From contig NZ_CP076545.1 in assembly GCF_018889955.1 (NCBI RefSeq), positions 496,001 through 560,000 on the forward strand: a DNA stretch of 64,000 nucleotides, written 5' to 3'. This DNA comes from Collinsella sp. zg1085. GTDB lineage: Bacteria; Actinomycetota; Coriobacteriia; Coriobacteriales; Coriobacteriaceae. The position numbers and the translations under genes were made by a program. Positions within the stretch are counted from its first letter, which is position 1; the number at the start of each line of letters is the position of its first letter. The notes under the pieces are model-generated. The model was given only the letters and a program-made list of their open reading frames with translations, did no database searches and had not been told where the DNA came from. Positions 1-64,000 of this stretch are shown here, one piece after another.

Positions 1-548
1 TTCAGCTTGACGATTGCACTTGGGGCATGCTGGTTGATGATGGCTATTGGGCACATAAGATGAACGAGGGCGTAAGCTTTGAGGAGGAGGCTGAGCGTTT
101 CTTGACGGTCAATAATTTGGCGCTTGAGAATTTACCTCAAGATTTGACGGTTACCACACATGTTTGTCGCGGAAACTATCACTCAACCTACGCATGCACC
201 GGTCCTTATGACCGTGTTGCCCCATATTTGTTTGCTCGAGAGCGGGTTGATGCATTCTACCTTGAGTTTGATGATGAGCGCTCAGGTGGCTTTGAGTGCT
301 TAGCCGAGCTTCCCACTGATAAGAAGGTGGTTCTTGGTCTTGTAACATCTAAGCGTCCAGAACTTGAGAGTGCTGAGCTCATAAAGGCGCGGGTTGCAGA
401 AGCTGCTGCTTTTGTTGATAGGGAACGCCTATATCTATCACCTCAGTGTGGTTTTGCGTCTTGTGAGATTGGCAATAAGTTAAGCGAGGCTGAACAGTGG
501 GCTAAGCTGGCACATGTTCGCGCACTTGCAGAGGAAATTTGGGCATAG
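1..548 (+). CDS. Cobalamin-independent methionine synthase-like methyltransferase (YxjG/YxjH type), C-terminal part
   Basis: The frame is open from the left edge, so the gene starts outside the window; about 182 C-terminal residues are visible. They begin with QLDDCTWG, the conserved strand of the MetE C-terminal barrel, followed by HVCRGNYHS and SPQCGFAS, which carry the His, Cys and Cys zinc ligands expected in this fold. The zinc site activates a thiol such as homocysteine for methyl transfer. The visible spacing and HxCRGN signature fit the short single-domain YxjG/YxjH branch better than full-length MetE, but the methyl donor and acceptor cannot be read from this fragment. No terminator is obvious after the TAG stop. 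Confidence 0.8.
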   Translation, partial: QLDDCTWGMLVDDGYWAHKMNEGVSFEEEAERFLTVNNLALENLPQDLTVTTHVCRGNYHSTYACTGPYDRVAPYLFARERVDAFYLEFDDERSGGFECLAELPTDKKVVLGLVTSKRPELESAELIKARVAEAAAFVDRERLYLSPQCGFASCEIGNKLSEAEQWAKLAHVRALAEEIWA

Positions 549-851
549 CGTTTTTGCGTGTGCACGGTTTTTGCGCGGTAAGTAGCGGGCTTATTTGCGT
601 GTGTTGCTGCGGTAGCTGATGCGTGTTTGTAGTTGCGCGTCTGAGCGTGTATTGGCACTTGAGCTGCTTGTGCCGTGCTTGCAATGTCATACAAGGGGAT
701 GGGTAGTGTGGTGCTACGCATTCCCTTGTTTTGTTTGAGCAGCGTGTGTTTAACGGGCTGTGGGTTTTATTCGTGAGATTCGCTCACCTGATGCTTTTTT
801 AACGAGAAAACTTACATGTAGTGAAGTCTGTTACTTAAATGATAGATGTGC
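549..851. other. Intergenic stretch without recognisable gene
   Basis: About 300 bp between the methyltransferase stop and the first palindromic repeat. The text is rich in TGCG/GCGTGT words. I see no reading frame with a ribosome binding site, no tRNA and no clear terminator. Confidence 0.5.
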
Positions 852-1019
852 TTTTTGACAGAAATGGGCAATCTGACACTAAAGAACCCCCGAGGGTTGG
901 TAGTTATTTTATAAAACTGCAGGTAGATGAGTTGCATATAAAAACCCAATAGGGGGTTAATTACCAAATTGCCCGTTTTTGTCAGAATTTAGTGCCAGAT
1001 TGCCCATTTCTGTCAAAAG
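852..1019. repeat. Palindromic interspersed element, copy 1
   Basis: A ~168-bp element bounded by near-perfect inverted arms. The left arm (852-883) reads TTTTTGACAGAAATGGGCAA and onward; the right arm (988-1019) is its reverse complement apart from a couple of bases. Inside are an AACCC/GGGTT pair (887-899), a core hairpin TGCAG-GTAGATGAG-TTGCA (918-936), and GGGGGTT (952-958), which can also pair with AACCCCC (886-892). The right half carries two ATTGCCC motifs exactly 31 bp apart (968 and 999). It is ~98 percent identical to copy 2 at 2654-2821 over nearly 200 bp and shares core and geometry with copies at 19420 and 56653. It encodes no transposase. The type (MITE, structured RNA, binding site) is undetermined. 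Confidence 0.85.
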
Positions 1020-1252
1020 TACTGGCAGCAGTACCACCACATTGCCTGTTCTGCCAAAATCGATACATCAATCTATCACCGCATTGCCCGTTTCAACCAA
1101 CAGCATTAACAGCTGCCTTACCGGATTGCTCGTTTCAACCAACAGCATTAACAGCTGCCTCATCGGATTATCCGTTTCCACCAAAACAGGTAGCGGCCGT
1201 ATCACCCACATTGCCCGCCTCCACCAAAACTGCTGCCAGCCGCTTGCTTATG
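999..1252. repeat. Degenerate tandem array with 42-bp period following copy 1
   Basis: The motif ATTGCCC-GTTTC-(A/C)CCAA recurs with its first base at 999, 1041, 1083, 1125, 1167 and 1210, a spacing of 42, 42, 42, 42 and 43 bp. The first unit is the right arm of the palindromic element itself. The units at 1083 and 1125 are nearly identical; the others have drifted. Forty-two bp is four turns of B-DNA, so the motifs would lie on one helix face. One frame reads as 14-residue repeats, but the matching array behind copy 2 contains 40- and 41-bp steps that break any frame, so I treat this as a DNA-level repeat. Confidence 0.8.
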
Positions 1253-1377
1253 GCTTGGCTCAATTGGTTGCCACTTAGCAAGCACTGTTAAAAAACTTTG
1301 GTGACGGAATCAGGCTACCCATAAATGACTTGCCAATCGTTATTAGTCAAATTAGGGGTGCTACAAAAATATTCCAT

Positions 1378-1409
1378 AGTTGAGCTTGTGGAAAACTATA
1401 TGCTCAACT
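1378..1409. promoter_or_regulatory. Inverted repeat upstream of the putative nuclease gene
   Basis: AGTTGAGC (1378-1385) and GCTCAACT (1402-1409) form perfect 8-bp arms around a 16-nt AT-rich spacer, about 200 bp before the nuclease start. It could be an operator or a small hairpin. The rest of 1253-1613 is AT-rich, with a possible -10 (TATATG near 1560), and holds no gene. Confidence 0.35.
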
Positions 1410-1613
1410 TATGTAAAAAATAACAATTGTTAGATTTCTTTACTCAAAATATAGCCTCTGAACTGTAGTGGAGTTTTGGAGTAGCTACACGTGAGATTCA
1501 ACGAAGATGTTGAGAAGATTTAGGCTAGATTGTTGAGCAGTTTTCCACCGATGAACTGCGTATATGTAAAACTTTAGTTCGCTTTTTTCGTTCTAATTTG
1601 CGATGCTCTCTAC

Positions 1614-2597
1614 ATGAGACTTTGTATTTCACATCAAACGGCGCGCGCCTGGTATCGGCTGAAGGATTATCCGGCAGCCTCATTGTTAGTGCCCAATCAA
1701 GCTCAAGCGCTTCAAGACTTTAAGGTTGTCCATGACGATGTAGCACAAGCACAGAGAGTGCTTGCTGCATATGGATTGCCACAACAAGACTATATGCCCT
1801 TGCATATTTTAGTGCCGAGTACACAAGCTCGTTTGCGTACTCCTCATCTAAGTTGTCATGTATGTTCGCAGGCATTGCCGGCTCAAAGTCTGCAGGTTTT
1901 TGAACACCTAATGGTTCCAACGGCACCCTTGCTTGCGGTGCAGTCATCTCAAGATTTTAGTTTCCTTGAACTCGTTGAATATTTTTATGAACTGTGTGGA
2001 GCATACCATTTACCACTACAGCTTGAAGAACCTTTTTGCGAACGTATTCAGCTGACAAGCGTTGAAAATCTCACTGCATTTGCCCAGAGCTGTGTACATA
2101 AGATGGGACGTACAAAAACCTTATCTGCTCTGCGTTTTACACGTAACGGTGCACGTTCTCCCATGGAAACCGTGTGCGCGATGCTCGTTGGTTTATCTCG
2201 AAAACACGGAGGCCTAGGAGTCATTGATTTTGATTTGAATGCGCGGATTGAGGTGCCTAATCGTTTGCGCCATTTAACGCGTTCGCATGCTTTTTATGCC
2301 GACATCTTATTACGACAAGCAAAGCTCATCCTTGAGTATCAAGGTTTTAATCACGAGGAGTCGCAACGGGCAGTATCTGACGAAGAACGACGTAACACCT
2401 TGGCGGCGCTGGGCTATCGAGTAATTGCAATATGGAAGCACGCCTTATTTCAACCTCAAGACTTCCAGCGTTTGATGCTAACAATTGAGCGCGCTGCGGG
2501 TTTGCGAAAGGACCGCCACACGGATGAGTTTGTTGAAAAGCAAGCAGCGTTGCGCCGATTTTTGCTTCGTCGGATGTTAGACAAATCATCGAGGTGA
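1614..2597 (+). CDS. Putative DUF559/Vsr-like endonuclease-domain protein
   Basis: A 327-residue protein. Its C-terminal ~130 residues resemble the DUF559 (Vsr-like, PD-(D/E)xK) nuclease fold: SPMETVCAMLV, then YADILLRQAKLILEYQG and SDEERRNTLAALGYRVIAIW. The likely catalytic residues are Asp230, Glu241 and Gln243, with a following D..RR helix. The N-terminal ~190 residues are unrecognised; they hold a CHVC pair (near residue 80) but no clear zinc cluster. The ATG at 1614 lacks a strong ribosome binding site. The gene stands alone between two direct copies of a palindromic repeat, which suggests a cassette. A role in DNA repair, phage defence or mobility is possible but not shown. The fold call rests on motif pattern only. 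Confidence 0.6.
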   Translation: MRLCISHQTARAWYRLKDYPAASLLVPNQAQALQDFKVVHDDVAQAQRVLAAYGLPQQDYMPLHILVPSTQARLRTPHLSCHVCSQALPAQSLQVFEHLMVPTAPLLAVQSSQDFSFLELVEYFYELCGAYHLPLQLEEPFCERIQLTSVENLTAFAQSCVHKMGRTKTLSALRFTRNGARSPMETVCAMLVGLSRKHGGLGVIDFDLNARIEVPNRLRHLTRSHAFYADILLRQAKLILEYQGFNHEESQRAVSDEERRNTLAALGYRVIAIWKHALFQPQDFQRLMLTIERAAGLRKDRHTDEFVEKQAALRRFLLRRMLDKSSR

Positions 2598-2653
2598 CAA
2601 GCTCCATAGACCTAACGTTAATGTGCGTCATTCATAGCTTTGTGCTCTACAAG

Positions 2654-2821
2654 TGCTTTTTGACAGAAATGGGCAATCTGACACTAAAGAACCCCCGAGG
2701 GTTGGTAGTTATTTTATAAAACTGCAGGTAGATGAGTTGCATATAAAAACCCAATAGGGGGTTAATTACCACATTGCCCGTTTTTGTCAGAATTTAGTGT
2801 CAGATTGCCCATTTCTGTCAA
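2654..2821. repeat. Palindromic interspersed element, copy 2
   Basis: Almost identical to copy 1, including arms, core (GCAGGTAGATGAG at 2724-2736) and the paired ATTGCCC motifs at 2773 and 2804, again 31 bp apart. The right arm is an even better reverse complement of the left (one mismatch in about 31). Together with copy 1 it forms a direct repeat ~1.8 kb apart that brackets the DUF559-like gene. It lies about 260 bp before the DAHP synthase start. Confidence 0.85.
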
Positions 2822-2950
2822 AAGTACTGGCAGCAGTACCACCACATTGTCTGTTCTGCCAATACACCAGCAGCAATACAACCACATTGCCTGTTCTGCC
2901 AAAATCACTAACAGCCGCATCACCAAATTACTCATTTCAGTCAAAACAGG
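2804..2950. repeat. Degenerate array following copy 2
   Basis: ATTG/ATTA motifs start at 2804, 2846, 2886 and 2927, spaced 42, 40 and 41 bp. The first ~45 bp match copy 1 and then diverge. The indels show that this array is not maintained as coding sequence. Confidence 0.6.
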
Positions 2951-3013
2951 TAACGGCTCTACCACCCCTCGCATCCGCGTCATGTAACAATACAAATACC
3001 GTGGCCTATGTTC

Positions 3014-3041
3014 TTGCACATACCCAAGCGCGCTGTAATAA
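3014..3041 (+). promoter_or_regulatory. Candidate sigma-70 promoter for DAHP synthase
   Basis: TTGCAC (3014-3019) and TAATAA (3036-3041) are separated by 16 bp, placing transcription about 35 nt before the start codon. It is the best -35/-10 pair between the repeat array and the gene. Confidence 0.45.
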
Positions 3042-3082
3042 TGGCGCGCATATCACGTCGAGAGTCCGCAGGAGGAGAACGT

Positions 3083-4120
3083 ATGAGCATGGATTTCAAG
3101 CGTCGCTTGCCTATACCAAAAGAGATTCGCGAAGAATTACCGCTGTCATCTGATGCAACAGCGCGGAAGACGCAGTTTGATGCCGAGGTTGCCGCTATTC
3201 TCACAGGGACTGATACCAAACGGCGCCTGTTGATTATGGGTCCTTGTTCGGCTGACCGCGAAGACTCTGTTCTTGCGTATATGGAAAAGCTCGCTGACCT
3301 GCGTGACCGTGTCGTAGACACCTTTGTTATCATTCCGCGTGTATATACCAACAAACCCCGCACAAAAGGAACGGGCTATAAGGGCCTCTTGCACAACCCT
3401 AACCCAGAGGCTGCTCCCGATTTGCTTGAGGGCGTGCGTGCTATTCGCCGTATGCATCTGCGCGTGGTAGAAGAAACCGGTATGTTTACTGCAGATGAAA
3501 TGCTCTATCCAAGCAACTATCAGTATCTCATCGATTTGTTGAGCTACATTGCCGTGGGTGCGCGTTCGGTTGAAAACCAGGAGCATCGATTGGTGGCATC
3601 GGGCGTACCGTGTCCTGTTGGCATGAAAAACCCAACCGGCGGCTCAACAGCGGTGATGCTCAATTCAATTCTTGCGGCTCAAGCTCCTCAGACCTTCTTG
3701 TTTCGCAACTGGGAGGTTGAGACATCGGGCAATCCTTTAGCCCACGCGGTGCTTAGGGGTTATACCGGCTCAGATGGAGCAAATTATCCCAACTATCATT
3801 ACGAGTATCTGGAGCGTTTGGCTGAGGCCTATGATGCTCAGACCTATGCTCACCCCGCGGCTATTATCGATTGCAATCACGATAATTCAGGCAAACGCCC
3901 TATGGAGCAGCTGCGTATTTGCCATGAGGTCGTGGATTCATGCAATAGAAACGACGCTATTGCGGCATTGGTGCGCGGCTTTATGATTGAGTCTTATTTA
4001 GAGGACGGCAATCAGGCAGTTGACGGGGGAGTTTTTGGTAAGTCAATTACCGATGCGTGCCTTGGGTGGGAAAAGACCGAGCGGCTGGTTCTTGAGATGG
4101 CAGACTGCATGCATCAATAG
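3083..4120 (+). CDS. aroF: 3-deoxy-7-phosphoheptulonate (DAHP) synthase, class I
   Basis: Condenses phosphoenolpyruvate with erythrose 4-phosphate, the first step of the shikimate pathway. The 345-residue length and the motifs MGPCSADRED (from residue 52), PRVYTNKPRT, GARSVENQEHR, PVGMKNPTGG and DCNHDNSGKRP are those of the AroF/AroG/AroH class I family; the last two contain metal and substrate ligands. I chose the ATG at 3083 because a perfect AGGAGGAG lies 6-8 bases upstream, whereas the upstream in-frame starts lack one. No other aromatic pathway gene is adjacent. Which amino acid inhibits it cannot be predicted safely; the symbol could equally be aroG or aroH. Confidence 0.93.
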   Translation: MSMDFKRRLPIPKEIREELPLSSDATARKTQFDAEVAAILTGTDTKRRLLIMGPCSADREDSVLAYMEKLADLRDRVVDTFVIIPRVYTNKPRTKGTGYKGLLHNPNPEAAPDLLEGVRAIRRMHLRVVEETGMFTADEMLYPSNYQYLIDLLSYIAVGARSVENQEHRLVASGVPCPVGMKNPTGGSTAVMLNSILAAQAPQTFLFRNWEVETSGNPLAHAVLRGYTGSDGANYPNYHYEYLERLAEAYDAQTYAHPAAIIDCNHDNSGKRPMEQLRICHEVVDSCNRNDAIAALVRGFMIESYLEDGNQAVDGGVFGKSITDACLGWEKTERLVLEMADCMHQ

Positions 4121-4296
4121 AGAGCCTGTATCATTTGAGCGTCTGCACTAATAGAGCGGCTGCACCAATACCGCACCCGTTCCAACACAGCGCTTGTGCC
4201 AACATAGTGCTGTGCGCACGGCGCTAGATATAGAGGCGATCTGGCTCAAAGCACCGCTCATCCAAGTTCTCTTCAAACCCCAGATAATTCAAAAAG

Positions 4297-4330
4297 AAAC
4301 CCCTATCGAAAAACTCGATAGGGGTTTGTT
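4297..4330. terminator. Bidirectional intrinsic terminator between aroF and the nitroreductase gene
   Basis: A perfect 13-bp stem (AAACCCCTATCGA at 4297-4309, its complement at 4315-4327) closes a 5-nt loop. T-rich sequence follows on the plus side and AAAAAG precedes it, so it can end both convergent transcripts. Confidence 0.85.
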
Positions 4331-4337
4331 TGGAGCT

Positions 4338-4404
4338 TGCGTTTTAATACAAACAGGCCCTGCGCTTTAATACAGACAGGCCTTACGTCAATACAGACAA
4401 GCCT
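4338..4404. repeat. Three tandem ~23-bp repeats in the 3' end of the nitroreductase transcript
   Basis: Units at 4338-4360, 4361-4383 and 4384-4404 share TAATACA(A/G)ACAGGCC and begin TGCG/TACG. The array ends at the stop codon of the nitroreductase gene and abuts the terminator on the other side. Confidence 0.7.
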
Positions 4405-5000
4405 TAGCGCTCAATGCGAATACGCTCGTCTGCGCTCATGCGTTCCTGAGTACCGGGCGCCCCCTCAATGCCGCCAAAGACGAGCTGCGCCTTGAGCTGC
4501 CAGTTAGCAGGCACACTCCAGCGCTCACGAACCGCATCATCAATGATGGGGTTATAATGTTGCAGGTTAGCACCTACTCCCACCTCGGCAAGACTATTCC
4601 AAACATTGACATGAGCAATGCCTTGTCCGTGCGCTGCAAAAGTATCAAAGGCATCAGCATAGGTAGCAAACTGTTCTTTCATGTTGCTTACTACCTCATC
4701 ATCTTCAAAGAACAACACAGTGCCATATGCTGCTGCAAACATATTCATTTTCTGCTGCGTTGGCTCAAAGTTTTCGGCAGGAACAATTGCTTGTAAGGTC
4801 TTGGTAACGATGTCATTCCAGAGTGTTTTGTGCTGCTCGCCCAAAAGAATAAGAGCGTGCGCACTTTGCATATTAAAGGCAGATGGGCTTGCAACAAGCG
4901 CATCCTTAATGCGCGTGAGCACTTCATCTTCACTCACCGGCAGTTGGTGGTTAAGCGCATATACAGAGCGGCGCTTATTAATAATGTCTTGATAGGTCAT
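4404..5000 (-). CDS. Nitroreductase-family FMN oxidoreductase
   Basis: A 198-residue protein of the short nitroreductase type. It begins with TYQDIINKRRSVYALN, the FMN phosphate-binding RRSxR-like start, followed by SPSAFNMQSAHALIL (Ser/Asn FMN contacts) and ends with QLVFGGIEGAPG, the conserved C-terminal strand. Such enzymes use NAD(P)H to reduce nitro compounds, quinones or, in fatty-acid-linked members, other electrophiles; the substrate is unknown. I chose ATG at 5000 over an upstream TTG because GGAGG sits 6 nt in front of it. It is a single gene convergent with aroF, sharing its terminator. Confidence 0.85.
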   Translation of the reverse strand: MTYQDIINKRRSVYALNHQLPVSEDEVLTRIKDALVASPSAFNMQSAHALILLGEQHKTLWNDIVTKTLQAIVPAENFEPTQQKMNMFAAAYGTVLFFEDDEVVSNMKEQFATYADAFDTFAAHGQGIAHVNVWNSLAEVGVGANLQHYNPIIDDAVRERWSVPANWQLKAQLVFGGIEGAPGTQERMSADERIRIER

Positions 5001-5302
5001 AACATCCTCCAAAGTATGTATATAAAGGTGTCTAACATTGCTTTGTTATACCCATTTTTGCAAAAATAGATTATTAGATAGTCCGTTAATTAAATGATGT
5101 TGCTTTGAGTTGTTTGTTAGTCTATGGGCGCATGAGTACCCAGCATACGGGAGTACGTGCATCAAGCCTGCCAGTTTTGCATGAAGCTTTTGGGTGCCAA
5201 GAGCTGAGTTTGCCATACGTGATGCATAGAGTTATTAGATTGGGTATATGTCAACTACACAGAAACGACCACACACATGGTCATGATGAGTTAGGAATGC
5301 AT

Positions 5303-5542
5303 ATGGCTACATCGTATGAACTCTATTACAAGCCCACCTGCCCATGGTGCCAGAAGGTACTGGGCGTTATGGATGAGCTTGGCATTGAGCTGCCGTTAAA
5401 AGACATTGTTGCTGACCCAGCAAATGCCGAGAAACTGATTGAGGTGGGCGGCAAACGCCAGGTTCCGTGCCTCTTCATTGATGGCAAGCCTCTGTATGAG
5501 TCGGGGGATATTATTGCGTATCTTAAGCAGCAGTTTGCCTAG
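5303..5542 (+). CDS. Glutaredoxin-family thiol-disulfide protein
   Basis: A 79-residue thioredoxin-fold protein with the active site CPWC (residues 13-16), the cis-proline strand RQVPCLFIDGKPLYES and a C-terminal helix: essentially one complete glutaredoxin or GST N-terminal domain. It probably reduces protein or low-molecular-weight disulfides in the cytoplasm. The start at 5303 has TTAGGA about 6-10 nt upstream; an ATG two codons earlier is possible. An upstream extension of the frame to 5105 looks non-coding. The additional Cys in VPCLFI is unusual for classical glutaredoxins but common in GST-N-like forms. Confidence 0.85.
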   Translation: MATSYELYYKPTCPWCQKVLGVMDELGIELPLKDIVADPANAEKLIEVGGKRQVPCLFIDGKPLYESGDIIAYLKQQFA

Positions 5543-5775
5543 CTTGCACAATTTAAGTGCGCTATCTTGTTTTTCTTTGAAAGATTGCGCATAATACAGG
5601 CAATTCGCGACGGAAAACACAGATGAAACGAACCGCATCCGTTGCCTAAAGCAAGCTTGTTACCCTGTATGTATTTGGTGCCGCTTGCCTGCTATTGTCA
5701 TCGGTTTCCTGCGAATGATGGGAAGAAGACACGACTTGGTCGTGTTTGGTTGTTCGCGCGAAATGGAGTCCTAAG

Positions 5776-6951
5776 ATGGCATTGCAGTCTCGTCGGCACC
5801 CAGCTATTGCGGCTGGCATTGCAACTGGTATCGGATTGATTGTCCCTGCGGCGCTTTATGCAGCGACCATTCCCTTTGATGATTTGCACCAAGTGGTTGT
5901 GACGAGTGCTGCGCCCTTTGCGGCGGGTTCTTTGCTAGGTGCGGGAGTATGTGCCTTGTCGGTACACGCGCTCTTGAAGTCTGCCAACGAGGTGCCTGAG
6001 CTTACTGAGTTTTCTGAGTCAGCCAAGTTTGCTCAGAACTCAAAGTCTCAGGAAGTTGCGCACAGTGCCGCATCAAGCTCACAAGATTTTGCGCAAGAAG
6101 TACGTGGCACACGCTTTGCGCGTGCTGATGAAGATAAAAGCGCTGCGGAGCGTCTTGGCATGACAGGCGTGTTTTCGCGTCGTGCTGCAAAGGATATCCC
6201 CATTATTACTCGGGCCGCCGATGCCTTATCTGAGGCTGAGGCATGGGCAGAAATTGATAAGCTGCTTGATGAAAACTCTCCTATAAGCTGCGATGCTGAG
6301 CGCTCAAAAGATATTTATCAAATTGCGTTTGAAGAATTAGCAAAGGGAGCGTCGGCTGAGCGTCAATATGAGGAATCCGAGAAAACAGCAGCTCTGCGTT
6401 CGTTGGCGCAACAATCAAGTACTGCACATGCGGCTGCGCAGCCGTCTACCGTTGCTTCCGTGCGGCTGCCTGTGGCTGCTGCCGTACAAGCGTCCACAGC
6501 TGCAAGCGCACAGTCATCTGTAACTGCCGTGTCGCAGGCAACATCTACTGAGGTGTCCGTTGCGGTGGCTGATTATAGTGGACGCGAATCACTGTGGGCA
6601 TCTGCCTTAGAAATTATGAGCGAGGATACTGAGGGTGCATTGTCACCACAGGTAGCACATCATGAGGCAGAGCAAGAGGACACGCGCATTGAGGCAGTTG
6701 CACGTGCGCCGCGGGCTTCGCTTGATGTTATGCCGCTGACCCCTGAGCGTGCAGAGGCTATGGCAGAAGGCGAGCGTCAAACGCAGATGCATGGGCATAT
6801 CAATGAGATTTTGGGCGAGGAACTCTCAAAGGTTTCGTCGCACAGTATGCGTCGTACCAGCAAAGAGTTCTTGCGTGTTATTCAAGGTCGTACAGCATCT
6901 ATGCCAAAACTTGACGTAGCTGCACGCGAGGCTCGGGCGCGTGAGGCATAG
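5776..6951 (+). CDS. Membrane-anchored low-complexity protein of unknown function
   Basis: A 391-residue protein. Two hydrophobic segments (about residues 10-32 and 42-68) form an N-terminal hairpin anchor. The rest is hydrophilic, rich in Ala, Ser and Glu, with a repetitive Ala/Val/Ser/Gln stretch (about residues 210-270) that looks like a disordered linker. A more ordered C-terminal block contains HGHINEILGEELSKVSSHS and ends in RAREA. I recognise no family. GGAG at 5765-5768 supports the ATG at 5776. The VanZ-like gene follows 37 bp later in the same direction, so the two may be cotranscribed and act at the cell envelope. Confidence 0.7.
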   Translation: MALQSRRHPAIAAGIATGIGLIVPAALYAATIPFDDLHQVVVTSAAPFAAGSLLGAGVCALSVHALLKSANEVPELTEFSESAKFAQNSKSQEVAHSAASSSQDFAQEVRGTRFARADEDKSAAERLGMTGVFSRRAAKDIPIITRAADALSEAEAWAEIDKLLDENSPISCDAERSKDIYQIAFEELAKGASAERQYEESEKTAALRSLAQQSSTAHAAAQPSTVASVRLPVAAAVQASTAASAQSSVTAVSQATSTEVSVAVADYSGRESLWASALEIMSEDTEGALSPQVAHHEAEQEDTRIEAVARAPRASLDVMPLTPERAEAMAEGERQTQMHGHINEILGEELSKVSSHSMRRTSKEFLRVIQGRTASMPKLDVAAREARAREA

Positions 6952-6988
6952 CCCATCTACAAGTGGGCATGAAGAAAACTGGTTTCCT

Positions 6989-7465
6989 ATGAAAAAACGA
7001 TTGCGCACAGAGTCCATCTCAAAAAGGTGGGTTCTGTGCTTTTGTTTGATGCTATTGATAATTTGGGGAAATTCACTGGTTCCGGGTGATTCAAGTTCGG
7101 TGGTCAGCCATGGGGTGCTTGATAAGCTGCGACATGGATTGCAACTGTGGGGTATTCCGGTGGGGTGGCTAAGCAATTTTGTTATCAGGAAGATGGGGCA
7201 TTTGAGCGAATATACCTTGCTTGGCGTTATTGCTATGCAGATGTTTAGACCACTACGTTTGGTGCGCCGGAAGGTCTGGGGCTATGCCTTGGCTGCCGGT
7301 GTTGTATCTGCAGTAATCGATGAGTGCATTCAACTTGCGGTTCCTGGTCGAAGTGGACAGGTGCAAGACGTGGTGCTCGATACGGTAGGCGTTTTGTTGG
7401 GTATCATGCTTGCCTTGCACCTTGAGAGATGTAACAAGCGCCGGCGCACCAGCAAAGGCATGTAG
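6989..7465 (+). CDS. VanZ-like family membrane protein
   Basis: A 158-residue protein with about four membrane segments. The motifs KMGHLSEYTLLG, DECIQLAVPGRSGQVQDVVL and DTVGVLLG match the VanZ/phosphotransbutyrylase-like signature (His-Glu in segment 2, DExxQ...GR...D in segment 3). The namesake VanZ gives low-level teicoplanin resistance, but most members are uncharacterised envelope proteins; there is no vancomycin operon here. The ATG at 6989 gives the best N-terminus (MKKRLRTES, positively charged before the first membrane segment), though its ribosome binding site is weak (GAAGAAA). Confidence 0.8.
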   Translation: MKKRLRTESISKRWVLCFCLMLLIIWGNSLVPGDSSSVVSHGVLDKLRHGLQLWGIPVGWLSNFVIRKMGHLSEYTLLGVIAMQMFRPLRLVRRKVWGYALAAGVVSAVIDECIQLAVPGRSGQVQDVVLDTVGVLLGIMLALHLERCNKRRRTSKGM

Positions 7466-7612
7466 TGTAGAGAGGCGTATGATACAGAGATTCGAGCCGT
7501 ATGCACGGTAGTTTTGCCTGACTGTTGAGCGACTGTGAATTTATTAGAATTGGTACTTGCGTATGAGGGCGGCATTGTGCATAATGGTCAAGCGCTTTGC
7601 GCGAGGATATAC

Positions 7613-7690
7613 GGTGGGTGTAGTTCAGTTGGCTAGAGCGACGGGTTGTGGTCCCGTAGGTCGAGGGTTCGAGTCCCTTTACCCACCCCA
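7613..7690 (+). tRNA. tRNA-His (GTG)
   Basis: A full cloverleaf can be drawn: acceptor GTGGGTG pairing TACCCAC, anticodon stem CGGGT/ACCCG-like around the loop with anticodon GTG, T arm with GGTTCGAG, and an encoded CCA end. The extra G at 7613, just before the acceptor stem, is the G-1 typical of tRNA-His. Confidence 0.95.
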
Positions 7691-7713
7691 CTTTTCTCGG
7701 CAAGCAGATATAA

Positions 7714-7790
7714 GGACCGTTAGCTCAGCTGGCTAGAGCAGGGGACTCTTAATCCCAAGGTCCAGGGTTCGAATCCCTGACGGTCCACCA
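7714..7790 (+). tRNA. tRNA-Lys (CTT)
   Basis: Acceptor GGACCGT pairs with ACGGTCC. The anticodon loop CTCTTAA carries CTT, the T arm has GGTTCGAATCC, and the CCA end is encoded. It lies 23 nt after tRNA-His, so the pair is probably one transcript. Confidence 0.95.
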
Positions 7791-7803
7791 TCTAACAGTA
7801 GTT

Positions 7804-7833
7804 AGGGAGCCTAAAACGGCTCCCTATTTTGTT
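7804..7833 (+). terminator. Terminator after the tRNA pair
   Basis: The 8-bp stem AGGGAGCC/GGCTCCCT closes a six-base loop and is followed by ATTTTGTT. Confidence 0.8.
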
Positions 7834-8000
7834 ATCAAACCTCAGTTTGACGGGTTTGTTCGAAATGCATGCCTATTAGCGCTCTTAACTCACGCCATCG
7901 TTTTATGCTGAGATGCCGCTTTCAACTCAAGCCGTCGCCTTATACCGCGTTGCTGCTCGCCAAGAGCTAGGGTGCATGCTCGCCTATGCCGCTCGCGCTC

Positions 8001-8834
8001 CTAAACCAGCTGCTCCAAAACTTGTGCCACGCCATCATCATCGTTGGCAGGGCAGCAAAGCGGTGCATGTGCTAGAACCTCTGCCTCAGCATTGGCAACG
8101 GCATAGCCATGACCAACAGCAGTGAGCATTTCGATGTCGTTGAGATTATCACCAAAGGCAAAAGCATCAGCCGCAGCTTGCCCCAAGTGTTCACAAAGCC
8201 ATGTAGCTGCGGTTCCTTTTGAAGTGCCTGCTTCCATTATTTCAATGTTCATGGGATATGACCGAGTGACTTCTATACCTTCAATGCAGGAAAGCTCATC
8301 AAGTATGGCGTCGCGCTCTCGCGAGTCTTTCCAATACATGGCAACACGCTCAAGGGTATGAACACGCTCAATCGTAACCTCAGGCTCTTCGTCGAGGGGT
8401 CTGCGCGTTCCAAGCATGCTTTTTAGAATGGCCTTGTGACTCACAAACTCATGCAGGCGCTCATACCATGCGCGCTTAAGGTAGCAGTGACCATCGCCAA
8501 ACACATCAAAGGTCACGTCATATTTGCGCGCAATGGCAAGCACAGCGTGTGCGTGTTCGCGTGATAAGGGCCAGTGTTGAAGAGTGGTCGCACGGTCAAA
8601 ATCGGCTTTGTCATGTTCATCAAGAGCGAGAACACTAGCGCCATTAGCTGCAATGACGTAGTGAACCGCTGGGTGAATTTTGAGCTCATAAGGAATCTCA
8701 CCGGCTGAACGCCCTGTACTTGGAATAAATTCAATATCTGATATGGCAAGCGCATCAAGCGCGGCTAAGGTGCGCGGACGAAGATGTTTATTGGTGGTAA
8801 GCAAGGTTCCATCGAGGTCAGAAAATACAAGCAT
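8001..8834 (-). CDS. Cof-type HAD-superfamily phosphatase
   Basis: A 277-residue HAD-IIB protein. Motif I FSDLDGTLL (catalytic Asp6 and Asp8) is near the N-terminus, motif II IPSTGR follows at about residues 38-43, and motif III/IV FGDNLNDIEML lies near residue 230. The large inserted cap (about residues 80-200) is typical of Cof/YkrA proteins that dephosphorylate sugar phosphates or pyridoxal and flavin phosphates; the substrate cannot be told. AAAGGATAGAC precedes the ATG. A second member of this family sits at 51537-52379. Confidence 0.9.
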   Translation of the reverse strand: MLVFSDLDGTLLTTNKHLRPRTLAALDALAISDIEFIPSTGRSAGEIPYELKIHPAVHYVIAANGASVLALDEHDKADFDRATTLQHWPLSREHAHAVLAIARKYDVTFDVFGDGHCYLKRAWYERLHEFVSHKAILKSMLGTRRPLDEEPEVTIERVHTLERVAMYWKDSRERDAILDELSCIEGIEVTRSYPMNIEIMEAGTSKGTAATWLCEHLGQAAADAFAFGDNLNDIEMLTAVGHGYAVANAEAEVLAHAPLCCPANDDDGVAQVLEQLV

Positions 8835-8910
8835 GTCTATCCTTTATTGCGCCATATAAAACTATACACACCAATCAACAATGAGCGCTACATGCGCTAT
8901 ACCTGTGTTG

Positions 8911-10332
8911 CTAGCGCTCATTGAGCGGAGTATAGCTGGTGTTATCCATAATCGAAACATAGGCCGGACGAATAATGCGATGAGCTCCAAAGAGTTCTTC
9001 CATCCGGTGAGCTGCCCAGCCTGCCGTTCGCGCCACGGCAAAGAGCGGCGTAAAGAGCGCTTGAGGAATATCGAGCATGGTGTAGATAAAGCCCGTATAG
9101 AGGTCAATATTGGCACAGATAGGCTTTGTGGTATGCAGTACATCACGCATGACCTCAGGCGCCAAAGTCTCAATGCGCTCAATGAGGGCAAACTCAGCGC
9201 CAAGACCCTTTTGTTCCGCCAGTTTTTTGGCATAGCAGCGACAAATGCGCGCGCGGGGGTCACTTTTGGTATATACCGCATGACCCATACCATAGATAAG
9301 ACCACTGTTGTCAAAAGCATCACGTTTTAAGATACGCGTGAGATATGCTGCTAGCTCGTCGAGATTTTCCCAGTCAGCAACGTGAGCGCGAATATCTTCA
9401 TGCATATGTACAACTTTAGCGTTTGCTCCTCCGTGGCGAGGTCCCTTCAAAGAACCAATTGCCGCAGCGTAGGCAGAGTATGCATCAGTAGCCGAGCTTG
9501 AGAGAACACGGCATGCAAAGGTTGAGTTGTTGCCGCCGCCGTGCTCGGCATGTAGCATCAACATAACGTCTAAGAGCATAGCTTCGTCGTGCGTATACGA
9601 CTCGTCGCCACGAAGCACAGAAAGAATGGTCTCTGCTGTTGAAAGGCTTAAGTCAGGCGCAGCAATAAGTGGCGCACGACCTTCTTGCTGGGCTTCTGCC
9701 GAGAGACGTGCAAGCGCGGCAATGCGGGGGAGCCGCGAAAGAAGTGATATAGCAACATCAATTTCGTGCTCTGGCGAAATATCGTCAGGCTCGGCATCAA
9801 AGGCATAAAGCAGAAGCACCGCACGTGCCAGTACATTCATGATGCTTGTTGAGACTGTTGAGGCAGGGAATTGCTTAATATAGGCCTCACTAATGGTGCG
9901 GTGAGCACTGAGACGATCAATAAAATCTTGCAGTTCATCGGCGCGAGGTAAATCGCCTGTAATCAAGAGATAGGCAAGCTCTTCGTAGCCAAAGCGGTCT
10001 TCGCTCTGTGCCCCACGAATAAGCTCTTCAAGGTCATACCCGCGAAGCATGAGTTTACCTTCATCGGGGATTACGCGCTCTCCTTCGCGGACATAGCCAT
10101 GCACGTCTGAGATACGGGTAAGACCAGCAACAACACCTGAACCGTCGGCATTGCGCAGTCCGCGCTTTACGTGGTGCTCGCAAAAGAGTTCTTCATCGTA
10201 GGGCTCCGTTGAAGCACCATGATAGAGGCGCTCGCTTTCAGGAGAAATTTGACGACTTGCCGTAAAATCAATTGCTAAGCGGCTGAGTGCATCGTCAAAG
10301 CGATAAAGAACATTTTGTGCGTTGTAGCCCAT
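8911..10332 (-). CDS. gltA: Citrate synthase
   Basis: A 473-residue citrate/2-methylcitrate synthase. The catalytic triad is visible: His in MLHAEHGGGNNST, His in YGMGHAVYTKSDPRA and Asp in ANIDLYTGFIY, with the arginine in the C-terminal block. It condenses oxaloacetate and acetyl-CoA. The length fits the single-domain synthases of anaerobic Firmicutes and Actinobacteria rather than the NADH-regulated proteobacterial type. No other TCA-cycle gene is nearby, consistent with a partial cycle used for 2-oxoglutarate/glutamate synthesis. AGGAGC precedes the ATG. It is 14 bp downstream of a small ACT-domain gene in the same direction, so probably cotranscribed. Confidence 0.93.
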   Translation of the reverse strand: MGYNAQNVLYRFDDALSRLAIDFTASRQISPESERLYHGASTEPYDEELFCEHHVKRGLRNADGSGVVAGLTRISDVHGYVREGERVIPDEGKLMLRGYDLEELIRGAQSEDRFGYEELAYLLITGDLPRADELQDFIDRLSAHRTISEAYIKQFPASTVSTSIMNVLARAVLLLYAFDAEPDDISPEHEIDVAISLLSRLPRIAALARLSAEAQQEGRAPLIAAPDLSLSTAETILSVLRGDESYTHDEAMLLDVMLMLHAEHGGGNNSTFACRVLSSSATDAYSAYAAAIGSLKGPRHGGANAKVVHMHEDIRAHVADWENLDELAAYLTRILKRDAFDNSGLIYGMGHAVYTKSDPRARICRCYAKKLAEQKGLGAEFALIERIETLAPEVMRDVLHTTKPICANIDLYTGFIYTMLDIPQALFTPLFAVARTAGWAAHRMEELFGAHRIIRPAYVSIMDNTSYTPLNER

Positions 10333-10346
10333 GTAAGCTCCTGATT

Positions 10347-10634
10347 CTATAGACGATACATAAAGTTAAAAACATCTTCGCGCTGCATATGTATGGTAAC
10401 GCCCACCGCTTCGCCTGCGTGATTGAGTTCGTCTTGCAAGTCAGCAAAGTCAAGGTGAGCATCCGTCATATCTGCAATCATGGTCATGGTGAAAATGTCA
10501 TCTAAAATGCTTTGCGAAATATCGCGAATATCGACATTGGCCTTTCCCAAAATGTTAGCAACCGCAGCAACAATGCCGGCTCGGTTTTTGCCAAGCACGG
10601 TAATTACAACGCGATGCGAGCTTGTTTCGGCCAT
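10347..10634 (-). CDS. ACT-domain protein (UPF0237 type)
   Basis: A 95-residue protein made of a single ACT-like domain: RVVITVLGKNRAGIVAAVANIL, then NVDIRDISQSILDDIFTMTMI. This is the pattern of the UPF0237/GcvR-like family of small regulators that bind amino acids. AAGGAGG in front of the ATG at 10634 defines the start; the longer upstream frame is not supported. Its position just ahead of citrate synthase suggests an amino-acid-responsive partner in 2-oxoglutarate or glutamate metabolism, but that is inference. Confidence 0.88.
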   Translation of the reverse strand: MAETSSHRVVITVLGKNRAGIVAAVANILGKANVDIRDISQSILDDIFTMTMIADMTDAHLDFADLQDELNHAGEAVGVTIHMQREDVFNFMYRL

Positions 10635-10853
10635 AGAGTCCTCCTTGAGTTGGGCTGTGGTGCTAGATATGCGCAGGATATATACGTATGCAAATCTCAG
10701 ATATACAGCATGAAGTAGCTTCATTGTACCGGTATGCGTGCATATTTGTTCGGGTATTACCAGTTTGTCACCGATAAGAAGCACAGCTATATAAATCCTG
10801 TGAGTAATTCTCAGCATGCCAAGTCTGTGCTAGACTTACCAACTGCTGTAAAT

Positions 10854-10905
10854 TGCTTTGGTCGGAAACCAAAGCACCCTTTGCGCTCTGGTCGGTAACC
10901 AGAGC
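10854..10905 (+). promoter_or_regulatory. Twin-hairpin leader of rpmE
   Basis: Two adjacent hairpins have nearly identical tops. One is TGCTTTGGT-CGGAA-ACCAAAGCA (10854-10876), the other GCTCTGGT-CGGTA-ACCAGAGC (10885-10905). They end 22 nt before the rpmE start and just ahead of its ribosome binding site. The stems differ in sequence but keep pairing and the CGG(A/T)A loop. This fits a ribosomal-protein leader on which L31 could act, although I cannot confirm a match to a catalogued leader family. Confidence 0.65.
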
Positions 10906-10927
10906 ATGAGACAAGAGGAGCCCTGCC

Positions 10928-11353
10928 ATGAAGCCAGGAATTCACCCTGAGTACGTAGACTGCACCGTGCGTTGCAGCTGCGGCAACGTCTTTAAGACCC
11001 GTGCTACCAAGGCCGAGATTTCGGTTGAGTTGTGCAACGAGTGCCATCCGTTCTATACCGGTCAGCAGAAGTTTGTTGATACCGGCGGACGTGTTCAGCG
11101 CTTTGCTGATAAGTTTGGTGGCGCTGCTGCTGCCGCACTCGAGCGTGAGGCCGCTAAGAAGGCTGAGCGTCAAAAGGCTGCTGAAGAGGCCGCTGCTAAG
11201 AAGGCTGCTGAGCGTGAGGCTAAGGCTGTTCAGAAGGCTAAGCGCGCTGAGAAGTTTGCTGCTGAAAATGCCAAGAAGGCAGAAGAGGCTCCAGCTGCTG
11301 AGCCTGTTGCTGAGGCAGAAGAGGCGCCCGCTACAGAGGCTGCTGCTGAGTAG
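10928..11353 (+). CDS. rpmE: 50S ribosomal protein L31 with long Ala/Lys-rich tail
   Basis: Residues 1-65 are canonical zinc-type L31 (C+ form): [10 protein letters not shown], Cys16-x-Cys18, Cys36-x-x-Cys39, [11 protein letters not shown] and [10 protein letters not shown]31 bridges the two ribosomal subunits. Unusually, ~76 further residues follow: a highly charged Ala/Lys/Glu helix with KKAE/REA repeats (about 70-115), then an Ala/Glu/Pro tail. The frame and base composition continue smoothly and the stop is followed by a terminator, so the tail is part of the gene. AGAGGAG precedes the ATG. Confidence 0.95.
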
Positions 11354-11380
11354 AAATTACTCTAGCCTGCTTGTTTTGAT

Positions 11381-11417
11381 ACCCGGATAGGTGCTTTTGC
11401 GCCTGTCTGGGTTTTTT
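11381..11417 (+). terminator. Terminator of rpmE
   Basis: ACCCGGATAGGTGC and GCGCCTGTCTGGGT pair (with G-U pairs) around TTTT and are followed by TTTTTTATT. Confidence 0.85.
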
Positions 11418-11569
11418 ATTGAGAAATCCGCTGCTTAAAGTGTTTTAACTTGTGGAAATGTTTCATCGCTATGATGGTTTCTCCGTGCTCTGTCATATCG
11501 AGGCCATCAAGCGTGCTGAAGACCGGTAAAGTTACTTAGGTTATATGTCGAATGCGAAAAGGAAACCGC

Positions 11570-14476
11570 ATGGGATTCGTGTCTAAACTACTCTCGCTCG
11601 GATCTGATCGAGATCTCAAGCGCTATGAGAAAACTGTCTCAGTCATCAATGGCTTAGAGCCTGAGTTTGAAGCTTTGTCTGATGAGGAGCTGCAAGCTAA
11701 AACGGGAGAGTTTCGCCAGCGATATGCGGAGGGCGAAACGCTTGAGCAGCTCTTGCCTGAGGCGTTTGCAGCAGTGCGTGAAGCATCAAAGCGCACACTT
11801 GGACTTCGACATTTTGACGTGCAGCTCATTGGTGCTATGGCTCTCAATGCGGGTCAAATTGCCGAGATGAAAACCGGTGAAGGTAAAACACTGGTTTCAA
11901 CCTTGGCAGGCTATCTCAACGCGCTTGCTGGCAAGGGTGTTCATATTGTTACGGTAAATGATTATCTAGCAAAGCGTGACTCCGAGTGGATGGGTCGCAT
12001 TTATCGTTTTATGGGCATGAGCGTTGGTCTTTTGCAAAATGGCATGGGGCTTGAGCTTAAGCGCCCGGCATATGAGGCAGATGTAACCTATGGCACCAAC
12101 TCTGAGTTTGGTTTTGACTACCTGCGCGATAACATGGTGCTGCGCGCTGACCAGCGCATGCAGCGTGGTCATGCGTATGCCATTGTGGACGAGGTTGACT
12201 CCATCCTTATCGATGAGGCGCGTACGCCCTTGATTATTTCGGGTGCTGGAACAAAGAGCGCCCACACCTATAAAGACTTTGCACGAGCCGTTCGAGGGCT
12301 TGAGCAGGGCGAAGAGGTCTCCTTTGATGTGATGATGAACTCTGGGGCTCCTGTTGAGCCCACCGGAGACTTTGTCATGGACGAGGCAAAGCACACCATT
12401 GCTGCAACTGAGCGCGGTCTTAAAAAGATTGAGCAGCGCTTGGGCATTGAAGACATCTATGCTGATTTGAGTGGTCAGCTGGTAAATCACCTGCAACAGG
12501 CACTTAAAGCACAGTATATGTTCCATCGTGATAAGCAATACGTAGTGGCCGACGGTGAAGTCAAGATTGTTGATGAGTTTACTGGTCGTATTATGGAAGG
12601 TCGTCGGTATTCAGAGGGCTTGCACCAGGCAATTGAGGCCAAAGAAGGCGTAATTGTCCGCGAAGAAAACCAGACACTCGCCACCATTACGTTGCAAAAC
12701 TATTTCCGTCTCTACGAAAAGCTTTCAGGCATGACGGGTACGGCTCTAACTGAGGACGCAGAGTTCCGTGAGATTTATAAGCTTCCCGTTCAGGTAGTGC
12801 CTTCTAATCGTCCGGTTATTCGCCGTGATAATGACGATTTGGTATATCGCACCGAAGAGGCTAAGTTTGCCGCTGTTGCTGACGATGTGGCACAGCGTCA
12901 CGAGGCTGGTCAGCCCGTGCTGGTTGGTACGGTTTCGATTGAGAGCTCTGAGCGTTTGAGCCGCTTGCTTAACAAACGCGGCATTAAGCATCAGGTATTA
13001 AATGCAAAGCTACACGAGCGTGAGGCTCATATTGTTGCGCAGGCGGGTCGCTTGGGCTCGGTTACCATTGCAACAAACATGGCCGGCCGTGGTACCGACA
13101 TTTTGCTTGGTGGCAATCCCGATGAGCTTGCTCAGCAGGAGCTGATGAACCTCGACTTTGGTATTGAACCGGCTGATGTTGAGCGTATTTTGCAGCTCGG
13201 AAAGCCTGAGCAACTCAGTCCTGAGTTCTTGGCTACGCAAGGTATTGAGGTTGAGCAAGACGTATTAGACCGCATGGCCGATGAGCTTCAAAAGGCAAAT
13301 GTGTATGTGCGCGAGGCCTGTACTCGCGAGCGCGAAGAAGTGCTCAAAGCGGGTGGCTTAACGGTTATTGGCACTGAGCGCCATGAATCGCGCCGTATTG
13401 ATAACCAGTTGCGTGGTCGTGCGGGACGTCAGGGCGATCCGGGCGAGACTCAGTTTTATCTCTCGCTTGAAGATGACCTCATGCGCCTTTTTGGCGGCAA
13501 TCGCATGGAGTACATCTCAAATATGATGCTCAAAAACGAAATGCCAGACGATTATCCAATCCAGCATAAGATTGTGTCGAAAAGCGTCGAAACTGCTCAG
13601 CGCAAGGTTGAGAGCATCAACTTCTCAATGCGTAAAAACGTGCTTGAATACGACGACGTTATGAACAAACAGCGTCAGGTTATCTATGCCGAGCGCAATA
13701 AGATATTAGATGGCAAAGATTTATCTGAGCATGTTGTTGAAGTTATGCAAGATACCATTCATCGTTGTGTTGCAGAATTTGTCAGCCCTGATGGTCGCGC
13801 CCCTGAGCAAGACCTTGAAGGTCTTCAGAAGTGGCTCCTTGAGCTTACAGGCGCAAACAATATCCCGATGCTTGAAGAGCAGCGCTATGAGGAGCTTTGC
13901 GGTACTGTTTTTGAGATTGTGCAGCAGCTGTATAACGAAAAATCGGAGCGTTTGGGCGATGAGTTTATGCGTGAACTCAATCGTCAGGTAATGCTGCGTG
14001 TTATTGATACGCGCTGGATGAATTATCTCCAAGAGATGGATTATCTCAAGCAGGGCATTGGTCTTCGTGGCTTTGGTCAGCGCGACCCGCTGGTCGAGTA
14101 TAAATCTGAGGCCTTCCATGCCTTCCAGCTCCTGGTTGATACCATGTATGAAGACTATCTGCGCACCATTTTGCGTCTTGAAATCAGAAACCAAGCGCAG
14201 GTAGTGAACGAGCAGGCGGAGCCATCAGCGCTGTCTCATGCGTCTTATAGTGGACCTGCTGAGCTTGATGGTGATTCGGGCAGCTCAACCATTCGCCGCG
14301 AGGCTTCGCAAGCTGCGGGAACTCCCATGCAGGGGGTCGATGGTCGTGCCGGCGCAGGTGTGCGCACCTATGTTAAGGCTGAGTCTGAGGGCGCGTATGC
14401 CAACGTTGGTCGCAACGATGCATGTCCGTGTGGCAGCGGCAAAAAGTTTAAGAATTGTCACGGTAAGGCTCAATAA
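11570..14476 (+). CDS. secA: Protein translocase ATPase SecA
   Basis: A 968-residue motor that drives proteins through SecYEG. The order is intact: Walker A MKTGEGKT (residues 100-107), VNDYLAKRD, Walker B region VDEVDSILIDEARTPLIIS, the preprotein cross-linking domain, TNMAGRGTDI, the helical scaffold EYDDVMNKQR, and the C-terminal zinc tail NDACPCGSGKKFKNCHG that binds SecB or ribosome. The C-terminal linker before the tail is Ser/Gly/Ala rich. AAGGAA supports the ATG at 11570. It overlaps prfB by one base (TAATG), so the two are translationally coupled. Confidence 0.97.
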   Translation: MGFVSKLLSLGSDRDLKRYEKTVSVINGLEPEFEALSDEELQAKTGEFRQRYAEGETLEQLLPEAFAAVREASKRTLGLRHFDVQLIGAMALNAGQIAEMKTGEGKTLVSTLAGYLNALAGKGVHIVTVNDYLAKRDSEWMGRIYRFMGMSVGLLQNGMGLELKRPAYEADVTYGTNSEFGFDYLRDNMVLRADQRMQRGHAYAIVDEVDSILIDEARTPLIISGAGTKSAHTYKDFARAVRGLEQGEEVSFDVMMNSGAPVEPTGDFVMDEAKHTIAATERGLKKIEQRLGIEDIYADLSGQLVNHLQQALKAQYMFHRDKQYVVADGEVKIVDEFTGRIMEGRRYSEGLHQAIEAKEGVIVREENQTLATITLQNYFRLYEKLSGMTGTALTEDAEFREIYKLPVQVVPSNRPVIRRDNDDLVYRTEEAKFAAVADDVAQRHEAGQPVLVGTVSIESSERLSRLLNKRGIKHQVLNAKLHEREAHIVAQAGRLGSVTIATNMAGRGTDILLGGNPDELAQQELMNLDFGIEPADVERILQLGKPEQLSPEFLATQGIEVEQDVLDRMADELQKANVYVREACTREREEVLKAGGLTVIGTERHESRRIDNQLRGRAGRQGDPGETQFYLSLEDDLMRLFGGNRMEYISNMMLKNEMPDDYPIQHKIVSKSVETAQRKVESINFSMRKNVLEYDDVMNKQRQVIYAERNKILDGKDLSEHVVEVMQDTIHRCVAEFVSPDGRAPEQDLEGLQKWLLELTGANNIPMLEEQRYEELCGTVFEIVQQLYNEKSERLGDEFMRELNRQVMLRVIDTRWMNYLQEMDYLKQGIGLRGFGQRDPLVEYKSEAFHAFQLLVDTMYEDYLRTILRLEIRNQAQVVNEQAEPSALSHASYSGPAELDGDSGSSTIRREASQAAGTPMQGVDGRAGAGVRTYVKAESEGAYANVGRNDACPCGSGKKFKNCHGKAQ

Positions 14477-15654
14477 TGGCGCTTGCTTTTGATGAGCAAA
14501 ACCCATTAACACTCGTTGCTGTTGCTGAGCTTGGCGAGCGTCTCAATCATGTTGGGGTCTATTTGCATGTTGCTGAGAAGCGTGCACGTATTGATGCGCT
14601 TGAACAGGAGAGTGCAGCCCCTGGATTTTGGGATGACGGTGCTGCTGCGCGTCGGGTAATGGAGGAGTTATCACGCTGTCGTGTTGACGTCGCAAGCTAT
14701 GATGCAGCTAAAGCCGAGCTGTCAGATGTTCGTGCGGCTTTTGATTTGGTTGATGAGCTCACACCTGAGGAAGCCCATGAATTTATGGTTGAGGCAACTG
14801 CTACGGCAAATGCATTTGTGCAGCGTCTTGACGACATGGAGCTTGCTTCGTGGTTTACACAAGATTTTGACCATGGCGATGCGATTGTGACCATTAAGCC
14901 TGGTCAAGGTGGTCTTGAGGCGCAAGACTGGGCATTCATGCTGTTTAAGATGTATCTCAAGTATGCTGAGCGGCGCAACTGGAAGGTCACCATAAATGAT
15001 TGCCCAGCTGCAGAGGTTATTGGCATTGATCGGGCAACTATAACGGTTTCTGGTCTCAATGCCTTTGGAATGTTGCGCGCAGAGGCGGGTGTACATCGCT
15101 TGGTACGTATTTCACCAACCGACGCAAAAAAGCGTCGTCAGACCTCGTTTGCAAGTGTTGAAGTTATTCCTGTTTTGCCCGATGACATTGAAATTGATAT
15201 TGCCGCAGATGATTTGCGTATTGATGTTTATCATGCAAGTGGTCCGGGTGGACAAGGGGTTAATACAACTGACTCTGCTGTGCGCATTACGCATTTGCCA
15301 ACCGGTATTGTGGTAACTTGTCAAAACGAGCGGTCACAGATTCAAAACAAAGCTGCATGCATGCAGATTTTGCGCGCACGTCTTTATGAGCTTGAGCTGC
15401 AAAAGCGTGAAGAGACACTCGATGAAATACGTGGTCCTAAGACAGCAGCGGGTTTTGGCAATCAAATTCGCAGTTACGTGCTGTATCCCTATCAGATGGT
15501 TAAAGATTTGCGCTCGGGTGTAGAGACCGGCAATGTTAACGCCGTGCTTGAGGACGGCGACCTCGATGCTTTTGTGGTGGGCTATCATCGCTGGGCAACG
15601 GGAAACGCTGGTGACGGTGCTCAAGAACCTGAGGACTTGAGTAATGGCGCGTAG
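14476..15654 (+). CDS. prfB: Peptide chain release factor 2 with SPT in place of SPF
   Basis: A 392-residue RF2 that should release peptides at UAA and UGA. GGQ (residues 258-260) lies in HASGPGGQGVNTTDSAVR and the RF2-type C-terminus NQIRSYVLYPYQMVKDLR is intact. The stop-codon tripeptide, SPF in RF2, reads Ser213-Pro214-Thr215 (ISPTDAKKRRQTSF, codons tca cca acc at 15112-15120). The third residue is thus that of RF1 (PxT). There is no in-frame TGA and no programmed frameshift. The ATG overlaps the secA stop. The stop overlaps the next gene by 11 bp, so this is the middle of a coupled trio. Confidence 0.95.
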   Translation: MALAFDEQNPLTLVAVAELGERLNHVGVYLHVAEKRARIDALEQESAAPGFWDDGAAARRVMEELSRCRVDVASYDAAKAELSDVRAAFDLVDELTPEEAHEFMVEATATANAFVQRLDDMELASWFTQDFDHGDAIVTIKPGQGGLEAQDWAFMLFKMYLKYAERRNWKVTINDCPAAEVIGIDRATITVSGLNAFGMLRAEAGVHRLVRISPTDAKKRRQTSFASVEVIPVLPDDIEIDIAADDLRIDVYHASGPGGQGVNTTDSAVRITHLPTGIVVTCQNERSQIQNKAACMQILRARLYELELQKREETLDEIRGPKTAAGFGNQIRSYVLYPYQMVKDLRSGVETGNVNAVLEDGDLDAFVVGYHRWATGNAGDGAQEPEDLSNGA

Positions 15655-16663
15655 GCTGGGAAAGCTTGCGCGTGGAGGCGTTCAGCTTAGTCAAGACAGG
15701 GCGAGCGATAAGACAAAGCGCGTGCGGCGCGAGGTGCATGCACGCGATGACGCGTCGATAAGCACATCTCGTTTGCGGCAGCATCTCGATATTGAGCGCA
15801 TCATCCGTTCAAAGTTTATACGTGATTTGCCTTTGGTGGTAGTAGGGTGTGCAATCGCAGCGTTTGCTACCGATGCTTTTATGATTCCAAATGGTCTTGC
15901 TGCAGGTGGCTTAACTGGACTAGCAACCATTATTGCTGAGCTGGCATTACGACAGGGTGTTGTTTTACCTGTAGGTATCCAGACGATTGCTATGAATGCG
16001 CTTTTGCTGTTGCTGGTGGTTCGCGCGGGTGGCGTGCGCTATGCAGTGCAGACGGTCACTGGTTTTTTGCTTTTGGGTTTTTTCACCGATTTATTTGCAC
16101 CTTTTGTTGTTCCACTGGGAAATAACGACCTCATGTTGGCAACGCTATGGGGCGGTATTATCTCAGGTATTGGCTATGGTTTGGTGTTTCGCTGCGGTGC
16201 CAATACCGGTGGTTCAGACACCATTGGTCAGATTATTTCGCGCCGCACATCGCTGCCGGTTGGCAGCACGGTTATGGCTATTGATGTTGCCGTGTGCGCT
16301 GCTTCTGCACCGGTGTTCTCACTAGAACAAGCTCTGTACGCAGCAATCGCCATGGTGCTTATGGGCTACGTTGTTAATATGGTAGTTGATGGTGGCAACC
16401 GTCAACGTGCTGCGTTTATTATTTCGGATAAGTTCAAAGAGATTGAGCGTACAATCCTTGTTGATATGGATCGCGGCTGTACTGAGCTGTTGGCGCGCGG
16501 CGCCTATACACAGCGTGAACGTCCGGTTATTTTGCTTATTATGAGCGTGAGCGAAGTGAGTATCGTGAAAACCATTGTTGAGGAAATTGACCCTGCTGCA
16601 ATTCTTATGATTACCGACGTAAATGAGGCAATTGGCTACGGCTTTAAGGATATGGGTCAATAA
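15644..16663 (+). CDS. YitT-family membrane protein
   Basis: A 339-residue protein. A basic cytoplasmic N-terminus of about 55 residues is followed by five to six membrane segments starting at DLPLVVVGCAIAAFATDAF, with the family signature GLAAGGLTGLA and GANTGGSDTIGQII. It ends in a soluble DUF2179 domain of about 80 residues (RQRAAFIISDKFKEIERTI to NEAIGYGF). This two-domain layout is standard for YitT proteins, whose transported substrate is unknown. It begins within the last 11 bp of prfB. Confidence 0.9.
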   Translation: MARRLGKLARGGVQLSQDRASDKTKRVRREVHARDDASISTSRLRQHLDIERIIRSKFIRDLPLVVVGCAIAAFATDAFMIPNGLAAGGLTGLATIIAELALRQGVVLPVGIQTIAMNALLLLLVVRAGGVRYAVQTVTGFLLLGFFTDLFAPFVVPLGNNDLMLATLWGGIISGIGYGLVFRCGANTGGSDTIGQIISRRTSLPVGSTVMAIDVAVCAASAPVFSLEQALYAAIAMVLMGYVVNMVVDGGNRQRAAFIISDKFKEIERTILVDMDRGCTELLARGAYTQRERPVILLIMSVSEVSIVKTIVEEIDPAAILMITDVNEAIGYGFKDMGQ

Positions 16664-16822
16664 AGCTAGCGTGGCATATAGCAGACTCGCAAGGTGTATG
16701 GCGTAAATCTGGCTAAAACAGAGCCGTATGGTGAGCACATCAATAACAGAGCAGTAAACTAGCTGTTCAGTGTTTTTGTCGTTAGAATTGGAATCTGTGA
16801 GCGCGTATGAAAGGAGCTATGC

Positions 16823-18025
16823 ATGTCATTTGACTTTACAACGGTATATGACCGCACAGGTAAGGATGCTATTGCACTTGATGGTATGGGTATCGTCCCC
16901 GAGGCACCTCTGCCACCTGATGCTGGCTTTAGTCCTATTCCTATGTGGATTGCTGATATGAGTTTTGCAACTGTTCCATCGGTAACAGCGGCTCTACAAA
17001 AGCGCCTTGAGCATCCACTTTTTGGATACTTTGATATGCCGCAAGCCTACTTTGACGCAATTATTTCATGGCAGCGCGACCGCAACGGTGTAGAAGGTCT
17101 TGAGGCGCAACATATCGGCTACGAACATGGCGTGCTTGGTGGTTTAGTTTCTGCGGTTGCCGCTTGTACTGAGCCGGGGGCTACTGTGCTTGTGCATAGC
17201 CCTACCTATGTAGGTTTTACCAAAAGCATGACGGCAGCTGGGTTTTCTCTTGAGTTATCTCCTTTAGTAAAAGACGCTGCGGGTGTTTATCGCCTAGATT
17301 TTGAGGATATGGATCGCCGCCTTACCAAGACAGGGGCAAACGTTGCCATCTTTTGTTCACCACATAACCCCACGGGTCGTGTGTGGGAGCGAGAAGAAAT
17401 TGCAGCCGCTATGGAGGTGTATGCTAAGCATGATTGCGTAGTTATCAGTGACGAGATTTGGTCAGACGTCATTCATCCTGGGCATGTACACGTGCCTACG
17501 CAGTCAGTGAGCGCGGATGCGCGGATGCGCACCGTGGGTCTGTATGCACCGAGTAAATCATTTAATATTGCTGGCATTGTGGGCGCTTATCACATTATTT
17601 ATAACGATGACCTGCGCCGTCGGGTGTTGGCGCAGAGCGGGTCGTCGCATTATAACGGCGCCAACGTGCTATCGCTCCACGCATTGTTGGGCGCTTATAC
17701 CGATGAGGGTAAGGCATGGTTGGCTGAACTTAATGAGGTGTTGGCTAATAATGTATACCGTGCTCGTGCGTTTTTTGCTGAGCATGCACCAGAGATTGAG
17801 ATTGTGAAGCCAGAGGCAACGTATATGATTTGGCTTGATGCAACAGCATGGTGCCAGAAGCATGGGAAAACAATTGATGATTTGCTACAGGCAGGTTGGC
17901 GCGTTGGCGTTGGCTGGCAAGATGGTCGGCGCTTCCATGGTCCATGTCATATTCGTATGAATTTAGCCCTGCCAGCATCTTTGTTGGACGAGGCACTAAT
18001 ACGCTTACAGGAGCATGTGCTGTAA
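16823..18025 (+). CDS. MalY/PatB-type pyridoxal-phosphate C-S lyase
   Basis: A 400-residue fold-type I PLP enzyme. It opens with FDFTTVYDRTGKDA and PMWIADMSF, the MalY/PatB start; CSPHNPTGRVW and SDEIWSDV hold the PLP-contacting Asn and Asp; Lys245 in APSKSFNIAG forms the Schiff base. The likely reaction is beta-elimination of cystathionine or cysteine, giving pyruvate, ammonia and a thiol. Some relatives act as aminotransferases, so the substrate is inferred. AAAGGAG precedes the ATG. The gene is single. Confidence 0.9.
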   Translation: MSFDFTTVYDRTGKDAIALDGMGIVPEAPLPPDAGFSPIPMWIADMSFATVPSVTAALQKRLEHPLFGYFDMPQAYFDAIISWQRDRNGVEGLEAQHIGYEHGVLGGLVSAVAACTEPGATVLVHSPTYVGFTKSMTAAGFSLELSPLVKDAAGVYRLDFEDMDRRLTKTGANVAIFCSPHNPTGRVWEREEIAAAMEVYAKHDCVVISDEIWSDVIHPGHVHVPTQSVSADARMRTVGLYAPSKSFNIAGIVGAYHIIYNDDLRRRVLAQSGSSHYNGANVLSLHALLGAYTDEGKAWLAELNEVLANNVYRARAFFAEHAPEIEIVKPEATYMIWLDATAWCQKHGKTIDDLLQAGWRVGVGWQDGRRFHGPCHIRMNLALPASLLDEALIRLQEHVL

Positions 18026-18234
18026 GCAAGTGATTTATGGGTGCAGCGTTGCTTGTGAGCACAGGTTGTAATGAACGGGTGCACGCTATGTTGCAATAAG
18101 CGTGCTCGTGCTTGCGTTGTGATTATAGGGTTCTCGTTTGCGTTGGAGTTGGCGGGTGCGCGCTTGTGTTGTAGCCAGCAGACGAACATGTAGGCAGGCT
18201 GGGCATATTGCCGAGGCTTCGTTTGCACACGCGC

Positions 18235-19173
18235 TTAGCTGTCGGCTTTGCGCTCAATTCCGGTTGTGTCAAAGGCAGGGGTGAAACTTTCGTCAACGGT
18301 TCCGCCCTCTTGCCAAAACATGTTTGTAAAGCCGCGGTCATCGGCATAGTCAAGAACTAATTCATATTCCTCGGTGCTAAGGGCGCGAGCCAGATTGCCA
18401 CCGAGTTTTTTCATGCGTGTATTGGGGGTGTACTGATTCATAACCGAAATGGGAACATCACCTGCGGTATTCCAGATATGGTCGAGCACGTGCAGTGAGT
18501 CATCTGTATGACCTGGCAGGACAAGGTGTCGAACGATGATACCCTGAGTCATAAGCCCGTCGTTGGTATAGCGAATGCCGCCACGGTGGGTAATCTCTTG
18601 CATCATATGAGCAAGCGCTTCAATAGCAACGCTGGGGTAGTCCTGTACTCGACTGAGCTGAGCGCCGAGTGTAGGGTCGGCATACTTAAAGTCAGTGAGC
18701 CAGACATCAATGAGATTGCCAAGTTCATGAATGGCCTCAGGGAGTTCATAGCCGCTGGTGTTATAGACGATGGGGATGCTAAGGCCGCGCCGGCGTGCTT
18801 CGGTGATGGCATGGGGAAGGAGATGCGCCCAGTGTGTTGCGGTGACAAGGTTGATGTTGTGAACCCCTTGTTCTTGCAGCTCAAGCATGATTTCAACCAG
18901 GCGATGTTCGGTGGTTGTGAGACCAAAGTTACCCGTTGAAATTTCGTGGTTCTGACAAAAGACACAGGCAAGCGGGCACCCGGAGAAAAAGATGGTACCA
19001 GAGCCGTTGGTACCTGATATGGGCGGTTCTTCCCAGAGGTGACGCGCGGCACGCGCAAGCTTGAGGCGGCTGGTGGACCCACAGGCACCAGCTATGTTTG
19101 CAGCACGGTTTGCGTGACAGCGGCGCGGGCATAGCTCGCAGCGTTCGAGCGTTTGTGGTGTGAGAAGCGGCAT
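18235..19173 (-). CDS. PflX-like radical SAM protein (COG1313 type)
   Basis: A 312-residue radical SAM protein. The cluster motif is Cys66-x3-Cys70-x2-Cys73 in SGCPLACVFCQNHEIS. An N-terminal extra Cys group (CELCPRRCH, Cys12, 15, 19, and Cys31) is the hallmark of the PflX/COG1313 group, which resembles pyruvate-formate-lyase activases but whose target is unknown. No glycyl-radical enzyme lies in the window. A late ATG and weak upstream signal make the exact start uncertain. It is a single gene; downstream, 18026-18234 holds no clear feature. Confidence 0.88.
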   Translation of the reverse strand: MPLLTPQTLERCELCPRRCHANRAANIAGACGSTSRLKLARAARHLWEEPPISGTNGSGTIFFSGCPLACVFCQNHEISTGNFGLTTTEHRLVEIMLELQEQGVHNINLVTATHWAHLLPHAITEARRRGLSIPIVYNTSGYELPEAIHELGNLIDVWLTDFKYADPTLGAQLSRVQDYPSVAIEALAHMMQEITHRGGIRYTNDGLMTQGIIVRHLVLPGHTDDSLHVLDHIWNTAGDVPISVMNQYTPNTRMKKLGGNLARALSTEEYELVLDYADDRGFTNMFWQEGGTVDESFTPAFDTTGIERKADS

Positions 19174-19419
19174 GTGGTTGGTGCTTTCGTTTGTAGTGTG
19201 TTCGTCTTTTTTGCACTGAAAATACTATAGCGCTCATGAGAAGCAGCTGCCAATAAGACTGTTGTGGCAGCGCATATATCTATGCGCGTTGTGCGAACAC
19301 CCTGTACCTTGCTGAGCTTGAAGAATCTCATAGGCACTACATCGCAGAGTGCAATAGCAGTACTGTTTTGTCGTATCGGGTGCTGGCGCTCTTGTCACAT
19401 AGTTAAGTTACATCTGTCG

Positions 19420-19584
19420 CTTTGGCAAAAATGACGAAAAAGTACTCTCTATAACCCAGCGGGTTAGTATTTATTTAACAAAGTCGCAGGTAGATGAGCT
19501 GCGAGTAAAGCTACAGTTGTCGCTTTATGTCAAATTAGTCAAAAATGACAGATTTTTGCGTCAAATTTGTCATTTTTGCCAAAG
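19420..19584. repeat. Palindromic interspersed element, diverged copy 3
   Basis: Same plan as the other copies but with different arms: CTTTGGCAAAAATGAC (19420-19435) against its exact complement at 19569-19584. An AACCC-AGC-GGGTT hairpin (19453-19465) precedes the core TCGCAG-GTAGATGAG-CTGCGA (19484-19504), whose loop is identical to that of the other copies while the stem is changed and fully paired. Two TCAAATT motifs in the right half are 31 bp apart (19530 and 19561). The rest of 19174-19667 holds nothing I can identify. Confidence 0.75.
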
Positions 19585-19667
19585 CACTGGTCAAAGTGGT
19601 GATGCAGCATCTTGTAGGCTGCTATAACACCAAACACCTGCGTGCACCTATATTGAAACGAGCGAGC

Positions 19668-20624
19668 CTAAATCTCGCATAGGTTTTGAGGCGTGCCAGC
19701 TAACCACGCAGCAACGTTTTCAAACTCAATGTGAGCCCGACGAATCATGGCTTCTTGTGTGAGATAGGCTACATGAGGGGTGAAGATGGTGTTCTTTGCG
19801 CTGAGCAGGGGATAGTCTGCGGGAATAGGTGGTTCCATATCAAAGACGTCAATTCCGGCACCTGCAATTTGTTCTGTGTTGAGCGCCACTGCAAGAGCAT
19901 CGTTATCAACAATTGCCCCGCGTGCGCAGTTAATAAATATTGCGGACTCCTTCATGCGTGCAAAATGCTCTTCACCAAAACTCTTACGCGTAGTTTCGTT
20001 TAACGGCAAATGCAGCGATACAATATCGCTTTGTTCAAGGAGTGTTTCAAGATTGACATGCTGTATGCCAAATGCAGTTGCTTGAGGGTTTTCATGCCGA
20101 GCATATCCGAGTACGTGAGCTCCAAACGCAGCAAAAAGCTTGCCGGTTTGCGTACCAATATGCCCAGTACCTACAATTCCTACGGTCTTTCCTGCAATTT
20201 CTCGACCTACCATACCGGTCGAATTGCCACCCGTGTGAACTGCTGCGTGTCCAGCAGCAACAAGACGAAACACATCAATAGCAAGACCAACTGACAGCTC
20301 CGCTACAGCGGTGTCAGAGTAACCAGCACAATTGCTAACCGCAATGCCACGTTCGCGACATGCAGATACGTCAACATGGTCAATGCCGGTAAATGCAACA
20401 GCAATAAGTTTGAGCTGTGGCAAAGCGCGGATTACCTCACCCGGAAGCGGATTGTTGGCAATCATAATCACATCAGCGCCCTGTGCTCGCCGGATAAGCT
20501 CATCAGGGTTACTACTTTTATCATGTGCTGCAACAAAGCTATGACCAGCGTCAATGAGCGGCTGAGAAAGTTCATGCAGAATGGTTGAATCAATACCTAA
20601 GGGTTCGAGTAAACAAATATGCAT
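19668..20624 (-). CDS. D-2-hydroxyacid dehydrogenase (SerA/GhrB-like)
   Basis: A 318-residue NAD(P)-dependent dehydrogenase. The Rossmann motif is KTVGIVGTGHIGTQTGKL (about residue 145), and the catalytic Arg-Glu-His are in NCARGAIVDNDAL, DVFDMEPP and FTPHVAYLT. It would interconvert a 2-keto acid and a D-2-hydroxy acid, for example glyoxylate/glycolate or hydroxypyruvate/glycerate. Its place downstream of pucR and the hydrolase, in the same direction, suggests a role next to ureidoglycolate/glyoxylate metabolism, but the substrate is unknown. AAAGGAAG precedes the ATG. Confidence 0.88.
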   Translation of the reverse strand: MHICLLEPLGIDSTILHELSQPLIDAGHSFVAAHDKSSNPDELIRRAQGADVIMIANNPLPGEVIRALPQLKLIAVAFTGIDHVDVSACRERGIAVSNCAGYSDTAVAELSVGLAIDVFRLVAAGHAAVHTGGNSTGMVGREIAGKTVGIVGTGHIGTQTGKLFAAFGAHVLGYARHENPQATAFGIQHVNLETLLEQSDIVSLHLPLNETTRKSFGEEHFARMKESAIFINCARGAIVDNDALAVALNTEQIAGAGIDVFDMEPPIPADYPLLSAKNTIFTPHVAYLTQEAMIRRAHIEFENVAAWLAGTPQNLCEI

Positions 20625-20673
20625 GAGAACTTCCTTTCAAAGAAGCGGCTAGATAAGGTTTTGACTAACAATT

Positions 20674-21615
20674 CTACGTAGTCGTTTTGCGTGTGGCAGC
20701 TAAATTCGGCAGTGAATCTAAAAAGTTCAAAGCCGCTTGATAGGCCTGCAATCCTTCTGGTCGTGTTATATCACGGTCAAAATCGTGGGGCAAATAATAC
20801 ACTTGATGCATAACCGCATATGGAGCACCTCGCGCAAGTCGCTTTGATGCACCGAGCGGCACATCCTCATCGCCGGTGCTTGCTGCAAGAAAAAGGGGTG
20901 GCAGCGCAGCAATGTCCTCAGGCGATAGCGAGAGCTCGTTAGCCTCATCGGGGGAGCGAAGTCCTAGTGTTTCTAGCCACTTACCGTTTTGCCGTCCCCA
21001 AATGTAGAGCTGCATGCGTGTGAGAGGGTCGGCCTCAGTGATGTAACTATGCCTATAAACACCGGTTTGAGCAGCAGCTAAAAATGGAGCAACAGCTGCA
21101 TCAGAAACAGTGGGAAGCGCCATATAGGCAGCTGAGGGCTCATGTAGCCAGTCTTCGTTGAGCGCAGGATAGCCATAAAACGACCAGAGCGCATCAATTT
21201 GAGCATCACATGCACGGCGTTGCAAACGCGCACAAACTTGTAGCGCTAACCACGCACCGGCAGAACGACCAAAGAGTACAACCCGCGCATATCCTAGATT
21301 GCGTGCCGTACGAATAAGCGATTCTATGGCATGGGTCGTTACGCTAACAAGGTCTTGAGCTGGTGTTTCGGGTGCAAGAGGGTATCCAAGCGTAATAAGA
21401 GTGTGTCCGTAATCACTCATGAGCCGCCGATAGGGAAGCGGTAAATCGTCTTTTGAGCCAAAGAGCAGACCTCCGCCGTGCAGATAGATTATGCAGGTTT
21501 TACAGCGGCATGTGTTATCTCGGCCTGGTAGCAGCGTCTCCTCAGCCCCACATGTCACCGTTATAGGAAGCGCACTTGCCGCCTCAAAAGCCTCAAGGAC
21601 TGCATTACATGCCAC
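20674..21615 (-). CDS. Alpha/beta hydrolase of the HSL/acetyl-esterase type
   Basis: A ~313-residue hydrolase with oxyanion motif IIYLHGGGLLF, nucleophile FGRSAGAW, acid in STGDEDVPLG and His in LPHDFDRD: a complete Ser-Asp-His triad of the hormone-sensitive-lipase group. I chose the GTG at 21615, which overlaps the last 11 bp of pucR and has GGGAGAG 8 nt upstream; a TTG nine codons earlier is less likely. Tight coupling to pucR implies it serves purine-ring degradation, yet no such hydrolase is an established step, so its substrate is open. Confidence 0.82.
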   Translation of the reverse strand: MACNAVLEAFEAASALPITVTCGAEETLLPGRDNTCRCKTCIIYLHGGGLLFGSKDDLPLPYRRLMSDYGHTLITLGYPLAPETPAQDLVSVTTHAIESLIRTARNLGYARVVLFGRSAGAWLALQVCARLQRRACDAQIDALWSFYGYPALNEDWLHEPSAAYMALPTVSDAAVAPFLAAAQTGVYRHSYITEADPLTRMQLYIWGRQNGKWLETLGLRSPDEANELSLSPEDIAALPPLFLAASTGDEDVPLGASKRLARGAPYAVMHQVYYLPHDFDRDITRPEGLQAYQAALNFLDSLPNLAATRKTTT

Positions 21616-23221
21616 GGTCGCTCTCCCTGTTTGATGTGTCAATCAGCTTAAACATGCGACTTGCCAGAGAGATTTGCAGGCGGTCATCGGAGTTGCGCAC
21701 GTCAATATCAAAGAGTTCAAGCATGCGCGCTGCGCGGTAGCGCACCGTCTTGGGGTGAACAAATAGTTGTCGGGCACATTCATGATAGTTAAGGCTCAGC
21801 TCACAGAGTGCGACGGCGGTTTCGTATAAATCAGGTGCTTCTTCGTACAGTCTCATCACACGTGAATCAATAAAATCGCTGAGCTGTCCCACGTCGTGCG
21901 CTCGCATAAAAATTTTGTAAATACCCAGTTCATCATAGGTAATAACCGTAAAGTGATACCGGTCATTATCAAAGAAGCGCACAATATCAAGTACTTCATT
22001 GTTAAGCCGTGGGATAGCTTCGCGCGTGCCCATTGAGCTTACTGCTGCAAGATACTGTATTTCTGGCACGCCAGGGAGCGTCTGCATTTCGCTGAGAATC
22101 TGCCCCAACTCAGCTTTGTCAAAACGGTCAGACTCGCTTCGGATATTGTGAATGAAGGTAATGCGGTCATTTGTCTCATAGAATGCAAGGTTTTGATATG
22201 CCATGGTGAGACGCTGGCGAAGGGCGCGAATGACCTCTTCAAGGCGTTCCTGATTGTGCTGATTAACACTGACGCGAATCATAACCAGCTCATAAAAGGG
22301 GTATCTGCCAATTCCTAACTCTATGGCAACCGCCTCAGCTTCACTCAGGCTTTTGAAATGCCCTAATAAGAGGTCGTGCGCAAGATTATTATTTCTAAAA
22401 AACAGCTTGCGCTTTACCGCATTTTGTTTCAGCACTTCCATTTGCAAGAGGCTGATGACGTTCTCGATTGCCATAATATCAATAGATGACAGTTCATGGC
22501 TGAGCGCATGAATCACCAGGTAGTAGGCACGGTCATCAGAGCTAGGGATACGTGCAGCAGTTGCATGTCGGGGTTTACCCTCATACACGAGTTGCGCATC
22601 AAAGTATTGGTTAGCGCGCAGGTGGTCTGGCTTTATGGGAATAAGCTTGGCAATCTCGTACTTGGTAAGGCCTTCGTCAGTTGAAATACGACGGTTTTTA
22701 GCGGCATCTAAAAAGGTCAGATTGGTATGAATGATATTGCGCAAGCGGAGCAAAATTTGCAGTACGCTTGGCTGCTCAAGCGCAAAGGCCATAATCTGGC
22801 GGTGCACTTCGTAAAAGCGATTCATGAGCGTGAGGTTTGAATCAATGACATTACCAAGCACGTCAAGCAAAAGCGCCTCGTAGCGTGTATCTGCTTGTAT
22901 CTGAATGAGAGGAATTGAGCAGCGCTCGCAAAACGCTATCATTTTGCTGGGCGGATTTGATAGGAGGCGCTCCGGCTTAAATACAAAGGCGCTAATACCA
23001 AGGCGCGCTGTTTCTTCAAAAAACACTTCGAGCTCGGCATCGTTAAGCGCCTCAAGTGCATAAAAGCTGGTGATAAGCATTTGCCCTTCGCGACCCCAGT
23101 TTTCGATGTCACCTGCTTCAAGCACCATGGCCGAGCTAACTTGGCGCGTGGTTCCAGATGCCCCTGCAATTACGGTGGCAGATGCAAAAGAGGGAAGATG
23201 TAATACATCAGCTACGTTCAC
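21605..23221 (-). CDS. PucR-family transcriptional regulator
   Basis: A 538-residue regulator. The N-terminal ~120 residues form a PucR sensory domain (MNVADVLHLPSF... GDIENWGREGQMLITSFY, GISAFVFKP). A long GGDEF-like middle region follows, and the C-terminal HTH_30 is seen in CELSLNYHECARQLFVHPKTVRYRAARM. PucR proteins control purine and allantoin catabolism, matching the surrounding all genes. The start is GTG at 23221, with AAGGAGA 8-9 nt upstream. A seven-base tandem repeat lies 40-87 bp before the start, where it could affect expression. Confidence 0.9.
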   Translation of the reverse strand: MNVADVLHLPSFASATVIAGASGTTRQVSSAMVLEAGDIENWGREGQMLITSFYALEALNDAELEVFFEETARLGISAFVFKPERLLSNPPSKMIAFCERCSIPLIQIQADTRYEALLLDVLGNVIDSNLTLMNRFYEVHRQIMAFALEQPSVLQILLRLRNIIHTNLTFLDAAKNRRISTDEGLTKYEIAKLIPIKPDHLRANQYFDAQLVYEGKPRHATAARIPSSDDRAYYLVIHALSHELSSIDIMAIENVISLLQMEVLKQNAVKRKLFFRNNNLAHDLLLGHFKSLSEAEAVAIELGIGRYPFYELVMIRVSVNQHNQERLEEVIRALRQRLTMAYQNLAFYETNDRITFIHNIRSESDRFDKAELGQILSEMQTLPGVPEIQYLAAVSSMGTREAIPRLNNEVLDIVRFFDNDRYHFTVITYDELGIYKIFMRAHDVGQLSDFIDSRVMRLYEEAPDLYETAVALCELSLNYHECARQLFVHPKTVRYRAARMLELFDIDVRNSDDRLQISLASRMFKLIDTSNRESDRGM

Positions 23222-23260
23222 AGAACAATCTCCTTATATAGAGGCATGCAGACGACAGAC

Positions 23261-23308
23261 GACCGATGACCGATGACCGATGACCGATGACCGATGACCG
23301 ATGACCGA
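23261..23308. repeat. Seven-base simple sequence repeat (GACCGAT) upstream of pucR
   Basis: Six full copies of GACCGAT and a seventh lacking only its last base, with no interruptions. Being 7 bp long, any copy change would shift promoter or leader spacing rather than stay neutral. It is the only perfect microsatellite I see in the window. Confidence 0.9.
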
Positions 23309-23352
23309 ACAAGCAATTGCATCATAGCTGTACATAAAACCGGAAAGCTGCT

Positions 23353-23390
23353 AAACAAAAACCGCCTTGTGCAAGCGCGACAAAGCGGTT
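23353..23390 (-). terminator. Terminator downstream of allE
   Basis: Read on the minus strand, AACCGCTTTGT and ACAAGGCGGTT pair around a ten-base CGCGCTTGC-like loop and run into TTTTGTTT. It ends the allE transcript before pucR. Confidence 0.75.
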
Positions 23391-23429
23391 GTTGCGTTGT
23401 ATATTCGCAGCAAATACTTGCTTTGAGCG

Positions 23430-24218
23430 TTATAGAGCTACGTCGCGATTGCAGTCTTTAGAATAGATATAGGCAAAGTCTTCGTCACGTCCCACTGCAT
23501 AGGCAGCTTGCGGACAATAAGCACCCATGTAGAGATAGTCTCCCTTTTTGACAGGGAGCCACTCATCATCGAGTACATACATGCCCTGACCTGAGTAAAT
23601 GTAGGCACCGTGCTCTTGGAAGTGCGTCTCTATATAGCCATGACTTGCACCGGGCTTAAACAGGAGGATATGCATATTCATATCAAAACCGAGGTTGGAA
23701 GCAGAAGGCAAGAAGTCTTTTACCAAAACATCGCTCATGCCCTCATATTCAACCCAGTCAACATCGTTGATGTTGCCAATTACAGTATGGGCTTCAAAGC
23801 CTTCAAGACGGTCGTAGAGACGCTTATACATAAAGCCATGAGCGGGCTCGTGGCTGGCGTTCTCGAAGAAGATTTGCTTGTCTTCGGGCACATAGATATA
23901 GCCGCCCGCGGTAATAATTTGCTCTTGCTCGCCATCAGAAACTTTGAGCGTTCCATCAAAGATATAGAGGAATAGTTCCTCGCCGGAGCGACCCCAGCCC
24001 TGTGTATTATTGCCGCCCTCGTGAACGGTAATGAGATAGTCGGCAAAGGTGGCGCCCAGTTTTGGCGAACCGAGGATAGTAATGTCACAGTTCTCAAATC
24101 CGGGGATTACGTTTTTGACGCAACCATCGGGTTCGATAAGGGCCCAATTGCGACGCACAATCGAGCGATTGGCGAGTATATCATCACGATATCCGGTGTT
24201 GCTGTTGCGATAACCCAT
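23430..24218 (-). CDS. allE: (S)-ureidoglycine aminohydrolase
   Basis: A 262-residue bicupin. It converts (S)-ureidoglycine to (S)-ureidoglycolate and ammonia, the step after allantoate amidohydrolase. The family start YRNSNTGYRDDILANRSIV is clear. A first cupin contains GRSGEELFLYIFDGTL, and the second has HILLFKPGASHGYIETHFQEHGAYIYSGQG, whose His, His and Glu form the manganese site. It ends YIYSKDCNRDVAL. Length matches E. coli AllE (YlbA). It has terminators on both sides (one upstream ending the MFS gene), so it probably has its own promoter. Confidence 0.95.
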   Translation of the reverse strand: MGYRNSNTGYRDDILANRSIVRRNWALIEPDGCVKNVIPGFENCDITILGSPKLGATFADYLITVHEGGNNTQGWGRSGEELFLYIFDGTLKVSDGEQEQIITAGGYIYVPEDKQIFFENASHEPAHGFMYKRLYDRLEGFEAHTVIGNINDVDWVEYEGMSDVLVKDFLPSASNLGFDMNMHILLFKPGASHGYIETHFQEHGAYIYSGQGMYVLDDEWLPVKKGDYLYMGAYCPQAAYAVGRDEDFAYIYSKDCNRDVAL

Positions 24219-24253
24219 ACAAAACTCCTTACTTGAAAGATAAATACAGTATA

Positions 24254-24293
24254 GAAAAAATACCCCGCTGTTTTAGTCGTCACAGCGAGGTAT
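24254..24293 (-). terminator. Terminator downstream of the MFS transporter gene
   Basis: On the minus strand ATACCTCGCTGTG pairs with ACAGCGGGGTAT around a short loop and is followed by TTTTTTCTAT. It separates the allC-transporter unit from allE. Confidence 0.75.
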
Positions 24294-24308
24294 CAATAAT
24301 CAAATTAT

Positions 24309-25571
24309 TTAGATGGATGTAACTTTTTGACGGGTGTTAGTGAGTGCAAAAAGAATAGTACCAACTGCTAGAAGAGCTGCACCAACATAGAAGCCGAGTT
24401 CGCCAGAACCCGTTATATCAATAATCGAACCAGTTAAGGCGGGTGCAACTACAGAAGATGCCATACCAAAGAAGTTAAAAACTCCAAGGGTGGTAGCGAT
24501 TGACTTAGGGTCGGCTTGGTCAGACATATAAGAAATAAGTACTGGGTCAACAGCCAACTTCCCAAGAAGTCCGTAAAGCAACAAGATAATGGCAAGAACA
24601 CCAGCATTGGGGGCAAACATGGAAATGGCGATTAGCACGAAAGCGCATATTTCAAGGAAGGTGATAACTAAGTTTTTCTTTTCACGTTTCTTATCGGAAA
24701 TACGGGAGAAAAGTAGTGCGCCTGGAATTGCGGTAACTGAAATCATAGAAACAATGAGTCCAATCATGCCACCAGAGATGCCACGCTCGGTCTCGAGGAA
24801 GGAGGGTAGCCAAGTAACAATCATGTAATAGGCATAACAGGTGCAGAAATAGAGGATATAACATGCGATAAAACGTAAGCTGAAAAGACGTGGGCGTTCC
24901 GTAGTGGTAGTTACTGTTTCATTTTTTTCATGAGAGATTGTAGTAGATGCTGTTTCAGTATTGTTTTTGCGGAGAGCACGCTTCTCAGCCATGTTGTCTT
25001 TGAGCATGATGACATACCAAAGAACCATAAAGAGAATTAAACCGGCTGAGATAAAGACCATGGTTTGCCAAGGGAGGTTAAGCTGTTTAACAATGTAGCT
25101 TGAGCCTGTCATACCAAGAATCATTCCCAAGGCAGAACCTGAGTTAACAATTGCTGTTCCAACACCTTTTTTATCAGTTGGAACATGTTGTGCAGTAAGG
25201 GAAAACGCAGCGCCATAGTATACACCGCAACCAACACCCGCAAGAACGCTTCCAAGATAGATACTGGTAAGTGAGTTTGCGGTGGCAATAAGCGTTGCGC
25301 CAGCAGCAAAAATTAAGAAACCCGGAATTAGAACCCGCTTTTGACCAAAACGGTCAACCAGCCAACCAGAGGGAATCTGGAGGGCGGTGTATCCAAAGAA
25401 GTAACAACTTGAGATTAGCCCCATTGCAGCATTTGTTTGCTCACCAATGGTGCCTTGGATTTCGGTATAGACTGGCGAGAGCATGGAACGGTAAACCCAA
25501 ATGACTACCCAACCTATGCAAAAGGTAAAGATAATCCGCTTCCAATAGTTCCTACCATATATGTCTGCCAT
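24309..25571 (-). CDS. Major facilitator superfamily transporter, probably for allantoate or a related anion
   Basis: A 420-residue protein with 12 predicted membrane segments and a central hydrophilic, Thr/Lys-rich loop (about residues 200-230). The MFS signature between segments 2 and 3 is LVDRFGQKRVLIPG, and a second is RISDKKREKK between segments 8 and 9. The N-terminal part, with YRSMLSPVYTEI, resembles the anion:cation symporter branch. It sits 31 bp after allC in the same direction. Because no allantoinase is in the window, uptake of allantoate itself is an attractive but unproven guess. Confidence 0.85.
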   Translation of the reverse strand: MADIYGRNYWKRIIFTFCIGWVVIWVYRSMLSPVYTEIQGTIGEQTNAAMGLISSCYFFGYTALQIPSGWLVDRFGQKRVLIPGFLIFAAGATLIATANSLTSIYLGSVLAGVGCGVYYGAAFSLTAQHVPTDKKGVGTAIVNSGSALGMILGMTGSSYIVKQLNLPWQTMVFISAGLILFMVLWYVIMLKDNMAEKRALRKNNTETASTTISHEKNETVTTTTERPRLFSLRFIACYILYFCTCYAYYMIVTWLPSFLETERGISGGMIGLIVSMISVTAIPGALLFSRISDKKREKKNLVITFLEICAFVLIAISMFAPNAGVLAIILLLYGLLGKLAVDPVLISYMSDQADPKSIATTLGVFNFFGMASSVVAPALTGSIIDITGSGELGFYVGAALLAVGTILFALTNTRQKVTSI

Positions 25572-25602
25572 GTGTTTCCCCTTTCATGGGAGAAGGAGTA
25601 AT

Positions 25603-26829
25603 TTAATAAGCTAATTTGTGTAAAACGCCAGCAAGAGCATCGATACCTCTTGCAAGGTCTGCTGGGTCAGTATCCTCGGCAGGATTGTGGCTCACGCCAT
25701 CAATACTTGGGACAAAGAGCATGCCCGTAGGAACATGCGGGGCAATGATTTGAGAATCGTGACCGGCACCGGAGTGCATCACAAGGTAATTGTCACCGCG
25801 CTCTTTGCAGGTCTGCTCAATGAGGGAGACGAGCTCTAAATTCATAGGTACCGGGTCTTCATCCATCCAGCACTCAATCTCAATCGTGACCCCGTGTTGC
25901 GCAGCAATACGCACCATGTCCGCTTCAAGAGCTTCAGAGAAGCTATGAAGCACCGCTTTGTCGGTATGACGGCAATCCATGCTAAACAGAGCTTCACCAG
26001 GCACAACGTTTACCGTATTGGGCGAGACCTCGATATGTCCAAAGGTAAGAACAAGCGGGTCGCCAGCCTCGTTTGCTTTAGCGAGAGAGCTGCTTACAAT
26101 CTCGGCAAATACCTGAACCACGTCATGGCGGTAGCACATGCGTGTTGTACCTGCATGATTTGCCTGACCGTGAAGGTGGATATTGTAGCGGCGCTGTCCG
26201 GCGATGGCATTTACAACACCAACCGAGGAGCCTTCCATCTCAAGGGTATTTCCCTGTTCGATATGAAGCTCAACAAACGCTTCTACCTTATCAAGGGGGC
26301 TTGAGGTCTGAGTGCGCGGTGAGAACCCGCAATCATTCATGGCCTCAACAAAGCTCACGCCCTCGCTATCAGCAATACCTTGAATATCGGCGGCAGGCAC
26401 ACATCCGACAAGGTTTTTGCTGCCCCAAAATACAAAGGGGAAGCGGCTGCCTTCTTCTTCAGCCATAGAAATAATGCGCAAGCTCTTTTTTGGCGTGCCA
26501 TAGTTTTCGATGAGATGCTTGATAGCCAAGTAGCCACCAAAAATGCCGAGCGCCCCGTCGAGTTTTCCACCCTGAACAACGGTATCAACATGGCTGCCGG
26601 TTGCGATAATCTCCTCAGACTCGCCACTACCCTGATAGGTGCCAACAAGGTTGCCAACCTCGTCAAACTCAGCTGTCATACCTAAGTCTTCAAACCGTTG
26701 TTTGAGGGCAAGCTGTGCTGCGAGCCATGACTTGCTAAACAAAAGACGAGTCATGCCACCGCGCTCATCACATCCAAATGAGGCGAGCCAATCACGTGCA
26801 GCAACTACCTCTTCCGGAGTAATACTCAT
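25603..26829 (-). CDS. allC: Allantoate amidohydrolase
   Basis: A 408-residue M20-family amidohydrolase of the HyuC/AllC type. It hydrolyses allantoate to ureidoglycine, CO2 and ammonia. Metal and catalytic motifs are ATGSHVDTVVQGGKLDG, MAEEEGSRFPFVFWGS, ELHIEQG, the dimerisation-domain HLHGQANHAGTTRM and MHSGAGHDSQ. These favour allantoate/ureido substrates over peptidases, and allE and allD nearby settle the choice. I used the ATG at 26829, two codons inside a GTG, because AAGGAAG is better spaced. It is divergent from the allF-allG fusion gene. Confidence 0.93.
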   Translation of the reverse strand: MSITPEEVVAARDWLASFGCDERGGMTRLLFSKSWLAAQLALKQRFEDLGMTAEFDEVGNLVGTYQGSGESEEIIATGSHVDTVVQGGKLDGALGIFGGYLAIKHLIENYGTPKKSLRIISMAEEEGSRFPFVFWGSKNLVGCVPAADIQGIADSEGVSFVEAMNDCGFSPRTQTSSPLDKVEAFVELHIEQGNTLEMEGSSVGVVNAIAGQRRYNIHLHGQANHAGTTRMCYRHDVVQVFAEIVSSSLAKANEAGDPLVLTFGHIEVSPNTVNVVPGEALFSMDCRHTDKAVLHSFSEALEADMVRIAAQHGVTIEIECWMDEDPVPMNLELVSLIEQTCKERGDNYLVMHSGAGHDSQIIAPHVPTGMLFVPSIDGVSHNPAEDTDPADLARGIDALAGVLHKLAY

Positions 26830-26920
26830 GTTCACTTCCTTTCACAAAACCTGCGGCTAAGCGCCTGCATACCTGCCTAAACACTGAACTAAGAGTACGG
26901 GTGAGCAGAATCTTCAACAA

Positions 26921-26935
26921 TATCCAGTCTGGATA
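26921..26935. promoter_or_regulatory. Perfect 15-bp palindrome in the allC / allFG divergent promoter region
   Basis: TATCCAG-T-CTGGATA is exact over seven bases each side. It lies 91 bp from the allC start and 133 bp from the fusion-gene start, the position expected of a shared operator. The regulator is unknown; PucR is the nearby candidate. Confidence 0.5.
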
Positions 26936-27068
26936 AAGAAGTTGAGCTAACGCTATCCCTTTCGGTCCGTGTTATTCATGGGCTGAAATGATTAACTGAG
27001 ATGCAAAGATGTGTCCTTATCAACAGGCAAGGATGTATCTGTCGAGCGCGATACGGGAAGGTTTAGAT

Positions 27069-30068
27069 ATGCTGTTTACAGTTGTGGAGCATAATTCTTA
27101 TCAGGACTCTATTAACCTGATGCTTCTAACAAATAAAATCAATGCAATGCCTGGCGTAATTCGTTCTCAAATTATGATGGGAACAGATGCTAATAAGGAT
27201 ATATATCAGGCGGCAGGGCTTTTAACCCCTGAGGCGGCTGCAGCTCAGCCAAGTGACATGATTATTGTGGTTGAGGCAAACTCTCATGACATTCTTGAGC
27301 GCGTATTAGAAGAAACAAGATTGTTTCTCGCAAACCTTTCAGTTAAACATGCGAGTCAAGAAGGCATGTCTGAGGCTCATTCTTGGGAAGAGGCGCTTGC
27401 GCTTTTGCCTGATGCTAATATGGCGCTTTTTTCTATTCCCGGTGAGTATGCAGCTCCAGAGCTTGAGCGTGCGCTCGATTTAGGTCTGCATGTTTTCTCT
27501 TTCACCGATAACGTCTCTGCAGAAGATGAGGCGCGCTTAAAAAAGAAGGCGCACGACAAAGGCTTGCTGCTTATGGGACCTGACTGCGGCACGGGCGTTA
27601 TCTCAAGTGTTCCGGTGGCATTCACCAATGTTATTAACCCAGGCAATATTGGCATTGTGGGAGCCTCAGGAACCGGTATTCAAGAGGTTACCTGCGCCAT
27701 AGACCGTTTGGGTGGCGGCTGCGTGCATGCCATTGGTACGGGCGGTCGCGATTTGAAGGCCGAAATTGGTGCAGTTACGGTAAAGGATGCCATTGTTGCT
27801 CTTGAGCATCACGACCCAACCGATGTCATCTGCGTTATCTCAAAGCCGCCTGCGCCCGAAATTCGCGATGAAGTGGTTGACCTTTTGCAAAAGTGCACAA
27901 AACCAGTTGTTGCAATTTTTATTGGTGAGAAGCCGCTCGCGCATGTGGGTCATGTACACCTCGCGCATACGCTGGAAGAATGTGCACAGATTGCTGTTGA
28001 TTTAGCGCGCGGTGCTAAGGTGCGACCAAATTATTTGGAACCGCTTGCACATACAGTTAGCTCTACGCTTGCCCCTGATAAAACAGTTGTTGGCCTGTAT
28101 TCTGGCGGAACGCTTGCCGGTGAGGCTGCCATGATGATTACTGAGGCGCTTGAGCTGGGCCACATCATCAAAGAAGACGGCTACATGCTGCGCCATGGTG
28201 GCTATGACGTTATTGACCTTGGCGACGACATCTATACGCAGGGTCGTCCTCATCCCATGATTGACCCTGATGTTCGCATTGCTATGATGCGCGAATATGC
28301 CCAAACGCCTACTTGCGGTGTCATTCTCTTTGACTGTGTGCTCGGTTATGGTTGTCACGAAGATATGGCAGGTCTGTTGGCGCCTGTTATTGCTGAGTGC
28401 ATAGAAACTGCTCGCTTGGATGGTCGTGAGCTCAAGTTTGTGGGAACAGTTGTTGGCACGCGCCAAGACCCACAGGATTATGAACGCTCGGTCATGATGC
28501 TTGAACAAGCAGGCGCAATTATTGAGTCGAGTAACGCACGCGCCGTACGCACTGCGCTTGCCTATAAAGGCATCACCTTTGTTGAGGCCGACCGCGCATG
28601 GCTTGATTATGACATTACCGATACAACACCTTTGCCAAAACCCAGCAAAGCCGTCATGAATTTGCTCAACTCAAAGCCACGTGTCATTAACGTGGGCGTT
28701 GAGAGTTTTAATGAGCCGCTTCGCGCTTATGGTGCACAAAGCGTGCAGTATCGCTGGAAGCCTATGGCAGGCGGCAACAAGCGCATGATTCACCTGCTCA
28801 CCGAGCTTGCAAAGCACGATGAGCTGAATGAGCAAAATAATATAGTGCTTGAGCGATTCCGTGCCTCGCAGCCTTTCTTGGTTGATGTTAAGCCCGCCGG
28901 CGCGCTCATTCCTGAGATTAACGGGAAAGTGATTCTGCATGCCGGTCCGCCCATCGAATACAGCCACATGACTGACCCCATGCAAGGCTCATGCGTAGGG
29001 GCGGTACTTTTTGAGGGCTGGGCAAAAACCGAGAAGCAGGCTCGTGAGCTGCTAGAACGTGGCGAAGTGCGTTTTATTCCGTGCCACCATGTACACGCAG
29101 TGGGTCCTATGGGGGGCATTACAACTCAGAGTATGCCTATGGTGGTTGTGAAGAACCGCGTTGATGGCACGGTTGGCTATTGCACCATGAACGAAGGCAT
29201 TGGCAAAGTGCTGCGCTTTGGTGCATATTCGCAAGAAGTAATCAATCGCCTGTGCTGGATGCGTGATGTATTGGGTCCCGTATTGGCTGCTGCCCTTGCT
29301 CAAAAGGAGGGTGGAATTAACCTAAATGTGCTGGTTGCACGAGCTATTACTATGGGAGACGAGTTCCATCAGCGAAATATTGCTGCCTCGCTTTGTTTTT
29401 TGAAAGAACTTGCTCCGCTTATTGTGTCACTTGATTGGGATGAGTCTGAGAAGCAGGCTGTTATGCAGTTTCTTGCAGATACCGATCAGTTCTTTTTGAA
29501 TATCATGATGGCTATGGGCAAATCTATTGTCGATTATGTTCGCGCCTATCGTGGTGGCTCAATCGTAACAACTATGTGTCGCAACGGCGAAAACTTTGGT
29601 ATTCGCATTTCTGCGCTTGGAGACCAGTGGTTTTTAGCGCCGGTTAATACACCTAATGGCTTGTACTTTACAGGCTATAGTCCTGAGGACGCAAATCCCG
29701 ATATTGGAGATTCAGCAATTACCGAGACCGTAGGTGTAGGTGCTATGGCTATGATTGCGGCACCTGGAGTGACGCGTTTTGTGGGCGCCGGTGGCTTTGC
29801 TGATGCGCTTGAAACGTCCACTGAAATGGAGCGTATCTGCGTATCTCATAACGCAGCTTGGACTATTCCTACTTGGGACTTTAAGGGCACGTGTTTAGGC
29901 ATTGATGTTCGTCGTGTGGTTGAGACGGGCATTACGCCACTCATCAATACAGGTATTGCGCATAAGCGTGCAGGGGTGGGCCAAATTGGAGCTGGCACTG
30001 TGCGAGCACCTCTGGGTTGTTTTGAAGCGGCGCTTGAGGCGCTTGCTGCAAGCTTAGGCATTGAGTAG
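27069..30068 (+). CDS. Fused FdrA-YlbE protein, oxamate carbamoyltransferase subunits AllF and AllG
   Basis: A 999-residue protein. Residues 1-~515 match FdrA, a succinyl-CoA-synthetase-like protein (MGPDCGTGVISSVPVAF, GIVGASGTGIQEVT near residue 195, YSGGTLAGEA, HPMIDP, FDCVLGYG). Residues ~530-999 match YlbE/DUF1116 (RWKPMAGGNK, GPPIEYSHMTDPMQGSC, GAVGVGAMAMIAAPG-like block). In E. coli fdrA, ylbE and ylbF (allFGH) encode the transferase that splits oxalurate with phosphate into oxamate and carbamoyl phosphate. The frame is continuous across the junction, so this is a genuine fusion. GGGAAGG supports ATG 27069. allH follows 6 bp later. Confidence 0.9.
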   Translation: MLFTVVEHNSYQDSINLMLLTNKINAMPGVIRSQIMMGTDANKDIYQAAGLLTPEAAAAQPSDMIIVVEANSHDILERVLEETRLFLANLSVKHASQEGMSEAHSWEEALALLPDANMALFSIPGEYAAPELERALDLGLHVFSFTDNVSAEDEARLKKKAHDKGLLLMGPDCGTGVISSVPVAFTNVINPGNIGIVGASGTGIQEVTCAIDRLGGGCVHAIGTGGRDLKAEIGAVTVKDAIVALEHHDPTDVICVISKPPAPEIRDEVVDLLQKCTKPVVAIFIGEKPLAHVGHVHLAHTLEECAQIAVDLARGAKVRPNYLEPLAHTVSSTLAPDKTVVGLYSGGTLAGEAAMMITEALELGHIIKEDGYMLRHGGYDVIDLGDDIYTQGRPHPMIDPDVRIAMMREYAQTPTCGVILFDCVLGYGCHEDMAGLLAPVIAECIETARLDGRELKFVGTVVGTRQDPQDYERSVMMLEQAGAIIESSNARAVRTALAYKGITFVEADRAWLDYDITDTTPLPKPSKAVMNLLNSKPRVINVGVESFNEPLRAYGAQSVQYRWKPMAGGNKRMIHLLTELAKHDELNEQNNIVLERFRASQPFLVDVKPAGALIPEINGKVILHAGPPIEYSHMTDPMQGSCVGAVLFEGWAKTEKQARELLERGEVRFIPCHHVHAVGPMGGITTQSMPMVVVKNRVDGTVGYCTMNEGIGKVLRFGAYSQEVINRLCWMRDVLGPVLAAALAQKEGGINLNVLVARAITMGDEFHQRNIAASLCFLKELAPLIVSLDWDESEKQAVMQFLADTDQFFLNIMMAMGKSIVDYVRAYRGGSIVTTMCRNGENFGIRISALGDQWFLAPVNTPNGLYFTGYSPEDANPDIGDSAITETVGVGAMAMIAAPGVTRFVGAGGFADALETSTEMERICVSHNAAWTIPTWDFKGTCLGIDVRRVVETGITPLINTGIAHKRAGVGQIGAGTVRAPLGCFEAALEALAASLGIE

Positions 30069-30074
30069 TCGCTT

Positions 30075-30926
30075 ATGTTGTATGCTCACACGCTCTCTCC
30101 GTATGCAGCAGAACAGCTTAGCTCTAACCAGCTAGGACGGGTTCATAGTGTCTTTAGGTCAGGCATCAACCTTGCGTTGTCGGGTGCTCTCATTCATGTA
30201 GGCACAGACGCTAAGCTTATGTCCTGTACGGGTATGTGTGTGGACGCTCAAACCTTAGACGCCTTGCTTGCGGTGGTAACTCCCGGAGTGCTTATACGGG
30301 TGCGCGCTGGTTTGCTTGCATGCTATACCACAGATGGTGTTGTTGAGCTTGATAGTAGAAGCGCCCAGCTCATGGATTGTTCGCTGGCAAACATGCTCGA
30401 GCTTTCTGACATGTTGTGGGCAATTGATTACCTTCGTGTAACAGAGCAGTTTGGGTGGCATACCATTCTAAAGCATGCTGGCCTCGCGATGACAGACGAG
30501 GTATCTGGGCATTTGTTGAGTCTCTGTAGTGAGCAAGGGGTGGGTTCTAAAACTATTGCCTATCTCGTGGGGCGCGGACCAGGTTTAACGCCCTCAGGTG
30601 ATGATATATTACTGGGCTATGCGGCATCTCTTCTTATGTGCGGGGCTGATTATCAGCTTGCTTTAACACTTGCAGAAGCTGCTTCAGGGCGAACCACGCA
30701 CGTGAGTCAGTCATATTTTGATGCGCTGGCGCGCGGCTGGGTGCATCCTGTGTTTGGTGATTTGGAGCGTGCTATTGCTGAGCATTCAGAGCCACACATG
30801 CAAGCAGCTTTAGGAGCAATAACGCGCATTGGTCATAGCTCGGGTTGGGATGGTTTACTCGGCTTATACGCAGGCTTTTTGCATGCTGTGGCACATGAGC
30901 AATGTGTGGCATTCCAAGTTGTATAG
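30075..30926 (+). CDS. allH: DUF2877 protein, probable oxamate carbamoyltransferase subunit AllH
   Basis: A 283-residue protein with the DUF2877 signature LVGRGPGLTPSGDDILLGYAA (about residues 165-185) and a C-terminal GHSSGWDGLLGLYAGF. Its E. coli counterpart YlbF/AllH works with FdrA and YlbE. It starts 6 bp after the fusion gene, with little room for its own ribosome binding site, so it is read from the same message. Identification of the role rests on family and neighbours. Confidence 0.85.
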   Translation: MLYAHTLSPYAAEQLSSNQLGRVHSVFRSGINLALSGALIHVGTDAKLMSCTGMCVDAQTLDALLAVVTPGVLIRVRAGLLACYTTDGVVELDSRSAQLMDCSLANMLELSDMLWAIDYLRVTEQFGWHTILKHAGLAMTDEVSGHLLSLCSEQGVGSKTIAYLVGRGPGLTPSGDDILLGYAASLLMCGADYQLALTLAEAASGRTTHVSQSYFDALARGWVHPVFGDLERAIAEHSEPHMQAALGAITRIGHSSGWDGLLGLYAGFLHAVAHEQCVAFQVV

Positions 30927-30947
30927 ACAATACGAATGGAGGAAGGT

Positions 30948-32216
30948 GTGAAACGATGTACGTATAATCCTACGCTTTTTATTGCGCTTGCACTGGCGCT
31001 TGGCGTAGCGGTTGGTCTTGTGGTGGGCGCACCGATGACCGAGATTAAATTTGTAGGCGAGATATTTTTCTCGCTGGTTCAAATGTGCATGGTCCCGTTT
31101 GTAATGGGTCAAATTATTGCGGCAGTCGGTTCACTAACCCCGCGTGAACTGGGAAATATTGGCATCAAAGCAATCCTTTTGTTTTTTGTGACCTCACTTA
31201 TTGCTGCAGCGTTTGGCGTGTTTACCTCAGAGATATTTAAGCCTGGTCTCATGGCGGATGGAGCGGCGCTCGTTGCTGGTGCAAGTTCTGATGCAGCAGT
31301 CACTCACGTAAGCCTTGCTGAGACGCTAACAAGCTTTTTCTCAAAGAACATCGTTTCATCAATGGCTGCAGGAGCTATGGTTCCCTGTATCGTTTTCTCA
31401 TTGTTCTTTGGTGTAGCTTTAAGTCTTTATCGCGAAAAGCATAAAACAAGTCATGTCTTTAGCCTCATTGAAGAGCTTAATGAGTTGCTGCTCATCATTA
31501 TTCGTATGGTCATGAACGTTGCTCCGGTCGGTGTTTTTGCCTACGTTTCCTCAAGTGTTGGTGCTTTGGGTATCAGCATGGTTCTTTCGGTGGGTAAGTT
31601 CATTCTGGTGCTTTTTGGCACGTCGTTGGTATTTTGTGCGCTGTGGTATGTGGTGGTTGCGCTCTATTGCCGTCTACCTCTGGGCAAGCTCTTTATGAAG
31701 ACTGTGCCTATGGTAGTTATGTCTGCCGCTACGATTTCATCTGCTATGACCTTGCCGGTTGAGATGGAAGATGCCAAGAGAAAGATAGGCTTGCGCCGTG
31801 ATATTTGCGACCTTGTTTTGCCTCTAGGTGTGCCTCTTAATAGCAATGGAAAGGCGTTGCAGCTAGCAGTAACCGCTATGTTTGTAGCGCAGTTGTATGG
31901 CATGGAGTTTACCGGAGGGGCGCTTATACAGTGCGCCATGATTAGCTGGCTATTATCATTTGCAAACGCTGCTGCTCCTGGAGGAACGCTTATCTCCTTA
32001 ACCATGCTTTTCCCGGCGCTTGGTTTGCCAATGGATGCCATTGCTATCGTGGGTGGTCTTGAATACATTACCGCTGGTATCGGCACGCCTCCTAATGTGA
32101 TTTCTGATGTGTTTTGTGGCATGTTAGTAGCTCAGCATGAAGAAAACGGTATTAATCGCGATATATTCTTTGGAAAGAAGGATTATGTTGAATCCATTGA
32201 CACGTTGGAGGGCTAG
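30948..32216 (+). CDS. Dicarboxylate/amino acid:cation symporter (DAACS/SDF family)
   Basis: A ~422-residue membrane protein of the GltP/DctA type. Eight membrane segments, VGEIFFSLVQMCMVPFVMGQII (segment 3), and the two re-entrant loop regions (SAATISSAMTLPVE and ANAAAPGGTLISL) with NSNGKALQL are visible. It carries small anionic carboxylates with sodium or protons. Between allH and allD, it might import allantoate or export oxamate or oxalurate, but no residue settles this. GTG at 30948 follows GGAGGAAGG; an ATG four codons earlier is possible. Confidence 0.85.
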   Translation: MKRCTYNPTLFIALALALGVAVGLVVGAPMTEIKFVGEIFFSLVQMCMVPFVMGQIIAAVGSLTPRELGNIGIKAILLFFVTSLIAAAFGVFTSEIFKPGLMADGAALVAGASSDAAVTHVSLAETLTSFFSKNIVSSMAAGAMVPCIVFSLFFGVALSLYREKHKTSHVFSLIEELNELLLIIIRMVMNVAPVGVFAYVSSSVGALGISMVLSVGKFILVLFGTSLVFCALWYVVVALYCRLPLGKLFMKTVPMVVMSAATISSAMTLPVEMEDAKRKIGLRRDICDLVLPLGVPLNSNGKALQLAVTAMFVAQLYGMEFTGGALIQCAMISWLLSFANAAAPGGTLISLTMLFPALGLPMDAIAIVGGLEYITAGIGTPPNVISDVFCGMLVAQHEENGINRDIFFGKKDYVESIDTLEG

Positions 32217-32389
32217 GACATCTTCGCGCCGTGATTGGTATCACCGGTAACTATTCAGTGGCTTCAAGGGCTACTGTGAGCGCTTGGGAGTTTTTAAGCT
32301 TTGATATGCCAGTTTTTTTACGGTTACTTGAGTCTACCCAACTTAAGTGCACGCTAGCTAAGTTTTAACCTGCTATGAAAGGACGAATC

Positions 32390-33442
32390 ATGCTTGTTTC
32401 TCGTGAAGAACTTAAAACCTTAATGAAGAACAAATTTATGGCAGCAGGTCTTTCGGCAGAACATGCTGAAAAGACAGCTGAGGTACTGACGTGGTCAAGT
32501 GAGCGTGGCTTGCACAGTCACGGCGAGGTGCGCGTCGAGTACTATACCGAGCGCATATCCAAGGGCGGCATTACCACTAATCCTCAGTGGACATGGGAGC
32601 AGACAGGGCCTGTTACCGGTATTCTTGATGGTGATAATGGCTGCGGCTATCCTTTTGCCATTAAGGGTCTTGAATACGCTATGGATATGGCGCGTGAAAA
32701 CGGTATTGGCGTTGTTGGCGTGCGTCGCGTGTCACACACGGGCGCTCTGGGCTACTACACCGAGATGGCTGCCCAAAACGACCTTTGCCTGCTTACGATG
32801 TGCCAATCAGACCCAATGGTTATTCCCTATGGTGGCGCGGAGCCCTTCTACGGCACCAATCCTATTGCCTTTGGTGCGCCAACTGCTGATGAGCGCTTTG
32901 TTAATTTTGATATGGCAACAACAGTCCAGGCATGGGGCAAAATCCTCGACGCAAAAAGTGCTGGTCGCTCAATTCCTAACGACTGGGCGGTTGACGTTGA
33001 TGGCAACGCAACAACGGACCCCTTCAGCGTGAATGCGCTGCGCGCTATTGCAGGTCCTAAGGGTTACGGTCTTATGATGGTCGTTGATATTTTGTCCGGC
33101 ATCCTGCTTGGTGTACCGTCGGGCAAAAACGTATCCAGTATGTATCACGACCTTTCTGAGGGGCGCGACCTGGGACATCTGCATATCGTGATTGACCCAG
33201 CGCGTTTTGTAGGGCTTGATGCATTTAAGCAGCAAATGAGCCAGACACTCGATGAGCTGGGCGCGGTAAAGCCAGGTCCTGGCTTTGATAAGGTGTACTA
33301 TCCTGGCGAGCGCGCCTTGCTGCGCAAGGCAGCCTGTGACGAGGCAGGTGGCATTGAGATTGTGGATAGCATCTACGAATATCTAACGAGCGATAAGCTG
33401 TATATCCACAGCTGGGACCACAAGAATCGTTTTGCAGAGTAA
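32390..33442 (+). CDS. allD: Ureidoglycolate dehydrogenase
   Basis: A 350-residue NAD(P)-dependent enzyme of the LDH2/MDG family, not the classical Rossmann type. HSHGEVRVEYY holds the catalytic His, and VRRVSHTGALGYYTEMA, YGTNPIAFGAP, FDMATTVQAWGKI and GPKGYGLMMVVDILSG are family signatures. In the allantoin context the substrate is (S)-ureidoglycolate, oxidised to oxalurate, which the AllFGH proteins then use. AAGGACG precedes the ATG at 32390. It may have its own promoter in the 173-bp gap after the symporter. Confidence 0.92.
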   Translation: MLVSREELKTLMKNKFMAAGLSAEHAEKTAEVLTWSSERGLHSHGEVRVEYYTERISKGGITTNPQWTWEQTGPVTGILDGDNGCGYPFAIKGLEYAMDMARENGIGVVGVRRVSHTGALGYYTEMAAQNDLCLLTMCQSDPMVIPYGGAEPFYGTNPIAFGAPTADERFVNFDMATTVQAWGKILDAKSAGRSIPNDWAVDVDGNATTDPFSVNALRAIAGPKGYGLMMVVDILSGILLGVPSGKNVSSMYHDLSEGRDLGHLHIVIDPARFVGLDAFKQQMSQTLDELGAVKPGPGFDKVYYPGERALLRKAACDEAGGIEIVDSIYEYLTSDKLYIHSWDHKNRFAE

Positions 33443-33556
33443 GGCTGAACTGTGCTCGGTTTGCGCTTGGAGTGAACCTGAATGAGCTTATAAGCCAATT
33501 GTGACTGACGTGAAATAGCCGTATCTGTTTGATTATCTGCGTGTTTGATGAGTTGT

Positions 33557-33600
33557 GCAGCAGTTCCACCCGTGTAAGGGGAGGGACTGCTGCGTTTATT
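33557..33600 (+). terminator. Probable terminator of the all operon
   Basis: GCAGCAGTTCC (33557-33567) pairs with GGGACTGCTGC (33583-33593) around a 15-nt loop and is followed by GTTTATTTG. The U-tract is short, hence moderate confidence. Confidence 0.6.
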
Positions 33601-33700
33601 TGAGCCATGTACTTGCGTTTATGCTGACGCTCTATCAATTTTGCTGCAGAGATTTGCAAAACATAAACGTTAAACGTAGTTATTTGAAGCCAAAACAAGC

Positions 33701-33830
33701 TAGTGTACGATTCTTCCGGTGTGGGCCGAGTACACTCCATTTTAATAAAGTGAAAATCCTGCGGAAATGCTAAAAAACTCGCTTGTACAGACCCCCTATA
33801 CTCGAGGTACGAACAAAAATTCGTACACTA
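33701..33830. promoter_or_regulatory. Cluster of GTAC-centred inverted repeats upstream of the GH84 gene
   Basis: TAGTGTACGA (33701-33710) recurs inverted as TCGTACACTA (33821-33830). In between lie GAGTACACTC and GTACGAA-CAAAAA-TTCGTAC (33807-33826). No T-run follows, so these look more like protein-binding sites than terminators. The rest of 33443-34154 holds no gene that I can support. Confidence 0.4.
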
Positions 33831-34030
33831 AATCGATTTGCTTTGAAAAAAAGCGCGCATGCGCCAAATAAACGGAGGCTCCTTCAACCTAAGCCTCTTC
33901 ACGCAGATGTTTAGAGCGCGTTACGACATATATTCGTCCCCTCAAACACTCAAATCACAATTTCTCGACAAATGAGATGAAAAATTAGCAAACTATTCTG
34001 TAGACGGTCGCTATGCGTCGGTGACCGGCT

Positions 34031-34058
34031 TTGACAAATGCAGTCTGTTCGTTACACA
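34031..34058 (+). promoter_or_regulatory. Candidate promoter of the GH84 gene
   Basis: TTGACA (34031-34036) and TACACA (34053-34058) are 16 bp apart, ~100 nt before the start codon. Confidence 0.4.
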
Positions 34059-34154
34059 GGGGCATTTTTTCTCTAGGTCTTATTGTCTTTTTATAATTTA
34101 GTTCAAGCGTTGATTCTCTTGGCATGGGGCGCAAGAGATGTAGAAAGGAGTTAT

Positions 34155-37100
34155 ATGATTCAAAAAAGTAAACGAAGGAGGGGATGGTGGCTTGCCTCAA
34201 TTTGCATTGCACTTATAGGTGTGTTGGCAGTCTTGTCTCCTGGTGGGGCTCATGCTGCCTCGCACGAGTATCAGGTATATCCATCAGTGCAAAAGATGGA
34301 GTACAAAGATTCACGCTGGATTTTGCGCTCAAATGTACAAACCGTTGTTGAGGCTGGTGTCGATGACGATACTAAGGCACGCTTAGATGAGGTTTTAGCG
34401 CTTAAAAATCTAGTAGCCCAACCGCAAGATCAGCTCCAAGAGACACCGCGTCAAACCCGCGTGCTGGTGGGTATCCATGGGTCTGGCGGCGTGGTTGATG
34501 CGTATGTTCAAAAGCTCGTTCAAGCTGGAAAACTCAGCTATGACGAGGGCTTGTTTGACAAGACTGATGCCTATCTGCTTGCATCAATTCCAGGAGGCAA
34601 TGATGCACCGGATACACTGCTTGTTTTGGGTCGAAATACTGATGCATCGTTTTATGGACTAACAACACTTTTCCAAATTTTCCAGCAGGTTAATGGCCTC
34701 ACACTTGAGAGTTTTGTGTGTCAAGACTTTGCCGATGTTGTTTCGCGTGGGTTTATCGAGGGCTACTATGGCAATCCTTGGACTACAAAAAACCGCGTTA
34801 ACCTCATGCATTGGGGTGGCTATTACAAGCTGAATGCCTATGTGTATGCGCCAAAAGATGACCCCAAGCACAGAACCGACTGGCGTGATTTGTATACCGA
34901 TTCAGAGATTCAAGACCAGCTTGCCCCGCAGGCTAAGGCTGGTAATGCATCAAAGGTTCGTTTTGTATACGCCCTTGCACCATTTCATGATAGCGATGGC
35001 GCAAGAAGGCCATTCCGCTTTAATTCTGAGGCAAACTATCAGGCAGACCTACAAGATTTAAAGGCAAAGTATAAGCAGACTATCGATGCTGGCGTGCGCC
35101 AGATTGCGCTTTTGGCCGATGACTCACGTGACTGGGGTAAAACCTACGGAAACGAGGCAACGTACCTGCGCATTCTCAATGACTTGACCTCGTGGATTCA
35201 TGAGCTCCAGGCACAAAAGACCTCTGAGGGCAAAGCTATGTATGAGGGTCTTAAAGATACCATCTTGTACTGCCCCGCGCTTTACAGCTACACAGGTGCT
35301 GGTGAGGCATGGTACAAGAAGATGCCGCCTAATGTTCAGGTTGTTATGACGGGTGGTCGAACCTTTGGTATTTCACACCATGGATATGCTGAGCGCTTTA
35401 AGGCAAATACCGAGCGTGCTCCGTTCTTGTGGATTAACTGGCCGTGCACCGACATGGCAAGAAACTTTAGCTTTGACTGGCTCACTATGGGCGGGCACAA
35501 CACCTTCCTAAAGAGCGATGTTGTTCCGGGCGATTTGGACGGCATTATGCTCAATCCTATGCAGCAGTCCGAGCCGTCAAAGCAGGGCATTTTCATGATG
35601 GCAGACTATTCATGGAAGCTCTGGGAGTCTGAGGCAGAGGCCGACCAAGCTTGGCGTGATTCGTTCTCCTATATTGAGCATAATTCGCCAGTTGCAACTG
35701 TTGCATCCGATGGCTTGCGTGATCTTTCTGCAAACATGCAGGTACATCGTGACGGTGGTATTGATGGGCCTATCAACGATCCGCAATATGATCGCAGTAA
35801 TAAATGGTGGAAGAATAACGAGTCAAACTATGAACTTGGTTCAACCAATATCCTCGAAACACTTACCCGTGTTGCAGAAAAACTGCGCACGGCAAGCGCG
35901 AGTGCTAGTGAGCTTGATGAGCTTCGCTTAGTGTATGAGCAGCTCGGCGTTGCTGCTCGGGAATATCGCGAGGGCGCTGGCGACCAAGAGCTCTTTGCTC
36001 AAATGGAGCCCTTTGTTGGTTCGTGGGACGACACGGCACGTGCAGCATGTGCCTACGTTGATTCTGCCAAGGCGGCATTGGCAGGAGATGCGGTGACGGC
36101 ACGCACCAAGCGCACGGAAGCCGATGAGGCTTATACCGCTTCGCAGTCAGGACACAAGCTTGACTATCTTGGTCGTCAAAAGGATGCTCGTGTTGGTTTG
36201 GTGGTAGTAACACCTACTCTCACAGCGTTGAAAAACTACACGGCTCGGGTAGTAAATGGTGCAAATGGAGCATCTCAGCCAACAGAAACTACTGTTTCTT
36301 ACACGCGCATTAAGCCAACAACTTGGGCAACTCATGATGGTGAGGCTGCTGTTACTGATAACGACGAATCAACATTTTGCTGGTTCCAAGGAACGTCGAG
36401 CGATACCACACCGGCGGGCGCTTCCGTTACGGTAACGTATCCCGAGCCTCGCCATGCGCGTGAGTTCACATTTGTGCAAACAACGCCTGATGGCGATGCT
36501 ATTCAAGAGGGTACCTTTGAGTATATGGATTCTACAGGTACATGGCACACCATAGGAGCCATTGACGGTACTCAAAAGCAAAACTTTGCCCTAGATGCCG
36601 CGGTTGACGTCAAGGCATTGCGCGTAACCAATACACGGAATCTGCCCAAGTGGTGGAAGGTCTACGAGATTGGACTAACCGAAGAAGAGCCCGACCCAAG
36701 TGTTGTTCGCCAAGAACTCCAAGCGGCAATAGATGCAGCGCATACGGTGAGTACAGAGACGCTTGCATCGTGGATACGCACGTCAAAAGAGGCGTTTACA
36801 CAGGCCTTGACTGCTGCTGAGGCGGGTATAAACAATAACCAACTAACTCCCACCGATTTGAAAAAACTTGCTCAAAACTTAAGAACAGTACGTGAGGGAG
36901 TTAAACGCTATGCTGATACGACTAAGGCTGAGCTTGAGCAACAGCATAAAGACGCGCGCGCATATACCCCGATAAGCTTTGCACGCTATGAACGGGTGTA
37001 TCAGGCATTCTTGCAGGCACTTGATGCAGCTGATAACTTGGCAGAAAGTCGTGGCAAACAATTGGCAGCTCAGCTAAACTCAGCGCTAAATAATTTGGTA

Positions 37101-37952
37101 GTTGACCGCACTGAGCACGATCGCGCAGAGCTTGCGCTTGCAGACAGCTCAGTTTTGGTTGAGTCTGAATACTCAGCAGATAGCTGGGCACGTGTTGTGA
37201 GTGCAAAAGATGCCTTGAAGACGGCACTCGTTGCCGACGTTGCCGCGCAAGCATCGGCAACGGAGTATGTAGGACTGCGCACGCGGCTTGAAGAAGCAAT
37301 TGCTGCTTTGGCTGCTCCGGACCCCAATGCTCCGAGTGCGGACAACCCAAGCGTTACTCCAGGCGATAACAATTCCGGCGTTACCCCCAGCACTACCCAG
37401 CCTCTTCAGCGCTATAAGGTTACTTTCCTTGTTGATGGTCGCGTCTGGGATGAGCAGGAAGTTCAGGCGGGCGAACACGCTCATGAGCCTCAGGCTCCAG
37501 CAAAGGAAGGCTGGACCTTTAGGTATTGGGCGGTGCTTGAACAGATGACCCCGCAGCCAAGAAGTGCTCGGCGCCCAGCTGCAGCCTCTGATGTGCCAAC
37601 ACGCTTTGACTTTACGCAGCCTATCTTGGGACACATGACGCTTAGTGCATTTTTCACACAAAATGCCCCAGCATCTGGCGGTGTTTCGAGTGCAGGAGGC
37701 TCCACAGAAATTGAGAAAACACCTGTTCAGCCAAGCGTACGTGATGAAGGTATGCAGCCGGACGGTGCGCCGTCAAAGCCAAAGTCAGGTGCCACGTCCA
37801 CACAAGCTCCGACAAACAAGCAGCCTTCTAAAAACCTGCGCGTTCGCAAGCTTGCCAGAACAGGTGATACCTCGTTGTTTGTAGGCTTTGCTGTGGCTGT
37901 TGTTGCAGGTGCAAGCCTATATGCGGGCACCGTGGCTGCTAAGCGACGCTAG
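34155..37952 (+). CDS. Cell-wall-anchored GH84 beta-N-acetylglucosaminidase (hyaluronidase-like)
   Basis: A 1265-residue surface enzyme. Signal peptide 1-34 (RRRGWW...GGAHA). A GH84 N-terminal domain follows, then the catalytic barrel from GFIEGYYGNPWT to ALLADDSRDW; Asp322-Asp323 are the acid/base pair of substrate-assisted catalysis. A CBM32/discoidin-like region follows (about 740-860), then FIVAR-like helical repeats (about 860-1080), an InlB-like beta-repeat (RYKVTFLVDGRVW... GWTFRYWAV) and a Pro/Ser/Thr linker. It ends LARTG (1233-1237), a membrane segment and KRR: a sortase signal with Ala for Pro. It probably trims host mucin or hyaluronan glycans. AAAGGAG supports ATG 34155. Confidence 0.9.
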   Translation: MIQKSKRRRGWWLASICIALIGVLAVLSPGGAHAASHEYQVYPSVQKMEYKDSRWILRSNVQTVVEAGVDDDTKARLDEVLALKNLVAQPQDQLQETPRQTRVLVGIHGSGGVVDAYVQKLVQAGKLSYDEGLFDKTDAYLLASIPGGNDAPDTLLVLGRNTDASFYGLTTLFQIFQQVNGLTLESFVCQDFADVVSRGFIEGYYGNPWTTKNRVNLMHWGGYYKLNAYVYAPKDDPKHRTDWRDLYTDSEIQDQLAPQAKAGNASKVRFVYALAPFHDSDGARRPFRFNSEANYQADLQDLKAKYKQTIDAGVRQIALLADDSRDWGKTYGNEATYLRILNDLTSWIHELQAQKTSEGKAMYEGLKDTILYCPALYSYTGAGEAWYKKMPPNVQVVMTGGRTFGISHHGYAERFKANTERAPFLWINWPCTDMARNFSFDWLTMGGHNTFLKSDVVPGDLDGIMLNPMQQSEPSKQGIFMMADYSWKLWESEAEADQAWRDSFSYIEHNSPVATVASDGLRDLSANMQVHRDGGIDGPINDPQYDRSNKWWKNNESNYELGSTNILETLTRVAEKLRTASASASELDELRLVYEQLGVAAREYREGAGDQELFAQMEPFVGSWDDTARAACAYVDSAKAALAGDAVTARTKRTEADEAYTASQSGHKLDYLGRQKDARVGLVVVTPTLTALKNYTARVVNGANGASQPTETTVSYTRIKPTTWATHDGEAAVTDNDESTFCWFQGTSSDTTPAGASVTVTYPEPRHAREFTFVQTTPDGDAIQEGTFEYMDSTGTWHTIGAIDGTQKQNFALDAAVDVKALRVTNTRNLPKWWKVYEIGLTEEEPDPSVVRQELQAAIDAAHTVSTETLASWIRTSKEAFTQALTAAEAGINNNQLTPTDLKKLAQNLRTVREGVKRYADTTKAELEQQHKDARAYTPISFARYERVYQAFLQALDAADNLAESRGKQLAAQLNSALNNLVVDRTEHDRAELALADSSVLVESEYSADSWARVVSAKDALKTALVADVAAQASATEYVGLRTRLEEAIAALAAPDPNAPSADNPSVTPGDNNSGVTPSTTQPLQRYKVTFLVDGRVWDEQEVQAGEHAHEPQAPAKEGWTFRYWAVLEQMTPQPRSARRPAAASDVPTRFDFTQPILGHMTLSAFFTQNAPASGGVSSAGGSTEIEKTPVQPSVRDEGMQPDGAPSKPKSGATSTQAPTNKQPSKNLRVRKLARTGDTSLFVGFAVAVVAGASLYAGTVAAKRR

Positions 37953-38008
37953 CATTCTGGGTGCGTAGTCATGTTAATTTGTAACTAACAAGCTGCAACG
38001 CACAACAT

Positions 38009-38045
38009 AATCCCCTGACTCAATGGTGAGGCAGGGGATTTTTCA
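38009..38045 (+). terminator. Terminator of the GH84 gene
   Basis: AATCCCCTG-A-CTC pairs with GAG-G-CAGGGGATT around AATGGT and is followed by TTTCATT. Confidence 0.8.
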
Positions 38046-38078
38046 TTCAATTCAATTGAGAACAGGTACCTAAACACG

Positions 38079-38606
38079 TTAGTCGTCAAAAAATATAGCT
38101 CTCAAGCATGCTGGCATAGAGGCAAACATCATGTTTACAACGGTTTCTGCCGATGTAATGTTGTCGGTAAGCAGCCACTCTTTGGTCATACCAACCCCTC
38201 CATAGCAGTAAAACCGAATGCTATATAAAACCTGAGTATCGAGCACGTCGGTTTCCAAGATGCGCTTTGCTTCTTTTGTATATCTATCAACAAAGTATTC
38301 AAGCATGTAATTCCATAGTGAGTTTTGTGAAACATCTCGGTATGCTCGTTTATAAAATAAAAAGTCAGCTCGCATACGGTTTATACTTTGAGCTGCTGAT
38401 TCTAGCGATATAACATCGGTTTCAAATGCGCTATAAAAGAATATCCAAGCAACCAAATCATATTTATCTTTGAAATGATAATAAAAGGTTGGGCGCTCTA
38501 TGCGTGCTAGCTTGCAGATTTCTGTAACACGGATGTTCTCTATTTCTTTTTTGGCCATAAGTTGCTTCATAACTTGAGCTATCCATAGTTTGGTTCGTTC
38601 AGCCAT
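38079..38606 (-). CDS. TetR/AcrR-family regulator
   Basis: A 175-residue regulator. The N-terminal helix-turn-helix is NIRVTEICKLARIERPTFYYHFKDKYDLVAWIF, a typical TetR_N with the FYYHFxxK recognition helix; the C-terminal ~120 residues form the variable ligand domain. AGGAG 7 nt before the ATG at 38606 sets the start. The gene is divergent from a stub of an alpha/beta hydrolase, the usual kind of target, and an 8+8 palindrome lies between them, so it probably represses its own and the divergent transcript. Confidence 0.88.
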   Translation of the reverse strand: MAERTKLWIAQVMKQLMAKKEIENIRVTEICKLARIERPTFYYHFKDKYDLVAWIFFYSAFETDVISLESAAQSINRMRADFLFYKRAYRDVSQNSLWNYMLEYFVDRYTKEAKRILETDVLDTQVLYSIRFYCYGGVGMTKEWLLTDNITSAETVVNMMFASMPACLRAIFFDD

Positions 38607-38627
38607 AGACAATCTCCTAGTACCTTC

Positions 38628-38655
38628 TTCTTACAAAATCGTATATATGTAAGAA
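38628..38655. promoter_or_regulatory. Putative TetR operator
   Basis: TTCTTACA-N12-TGTAAGAA, an exact 8+8 inverted repeat 22 bp from the tetR start in the divergent intergenic region. Confidence 0.6.
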
Positions 38656-38743
38656 ATTCTAACATAATAGCATTTCTGTATATATGAATATCGCTAAAAA
38701 GCCCATAAGATTATGTTCGACCACCAAGAAAAGGAGAAAAACA

Positions 38744-38845
38744 ATGTCGTATCTAACTATGCAAGATGGAACAAAGCTCTACTATGAAGACCACGGACAA
38801 GGAGAGACCCTTCTATTTAGCCACGGCCTCAACTCATCTCACTAA
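38744..38845 (+). pseudogene. Truncated alpha/beta hydrolase remnant
   Basis: A 33-codon reading frame with an excellent ribosome binding site (AAGGAG) opens MSYLTMQDGTKLYYEDHG and reaches LLFSHGLNSSH, the oxyanion-loop start of an alpha/beta hydrolase, then stops at TAA. The nucleophile and the rest of the ~250-residue fold are absent, and the radical SAM gene begins 32 bp later. This looks like a deletion that fused the hydrolase promoter and leader to the next gene. Confidence 0.7.
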
Positions 38846-38877
38846 GTTGTTTATTGAGAAAAACTAAGGGGCATATC

Positions 38878-39759
38878 ATGCATTTTACCGATACTGTGTA
38901 TAGAAATCCGTACTGGCCAACATATCCACTTTTACAAATTACGCAAGGTTGCACCCACAATAGATGCAAGTTTTGCACGATGTATCACAACGTAAAATTT
39001 AGAATGCAACCTATGGAGTGGATTGAGGAAGATTTACAAGAGTTGGCGCAACAAGTGCCTGAGGCGAAAACCATACAGCTACTTTCGGCAGACCCGCTGG
39101 TATTAAGCTATGACAAACTGGCTCCTGTGTTAGAGAAAATAAACCACTATTTGCCACATATGGAGCAGATTTATACGCAAGGAAGAGTATCCGATCTTAA
39201 AAATAAAACTGTTGAGCAGCTAAAAAACCTTAAAGATATGGGAATGAGAGAAGTTTCTCTTGGCGTAGAAAGCGGTGACGATCGTACGCTTAAACGCATC
39301 AAAAAAGGATACACATCGCAAGATATTATTGAGCAGTGCGCAAAGCTCTCTGAGGCAGGCATAGACTTTTGGATGACATTTTTGAACGGTGTAGCAGGAA
39401 AAGAGGGGAGCAAAGAGCACGCGCTTAAATCTGCAGAGATTTTTAGTCAGTGCAAACCTATGTTAGTAGGTACCGGTGCGCTCGTTTTGTTTCCGGGAAC
39501 TCCTCTGCTCAAAGATATAGAGCGCGGTGAATTTACTCCTTTATCTGAGAAAGAGATGCTTGAGGAGTTGCTCTTATTTGTTGAGCATCTACACTGTGAT
39601 TGCAACTTTATTACGCATCATACGGTGTCGGGAGCAAATCTCACAGGCCCCGATTTCTTGAAGCGCAAGAAACGGATTATACAAGCTTTACGTGCAGAAA
39701 TAAAACATGGCAATATGGCTCAATATGCAGCAATAAGAAGCTACAAACAAAGCTTGTAA
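38878..39759 (+). CDS. Radical SAM protein with CX4CX2C motif
   Basis: A 293-residue radical SAM enzyme. The cluster motif is QGCTHNRCKFCTMYHN: Cys25, Cys30 and Cys33, a CX4CX2C spacing seen in a subset of B12-independent Elp3/oxidoreductase-like families instead of CX3CX2C. SAM-binding glycine and sheet motifs follow (VSLGVESGDDRTLKRIKKGY, FLNGVAGKEG, LFPGTPLLKDI). The function is unknown. AAGGGG lies 7 nt before the ATG. It is now probably driven by the promoter and TetR operator of the truncated hydrolase. Confidence 0.88.
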   Translation: MHFTDTVYRNPYWPTYPLLQITQGCTHNRCKFCTMYHNVKFRMQPMEWIEEDLQELAQQVPEAKTIQLLSADPLVLSYDKLAPVLEKINHYLPHMEQIYTQGRVSDLKNKTVEQLKNLKDMGMREVSLGVESGDDRTLKRIKKGYTSQDIIEQCAKLSEAGIDFWMTFLNGVAGKEGSKEHALKSAEIFSQCKPMLVGTGALVLFPGTPLLKDIERGEFTPLSEKEMLEELLLFVEHLHCDCNFITHHTVSGANLTGPDFLKRKKRIIQALRAEIKHGNMAQYAAIRSYKQSL

Positions 39760-39793
39760 TGAACTTGATACGTGTGTGATGACCTAAAAGAAG

Positions 39794-39879
39794 TGGTGCC
39801 CGAGGTGAGATTTGAACTCACACGATGTTGCCATCGGAGGATTTTGAGTCCCCTGCGTCTGCCGTTCCGCCACTCGGGC
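39794..39879 (-). tRNA. tRNA-Leu (CAA)
   Basis: On the minus strand GCCCGAG pairs with CTCGGGC. The anticodon loop CTCAAAA gives CAA, a long class II variable arm (CGATGGCAACATCG) is present, the T arm has GTTCAAATC, and CCA is encoded (TGG at 39794-39796 on the plus strand). Confidence 0.95.
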
Positions 39880-40330
39880 ATGAGCAGTAGTATACACAAA
39901 TGTGTCCGTGGGGGAACACACAATTTTATGAATGCTCACAAGAGAGCAGTGGGGGAGTTGCGTGTTAGCTGAAAGTGAGCGGGTAGAAGAAATCTCTCAG
40001 AATGAGTGGCTAGGTGAGGTGTTTCAAACTGAGCAACTGGTTTGCACTCAATCATGTAATCAATGAGGCAACGAGTCAACTACCTCACGCGCAAGTTAGG
40101 CTTTGCGCTACTCAGGCCTGTGCGAGTCCCTTGATGATTCCATGAGCCCATCAGCAGATAATCTTTGCAGAAGCCGTGAAGCTGCTGTTTCTGTGCTACC
40201 ATGCTTCACGCACTGTAGAAATACAGGAGCCAAGCGGGATTAGCGTCCCCACCTTTCGGCGCCTTGAGCAGCTGTCTGGTCTCACAATATAAGATGTTGT
40301 AGCTCTTATGCTGCTTACCTTTGTCTGTGA
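39880..40330. other. Intergenic region and long leader before infC
   Basis: No gene is supported here. A small hairpin-forming TGTGT...ACACA lies near 39900. From ~40200 the sequence is probably the transcribed infC leader, with GC-rich stretches that could form alternative stems to the hairpin at 40331. The promoter is not obvious. Confidence 0.5.
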
Positions 40331-40362
40331 ACCCGGATGCCGCTATGGCTCCGGGTTTTGTT
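40331..40362 (+). terminator. Attenuator-like hairpin in the infC leader
   Basis: AACCCGGATGCC and GGCTCCGGGTT pair around GCTAT and run into TTTTGTTGT, 30 nt before the infC start. A terminator this close to the start of a translation-factor operon suggests control by read-through. Confidence 0.7.
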
Positions 40363-40392
40363 GTATTGAGAGTTTTGAACGGAGGTAAGGAC

Positions 40393-40959
40393 ATAGCTAA
40401 GTCTGATGACACCCGCATTAACGACGAGATTACAGCGAGTCGTTGTCGCCTGATTGGCGTTGACGGTTCTCAGCTCGGTCTCTTTGGCATTCGCGATGCT
40501 CAGCGCATTGCAGATGACCAAGGTCTTGACCTGGTCGAGATTGCCCCTAATGCGGATCCCCCGGTATGCCGGGTCATGGATTATGGCAAGTTCAAGTACC
40601 AGCAGGCCATGAAGGCCAAGCAGGCACGCAAAAACCAGTCCCGCGTTGAGGTTAAGGAAATGAAATTCCGGCCAAAGATTGACGTGGGCGATTATGAGAC
40701 CAAAAAGGGTCACGTTGTACGTTTCTTAAAGAAAGGTGCACGTGTCAAGATTACGATTATGTTCCGTGGTCGTGAGATGGCTCACCCTGAGCAGGGTCTT
40801 AATGTGTTAGAGCGTCTTGCTGAAGATCTCAAGGCGGTCGCCACCGTTGAGAGTGCCCCCAAACTTGAGGGCCGCAATATGTTGATGCTGCTTGCACCCA
40901 TCAAAGGCGCATTTGACGATACAGCTGCGCCAACAGATGAGGTCGAGAGCTCAGAATAA
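40393..40959 (+). CDS. infC: Translation initiation factor IF-3, apparent AUA start
   Basis: A 188-residue IF-3. After the first codon it reads [12 protein letters not shown], the usual N-terminus. [14 protein letters not shown] ends the N-domain and the linker is followed by [17 protein letters not shown] and [12 protein letters not shown] of the C-domain. The only well-placed ribosome binding site, GGAGG at 40381-40385, is 7 nt before ATA at 40393. No ATG, GTG or TTG fits nearby; upstream candidates lie in the attenuator hairpin or overlap the binding site. Rare starts (AUU, AUC, AUA) are known in infC and let IF-3 repress itself. rpmI follows in 23 bp. Confidence 0.9.
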
Positions 40960-40982
40960 GTATAGGATTTAAGGAGAGTTTC

Positions 40983-41180
40983 ATGCCTAAGATGAAGTCG
41001 CACAGCGGCACCAAAAAGCGTGTTCGCCGCACCGGTACGGGCAAGCTTATGCGTGCCAAGGCCTTCAAGAGCCACATTCTGACTAAGAAGACCACCAAGC
41101 GTAAGCGCAACTTCCGCTCTGAGGACCAGATTTCTGCAGCAGACAACAAGGCCGTAAACGCCCGCCTTGCTGGTCGTTAA
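40983..41180 (+). CDS. rpmI: 50S ribosomal protein L35
   Basis: A 65-residue basic protein: [20 protein letters not shown] and [14 protein letters not shown] are the L35 signatures. AAGGAGAG precedes the ATG. It lies between infC and rplT in the conserved order. Confidence 0.97.
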
Positions 41181-41225
41181 GAGACTATCCGTTCGTACCA
41201 ATCGTTTTAGAGGAGTTGATTTGAG

Positions 41226-41585
41226 ATGGCACGTGTAAAGCGCGCTGTGAACGCTAAGAAGAAGCGCCGCACAGTTCTTTCCCGCGCAAAGGGTTACTAT
41301 GGTGCAGCGTCCCGTACCTATAAATATGCTAAAGAGCAGGTTCAGCACTCTTTGCAGTATCAGTATCGCGATCGCCGCAACAAGAAGCGCGAGATTCGCA
41401 GCCTTTGGATTACGCGTATTAACGCAGCTGCCCGTATGAGCGATATGTCTTACTCTCAGTTCATGCATGGTCTCAAGCTGTCTGGTATTGAGCTTGACCG
41501 CAAGGTGTTGGCACAGATGGCCTACGAGGATATCGAGTCCTTCAACGAGCTTGTTGCCATTGCCAAGAAGGCGCTTGACGCGTAA
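41226..41585 (+). CDS. rplT: 50S ribosomal protein L20
   Basis: A 119-residue protein. [29 protein letters not shown] and [20 protein letters not shown] are conserved L20 blocks. It binds 23S rRNA early in assembly and in many bacteria represses this operon. AGAGGAG precedes the ATG. Confidence 0.97.
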
Positions 41586-41636
41586 GGCGTGATGAGCCGC
41601 CACGCGAGTTAGAACGAAACACGCTAATATTTATTG

Positions 41637-41668
41637 AAACGGAGTGCCTTGGCGCTCCGTTTTTCTTT
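41637..41668 (+). terminator. Terminator of infC-rpmI-rplT
   Basis: AACGGAG(TGCC)...(GGCG)CTCCGTT with a short TT loop, followed by TTTCTTTT. Confidence 0.85.
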
Positions 41669-42228
41669 TGCCGCATATATACAGAGTTACTATAGGTTTG
41701 AAAACTTATGTAGGAGCATATGCTTACATGTAATAGAGGAGTAAAGGCGCTCTTCTCTTATAGCCCCTATCGGTGAACGGTAGAAATATGGCGCCAAGCG
41801 CAACTCATCCCCTATATATAGCCTCTACCCCTAACAACTAACCCCTCACTTATGTACAAACTGTGTACAGAAAAATCCTTCTCTTCAAAGACTTGAGAGT
41901 CTGGCAATATATCTCCTTGCCGCGCGGGACTCACGTGTTCTGAGCGAGCGGGTACCTTGAGAACCGGATACTGCGAAAGACACAGGTAAATACCTGTGTT
42001 TGACAGATGGAAATCAGATATACCATTCAATATGGTAGCAGTGATGTGACCAAGTCAAGTGAAAAGGACAAGGACCGCTTCTTATATAAGAAGCAGGCCT
42101 CTATATTCCAATTCCTTCTTGAAAACCAGATCAATATGCTTTCATAAACTCAAATGGAATCCGATCAGCGAATATGCTGGCCGGAACGAGCCTCGCGCTC
42201 ATATAAGTCCTATCTCATAGGGCTCATA
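41669..42228 (+). promoter_or_regulatory. rRNA operon promoter and leader region
   Basis: No protein gene is supported. The leader contains palindrome ATGTAGGAGCATATGCTTACAT (41708-41729, imperfect at one pair), the 5' strand of the 16S processing stem (41961-41981), a perfect ACACAGGTA-AA-TACCTGTGT hairpin (41980-41999) and an 18-bp palindrome GCTTCTTATATAAGAAGC (42077-42094). A TTGACA occurs at 42001, but no well-spaced -10 follows, so the exact promoter is uncertain. Confidence 0.5.
41961..41981 (+). other. 5' strand of the 16S precursor processing stem
   Basis: GAACCGGATACTGCGAAAGAC is complementary, with one mismatch and two bulged bases, to 43824-43846 beyond the 16S 3' end. This is the long helix that RNase III is expected to cut. 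Confidence 0.75.
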
Positions 42229-43742
<1,514 letters not shown>

Positions 43743-44090
43743 AGGGAGATACTTCTTCTAGGAAGAACATAATTTGATTTGATGGCGCGGAGGTAATAGT
43801 CGTTCCGGCTCTATCTGTTAAACAGTCTTTATCGCAGCATCCGGTTCCTGAGGGATACCTTCAGTGTACCTTGAGAGCCGCATAGCGAAATACGTATGAG
43901 TCAAATTTGACTCAGACACAATTCTTCTTAATGGAGATATAAGAGATACATCCAATCTGCAATAGATTTTATGTAAGAAGCATCTAATACGATCGCAAGA
44001 AGATAGATTATCTTCTCATCGTGGTATGCGACACCCAAGAGTTTACAATTACTCATGAATATACATGTTAGCATCTCGCTTCTAAAGTAA
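43743..44090 (+). other. 16S-23S spacer
   Basis: About 350 bp without a tRNA. It carries the 3' strand of the 16S processing stem (43824-43846) and the 5' strand of the 23S stem (43865-43900, complementary to 47149-47187). Immediately after comes a perfect 18-bp palindrome TGAGTCAAATTTGACTCA (43897-43914). Confidence 0.8.
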
Positions 44091-47070
<2,980 letters not shown>

Positions 47071-47148
47071 CTTTAGACGAGATGCATATACACATGTACT
47101 CGGTGTCGCTAAGAACTTCTTCTCTTATGGTCTTGGTCTAAATCACAC

Positions 47149-47187
47149 CTCATACGTATAAAATCGCTGTGTGGCCCTCAGGGTACA
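47149..47187 (+). other. 3' strand of the 23S precursor processing stem
   Basis: CTCATACGTATA...CGCTGTGTGGCCCTCAGGGTACA pairs over more than 30 bases with 43865-43900 upstream of the 23S gene. Confidence 0.75.
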
Positions 47188-47220
47188 TATATCTCTCAAG
47201 GTGGGTGAGTGTCGCCCACC

Positions 47221-47337
47221 GGTCAGCGGCTATGGCGGGCGGGGTACGCCCGGTCCCATTCCGAACCCGGAAGCTAAGCCGCCGAGCGCCGATGGTACTG
47301 CGGAGTAAGTCCGTGGGAGAGCAGGGCGCCGCTGACC
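47221..47337 (+). rRNA. rrf: 5S ribosomal RNA
   Basis: A 117-nt RNA with GGTCAGCGGC...GCCGCTGACC terminal pairing, CCCGGTCCCATTCCGAACCCGG in the loop B/C region and GATGGTACTGCGG. It completes a normal 16S-23S-5S order. The flanking CCACC/GGTGG extend the stem. Confidence 0.95.
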
Positions 47338-47352
47338 GGTGGACGACACTTT

Positions 47353-47423
47353 TTTTGTTAGCTGGGTAGGGTGCTTGGTTGCGGTAGTTTTTGTTAGCTG
47401 GGTAGGGCGCTTGGTTGTGGGAG
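47353..47423. repeat. Two tandem ~36-bp repeats after the rRNA operon
   Basis: TTTTTGTTAGCTGGGTAGGG...GCTTGGTTG is repeated at 47353-47387 and 47388-47423 with three differences. The rest of 47338-47739 holds no gene that I can support; the T-run at 47350 may help end the rRNA transcript. Confidence 0.6.
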
Positions 47424-47739
47424 TCCTGGTGCTATTGCGACACAGTGCACCGCAAGCGCTCGTGAGCTGTTGTGGGCAGTGATGCTATTGATAGGCTGGG
47501 TAGCTGTTCGGCTGTAGCAGTTTGTGCACGGCAAAAGCCAATGAGCTAGTCTTTTTAGAGCTGGAGTAGTTTCCGTTGAAGAGATTGGATAGCTTCTCTC
47601 TCTAAGCTCATACTCTTTTCGTTACGTTTTATTTTGTGTGCCCCCGTCGCTTAATTAGCTATTTCCTTGCTTTATTATGATGCCGGTATATGACTTCTGG
47701 CTGCTTGTTAGCGCCGTGCAAACCTGAAGGGCAGGACCT

Positions 47740-50700
47740 ATGGTCTCACGTGTGTACGTCGAGAAGAAACCCAGCTTTGATGTGGAGGCGCAGCAGCTTT
47801 TTGTTGAGCTGCGTGAGACAGTAGGGGTGCAGCAACTCAAAAGCTTGCGTATGCTTAACCGCTACGACGTTGAAGGTATAGACCATGAGCTTTTTGAGCG
47901 CTGTGTTTCCACCGTGTTTTCTGAGCCGCAGGTTGATGTTACATATTCAAACTTTACGCCCTCACCTGATGAGACTGCTTTCGCGGTTGAGTTTTTGCCG
48001 GGTCAATTTGATCAGCGCGCTGATTCGGCAAGTGAATGTATTCAGCTTATTTCTCAGAGCGAACGTCCGCTTGTTCGCTCGGCGCGTGTATATGTGTTAA
48101 CAGGTGCCCTAACAAGTGACGATTTGCACGCTATTCAGTCCTATGTTATTAATCCAGTTGAAGCTCGTTTAGCAAGCGATACGCTTCCACAAACGCTTCA
48201 GCAAGAGCTTATAGCACCTGGGTCTGTTGAGGTGCTTAGTGGCTTTTGCGAGCTTGATGCCAAGGGACGCGCTGCTTTGATTGTTGAGCGCGGGCTTGCT
48301 ATGGATGAGGCAGACCTTGCATTTAGTCAGGCGTACTTCCAAAGTGAAAAGCGTGACCCCACCATCACTGAGCTACGTGTTATTGATACCTACTGGTCAG
48401 ATCACTGTCGTCATACAACCTTTGGAACCGAGCTGACCAATATTAGTATCTCTGACGAGCTGGTTGCTCAAGCATTTACCCGCTACCTAGAGCTTAGGCG
48501 CGAACTTAAGCGCGAGCACAAGCCTGTTTGTCTCATGGATATGGGTACCATTGGGGCTAAGTATTTGCGCCATAGCGGGCAGCTGCATAACTTGGATGAA
48601 TCTGAAGAAATTAATGCCTGCACCGTGAAATGCACGGTTGACGTTAATGGAGTTGATGAGGACTGGCTCTTTTTATTCAAAAACGAGACACACAATCATC
48701 CTACTGAGATTGAGCCGTTTGGTGGAGCTGCAACCTGCATTGGTGGGGCTATTCGTGACCCGCTTTCTGGTCGGAGCTATGTCTATCAAGCCATGCGTGT
48801 AACTGGAGCAGCCGACCCACGCGTTCCCGTTTCTCAAACGCTGCCCGGAAAACTTGCTCAGCGGAGCATCGTAACAACGGCTGCTGCTGGTTATGCGAGC
48901 TATGGCAACCAGATTGGTCTTGCAACGGGGCAGGTAAGCGAGCTGTATCACCCGGGCTATGTTGCAAAGCGTATGGAGGTAGGTGCGGTAGTAGGTGCTG
49001 CTCCTACGCGTCACGTGCGGCGTGAGCGTCCGCAGCCTGGAGATAAAATTATCCTACTGGGTGGTCGTACCGGCCGCGATGGAATTGGTGGTGCTACTGG
49101 TTCGTCAAAGACGCAAAATCAAGAGTCGGTAAGCACGGCGGGTGCTGAGGTACAAAAGGGTAATGCTCCGGTCGAGCGCAAGCTTCAGCGTTTGTTCCGC
49201 CGTGAGGATGCTTGTCGTCTCATTAAACGCTGCAACGACTTTGGTGCTGGTGGCGTGTCGGTGGCTGTTGGTGAGCTGGCTGAAGGCTTGTATATCGACC
49301 TTGACCAGGTTCCTAAAAAATATGCCGGTCTTGATGGCACCGAGCTTGCAATTTCTGAGAGCCAAGAGCGTATGGCGGTGGCTGTTGAGTCCGCAGATGT
49401 TGAAGCGTTTTTAGCGTTGGCATATGAGGAAAACCTAGAGGCAACGGTTATTGCAGAGGTCACGCATGAGCCACGAGTGCGCATGGCGTGGAACGGTGAT
49501 GTTATTGTTGATTTGTCACGCGAGTTCTTAAGCAGCAACGGCGCTCCTAAAACGCAGGAAGTTCTGGTAGAGGCTACTGATGAGGCCTATCCGCAGATTC
49601 CTGGTGCAACAGCACCTAGCCTTGCGGAAGGTTTTGCTGAGTTAGTGTCAGACATTAATGTGTGCTCAAACAAGGGGCTTTCTGAGCGCTTTGACTCAAC
49701 TATTGGTGCCGCAACGGTGTTGATGCCACATGGCGGCGCTCAGCAGCTTACGCCTCCACAGGCGATGGTTGCTTGTTTGCCCGTTAATGGGACAACCACA
49801 ACCGTCTCAGGTATGGCATGGGGCTTTAATCCCTATCTTATGGAGTATAAGCAGTATACGGGCGCCTACTTGTCGGTGGTAGAAAGTATCGCGCGTCTGG
49901 TGGCCACCGGCTTTAATCATAGCCATGCATATCTGTCATTCCAAGAATACTTTGAGCGTTTACGCACCGATGCTAGGCGCTGGGGCAAGCCTGTTGCTGC
50001 AGTTTTAGGTGCGCTTATGGCACAGCTTGATATGGGTGTAGGCGCTATTGGTGGCAAGGATTCAATGAGCGGCAGCTTTGAAGACCTTGATGTTCCGCCA
50101 ACACTTATTTCCTTTGCTGTGGCACTAGGCAAAGCACAGCAGATTGTTTCCCCTGAGTTTAAGGGTGCAGAGAATCGTGTGGTGGTGCTTGAGCCAAGCT
50201 ATGATGCTGAGGGTCTTCTGCCTGATGCAAAGAGCCAGATTGCTGTTTTTGAGACGCTCGAACAAGCTATTGCTCAGGGACAGGTTCTCGCGGCGTCAAC
50301 GCCTGGATACGGCGGCATTGCTGAGGCTGTGTTTAAGATGAGTCTTGGCAATCGCTATGGATTGCAGATGAAAGGTGCCGCCTGCGAGCTTCAGAAGCGT
50401 TTGTTTGCCCATCGCTACGGGAGTTTTGTTGTAGAGCTTGCGCCAGGGGCAGTCCTTTCTGAGCGCGAAGGCGTACACGTATGGAATCTTGGCGAGACCT
50501 GTTCTTCCTACGAGCTGCAAGTAGCCAACGAGCATATTGACCTTGCCCAGCTGCAAGAGCTGTGGGAACGCGGTCTCGAAGCTATTTTCCCGTACCGGGA
50601 CCATACGGCTCAGTCAAAGCCAGAGCTGCTACAGATGCGCGCTGAAGAACAGACTTATACCCGTAAGATATATGGCGGTCCTCGTTTTGCACGTCCGCGT

Positions 50701-51489
50701 GTTGTTATCCCAGTATTTCCGGGTAATAACTGCGAATTTGATTCAGCGCGTGCCTTTGAAGCTGCAGGCGCTGCCGCTGATATTTTTGTTATCAACAATC
50801 TGAGTCCGCACTCAGTTGCAGAAAGTACGCATGAGCTCGCAAAAAAGATTCGTGAAAGTCAGATAGTCATGATTCCTGGCGGCTTTTCGGGTGGCGATGA
50901 GCCTGATGGCTCGGCTAAGTTTATTACGGCATTTTTCCGTGCACCTGAGGTTACCGAAGCAGTCCGTGACTTGCTGCAGGCGCGCGATGGTCTCATGCTG
51001 GGAATCTGCAACGGTTTTCAGGCCTTGGTAAAACTTGGCTTGGTGCCCTATGGCGATATTGTTGAAGCGCAGCCTGATGCTCCAACCTTGACTTTCAATA
51101 CTATCGGGCGCCATCAGAGCAAACTGGTGCGCGTCCGTGTTGCAAGTGATTTGTCTCCTTGGATTTTGCCGGGCACTACGGGGGATATGTATTCGGTTGC
51201 TATTTCGCATGGCGAAGGTCGTTTTGTGTCTAGTGAGGCTGAGCTTGCCAAGCTGGTTGCACAGGCTCAAGTAGTTACGCAATACGTTGATGAAGACGGT
51301 TTTCCCAGCATGGATTTAGCTGCTAACCCTAACGGGTCCATGCTTGCGATTGAAGGTATCACGAGCCCAGATGGTCGCGTGCTTGGTAAGATGGGTCATA
51401 CAGAGCGTGCGGGTGAGCATCTCTATCGCAATATTCCGTGGGTTTGTGACATGCCGCTCTTTGAAAACGGCGTACGCTACTTTGCTTAA
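47740..51489 (+). CDS. purL: Phosphoribosylformylglycinamidine synthase, single long chain
   Basis: A 1249-residue enzyme for purine step 4: FGAR plus glutamine plus ATP gives FGAM. The N-terminal PurS-like part is followed by the PurL core (TYWSDHCRHTTFGTE, FKNETHNHPTEIEPFGGAATCIGGAIRD, GGRTGRDGIGGATGSS) and a C-terminal glutamine amidotransferase (IPVFPGNNCEFDSARAF, MIPGGFSGGDEPDGSAKF, nucleophile in MLGICNGFQALVKLG, ISHGEGRFV). It looks like the clostridial/bifidobacterial clade rather than the proteobacterial one. GAAGGGCAGG precedes the ATG. purH is 7.6 kb further on, so the pathway genes are dispersed. Confidence 0.95.
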   Translation: MVSRVYVEKKPSFDVEAQQLFVELRETVGVQQLKSLRMLNRYDVEGIDHELFERCVSTVFSEPQVDVTYSNFTPSPDETAFAVEFLPGQFDQRADSASECIQLISQSERPLVRSARVYVLTGALTSDDLHAIQSYVINPVEARLASDTLPQTLQQELIAPGSVEVLSGFCELDAKGRAALIVERGLAMDEADLAFSQAYFQSEKRDPTITELRVIDTYWSDHCRHTTFGTELTNISISDELVAQAFTRYLELRRELKREHKPVCLMDMGTIGAKYLRHSGQLHNLDESEEINACTVKCTVDVNGVDEDWLFLFKNETHNHPTEIEPFGGAATCIGGAIRDPLSGRSYVYQAMRVTGAADPRVPVSQTLPGKLAQRSIVTTAAAGYASYGNQIGLATGQVSELYHPGYVAKRMEVGAVVGAAPTRHVRRERPQPGDKIILLGGRTGRDGIGGATGSSKTQNQESVSTAGAEVQKGNAPVERKLQRLFRREDACRLIKRCNDFGAGGVSVAVGELAEGLYIDLDQVPKKYAGLDGTELAISESQERMAVAVESADVEAFLALAYEENLEATVIAEVTHEPRVRMAWNGDVIVDLSREFLSSNGAPKTQEVLVEATDEAYPQIPGATAPSLAEGFAELVSDINVCSNKGLSERFDSTIGAATVLMPHGGAQQLTPPQAMVACLPVNGTTTTVSGMAWGFNPYLMEYKQYTGAYLSVVESIARLVATGFNHSHAYLSFQEYFERLRTDARRWGKPVAAVLGALMAQLDMGVGAIGGKDSMSGSFEDLDVPPTLISFAVALGKAQQIVSPEFKGAENRVVVLEPSYDAEGLLPDAKSQIAVFETLEQAIAQGQVLAASTPGYGGIAEAVFKMSLGNRYGLQMKGAACELQKRLFAHRYGSFVVELAPGAVLSEREGVHVWNLGETCSSYELQVANEHIDLAQLQELWERGLEAIFPYRDHTAQSKPELLQMRAEEQTYTRKIYGGPRFARPRVVIPVFPGNNCEFDSARAFEAAGAAADIFVINNLSPHSVAESTHELAKKIRESQIVMIPGGFSGGDEPDGSAKFITAFFRAPEVTEAVRDLLQARDGLMLGICNGFQALVKLGLVPYGDIVEAQPDAPTLTFNTIGRHQSKLVRVRVASDLSPWILPGTTGDMYSVAISHGEGRFVSSEAELAKLVAQAQVVTQYVDEDGFPSMDLAANPNGSMLAIEGITSPDGRVLGKMGHTERAGEHLYRNIPWVCDMPLFENGVRYFA

Positions 51490-51536
51490 AGCTTACGAGC
51501 CACGTGACTTTTTTGAGTTGAGAGTGTCAGGGCGCT

Positions 51537-52379
51537 TTACGAGAAAAAGCGCTCGACAATCTCTACAAGCGCACCGTCACGGTTGCTGCTCTTGAGTACA
51601 ACATCGGCTTGAGCTTTAAGCTCAGAACTTGCGTTAGCAACGCAAAGTCCTAACCCGGCTGCCTTTACCATTTCAAGGTCGTTGCGGGCATCGCCTACGG
51701 CAATAATCTGCTCAGGGGGAATGCCCACAAGCTGTGAGAAGCTCCTAAGCCCGCTTCCTTTATTGACACCTTGTGGCATAAACTCAAGGTAGCGTCCTGA
51801 TGAGTAGGTGATGTCACAAGGCTCGTCTACCAGTTCTGGCTTAAGTGATGCGCCCAAATCAAGTAGCTCAGGGTAGTGCTCACTCATAACACAAAACTTA
51901 ACTACCTCTGTATAGCCATAGTGTTCTAGTACAGCTTCAAGGCTTGGAAAGTCTTGTTTGTGCGCCAGTGCAACGCCGCTGAGGCCTACCAAATAGGCAC
52001 GTTCTTCTGCAGGCGGGTCAAGAACGACAATATAACCGTCAGGAAAACAAACGTGAATACAAAGATTTGCCTCCACACCAATGCGATAGAGCTTGTGCGC
52101 AAGCGCAGAATCGAGTGCGCAGGAGTGAAGCGGCTGATTATTGCCTACGCGGTTAATGAATCCGCCGTTATATGAGATGACATAGCTATCTTGAAGAAGT
52201 GCTTGATGAGCGTCGCCAAAGTTCGACAGAATTGAAGAATACGGTCTGCCTGAGCTGGGCACAAAAAGAACGCCCTGGTTGTGGAGATATTCAAGCGCTT
52301 GTAGGTTTGCAGGTGGAATTTGGTGCCGCTCATCTAAAAAGGTCTCATCCATATCAGACATAACAACACGATACTCCAT
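51537..52379 (-). CDS. Cof-type HAD-superfamily phosphatase
   Basis: A 280-residue HAD-IIB protein: motif I VMSDMDETFLDE, motif II VPSSGRPYSSI and motif IV VGDARNDLEMVKAAG, with a large C2B cap between. It is probably a sugar-phosphate or cofactor-phosphate phosphatase; the substrate is not predictable. GAGAGAGG lies upstream of the ATG at 52379; the longer frame to 52436 lacks support. It is convergent with purL, with only 48 bp between the stops. Confidence 0.9.
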   Translation of the reverse strand: MEYRVVMSDMDETFLDERHQIPPANLQALEYLHNQGVLFVPSSGRPYSSILSNFGDAHQALLQDSYVISYNGGFINRVGNNQPLHSCALDSALAHKLYRIGVEANLCIHVCFPDGYIVVLDPPAEERAYLVGLSGVALAHKQDFPSLEAVLEHYGYTEVVKFCVMSEHYPELLDLGASLKPELVDEPCDITYSSGRYLEFMPQGVNKGSGLRSFSQLVGIPPEQIIAVGDARNDLEMVKAAGLGLCVANASSELKAQADVVLKSSNRDGALVEIVERFFS

Positions 52380-52442
52380 CTTATCAACCTCTCTCAAAAC
52401 CGTGTAGATACGCTTTATAGGTGGCGAAATAGCCATAATTAT

Positions 52443-52467
52443 GCAGGCTTGTTCGTGCCAAGCCTGC
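52443..52467 (-). terminator. Hairpin between trpS and the HAD gene
   Basis: GCAGGCTTG and CAAGCCTGC pair exactly around a 7-nt loop, but no good T-run follows on the minus strand, so it may be a weak terminator or a stabilising stem. Confidence 0.45.
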
Positions 52468-52492
52468 GCTTAGTTCTTTAATACCCTTTTAG

Positions 52493-53542
52493 TTAATAAA
52501 CCATACCCATGGCTTCACGAACTTCAGCAAGGGTTTCTTCGGCAAGAGCGGCTGCGCGCCGATTCCCTTCGTGGAGTACATCTTTGACAAAATCAAGGTC
52601 TTGCTCAATGGTGTGTCGACGTTCGCGAATAGGAGCAAAGTAGTCGTTCACTGCTTGCGTAACATATGCTTTGAGCTGTCCTGAGCCACCCATGCCAACC
52701 TCAGCTGCAATGTCTTGCTCAGTACGACCCGTGCAAATTGCTGCTGTTGACAAAAGACCCGAAACGCCTGGGCGCTGCTCGGGGTCAAAGCTAATCATGC
52801 GCTCGCCATCGGTTTGGCTCTTTTTTATGCGCTTCGCCGTTTCTTCTTCTGTCATTGAGATATTGATGGCATTGCCATAGCTTTTTGACATCTTGCGTCC
52901 GTCAAGACCGGGGAGCAAGGGGGTTTCACTTAGAAGAGCGTCTACTTCAGGGAATACCTTGCCATAGCGGTTGTTAAATTTGCGGGCAATTAAGCGCGTG
53001 AGCTCGATATGAGGAAGCTGATCCTTGCCAACTGGCACTACATTGCCTTTGCAAAATAAAATATCGCAGGCCTGATGCACTGGATAGGTGAGTAAAAGCC
53101 CGGTCAACTCGTGGCCAGAGGCTTCCATTTCTGCTTTAACCGTAGGATTGCGCTGCAGCTCTGCTTCAGAGACCAGTGACAAGAAGGGCAGCATCAGCTG
53201 GTTTGCAGCAGGTACTGCCGAGTGGGCATAAATCATGGTTTTATTGGGGTCTATTCCACAGGCAAGATAGTCAATCACAAGGTTATAGACATTGTCTTGA
53301 ATGTGCTCAGTGGTGTCGCGGTCAGTAATAACCTGATAATCGGCAATAAGCACGTGCGTACGAATACCGGCATTTTGAAGTTCTACGCGCCCTTTTAAGG
53401 TGCCAAAGTAATGGCCAAGGTGCAAGCGGCCGGTGGGACGATCCCCGGTGAGCATGGTATAGGCCTCGGGGTGGAGATTCAAATCGGCACGAATTTCGTC
53501 GCTTCGTTTAAGAGCAGTTTCATAGCTACGTTCGTTTGACAT
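52493..53542 (-). CDS. trpS: Tryptophanyl-tRNA synthetase
   Basis: A 349-residue class Ic synthetase. The HIGH-like motif is GRLHLGHYFGTL and KMSKS is intact in GRKMSKSYGNAINIS. LLLTYPVHQACDILFCKGNVVPVGKDQLPHIELTR (contacts split around residues 150-185) gives the Trp-binding and dimer region. AAAGGAG precedes the ATG. No T-box-like leader is evident. Confidence 0.96.
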   Translation of the reverse strand: MSNERSYETALKRSDEIRADLNLHPEAYTMLTGDRPTGRLHLGHYFGTLKGRVELQNAGIRTHVLIADYQVITDRDTTEHIQDNVYNLVIDYLACGIDPNKTMIYAHSAVPAANQLMLPFLSLVSEAELQRNPTVKAEMEASGHELTGLLLTYPVHQACDILFCKGNVVPVGKDQLPHIELTRLIARKFNNRYGKVFPEVDALLSETPLLPGLDGRKMSKSYGNAINISMTEEETAKRIKKSQTDGERMISFDPEQRPGVSGLLSTAAICTGRTEQDIAAEVGMGGSGQLKAYVTQAVNDYFAPIRERRHTIEQDLDFVKDVLHEGNRRAAALAEETLAEVREAMGMVY

Positions 53543-53598
53543 ACAACTCCTTTATTTATAAAAACGAGCAGGTACACATATTAGGGCTTTGTTGCGGC

Positions 53599-54978
53599 TT
53601 ATGAGCGCGAGGGAGGTGAAGGGCTTTGAGGCGGCTTCTGAGCGCTACTGTGGCGTGCATCTGTTTTGCGCGCGTCAGCAGGCGCTTGTTCTGTGCACGT
53701 ATGCCTTTGTTGAGACTCGCGTTTGTGCGTGGCGAGTTTAAGAGCTTGTACTCGGCGCTTGTGCGCCATGCGTGAGACAGTTGTCTCGGGAATACACGCT
53801 TCATCGCGCGAAGCATCATCGCGGGCTTGTGGCGTTTTTGGATTGTAGTGATGAAGCAGCACCGGATCAAAGAGGTGAAGGCGCAGAGCAAAGGCTGCTG
53901 AAGATACAAGCAGTACGATAAAGATGAGAATACGCGGCATAACTTCAACTTGGTTAATAAGGGCAGCACCAATTGAAAGCAGGATAGTCCAAGCATAAAT
54001 AAGAAGCACCGCTTGTCGTTGGTCAAAGCCCTCCTGAATGAGGCGGTGGTGAATATGACCGGTGTCTGCTTGCCCAATGCTCATATGTGCGCGCTTGCGC
54101 CGAATAATGGCTGAGAAGGTATCGATGATAGGCACACCGGCAACAATAAGCGGCATAATTACACTGGTAAGAGCGGCAACACGCGATACGTTGAGCAGTG
54201 AGATTGACCCCAAAGCAAAGCCAAGCAGTAAGGCTCCTGAGTCACCTAAGAAAATGCTTGCTGGATGAAAGTTATAGTATAAAAAGCCCAAACAAGCTCC
54301 GATAAGAGCAATAGCAATAAGTGCAGCATCAGAGCGTCCAGCGAGAACCGAGAAAGAAAACATAGAGCAGCCTGCAATGGCTGATACGCCGGTGGCAAGA
54401 CCATCAAGGCCGTCTATGAGGTTGATGATATTGGTGTAGGCAACAAGATAGATAACGGTGAGTGGATAGGCAAAAAAACCAAGCGTAATTTCGGCGCGGT
54501 TGAGCGGGTTAACGATATTTTGAATAAGCAAGCCGCTTGCTGCTGCAAGGATTGCGGCAAGTATTTGTCCTGCCAGTTTTTGGCGCGGTGAGAGCTGTAT
54601 CACATCATCAACGGCGCCGGTTAACACCATAATCAAGAAGGCAAGAGCGAGCATGGGGTAGTTGATAGCCAGGCTTGGATGCGGCACAAGCGCAACTGCC
54701 CAGCCAAAGCTCGTGTGACCAAATACCTGCACGCCAACCGCTGCAGCAATGCCACAGAATACGGCAAGTCCGCCAAGACGTGGAATAGGCGTTTTATTGA
54801 TTCGACGCTTTGATGGGTAATCAACAGCATCAAGGGATATGGCAAGACGCTTTGCAAGCGGGGTAGTTATAAGGGTAACTACCATGCTTACCAGCAACAA
54901 TACAATATATGGAAACGCGATATGCACGCGCAGCACCACCGAAATGAGTCGAGAACAAGTTAGTACATTGTAGACCAT
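53599..54978 (-). CDS. Polyprenyl-phosphate GlcNAc-1-phosphate transferase (WecA/TagO-like, MraY superfamily)
   Basis: A ~459-residue membrane enzyme with ~10-11 hydrophobic segments. It links UDP-N-acetylhexosamine-1-phosphate to undecaprenyl phosphate, starting wall glycopolymer or teichoic-acid synthesis. Superfamily motifs are PIPRLGGLAVF, GAVDDVIQLSPRQKL (Asp-Asp), NLIDGLDGLATG, FLGDSGALLLGF and GHIHHRLIQEG (HIHH, the WecA/TagO-type loop). About 100 extra charged C-terminal residues (RDDASRDEAC... PPSRS) form a soluble tail. The start is uncertain: ATG 54978 is chosen, although the ribosome binding site is weak. Confidence 0.88.
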   Translation of the reverse strand: MVYNVLTCSRLISVVLRVHIAFPYIVLLLVSMVVTLITTPLAKRLAISLDAVDYPSKRRINKTPIPRLGGLAVFCGIAAAVGVQVFGHTSFGWAVALVPHPSLAINYPMLALAFLIMVLTGAVDDVIQLSPRQKLAGQILAAILAAASGLLIQNIVNPLNRAEITLGFFAYPLTVIYLVAYTNIINLIDGLDGLATGVSAIAGCSMFSFSVLAGRSDAALIAIALIGACLGFLYYNFHPASIFLGDSGALLLGFALGSISLLNVSRVAALTSVIMPLIVAGVPIIDTFSAIIRRKRAHMSIGQADTGHIHHRLIQEGFDQRQAVLLIYAWTILLSIGAALINQVEVMPRILIFIVLLVSSAAFALRLHLFDPVLLHHYNPKTPQARDDASRDEACIPETTVSRMAHKRRVQALKLATHKRESQQRHTCTEQAPADARKTDARHSSAQKPPQSPSPPSRS

Positions 54979-55100
54979 TGTGCACTCGTTGCTGGTATAC
55001 GGTAGGCATAGATGCATAAAAGTGACAGGCTCTCAGCTTATGTGTTAGCTCAGCTGCCTTTAACAAAACGCCGCTTCCCAGTTTCACGAAATGAACCCAC

Positions 55101-55235
55101 CTATACCAGGTGGGTGCCCTCATCGTCCTCTCCAGCGTCCTTAACAACGAAGGATACCTGTACCAGAAACGACTGTGTGGGCTCCCTCAAAAAATGCGAC
55201 GGTTCACCCAGTTGTTCCACCGGGAAGCGGTACAT
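55101..55235 (-). CDS. Possible small protein of 44 residues
   Basis: An ATG-to-TAG frame begins MYRFPVEQLGEPSHFLREP and ends EDDEGTHLV. The residue mix is protein-like (alternating hydrophobics, acidic tail), and it fills the gap before the WecA-like gene on the same strand, 122 bp upstream. There is no strong ribosome binding site (only AAAG), and I recognise no family. It could be a decayed piece of a longer gene. Confidence 0.35.
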   Translation of the reverse strand: MYRFPVEQLGEPSHFLREPTQSFLVQVSFVVKDAGEDDEGTHLV

Positions 55236-55439
55236 CTTTATAATAATGCTTGTTAATAGATAAACCAGTCTTGACTTTTTTCGCAGCTCAGCGGACGATG
55301 GAAGTGTATTTGTGTGTTATGCACCCTAATTGAGCCGTGCGATATTACCTTGATGTTGAAGGCAAGACATGAGAATAGGTTCGCGCTCTTGCGCGTATAG
55401 CTTGCTGGGAGACATTAAAGATGGAGAGCCAAACGCTGC

Positions 55440-55658
55440 TTAGGTATCAATTTCTATACGATCGCCGCGACGCATAAGCACAAGTTTGTATCCACATTCT
55501 TGTGCAATGGCATGCAGTGTAAGCGTTGTTGGATTCCAAGACCCACGATTTAAGCTTGAAGTAATGAAGTTACGATGTCGGCCAATGGCCTGCGAAACAT
55601 CCGACCTACTTCTGCCGGCTTGTTTCAACATGTGATTGAGCGCATCGATAGTATTCAT
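55440..55658 (-). CDS. Small helix-turn-helix protein (XRE-like)
   Basis: A 72-residue protein. TIDALNHMLKQAGRSRSDVSQAIGRHRNFITSSLNRG has the pattern of a lambda-repressor-type HTH; the C-terminal strand is YKLVLMRRGDRIEI. GGGAGGGGAG 3-12 nt before the ATG fixes the start. It stands alone beside an AT-rich intergenic stretch, as phage or plasmid control genes often do. Function unknown. Confidence 0.75.
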   Translation of the reverse strand: MNTIDALNHMLKQAGRSRSDVSQAIGRHRNFITSSLNRGSWNPTTLTLHAIAQECGYKLVLMRRGDRIEIDT

Positions 55659-55679
55659 AGGCTCCCCTCCCATGCACAA

Positions 55680-56166
55680 CTATTGTAGAGGGTCTAAAAT
55701 AGCATATCTCGTAAGCTATATGTTACTAAATTTGTAAAGTATATTTGAATCGATTCAGAGCACTGTAAAATACCTATGCTTACATATAAGTTTAATACCT
55801 ATATTATTTGAAATTATGTATGTAAAAGCAATAGTATTCAAATTTACTGAATACCGTTTTATATGCTAAATTACTTGTACTACCTTGATTTTGTATTATT
55901 TAGCATGTTTTATTCTATTTTTGAATAGAAAAGCTTGTTTTGATAAATAAAACTGTCTCACATTTCAAGTTGAGTTGTAAATGTATACTAAAGTTGTTCA
56001 TAGAGTGTTACTATTTATAGATATGATGTGTGTAAAAATGAATGAACTGTGGATAAAAGCACCAGTGTATAACCAGTGTATATGAGCTTTTATGCGTTAA
56101 CTAGTGTGAAGCATATCGTATGGATTGACAGAATATATGAGCAGGGTACAATGTGAAGCCGTCTTT
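55680..56166. other. AT-rich intergenic region with DnaA-box-like sites
   Basis: Roughly 55690-56040 is far more AT-rich than the rest of the window and holds no gene. At its right edge TGTGGATAA (56048-56056) is a perfect DnaA box in reverse orientation. It is followed by AGTGTATAA (56064-56072) and AGTGTATAT, one and two mismatches away, inside a direct repeat of CCAGTGTATA. Confidence 0.5.
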
Positions 56167-56242
56167 GGGGACGTAGCTCAGCTGGGAGAGCGCTGCCGTC
56201 GCATGGCAGAGGCCGAGGGTTCGATTCCCTTCGTCTCCACCA
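56167..56242 (+). tRNA. tRNA-Ala (CGC)
   Basis: GGGGACG pairs CGTCTCC. Anticodon stem CTGCC/GGCAG encloses GTCGCAT with anticodon CGC (codon GCG). T arm GGTTCGATTCC; ACCA is encoded. Confidence 0.95.
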
Positions 56243-56303
56243 GAATAGCAAGCGTCGAACTCTTCATTGGGTGTAATGAGTTCACGTTGTTGATAGAGTT
56301 TGA

Positions 56304-56333
56304 GGGTAGCCATAAGGCTACCCTTTCTCTTTT
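56304..56333 (+). terminator. Terminator after tRNA-Ala
   Basis: GGGTAGCC-ATAA-GGCTACCC followed by TTTCTCTTTT. Confidence 0.85.
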
Positions 56334-56391
56334 AGTATAGGTTTGGGTTAAGGTGTAGCTACAACTGGCTCTTTAGGGTGTGTCGCCAGAC

Positions 56392-56508
56392 ATGCGGATT
56401 CAGTTCATGTTTGATGAGTTAGTTTGCCAAACACCTTGGGTGCATGTCGTTCTTGAAGGACTTAGTTGGGATTTTGAAGGTGGATTAAGAAACTCCCCTG
56501 ATGTATAG
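56392..56508 (+). pseudogene. Possible gene remnant of 38 codons
   Basis: The frame MRIQFMFDELVCQTPWVHVV... WDFEGGLRNSPDV looks protein-like but has no ribosome binding site and no recognisable family. It may be the tail of a decayed gene. Apart from this and the repeat copy at 56653, the region 56243-57222 shows no gene. Confidence 0.3.
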
Positions 56509-56652
56509 CGTGCTTGTCTCTCACAAGATAGATGAAGTCATTGTGTCCATTAAGACATTGGATAGCTTGAAACGCTGTGGGAATCAGATTTGTGTCCCGG
56601 TTTTCTATCTATGCTCTGAGCTCTGCGCTTGGCAATGGTGCTGGTCCAAGCT

Positions 56653-56821
56653 CTTTTGACAGAAACGGGCAATTTGGCAGTGTAGAACCCCCGTGAGTTA
56701 TTCGTTGTTTTGTAAACCTGCAGGTAGATGAGTTGTAGTTTTTCTAACTATAGGGGGTTTATTGCCAGATTGCCCATTTTTGTCAGGTTTTACTGCCAGA
56801 TTGCCCATTTCTGTCAAAAAG
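56653..56821. repeat. Palindromic interspersed element, copy 4
   Basis: Arms CTTTTGACAG...GGGCAAT and ATTGCCC...CTGTCAAAAAG are inverted. The core is CTGCAG-GTAGATGAG-TTGTAG (56719-56739). Two ATTGCCC motifs start at 56769 and 56800, exactly 31 bp apart, and 49 bp separates core and first motif, as in copies 1 and 2. Sequence outside the motifs differs at many positions from copies 1 and 2, so the matching distances are informative. No trailing 42-bp array follows. Confidence 0.8.
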
Positions 56822-57222
56822 CTTATTCAAGTTGGCAGTGCCCTAGAACTTGTATAAGAACATGAAGAGCATTCTGTCTTTTAAGGGAGTGTTCGCGTGA
56901 TAGAACACTTTGAAAACCTGCACGTCTCATGCATGAAAAGTAGAAGAAAAACCTAGATATTACATTTGGAGTTTTTTGCGACACATTCGTAGAGCGCAAT
57001 ACCTTATCTCACAACACGCAACCGCTTTTATTGCGAGGGCTTCCTTCCAGATGATGAGTGATTTGAGTAGGATGACACTAGAGTTTTCAAGAACAAAATG
57101 ACCACTTGAGTATAAAAAACGACCGTTCGCAGATATGATTAACAAGAATAATCAGCTTTTCGATATATTGAAGAAAATGAGTCGCTTAATTTTGAGCAGC
57201 TCGTTAAGGAAGGTGGTTCAAC

Positions 57223-57285
57223 ATGAATGAGCTGAAGCTGTTTGCGTGCGCTTGGCAAACTGCACAGTGTTTCCAGACAGAGTAG
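57223..57285 (+). CDS. Tiny peptide (20 residues) directly ahead of the ABC transporter genes
   Basis: ATG to TAG encodes MNELKLFACAWQ and ends AQCFQTE. AAGGAAGGTGG sits 5-15 nt upstream, a strong ribosome binding site, and the ABC ATPase ATG follows the TAG with no gap, so it can couple translation. In the overlapping frame before it (57152-57226) the text reads NFEQLVKEGGST and stops at TGA, overlapping this ATG. That resembles a double-glycine leader but has no start codon. It could be a leader peptide, a small peptide cargo or the debris of a bacteriocin precursor. Confidence 0.45.
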   Translation: MNELKLFACAWQTAQCFQTE

Positions 57286-58047
57286 ATGGACAACAAAATG
57301 GAGGAAACTAAAGATTCTAAAATGATACAGAATCAAACGATTATTAAAGCTGAAGAGCTTTGTGTTTATTTCAAAAGAACAAATACAAAGGCACTTGAGA
57401 ATATTTCATTTGAAGTGGGCAAGGGCGAAACAATCGCTCTTCTTGGGCATAATGGTGCAGGTAAATCAACTTTGCTAAGATGCATATACGGTTCTTTGCG
57501 TGTGCAAAGTGGCTCTGTAAAAATTAATGGTGAAATCATAAAAAACTACACCGATATTTTCTTTCAAAGTGAAGACTTTTTAATGAATCAGTCTATGACT
57601 GTGTTTGAGAATATTTATTTTAGATTGAATCTCTTAAAGAATGAGAAATTTGATATCGAATCGATTTTATGTGAGTATGGGTTAATTGAAAAGCTAGATA
57701 CACCAATTAAATATCTATCATCTGGGTTAAAGCAACGCGCTTCTCTAGCGTTTGGCTTGTCATCGAAACCCTTATTAATGCTTTTAGATGAGCCAACTAA
57801 CGCAGTTGATCCTGCGACAAAGTATCTACTTGAAAAGAAAATGAGGGAATATAAGGAGAAATTAGCTACATGTATATTTGCAACTCATGAACTTGATTTT
57901 GCATATCGTGTGTCAGATAGAATTTTAATGCTTCAAAATGGGCACTTAATTAAAGACGTGCAAGTCAGAGATTTAGATTCTTCTGAGGAATTAAAGGAGA
58001 TGTATTTTAAGGCTTCTAAGGATAGTTTGTTGAGAGAAGTGATTTGA
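57286..58047 (+). CDS. ABC transporter ATP-binding protein
   Basis: A 253-residue ATPase: Walker A GHNGAGKST (about residue 55), Q-loop FFQSEDF, signature YLSSGLKQR (SSG instead of the usual SGG), Walker B LLMLLDEPTNAVDP and H-loop ATHE. It resembles exporters of the immunity or efflux type (CcmA-like, LanF-like). It is clearly AT-richer than its neighbours, suggesting transfer. It partners with the membrane protein one base downstream. The ATG at 57286 abuts the tiny peptide gene and has no ribosome binding site of its own. Confidence 0.9.
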   Translation: MDNKMEETKDSKMIQNQTIIKAEELCVYFKRTNTKALENISFEVGKGETIALLGHNGAGKSTLLRCIYGSLRVQSGSVKINGEIIKNYTDIFFQSEDFLMNQSMTVFENIYFRLNLLKNEKFDIESILCEYGLIEKLDTPIKYLSSGLKQRASLAFGLSSKPLLMLLDEPTNAVDPATKYLLEKKMREYKEKLATCIFATHELDFAYRVSDRILMLQNGHLIKDVQVRDLDSSEELKEMYFKASKDSLLREVI

Positions 58048-58048
58048 T

Positions 58049-58711
58049 ATGTTTAATAAACTGATTGCAAAAGAGATTTCTTCAATTAAATATCAAAAAA
58101 GAACCATTGTCTTATCATTATTTGCACTGTTCATAGGGGGCGTGATGACATATGTTATTTCTAGGTATCCCACCACAGGCATCCTTCTCTTTGGGAGGGA
58201 GAATATCTTTCTTGTAATGGTTACTCTAATATGCTCTGGGATTTGCATTGAATTCTCAGCAGAGACATTATTAAATGATATCGAAGATGGGTTTAGGGCT
58301 CTTATGGTATTGAGCGGTCGTAATATCATTAAATATATACATGCTAAATTAATGCTCCCAAGTTTAATTAGCCTGAGTATTTCGTATTGCATTGTTATTT
58401 TATATTTTTTGCTAAATAATACCTTGCATGCCAATGTGCTTGGGTGGTCAGTCTGTCCGCTTGTTATTCAAGTTTTGTTTACAACACAACTAACTTTTTT
58501 CATCAGTTTATTTGTTAAGCCGGAAGCGAATAGACGACCAAACTTCGCTTTAATTATCTCTATAGTGAATATTCCAATTATTATCCTTCTTAATCCATTT
58601 TTGCATCCAATTCTCTATTGTTTAATTCTTTTAGCTATCCATGTTGTATTACTCGTATTGAATAAATTGATATTAAAAAAACTTTATAGGTCAAATATAT
58701 GTGCAATGTAA
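58049..58711 (+). CDS. ABC transporter permease, ABC-2-like
   Basis: A 220-residue membrane protein with about six hydrophobic segments (starting KRTIVLSLFALFIGGVMTYVI and ending LILLAIHVVLLVLNKLIL) and no other domain. Together with the ATPase it makes a half-size exporter. Size and topology match bacteriocin-immunity (LanE/LanG) or YydJ-like permeases, but sequence alone does not prove the cargo. AT-rich like its partner. A terminator follows. Confidence 0.85.
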   Translation: MFNKLIAKEISSIKYQKRTIVLSLFALFIGGVMTYVISRYPTTGILLFGRENIFLVMVTLICSGICIEFSAETLLNDIEDGFRALMVLSGRNIIKYIHAKLMLPSLISLSISYCIVILYFLLNNTLHANVLGWSVCPLVIQVLFTTQLTFFISLFVKPEANRRPNFALIISIVNIPIIILLNPFLHPILYCLILLAIHVVLLVLNKLILKKLYRSNICAM

Positions 58712-58725
58712 GCATAGGCATCATG

Positions 58726-58755
58726 AAAAAAGGTCTCCTGCCCGAGACCTTTTTC
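58726..58755 (+). terminator. Terminator of the ABC transporter operon
   Basis: AAAAAAGGTCTC-CTGCCC-GAGACCTTTTT, an ideal stem with U-tract. The remaining gap to purH (58756-59104) has a CCGACCGA...TCGGTTGG hairpin near 58770-58797 and no gene. Confidence 0.9.
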
Positions 58756-59104
58756 GTATGCGCATTTTTGCCGACCGACCGTTCACTCCATCGGTTGGCT
58801 TAGTATGCTTGTACCACCTATGATTTTGCTTCAATACAAGAGAGCGCCACTATCACAGAGCAGACGCAAACTCTTCGCTGAACATACATGCTACCTGCTT
58901 GATTTCTTCAAATTTGCGCAATTCGGTTATGTGATTAAGGCTAATAACGCTGGGTATTTTGCGCACACAACTCAAATGAACAATATATCCCGTGAACTTT
59001 GCACAGAGACTGCATCTGTTGACCCCTAAAAAACCTGAGCTGCGGTATGGTAGTGAAGCACTGACCTGATTGTTCTTGCCGTCCCTCTCACCTTAGGAGG
59101 AAAA

Positions 59105-60817
59105 ATGTCTCAGGACAGGATTATTAAACGTGCACTTATCTCGGTTACCGACAAAACGGGCATCGTCGATTTTGCTCAGACCTTGCACCATGAGTTTGGC
59201 GTTGAGCTTATTTCGACCGGTGGCACCGCACACGTGCTTGTCGATGCAGGCATTCCAGTGGTGTCCATTGAGAACGTCACGGGTTTTCCAGAGATGATGG
59301 ATGGCCGTGTAAAAACCTTGCATCCTAAGGTACATGGTGCCTTGCTTGCTCGCCGTGACCTTGATACGCATATGAGCGAGGCGCTGCAACATCAGATTGA
59401 TTTGATTGATTTGGTGGTAGTTAACCTCTATGAGTTTGAGAAAACGGTTGCAAGTCCTGATGTAAGCTTTGCAGATGCAATTGAGCACATCGATATTGGT
59501 GGTCCTTCGATGTTGCGTTCGGCGGCAAAAAATGCTGATGCCGTAACGGTGGTTATGGACCCATCTGACTATGCGACCGTACTTGCTGAGATGCGCATCA
59601 ATCAGGGTGCAACAACTGCTGAAACCCGTCGCCACCTGCAGTACAAGGTCTTTGCATGCACCGCGCAATACGACGCTGCAATTGCCGCATGGCTGGAGCG
59701 CCAACTTGAAAAAGATAATATCCGCGCCCACAATCAAGGACTTGTTGAACCTGCTGCTGCAACAGGAGCCTCTGCATGCTCAGTATCTGAGCATGGGGTT
59801 GCTAGTTTTGGTGCAAGTTCTAGCCTTGCTGCGTGGCAGGTGCACCCTAGTGAGACGCTAAGCCTTACGCTGACAAAGCAGCAAGATTTACGTTACGGCG
59901 AAAACCCTCATCAGAGCGCCGCATTTTATCGCATGCCTAATGCACCCACCCATGCCTTAGTCAACGCGCGTCAGCTGCAGGGTAAGGAGCTTTCCTATAA
60001 CAATTTGTTAGATACCGATGCTGCGTGGAATCTTGTACGCGAGTTTGAAGAGCCGGCGTGCATCATTCTTAAGCATCAGAATCCCTGTGGCTCTGCCGTT
60101 GCTACAAACATTACCGATGCATATGACCGTGCTTTTGCTTGCGACCCCAAGAGCGCTTTTGGTGGCATTATTGCCTGCAATCGCGAAGTTCCGCTTGAGT
60201 TGGTTGAGCATATCGCCGATGTAAACAAACAGTTTGTGGAAGTGCTTATTGCGCCGTCGTTTAGTGACCAAGCGCTTGAGCGTTTGAGTCGTCGCGCCAA
60301 TTTGCGCGTGCTCGCAACAGGTGGCATTGATGTAGCAGTGGCGCTGGAGTTTCGCTCGGTTGACGGAGGCATGCTAGTTCAAACGGTTGACCGCGCCGAT
60401 GAAGATGTTGAAAACTTTACGGTTCCAACCACGCGTAAACCCACCGAGACTGAGCTGAGTGACTTGATGTTTGCTTGGCGCGTGTGCAAGGGTGTTAAGA
60501 GTAACGCCATTTTGATTGCCAAAGATGGCCGAGGTCTTGGCATGGGACCAGGTCAGCCTAATCGCGTTGATTCGGCGCGTATGGCTTGTCTTCGTGCTGA
60601 GGAGGCGTGCGAGCGTTCAGGCCTAGAGAAGGGAAACTTTATTTGTGCAAGTGATGCCTTCTTCCCCTTCCGCGATAATGTGGACACGCTAGCAGAACAC
60701 GGGGTTGTTGCCATTATTCAGCCAGGTGGCTCTATGCGCGATGATGAATGTATTGAGGCTTGTAATGAGCGCGGAATTGCAATGGTATTCACGGGGGTTC
60801 GCCACTTTAGGCACTAG
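59105..60817 (+). CDS. purH: Bifunctional AICAR formyltransferase / IMP cyclohydrolase
   Basis: A 570-residue enzyme for the last two steps of IMP synthesis. The N-terminal cyclohydrolase has ALISVTDKTGIVDFA, ISTGGTAHVL, GRVKTLHPKVHGALL and DIGGPSMLRSAAKN. The C-terminal transformylase has DLRYGENPHQSAAFY, ILKHQNPCGSA, FGGIIACNREV and DAFFPFRDNVD. A low-complexity insertion (about 218-245, ASACSVSEHG...) links the two halves; slightly longer than the ~510-530 typical size. AGGAGG precedes the ATG. Confidence 0.96.
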   Translation: MSQDRIIKRALISVTDKTGIVDFAQTLHHEFGVELISTGGTAHVLVDAGIPVVSIENVTGFPEMMDGRVKTLHPKVHGALLARRDLDTHMSEALQHQIDLIDLVVVNLYEFEKTVASPDVSFADAIEHIDIGGPSMLRSAAKNADAVTVVMDPSDYATVLAEMRINQGATTAETRRHLQYKVFACTAQYDAAIAAWLERQLEKDNIRAHNQGLVEPAAATGASACSVSEHGVASFGASSSLAAWQVHPSETLSLTLTKQQDLRYGENPHQSAAFYRMPNAPTHALVNARQLQGKELSYNNLLDTDAAWNLVREFEEPACIILKHQNPCGSAVATNITDAYDRAFACDPKSAFGGIIACNREVPLELVEHIADVNKQFVEVLIAPSFSDQALERLSRRANLRVLATGGIDVAVALEFRSVDGGMLVQTVDRADEDVENFTVPTTRKPTETELSDLMFAWRVCKGVKSNAILIAKDGRGLGMGPGQPNRVDSARMACLRAEEACERSGLEKGNFICASDAFFPFRDNVDTLAEHGVVAIIQPGGSMRDDECIEACNERGIAMVFTGVRHFRH

Positions 60818-60997
60818 GCTACGCCCGCGGGTACTATTGAGCTTGCTGGTGTGAGCGCTGGTGCTGTGCGTGAACGCTACGGCAGGATAACACTATCGTG
60901 CTTGTGCTTTTGGGCTTGTGCATCAGCATTGGTGCACGCATGACCAACGATGAGCGTTCTTTATTTGTGTATTGAGTAGTACAGATTGAGATTCTTT

Positions 60998-61828
60998 ATG
61001 ACAGATTATGAGCTTGACCAGTACTTTGACAATCAAGAAGACCTACAGGCATATCAAGCTTTTATTGCAGAGCAGGAGTTTGGAAACCCGCGCTTTGACC
61101 TTGACCAGCCTGTGCTTGTTTGTCGCTGGCGCATGGCGCATCGACGGGTTCCCTTACTAGCTCGTCATATCCGGGCGCTTGCTGCACGCCGCATTAATGG
61201 TCAAGCCGTGCAAAAAAACCTTGTCGCTTGGGCAAAGCAACACATTGAGTGGTCACTTGCCGATGCCGAGCTTACAGACCCAAGTGGTGTACTCATGCTA
61301 GTGATTGACGTTCATGGAAATGCCGCGATGTCGGTAGGTCCGTATCAGCCGCTGCCTGAGGAAAATCTTAATCAGCCGCTCAGGCCACACGCTGAGTTTT
61401 TGCCCATAGCAAGTCCTGAGCTCTTGCTTGAGCGCGCTCGCTTGGCTCGTAGTGAGTTTCATGCGACAGGTATAGCACCTGAGGTCTTATGTGCACAACA
61501 AGACATGCAGCTGCTTATATATGATGAGTGCGGCACAAACCCTCATCAGACATGTGCATCTGCAGCAAAGCACGCGCACGCTAAGGTATCACGGGTGAGT
61601 GCAGGGGTGTTGAGTTTAGTTAAGCAGCTTGCTCAAACAAAGGGTTTAAGCTGCGTATACGTGTCTGATTTGCCATCACGAGACGAGCTGTTGCAGGATA
61701 GCTTTTTGGTTTCTGATGAGCATGGTATTGTGCACTCTGCACTACCAGAGGCTGCCACTCCAAGCGCTGCTCAGCCCTTTATTCAGCTTGCTCAGCAAGG
61801 CTATGAAAAACTTCTTGCAAAGCAATAG
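60998..61828 (+). CDS. Protein of unknown function next to a two-component system
   Basis: A 276-residue soluble protein without signal peptide or membrane segment. An acidic N-terminus (TDYELDQYFDNQEDLQAYQ) is followed by a mixed fold with VLMLVIDVHGNAAMSVGPY and LSCVYVSDLPSRDELLQDSF. I do not recognise a family; the C-terminal half has a faint resemblance to PLP class IV folds, which I would not rely on. The stop is 9 bp before the response regulator start, so it is likely cotranscribed with that system. Confidence 0.75.
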   Translation: MTDYELDQYFDNQEDLQAYQAFIAEQEFGNPRFDLDQPVLVCRWRMAHRRVPLLARHIRALAARRINGQAVQKNLVAWAKQHIEWSLADAELTDPSGVLMLVIDVHGNAAMSVGPYQPLPEENLNQPLRPHAEFLPIASPELLLERARLARSEFHATGIAPEVLCAQQDMQLLIYDECGTNPHQTCASAAKHAHAKVSRVSAGVLSLVKQLAQTKGLSCVYVSDLPSRDELLQDSFLVSDEHGIVHSALPEAATPSAAQPFIQLAQQGYEKLLAKQ

Positions 61829-61837
61829 GAGATGTTT

Positions 61838-62515
61838 ATGGATAGCTTGGACAATCCGCTTATTTTTATTGTCGAGGACAATGTGGCAATTCGCGAAGAG
61901 CTTATGCTTGCACTGTCACGCCATCACTTTCGGGTATATGCCTGTACGTCTTTCAATCGTGTAGTAGATGAAATTCTCGAGCAGCAGCCAGCACTGGTGC
62001 TCCTTGACCTGACGCTTCCAGGCACTGATGGACAGTTTATCTGCCGTGAACTGCGTGAACAGAGTCAGATTCCTTTGATTGTACTTACGAGTCGGGTAAC
62101 AGAAATTGATGAAGTTATGAGCATGAATCTTGGTGCTGATGACTTTATCGCTAAGCCATATAGCACGCGTGTTTTGGTGGCGCGTATTCAGGCACTTTTG
62201 CGCCGGAGCGCCAGCGTAGAGCCGATGTTGGTAAGTCATAAGGGCGTACAGCTCGACCCGGCTCGTTCACTGGCTCTTGCGGGCGATAAACAAGTTGAAC
62301 TCACTAAAAACGAGATGCGTATACTGTCGCTTCTTATCTCTCGAGCAGGCACGATTGTCGCGCGTGAAACCATCATGCGTGACCTGTGGGATTCTGAGGC
62401 CTTTATTGACGACAACACATTAACCGTTAATGTGAACCGTCTGCGGGCAACACTCGAGAAAATCGGTGTGGTTGATTATCTTACAACGCATCGTGGGCGC
62501 GGCTATTCGGTGTAG
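61838..62515 (+). CDS. OmpR-family response regulator (BceR-like)
   Basis: A 225-residue regulator. The receiver domain has the acidic pair Glu13-Asp14, phosphoacceptor Asp57 in LVLLDLTLPGTDG and Lys106 in DDFIAKPYS. The C-terminal winged helix reads ELTKNEMRILSLLIS... DNTLTVNVNRLRATLEKIG... TTHRGRGYSV. TAGGAG 6 nt before ATG 61838 decides against the ATG two codons earlier. It is followed 3 bp later by its kinase. Confidence 0.92.
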   Translation: MDSLDNPLIFIVEDNVAIREELMLALSRHHFRVYACTSFNRVVDEILEQQPALVLLDLTLPGTDGQFICRELREQSQIPLIVLTSRVTEIDEVMSMNLGADDFIAKPYSTRVLVARIQALLRRSASVEPMLVSHKGVQLDPARSLALAGDKQVELTKNEMRILSLLISRAGTIVARETIMRDLWDSEAFIDDNTLTVNVNRLRATLEKIGVVDYLTTHRGRGYSV

Positions 62516-62518
62516 AAC

Positions 62519-63616
62519 ATGAATATACGACAATATGTAGTGGCTCGTATGCCATATATATTCATTGAGCTTGGTATGCTGGTAATCGTATTCTGTGTAT
62601 TACAAGCAGTTGTGGTGTCCCGAGCAGTGGTGTATCTAATTATTGGTTTGCAGCTCGTTGGGGAAGTGCTTATTCTTGTATGGGATTATGCACGTCTACA
62701 TAGTTTTTATGCGTCGCTTGAGCACCTTATTCGTGAGAAAGGGGAGACGCGCTGGGTGGCAGATTTGCTTGAACGCCCTTTCTTTTTGGAAGGTCAGCTC
62801 ACCTACGATGCGTTGTATGAACTCGCAAAGATTAGCAACGATGAGATTGCAGCGAGTCAACGGCAGCTCAAAGACTATCGAGAATTTATTGAAACCTGGG
62901 TACACGAGGCAAAAAGTCCTTTGGCTGCAGGGAATTTATCACTCGAAAATATGCAGGATTTGCTCATTTGTGCTGATATGTCTGAGCAAGAAAGAACACA
63001 AGCCTTATCCAAGCTTGATGCCCTAAGTTCGAGCTTGTCACGCACTGAAGATTATATTGAGCAAGCGCTTTTTTATGCACGTTCTGAGTCGCTTGATCGT
63101 GATTATTTAATTCGTTCATATAACTTGCGCGATATTGTGAGCGACGCTATTCGTGCTAAGGCGCAGGTATTGATTGCGGCGCATATTACTCCTGAACTGG
63201 GAAACCTTAGTTTCAAAGTATTTACCGATGCAAAATGGATGAATTTTATTTTGGGCCAGATTATTCAAAATAGTGCTCAGTATGCGGCGCGTCCGCAGGG
63301 AGGGCGTCTATACTGTGATGCTCAATTATGTGAGGCAGGCACTGCGCGTGAGCGCATTGAGCTTTGTGTGGCAGATAATGGTCGCGGTGTGAGCGCATCT
63401 GAGCTCGCGCGCGTGTTTGATAAGGGTTTTACTGGGGCTTTGGGTCGCACACATGCACAATCAACAGGTATTGGGCTCTATTTGGTTGCACAACTTTGCG
63501 CAAAAATGGGTGTGTCGCTACGGGCAGAATCGGAGCTTGGGAAAGGGTTTTCGGTTTATTTAAGCTTTTCTACTAATCAGTTTCATTATTTTGAATCTGA
63601 ATCGCAAGACGCATAA
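62519..63616 (+). CDS. Sensor histidine kinase (BceS-like, intramembrane-sensing)
   Basis: A 365-residue kinase. Two membrane segments (about 11-30 and 36-55) with almost no external loop are the mark of BceS-type kinases, which usually sense through an ABC transporter of antimicrobial peptides. The phosphoacceptor His129 is in ETWVHEAKSPLAA. The ATP-binding domain has IIQNSAQYAA (N box), VADNGRGVS (G1), and STGIGLYLVAQLCAKMG (G2). A Bce transporter is not seen in the window; none lies in 63617-64000. Confidence 0.92.
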   Translation: MNIRQYVVARMPYIFIELGMLVIVFCVLQAVVVSRAVVYLIIGLQLVGEVLILVWDYARLHSFYASLEHLIREKGETRWVADLLERPFFLEGQLTYDALYELAKISNDEIAASQRQLKDYREFIETWVHEAKSPLAAGNLSLENMQDLLICADMSEQERTQALSKLDALSSSLSRTEDYIEQALFYARSESLDRDYLIRSYNLRDIVSDAIRAKAQVLIAAHITPELGNLSFKVFTDAKWMNFILGQIIQNSAQYAARPQGGRLYCDAQLCEAGTARERIELCVADNGRGVSASELARVFDKGFTGALGRTHAQSTGIGLYLVAQLCAKMGVSLRAESELGKGFSVYLSFSTNQFHYFESESQDA

Positions 63617-63804
63617 AAAAGTATCTGCCTATCTAGCTCTTGTTAGTAGGCAAAACCTCATGTGAGCGAGGCGAGACCGTCTTAGAACGCTTGTTGAGAC
63701 AGTCTCGCTTGTAGGTGGTCTTGCTATGTATGGCTGCTAGGTGCTGTGGTTTGCTCGTGGCTTGCCTTTGCATAGCAGGTAAAACGCATAGATTGAGCTT
63801 AGCG
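63617..63804. other. Intergenic stretch
   Basis: Convergent junction between the kinase and the regulator gene. AGACCGTCT and AGACAGTCTCGC-like words near 63680-63710 could form a weak stem (GAGACcGTCTtag...ttgAGACaGTCTC), which may act as a terminator. Confidence 0.35.
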
Positions 63805-64000
63805 TTAGACCTTCTGCTGGTCGATAACTATCAACTCCGGTGACTTATGCGTATATGAAAGCATGTCGGCAAGGGCATCATCAGGGTCGGTTTCGGTAAT
63901 CAAAACGTCAAAATCAGCGGGATGTGCAAATTGATAGAAGCTTGTTTTGCCAACCTTGCTTGAGTCCATGAGCATAAAGCGTTGACGGGCATTTTGTGCA
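63805..64000 (-). CDS. DeoR-family regulator, C-terminal part
   Basis: The frame is open to the right edge; ~64 C-terminal residues are seen. RFMLMDSSKVGKTSFYQFA and DFDVLITETDPDDALADML match the sugar-phosphate-sensing C-domain of DeoR/GlpR repressors (LxDSSKxG...D.liTD). The DNA-binding half and the controlled operon lie outside the window. Confidence 0.8.
   Translation of the reverse strand, partial: AQNARQRFMLMDSSKVGKTSFYQFAHPADFDVLITETDPDDALADMLSYTHKSPELIVIDQQKV

What the first reader, a model, noticed from the sequence alone, without database searches (positions are those of the whole stretch)
852..56821. Four-member family of palindromic intergenic elements with an invariant loop and fixed geometry
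Elements at 852, 2654, 19420 and 56653 share a loop GTAGATGAG inside a small stem. The stem sequence changes but pairing is kept: TGCAG/TTGCA, TCGCAG/CTGCGA, CTGCAG/TTGTAG. The distance from core to first right-arm motif is 49 bp in copies 1, 2 and 4 (48 in copy 3). The two right-arm motifs are 31 bp apart in all four, and the left motif ends 47 bp before the core in copies 1, 2 and 4. Covariation plus rigid spacing points to a functional folded RNA or ssDNA, or a multi-site protein target. I know of no named family with this plan.
Basis: partly seen in the sequence, partly recalled or inferred. Interest (0 to 1): 0.8.

Follow-up and report, generated by a model that had tools for sequence, protein, structure and literature searches.

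The report
Nuclease-linked family of mobile DNA palindromes
The four repeats belong to a large family of apparently mobile DNA palindromes in one order of bacteria, in which sequence classes are tied to copies of a fast-changing nuclease gene, as in the known REP/RAYT repeats but with an unrelated enzyme.

Summary
The repeats are real, but not a four-member family. Copies 1, 2 and 4 (class A) and copy 3 (class B) belong to at least 59 intergenic palindromes in this 1.72 Mb genome (30 A, 29 B). The claimed core-stem covariation fails on 57 distinct copies; the arms look like degenerate protein sites, not RNA pairs. No Rfam family accounts for them.

New point: copies 1 and 2 bracket a DUF559-type (Vsr-like) nuclease gene at 1614-2597. 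Relatives occur in 64 of 65 family genomes. A long-armed palindrome lies on at least one side of 38 of 43 such genes, against 3 of 40 control stretches; on both sides in 10 of 43. Where both sides carry long arms, the class is the same in 9 of 12 loci, against 2 of 132 mismatched pairs.

Dispersed copies share arms with a nuclease locus of the same genome in four cases. Elements and a cassette are present or absent at orthologous sites. Nuclease and arms mostly change faster than their neighbours.

Best reading: solo copies of a REP/RAYT-like unit built on an unrelated nuclease. Linkage is well supported; mobilisation by the nuclease is inferred.

The parts
853..1018 (+). Class A palindromic element, copy 1 (left arm 853-883, right arm 988-1018, loop core GTAGATGAG at 923-931)
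   Evidence: one of 30 class A copies
1041..1242 (+). Array of five extra half-sites of the A arm motif (ATTGCCCGTTTC..CCAA) at 1041, 1083, 1125, 1167, 1210: 42-43 bp period, between copy 1 and the nuclease gene
   Evidence: one off-register weak match at 1192 not counted
1614..2597 (+). DUF559 / PD-(D/E)XK (Vsr-like) nuclease gene, 327 aa, bracketed by copies 1 and 2
   Evidence: Pfam DUF559 E 1.5e-6, above the family cut-off; invariant SPxE, D230, E241, H247 in 11 aligned homologues; profile hits 3hrl (E 6e-4) and 3r3p (E 0.027)
2658..2823 (+). Class A palindromic element, copy 2 (direct repeat of copy 1; 98% identical over 215 nt)
2886..2959 (+). Further A half-sites to the right of copy 2 (2886, 2927)
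19420..19584 (+). Class B palindromic element, copy 3 (arms CTTTGGCAAAAATGAC / GTCATTTTTGCCAAAG; core at 19490-19498)
   Evidence: one of 29 class B copies
56654..56819 (+). Class A palindromic element, copy 4 (core at 56724-56732)

Best explanation
The repeats are solo (non-autonomous) copies of a mobile palindromic element. The autonomous form is [palindrome]-[DUF559/Vsr-like PD-(D/E)XK nuclease gene]-[palindrome of the same class], and the window holds one such unit at 853-2823. Shown: the class-specific arms are inverted copies of a degenerate motif around an inner part, often with a CAGGTAGA-type core; most nuclease genes of this family that were examined have such a palindrome on at least one side; where both sides have long arms they are usually of one class; solo copies of a class occur elsewhere in the same genome as its nuclease locus (four cases); a whole cassette and single elements are present or absent at orthologous sites; at most compared loci nuclease and arms diverge faster than their neighbours. 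Inferred: the nuclease recognises the arms of its own class and drives their copying or movement, much as RAYT transposases are thought to do for REP repeats, and the core is a part common to many classes that the process, or a host factor, needs.
For: At least 59 A/B copies in the genome, 58 of 59 outside ORFs of 150 aa or more, while such ORFs cover 52% of the fetched bases. All four nuclease homologues found in this genome lie near elements or core-like motifs: 497614 between two A copies, 1368511 next to B, 207790 about 320 bp from B, 350297 near a smaller palindrome seen by eye. Palindromes scoring 16 or more lie within about 800 bp on at least one side of 38 of 43 nuclease genes against 3 of 40 control stretches (Fisher p=1e-14); at score 14 it is 39 v 8, at score 18 it is 33 v 2. 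Same class on both sides in 9 of 12 loci against 2 of 132 mismatched pairs (p=2e-10). Solo copies share arms with a nuclease locus of the same genome: own A, own B, G031 (21-22 nt exact), C. aerofaciens. Empty cassette site in 4 genomes against 15 filled. One intergenic site has 0, 1 or 2 elements in 13 genomes with clear anchors: gaps of 5-6, 264-266, 505-506 bp. Fast evolution at most compared loci: e.g. four species with one flank about 90% identical and the nuclease gene 65-71% in DNA, arms mostly different. Related cores recur in palindrome loops of two other families (GCAGGTAGA, CCAGGTCG, CCAGATGA).
Against: No target-site duplication at the arm borders in 30 A and 28 of 29 B copies (observed equals shuffled), so no insertion mechanism is shown. 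Controls were random stretches, not matched for intergenic length; over whole 4-kb stretches 5 of 20 controls also hold a palindrome of score 16 or more (20 of 20 nuclease loci; Mann-Whitney p=7e-5), and one control, L283, holds a solo element. Loci are not all independent: several are one locus in different species. Palindromes of score 16 on both sides were found in only 10 of 43 loci; five of 43 lack one on either side, and L234, outside that set, had none. The CATATGAACATGCG hairpin is the same at a locus whose nucleases are about 48% identical, so co-change is not strict and some hairpins may be terminators. At L378/L384 the nuclease (85.5% protein) is no more diverged than the flanks (82% DNA). 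Pairs with at least 80% protein identity all share arms (115 of 115), but all of them compare one orthologous locus in different species. Several compact classes lack the core; the core pattern was written after seeing the loops. No biochemical evidence; the fold prediction failed (mean pLDDT 35).
Confidence: 0.6

Rival explanations
1. MITEs mobilised by a DDE transposase of the IS256/IS1249 type; the nuclease genes are passengers or independent cargo that happen to use the same ends.
For: Arms look like terminal inverted repeats. In 8 of 15 IS1249/IS256-type loci examined a GCAGGTARA core stands 18-19 nt after an end-type motif (GGACARAAnGTGTGT and close variants) upstream of the transposase. 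A broken IS1249 copy lies directly next to an A element in this genome. Single elements are present or absent at orthologous sites.
Against: That IS1249 copy has different ends. No transposase with A or B arms turned up, but only the IS1249 family was searched in the own genome. A and B arms were not found in the 64 other family genomes at E 0.001. It does not explain same-class palindromes on both sides of DUF559 genes. No target-site duplications at the arm borders.
Confidence: 0.2
2. The palindromes are operators: the nuclease-family protein is a DNA-binding autoregulator, and the dispersed copies are its regulon or chromosome-organising sites.
For: Degenerate, independently varying half-sites and 42-bp half-site arrays next to the gene; intergenic location; weak AbiEi matches in PADLOC (best E 0.005, 2 of 11 proteins for the better model).
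Against: Catalytic-type residues are invariant in 11 homologues. Class switching of both arms at an orthologous site and three discrete occupancy states look like element turnover rather than operator drift. A conserved core inside the loop is not needed for an operator.
Confidence: 0.1
3. Transcribed structured RNA: a terminator, regulatory RNA or RNA antitoxin paired with a nuclease toxin.
For: Long stems fold well (A consensus -72 kcal/mol); some cores read as AAAACCGCAGG..CCTGCGGTTTT; class A arms show more GU than AC mismatches (34 v 11); type III toxin-antitoxin systems also pair repeats with a nuclease (recalled).
Against: Core covariation fails and outer-stem pairing barely exceeds shuffles; class B shows no GU excess (0 v 9); no Rfam family; dozens of dispersed copies.
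Confidence: 0.08

Closest known systems
REP repeats with REP-associated tyrosine transposases (RAYTs / TnpA-REP)
   Same: Dispersed intergenic palindromes in many copies; a gene flanked by palindromes, often two of one class; class-specific palindromes with a small motif shared between classes; mostly fast evolution of gene and repeat; cognate repeats dispersed in the same genome (RAYT features from the abstract and passages of PMC2817692).
   Different: The protein is a DUF559/Vsr-like PD-(D/E)XK nuclease, with no match to a tyrosine transposase family. The window palindromes are about 165 bp with an internal core, not short palindromes with a 5' GT(A/G)G head. The two flanking copies can be direct repeats, as in the window and L202; two same-class palindromes were seen at a minority of loci.
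MITEs / IS1249-type insertion sequences (IS256 group)
   Same: Long inverted arms; a GCAGGTARA core also present upstream of IS1249 transposases.
   Different: No transposase with these arms found in a limited search; no target-site duplication.
Vsr-like homing endonucleases (3r3p, mobile intron protein)
   Same: Nuclease domain resembles DUF559/Vsr; weak profile hit to 3r3p and a better one to 3hrl, an endonuclease-like protein.
   Different: No intron or split target gene was noticed; the gene sits beside palindromes that occur in many copies.
BOX elements of pneumococcus and similar modular repeats (recalled, not tested)
   Same: Modular intergenic repeats.
   Different: I recall no linked nuclease class for BOX; sequences were not compared.

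Membership tests
REP/RAYT | Linked gene encodes an IS200/IS605-like tyrosine transposase | tested here: not met
   Pfam on 11 proteins: DUF559 in 10, MTES_1575 in 8, no tyrosine transposase family
REP/RAYT | Gene always flanked by two repeats of the same class, in inverted orientation | tested here: inconclusive
   Same class in 9 of 12 loci with long arms on both sides, but palindromes of score 16 stand on both sides of only 10 of 43 loci; window copies are direct, not inverted, repeats
REP/RAYT | Short palindrome directly after a 5' GT(A/G)G head | tested here: not met
   Arms mostly of about 18-49 nt around loops of about 10-120 nt; the core, where present, lies inside
REP/RAYT | Cognate repeats dispersed in the genome that holds the gene | tested here: met
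   Own A and B, G031, C. aerofaciens. Other classes were not searched genome-wide; three further element queries against the plasmid collection gave none or a partial match
REP/RAYT | Gene evolves much faster than its neighbours | tested here: met
   Four species of g3: right flank about 90%, nuclease 65-71% in DNA; L239/L249 flanks 90-94%, proteins 48.9%; L252/L261 and L255/L262 best flank 82-87%, proteins 56%. Exceptions: L378/L384 (no acceleration) and L249/L258 (flanks 79%, gene 69%)
MITE of an IS | Autonomous IS with the same terminal repeats and transposase | tested here: inconclusive
   Only IS1249-family transposases searched in the own genome; its ends differ
MITE of an IS | Target-site duplication | tested here: not met
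   30 A and 28 B copies, observed equals shuffled; a 24-bp direct repeat flanks one Collinsella insertion but may belong to a tandem unit
Rfam RNA family | Score above a curated threshold | tested here: not met
   Window at gathering threshold; 20 loci up to E 5, where only one sub-threshold hit to a miRNA model (25 bits, threshold 245) was seen to overlap an element
DUF559 / Vsr-like nucleases | PD-(D/E)XK-type domain signature | tested here: met
   DUF559 above cut-off for the window protein; invariant SPxE, D, E, H in 11 homologues. That these are the catalytic residues is recalled, not tested
DUF559 / Vsr-like nucleases | Nuclease activity | not testable with these tools
   needs biochemistry

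The most novel reading that the evidence does not exclude
A new kind of bacterial mobile element: palindromic units copied or moved by a Vsr-like PD-(D/E)XK nuclease without any DDE, tyrosine or serine recombinase, with nuclease specificity and palindrome arms diversifying together across an entire bacterial order.
Probability: 0.35. Interest if true: 0.9.

Novelty: new variant of a known kind. Interest (0 to 1): 0.77.

Why it matters
If the nuclease moves its palindromes, PD-(D/E)XK enzymes of the DUF559/Vsr type gain a role as drivers of repeat mobility, and a gene family present in several copies per genome (up to 11 scored) and labelled 'hypothetical protein' in the two named records seen here gets a function. 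It would be an independent counterpart of REP/RAYT and a set of natural nuclease-target pairs with many specificities, directly testable by binding and cleavage assays. Even without mobility, it explains a prominent kind of repeated intergenic DNA in Collinsella.

Tried and rejected
Folded RNA: core-stem and arm pairing tested on 57 distinct copies; core covariation failed, arms showed a small excess only. Rfam searched twice. Collinsella-1 RNA was considered from memory; the paper was seen in a listing only and Rfam did not report it.

Spread by exact pattern: a scan of genome contigs gave 14 hits in unrelated taxa that look like chance; the tool says records near the window's genome may be left out.

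IS1249 as source: its ends differ and lie beside, not within, the element, but the shared core is unexplained.

Target-site duplications: none at arm borders.

Nuclease in mobile replicons: no match in phages; two Collinsella aerofaciens records in plasmids, one of 899,693 bases and so probably chromosomal, the other a 29,994-base plasmid with a partial match; none in viral contigs. The plasmid copy (L413) had no exact inverted repeat longer than 10 nt within the stretch read.

AlphaFold from a single sequence was useless (pLDDT 35). No fold search was run.

Three further element queries against the plasmid collection gave no match (L198, L250) or a partial match (L217, 53% covered). A fourth (L173:1-180) hit an IS256-family transposase gene.
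Full report
Observation. The loop GTAGATGAG is present exactly four times at the stated places (0.34 expected), and the spacing is rigid. Copies 1 and 2 are 98% identical over 215 nt. Copies 1, 2 and 4 share arms (class A: TTTTGACAGAAAYGGGCAAT...); copy 3 has others (class B: CTTTGGCAAAAATGAC...). The window is part of a 1,720,218-base genome in one contig. A blastn of copy 1 finds 30 full class A copies there, and the 16-mer core pattern with up to 3 mismatches gives 112 places against 20 for the reversed control (its list is cut, and exact copies found later, such as 1402375, are missing from it). Sorted by arms, 30 A and 29 B copies were collected from 158,974 fetched bases; of the script's 32 A and 29 B rows, one A row was moved to B, one A row dropped as a double and one B row dropped. 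This is a lower bound, because only stretches around hits were read. 58 of 59 copies lie outside ORFs of at least 150 aa.

Covariation. With 57 distinct copies, paired cells at the core stem are close to the shuffled expectation for all pairs tested but the outermost (p=0.001 over A+B, 0.0004 within A, 0.61 within B). In the A arms the variable position of AAAYGGGC varies independently on the two sides (T-G 11, C-G 8, T-A 5, C-A 4). Over the outer stems there is a small excess of pairing over shuffles (784 v 778 for A, 37 of 2000 shuffles reaching it; 389 v 386 for B, 82 of 2000). GU exceeds AC in A (34 v 11) but not in B (0 v 9). This is mostly the pattern of repeated protein sites. Beside copy 1 lies an array of further half-sites at 1041, 1083, 1125, 1167 and 1210, a 42-43 bp period.

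Beyond this genome. A and B arms were not found in 64 other genomes of the family at E 0.001, but G031 had core-only matches with other arms. The core AAANCYGCAGGTARA occurs in 59 of 65 family genomes (own included), with 4 control matches in all. Reading the surroundings showed palindromes with many different arm classes around it; some hits are not in palindromes.

The nuclease. Between copies 1 and 2 lies a 327-aa gene (1614-2597) matching DUF559 above its cut-off, with SPxE, D230, E241 and H247 invariant in 11 aligned homologues and profile hits to 3hrl (E 6e-4) and the mobile intron protein 3r3p (E 0.027). The genome has four homologues: one between two A copies, one beside B, one, apparently broken, about 320 bp from B, and one beside a smaller palindrome with a core-like loop seen by eye. 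Homologues occur in 64 of 65 family genomes (E 1e-4) and in 107 of 197 sampled genomes of the class (E 1e-10), all but 2 of the 107 in the same order.

Linkage test. Nuclease loci: 4 own, 19 of 20 fetched from the own genus (L250 dropped as an orthologue) and 20 from two other families. Controls: 40 stretches of the same lengths, most of them 40-50 kb away (three stand in another genome of the genus). A palindrome of score 16 or more lies within about 800 bp on at least one side of 3/4, 19/19 and 16/20 nuclease genes, against 1/20 and 2/20 controls (38 of 43 v 3 of 40, p=1e-14). On both sides it is 10 of 43 v 0 of 40. Other thresholds: score 14, 39 v 8; score 18, 33 v 2; loops of 40-130 nt at score 16, 35 v 3. 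Over whole 4-kb stretches, 5 of the first 20 controls hold such a palindrome against 20 of 20 nuclease loci (Mann-Whitney p=7e-5); one control (L283) holds a solo element. With arms of 18 nt or more on both sides (12 loci) the class is the same in 9, against 2 of 132 mismatched pairs, which fit the orthologous pair L378/L384. A tenth locus, L254, shares 17 nt exactly but falls under the script's 18-nt window. A core pattern written after seeing the loops, CAG[AG]T[AC][AG], is in 10 of 22 loops of the other families (1.4 in shuffles) and in 8 of 20 of the genus (0.8). Caveats: controls were not matched for intergenic length, and some loci are one locus in different species.

Dispersed copies share arms with a nuclease locus of the same genome in four cases: own A, own B, G031 (solo L118 and nuclease locus L256, 21-22 nt exact) and C. 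aerofaciens TSDC17.2-1.1 (solo L415 with the arms of nuclease locus L251). The C. aerofaciens solo carries a near-standard core, GCAGGTACA, while its nuclease-side relative has a diverged loop.

Turnover. At one intergenic site, 13 genomes with clear anchors on both sides show gaps of 505-506 bp (two elements, 5 genomes), 264-266 bp (one, 6 genomes) or 5-6 bp (none, 2 genomes). I examined 22 of the 30 loci returned; a fourteenth genome, G014, fits the second state with a weak right anchor, and 8 were set aside for missing anchors. In the 12 aligned copies of element 1, three have TTACTACGAT arms and nine TTACGGGGCTG arms, switched on both sides together while the flanks stay put. Element 2 is flanked by an imperfect 24-bp direct repeat, which may be a target duplication or part of a tandem unit. 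For one nuclease cassette, the joined flanks match as one stretch in 4 genomes (empty) and as two pieces on one contig in 15 (filled: 14 with about 1.63 kb between, G028 with 3.1 kb); the other genomes match one flank, or the halves on two contigs, or nothing. The ancestral state is not known. No target-site duplication was seen at the borders of the own A and B copies.

Fast evolution. At orthologous loci the better-conserved flank is 82-95% identical (the other flank down to 67-72% in some). The nuclease gene is 65-71% identical in DNA among four species of g3 whose right flank is about 90%; proteins are 48.9% for L239/L249 and 56% for L252/L261 and L255/L262; the cassette of L217-type loci did not align with that of L259. 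The palindromes are mostly of other classes. Exceptions: L378/L384 (protein 85.5%, flanks 82%, same class), L249/L258 (gene 69%, flanks 79%), and the CATATGAACATGCG hairpin, the same in L239 and L249 although the proteins differ; it may be a terminator.

Interpretation. The layout resembles what Nunvar et al. report for REP/RAYT: gene flanked by repeats, co-evolution of gene and repeat, evolution faster than neighbours, abundance of cognate repeats (PMC2817692, abstract and passages). The enzyme is unrelated and the repeats are several times longer with an internal core, so this is not a RAYT system but may work like one. Mobilisation by the nuclease is inferred. The main rival is mobilisation by an IS256/IS1249-type transposase: a GCAGGTARA core stands 18-19 nt after an end-type motif in 8 of 15 such loci examined.

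Literature. I found nothing in print on this link. Searches: limited to an open-licence library and seen as listings. PMC3733652 on GTAG-tagged repeats does not hold words beginning Collinsella, Coriobacter, Eggerthella, Olsenella or Actinobacter (term search only), and passages of PMC8040213 mention palindromic candidates without these.

Noticed in passing
L071, L088-L092, L094, L096 (IS1249-family loci): In 8 of 15 IS1249/IS256-type loci examined a GCAGGTARA core stands 18-19 nt after an end-type motif (GGACARAAnGTGTGT and close variants), upstream of the transposase; L088 has the unit twice. Same core as in the palindromes, unexplained.
   Followed up: partly
L173:72 and 1507: In C. aerofaciens an IS256-type transposase ORF lies between two cores, and one element seems cut at its core, as if the palindrome were an IS target.
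   Followed up: no
G000:C1, about 418623-420193 (L051): A broken IS1249 copy sits directly against a class A element that has four right-arm repeats instead of two.
   Followed up: partly
L316-L330 site: Both arms of an orthologous element switch class together while flanks and core stay, suggesting gene conversion or replacement by another element.
   Followed up: partly
G000:C1 doublets such as 1542178-1542570 and 1603401-1603782: B and A elements occur as same-strand doublets, cores 195-368 bp apart, in 16 places, and two more as opposite-strand pairs (positions), often with conserved flanking sequence: a larger composite repeat.
   Followed up: no
window 10885-10920: L31-Coriobacteria ribosomal protein leader (Rfam RF03128, 39.1 bits), an ordinary known RNA.
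   Followed up: no
L200, L201, L207 and other tandem sites: Collinsella elements often lie 249-250 bp apart in tandem, as if the repeating unit were about 250 bp and larger than the palindrome.
   Followed up: no

Follow-up and report, generated by a model that had tools for sequence, protein, structure and literature searches.

The heptamer array upstream of pucR in Collinsella sp. zg1085 is most probably (we put the probability at about 0.6) a lineage-specific microsatellite born of slippage, which lies between the terminator of the upstream gene allE and the pucR start, most likely within the transcribed 5' leader of pucR, and whose effect is nil or modest. Replication slippage would have grown a tract of period 7 in this lineage, downstream of the point where pucR transcription begins, and pucR expression would at most change modestly with tract length instead of being switched on and off.

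A perfect heptamer array before the pucR start

The window analysed here, by which we mean the whole stretch of 64,000 nucleotides, contains a period-7 tract made up of a perfect core and two variant copies:

23261..23308, minus strand: perfect heptamer array (GACCGAT)6.86, with ATCGGTC-type units when read along the coding strand of pucR
23249..23262, minus strand: two variant copies CAGACGA, 5/7 identical to CCGATGA and in register with the array

Direct reading of the sequence gives (GACCGAT)6.86 on the plus strand, and Tandem Repeats Finder returns the same interval with a period of 7, 6.9 copies, 100% matches and GACCGAT as the unit, bearing out the almost seven perfect units that an earlier note on this DNA had described. 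The CAGACGA copies, which that note missed, are a degenerate edge of the array's own tract; they lie on its gene-facing side, and with them the tract spans 23249-23308. A perfect core flanked on one side by decayed copies is typical of a tract grown by slippage, and we count this in favour of the microsatellite reading.

The array is far above chance expectation. Matches to two units at no more than two mismatches number eight, against a mean of 0.17 in dinucleotide shuffles of the window, and the longest array at a period of at least 5 in first-order Markov copies of our genome sample (5 repeats) reached no more than 15 bp. Its short units, joined head to tail in near-perfect to perfect copies beyond what chance provides, make it a simple sequence repeat.

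That genome sample, comprising the window and 20 evenly spread stretches of 20 kb, covers 464 kb or 27% of the 1.72-Mb genome. Within it the GACCGAT array is the only one with a unit length of 5-30 and at least three perfect copies, and no other array with a period of at least 5 and at least three copies was found. The longest period-7 self-match is 41 bases at the array versus 11 bases elsewhere in the sample. The unit itself has no occurrence outside the array within the window, and its count in the 464 kb (43 versus 36.5 expected) indicates no enrichment beyond the array. Placed against the microsatellite reading is an array strikingly long for an otherwise array-free 464 kb and located exactly before a regulator; this location may be due to chance, yet it suggests a function.

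Two further kinds of repeat came to light. Tandem repeats with longer units occur in the window at 1076-1184, 11277-11350, 47352-47424 and 56758-56816, with units of 42, 36, 36 and 31 bp, respectively, each present in some 2 to 2.6 copies. The other kind is a (GACCGAT)5 array on a viral contig at L051:2639 (reverse strand), starting ATGACCGATGACC... directly after an AGGAG motif; there ATG codons recur from unit to unit, changing frame, at what may be a start site, a context unrelated to that of the pucR array.

pucR and its probable allantoin-catabolism neighbourhood

The genes on either side of the array are transcribed in the same direction:

21605..23221, minus strand: pucR, PucR-family regulator of 538 aa, intact, with Pfam PF07905 and PF13556
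23430..24218, minus strand: allE-like cupin gene (Pfam Cupin_2); the allE-pucR synteny recurs in genome G016 and in Collinsella vaginalis

The pucR product combines PF07905 with a C-terminal PucR-type HTH. Its start is the GTG at 23221 on the minus strand, which has an AAGGAG ribosome-binding site and yields an N-terminus, (M/V)NV, common to relatives; the array thus lies 40-87 bp upstream of pucR, exactly where the earlier note had placed it, and outside the pucR reading frame. The product of the allE-like gene is, by context, (S)-ureidoglycine aminohydrolase. Further upstream, beyond this gene, lie an MFS transporter and an M20 amidohydrolase, and the divergent genes encode an FdrA-AllG fusion, AllH, a dicarboxylate symporter-type transporter and an Ldh_2 dehydrogenase. 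By gene content we infer that the neighbourhood is an allantoin-catabolism cluster. Since pucR encodes the only PucR-domain protein in the genome and lies inside this cluster, any true switching of pucR could have consequences for the cluster.

Among the divergent genes, 27009-30068 (plus strand) is a single ORF of 1019 aa that joins FdrA-like CoA-binding/CoA-ligase domains to an AllG domain (oxamate carbamoyltransferase subunit); AllH follows directly at 30075, and the ORF appears to be an AllF-AllG fusion.

The array most likely lies in the pucR leader

Three features between allE and pucR bear on where the array sits relative to the pucR transcript:

23358..23393, minus strand: intrinsic terminator of the upstream gene allE (AACCGCTTTGTCGCGCTTGCACAAGGCGGTTTTTG), between allE and the array
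23321..23326, minus strand: TATGAT, a -10-like hexamer and the best pucR promoter candidate, with a poor -35 (CTTTCC at 15 bp)
23218..23325, minus strand: possible upstream ORF of 35 codons, which reads through the array and whose TGA overlaps the pucR start (GTGA)

Because a strong allE terminator precedes the array, pucR probably has its own promoter, which would lie either in the 50 bp from terminator to array or in the array region. Hairpins read by eye at the matching place in C. vaginalis and G016, both with the allE-pucR order, accompany this arrangement. If TATGAT is used, transcription would begin near 23316 and the 5' leader would open with the array. This promoter call is weak: a stricter promoter scan found no sigma-70 site on the pucR strand between terminator and array, and the array could therefore be inside the promoter region. 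The terminator before the array and the TATGAT between the two are nonetheless what we count for the leader position. The earlier note had assigned the array to the promoter or leader of pucR; the location it gave holds, and of the two seats the leader is the more likely.

A TATATA near 23239 was considered as a promoter and set aside, as transcription would begin inside the ribosome-binding site. No Rfam family was found in 19000-30000, and the folding of the 230-nt region is only marginally more stable than that of its shuffles (z -1.65), mostly owing to the terminator.

The array is absent from relatives

The genus also includes C. vaginalis, whose PucR is 63% identical. Three array units at no more than one mismatch are absent from 42 other Collinsella genomes, and a comparable array is likewise missing from all six orthologous pucR upstream regions that were compared. 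The array is thus not a conserved regulatory element, and with 42 congeneric genomes lacking it, it has the sporadic distribution among related species that is characteristic of microsatellites.

For G016 and C. vaginalis, the two species whose gene order matches, the distance from terminator to pucR start is 86 and 49 bp, respectively, compared with 135 bp here; removal of the 60-bp tract would leave about 75 bp. These distances fit a local expansion, an insertion not being proved by them since the total allE-to-pucR spacing is alike in G016 (about 206 bp versus about 208 bp here). Orthologous spacers were also searched for a seed unit, and the 9-base match in G016 (CGGTCATCG/CGGCCATCG) is not beyond chance, as 109 of 500 shuffles reach it. 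In four other relatives (loci L022, L023, L024 and L025 of genomes G028, G017, G023 and G026, respectively) pucR appears by eye to be divergent from an FdrA/AllG-like gene instead of downstream of allE, indicating that the cluster has been rearranged within the genus.

Could copy number control pucR?

Heptamer slippage, in steps of 7 bp, might instead alter pucR transcription and so switch or tune the allantoin and purine genes across the population, making the array a contingency locus, the phase-variation reading that the earlier note proposed. The array is the right type of sequence in the right place, it precedes the gene for the genome's one PucR-domain protein, and the nearest tested precedent, by analogy, is provided by the hmw1A and hmw2A promoters of Haemophilus influenzae, which likewise have a perfect 7-bp tandem repeat at most about 100 bp before the start codon (PMC2651432, PMC8262952). 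There, heptamer copy number changes hmw1A expression (PMC8262952), with more heptamers giving less transcript (PMC8262952; PMC2651432). The hmw repeats, however, lie between two promoters, number 13-38 copies in the strains listed, and have shown both variation and an effect on the adhesin (PMC2651432, PMC8262952), whereas the pucR array has about 7 copies, shows no second promoter nearby and stands before a metabolic regulator, so that the likeness is in form only. Nor is any promoter spacer recognisable around the array: a change in promoter spacing is not favoured as the route because no -35/-10 pair is seen to flank it.

Mismatch repair offers a further point in favour, as no MutS_I domain was detected in the whole genome by a search that finds MutS in 11 of 14 control genomes. 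The only NucS candidate is a single sub-threshold NucS_C match (G000:C1:968046-968180), and post-replicative, canonical mismatch repair may be missing from this genome. Loops of 7 bases are usually poor substrates for MutS, however, and a missing MutS therefore says little about the slippage rate.

Contingency loci usually, if not obligatorily, have further arrays in the same genome, most of them at genes for surface structures or restriction; their absence from the 464 kb sampled argues against a general contingency-locus strategy, and the lack of the array in relatives also weighs against such a role. One full-text query joining Collinsella, phase variation and tandem repeat found no literature, and none was found joining PucR, tandem repeat and phase variation. 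Taken together, we regard a contingency locus as unlikely. A more specific proposal, by which the only long heptamer repeat in the genome sample would act as a tuning knob, slippage in the pucR leader giving a subpopulation with altered purine or allantoin use, is a long shot.

We also folded a putative leader carrying anything from 0 to 12 full units, taking 23316 as a guessed transcript start. The repeats pair with themselves in this simulation and the energy drops steadily as units are added, yet with this start the predicted unpaired fraction of the ribosome-binding site stays at 0.35-0.44 across 0-12 full units (0.38-0.44 across 1-12) and that of the pucR start region at 0.28-0.43. A leader-structure switch is accordingly not favoured, the predicted access to the ribosome-binding site being essentially flat across copy numbers.

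Other roles for the array

The array might be a set of direct repeats to which a regulator binds, either as DNA or as RNA; PucR itself and a protein that binds the leader RNA are examples. Since three units make 21 bp and so about two turns of the helix, every third unit would lie on the same face, and in Beggiatoaceae TAACTGA heptamer arrays upstream of starts have been suggested to act as binding sites (PMC4679880). Those direct repeats, found in Beggiatoaceae, Cyanobacteria and Bacteroidetes, are also intergenic heptamer arrays before start codons and possible leader elements, but in their case a single sequence recurs at many sites of a genome, with 169 sets counted in one genome, mostly a few bases from the start (PMC4679880), whereas the pucR array has a different sequence and occupies one place only. 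A PucR operator would be expected upstream of further cluster genes as well, and within the window GACCGAT is confined to the array; with no enrichment beyond the array across the sample and no conservation in relatives, this role is quite improbable.

Very improbable is a leader-peptide switch, in which copy number would set which stop an upstream ORF reaches. The unit is free of stops in all frames on the pucR strand, and two ORFs read through the array: the 35-codon ORF, which ends at 23218 and at the present copy number runs from 23325 to a TGA over the pucR GTGA, as in translational coupling, and a 33-codon ORF, which ends at 23234. Stop-free units are common by chance, however, neither ATG is preceded by a ribosome-binding site, both ATGs are within or ahead of the candidate -10 and may escape transcription, and pucR has its own AAGGAG; the 35-codon ORF is probably not translated. 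Finally, an assembly artefact, whether in the copy number or in the array as such, is scarcely credible given that the 48 bp are shorter than any ordinary read, that the edge copies of the tract are distinguishable and that the genome is one contig with 99.9% completeness.

Implications

The microsatellite reading places the pucR array with ordinary bacterial microsatellites, with which it shares a homogeneous core, decayed edges, species specificity and a non-coding location, and from which its length sets it apart, no other array in the genome sample being as long. It is at present a candidate strain-typing microsatellite, and it offers a clean natural test of function for a lone array before a regulator. 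Should the number of units vary and pucR respond to it, the array would give a Collinsella-type gut actinomycete a contingency locus of a metabolic kind.
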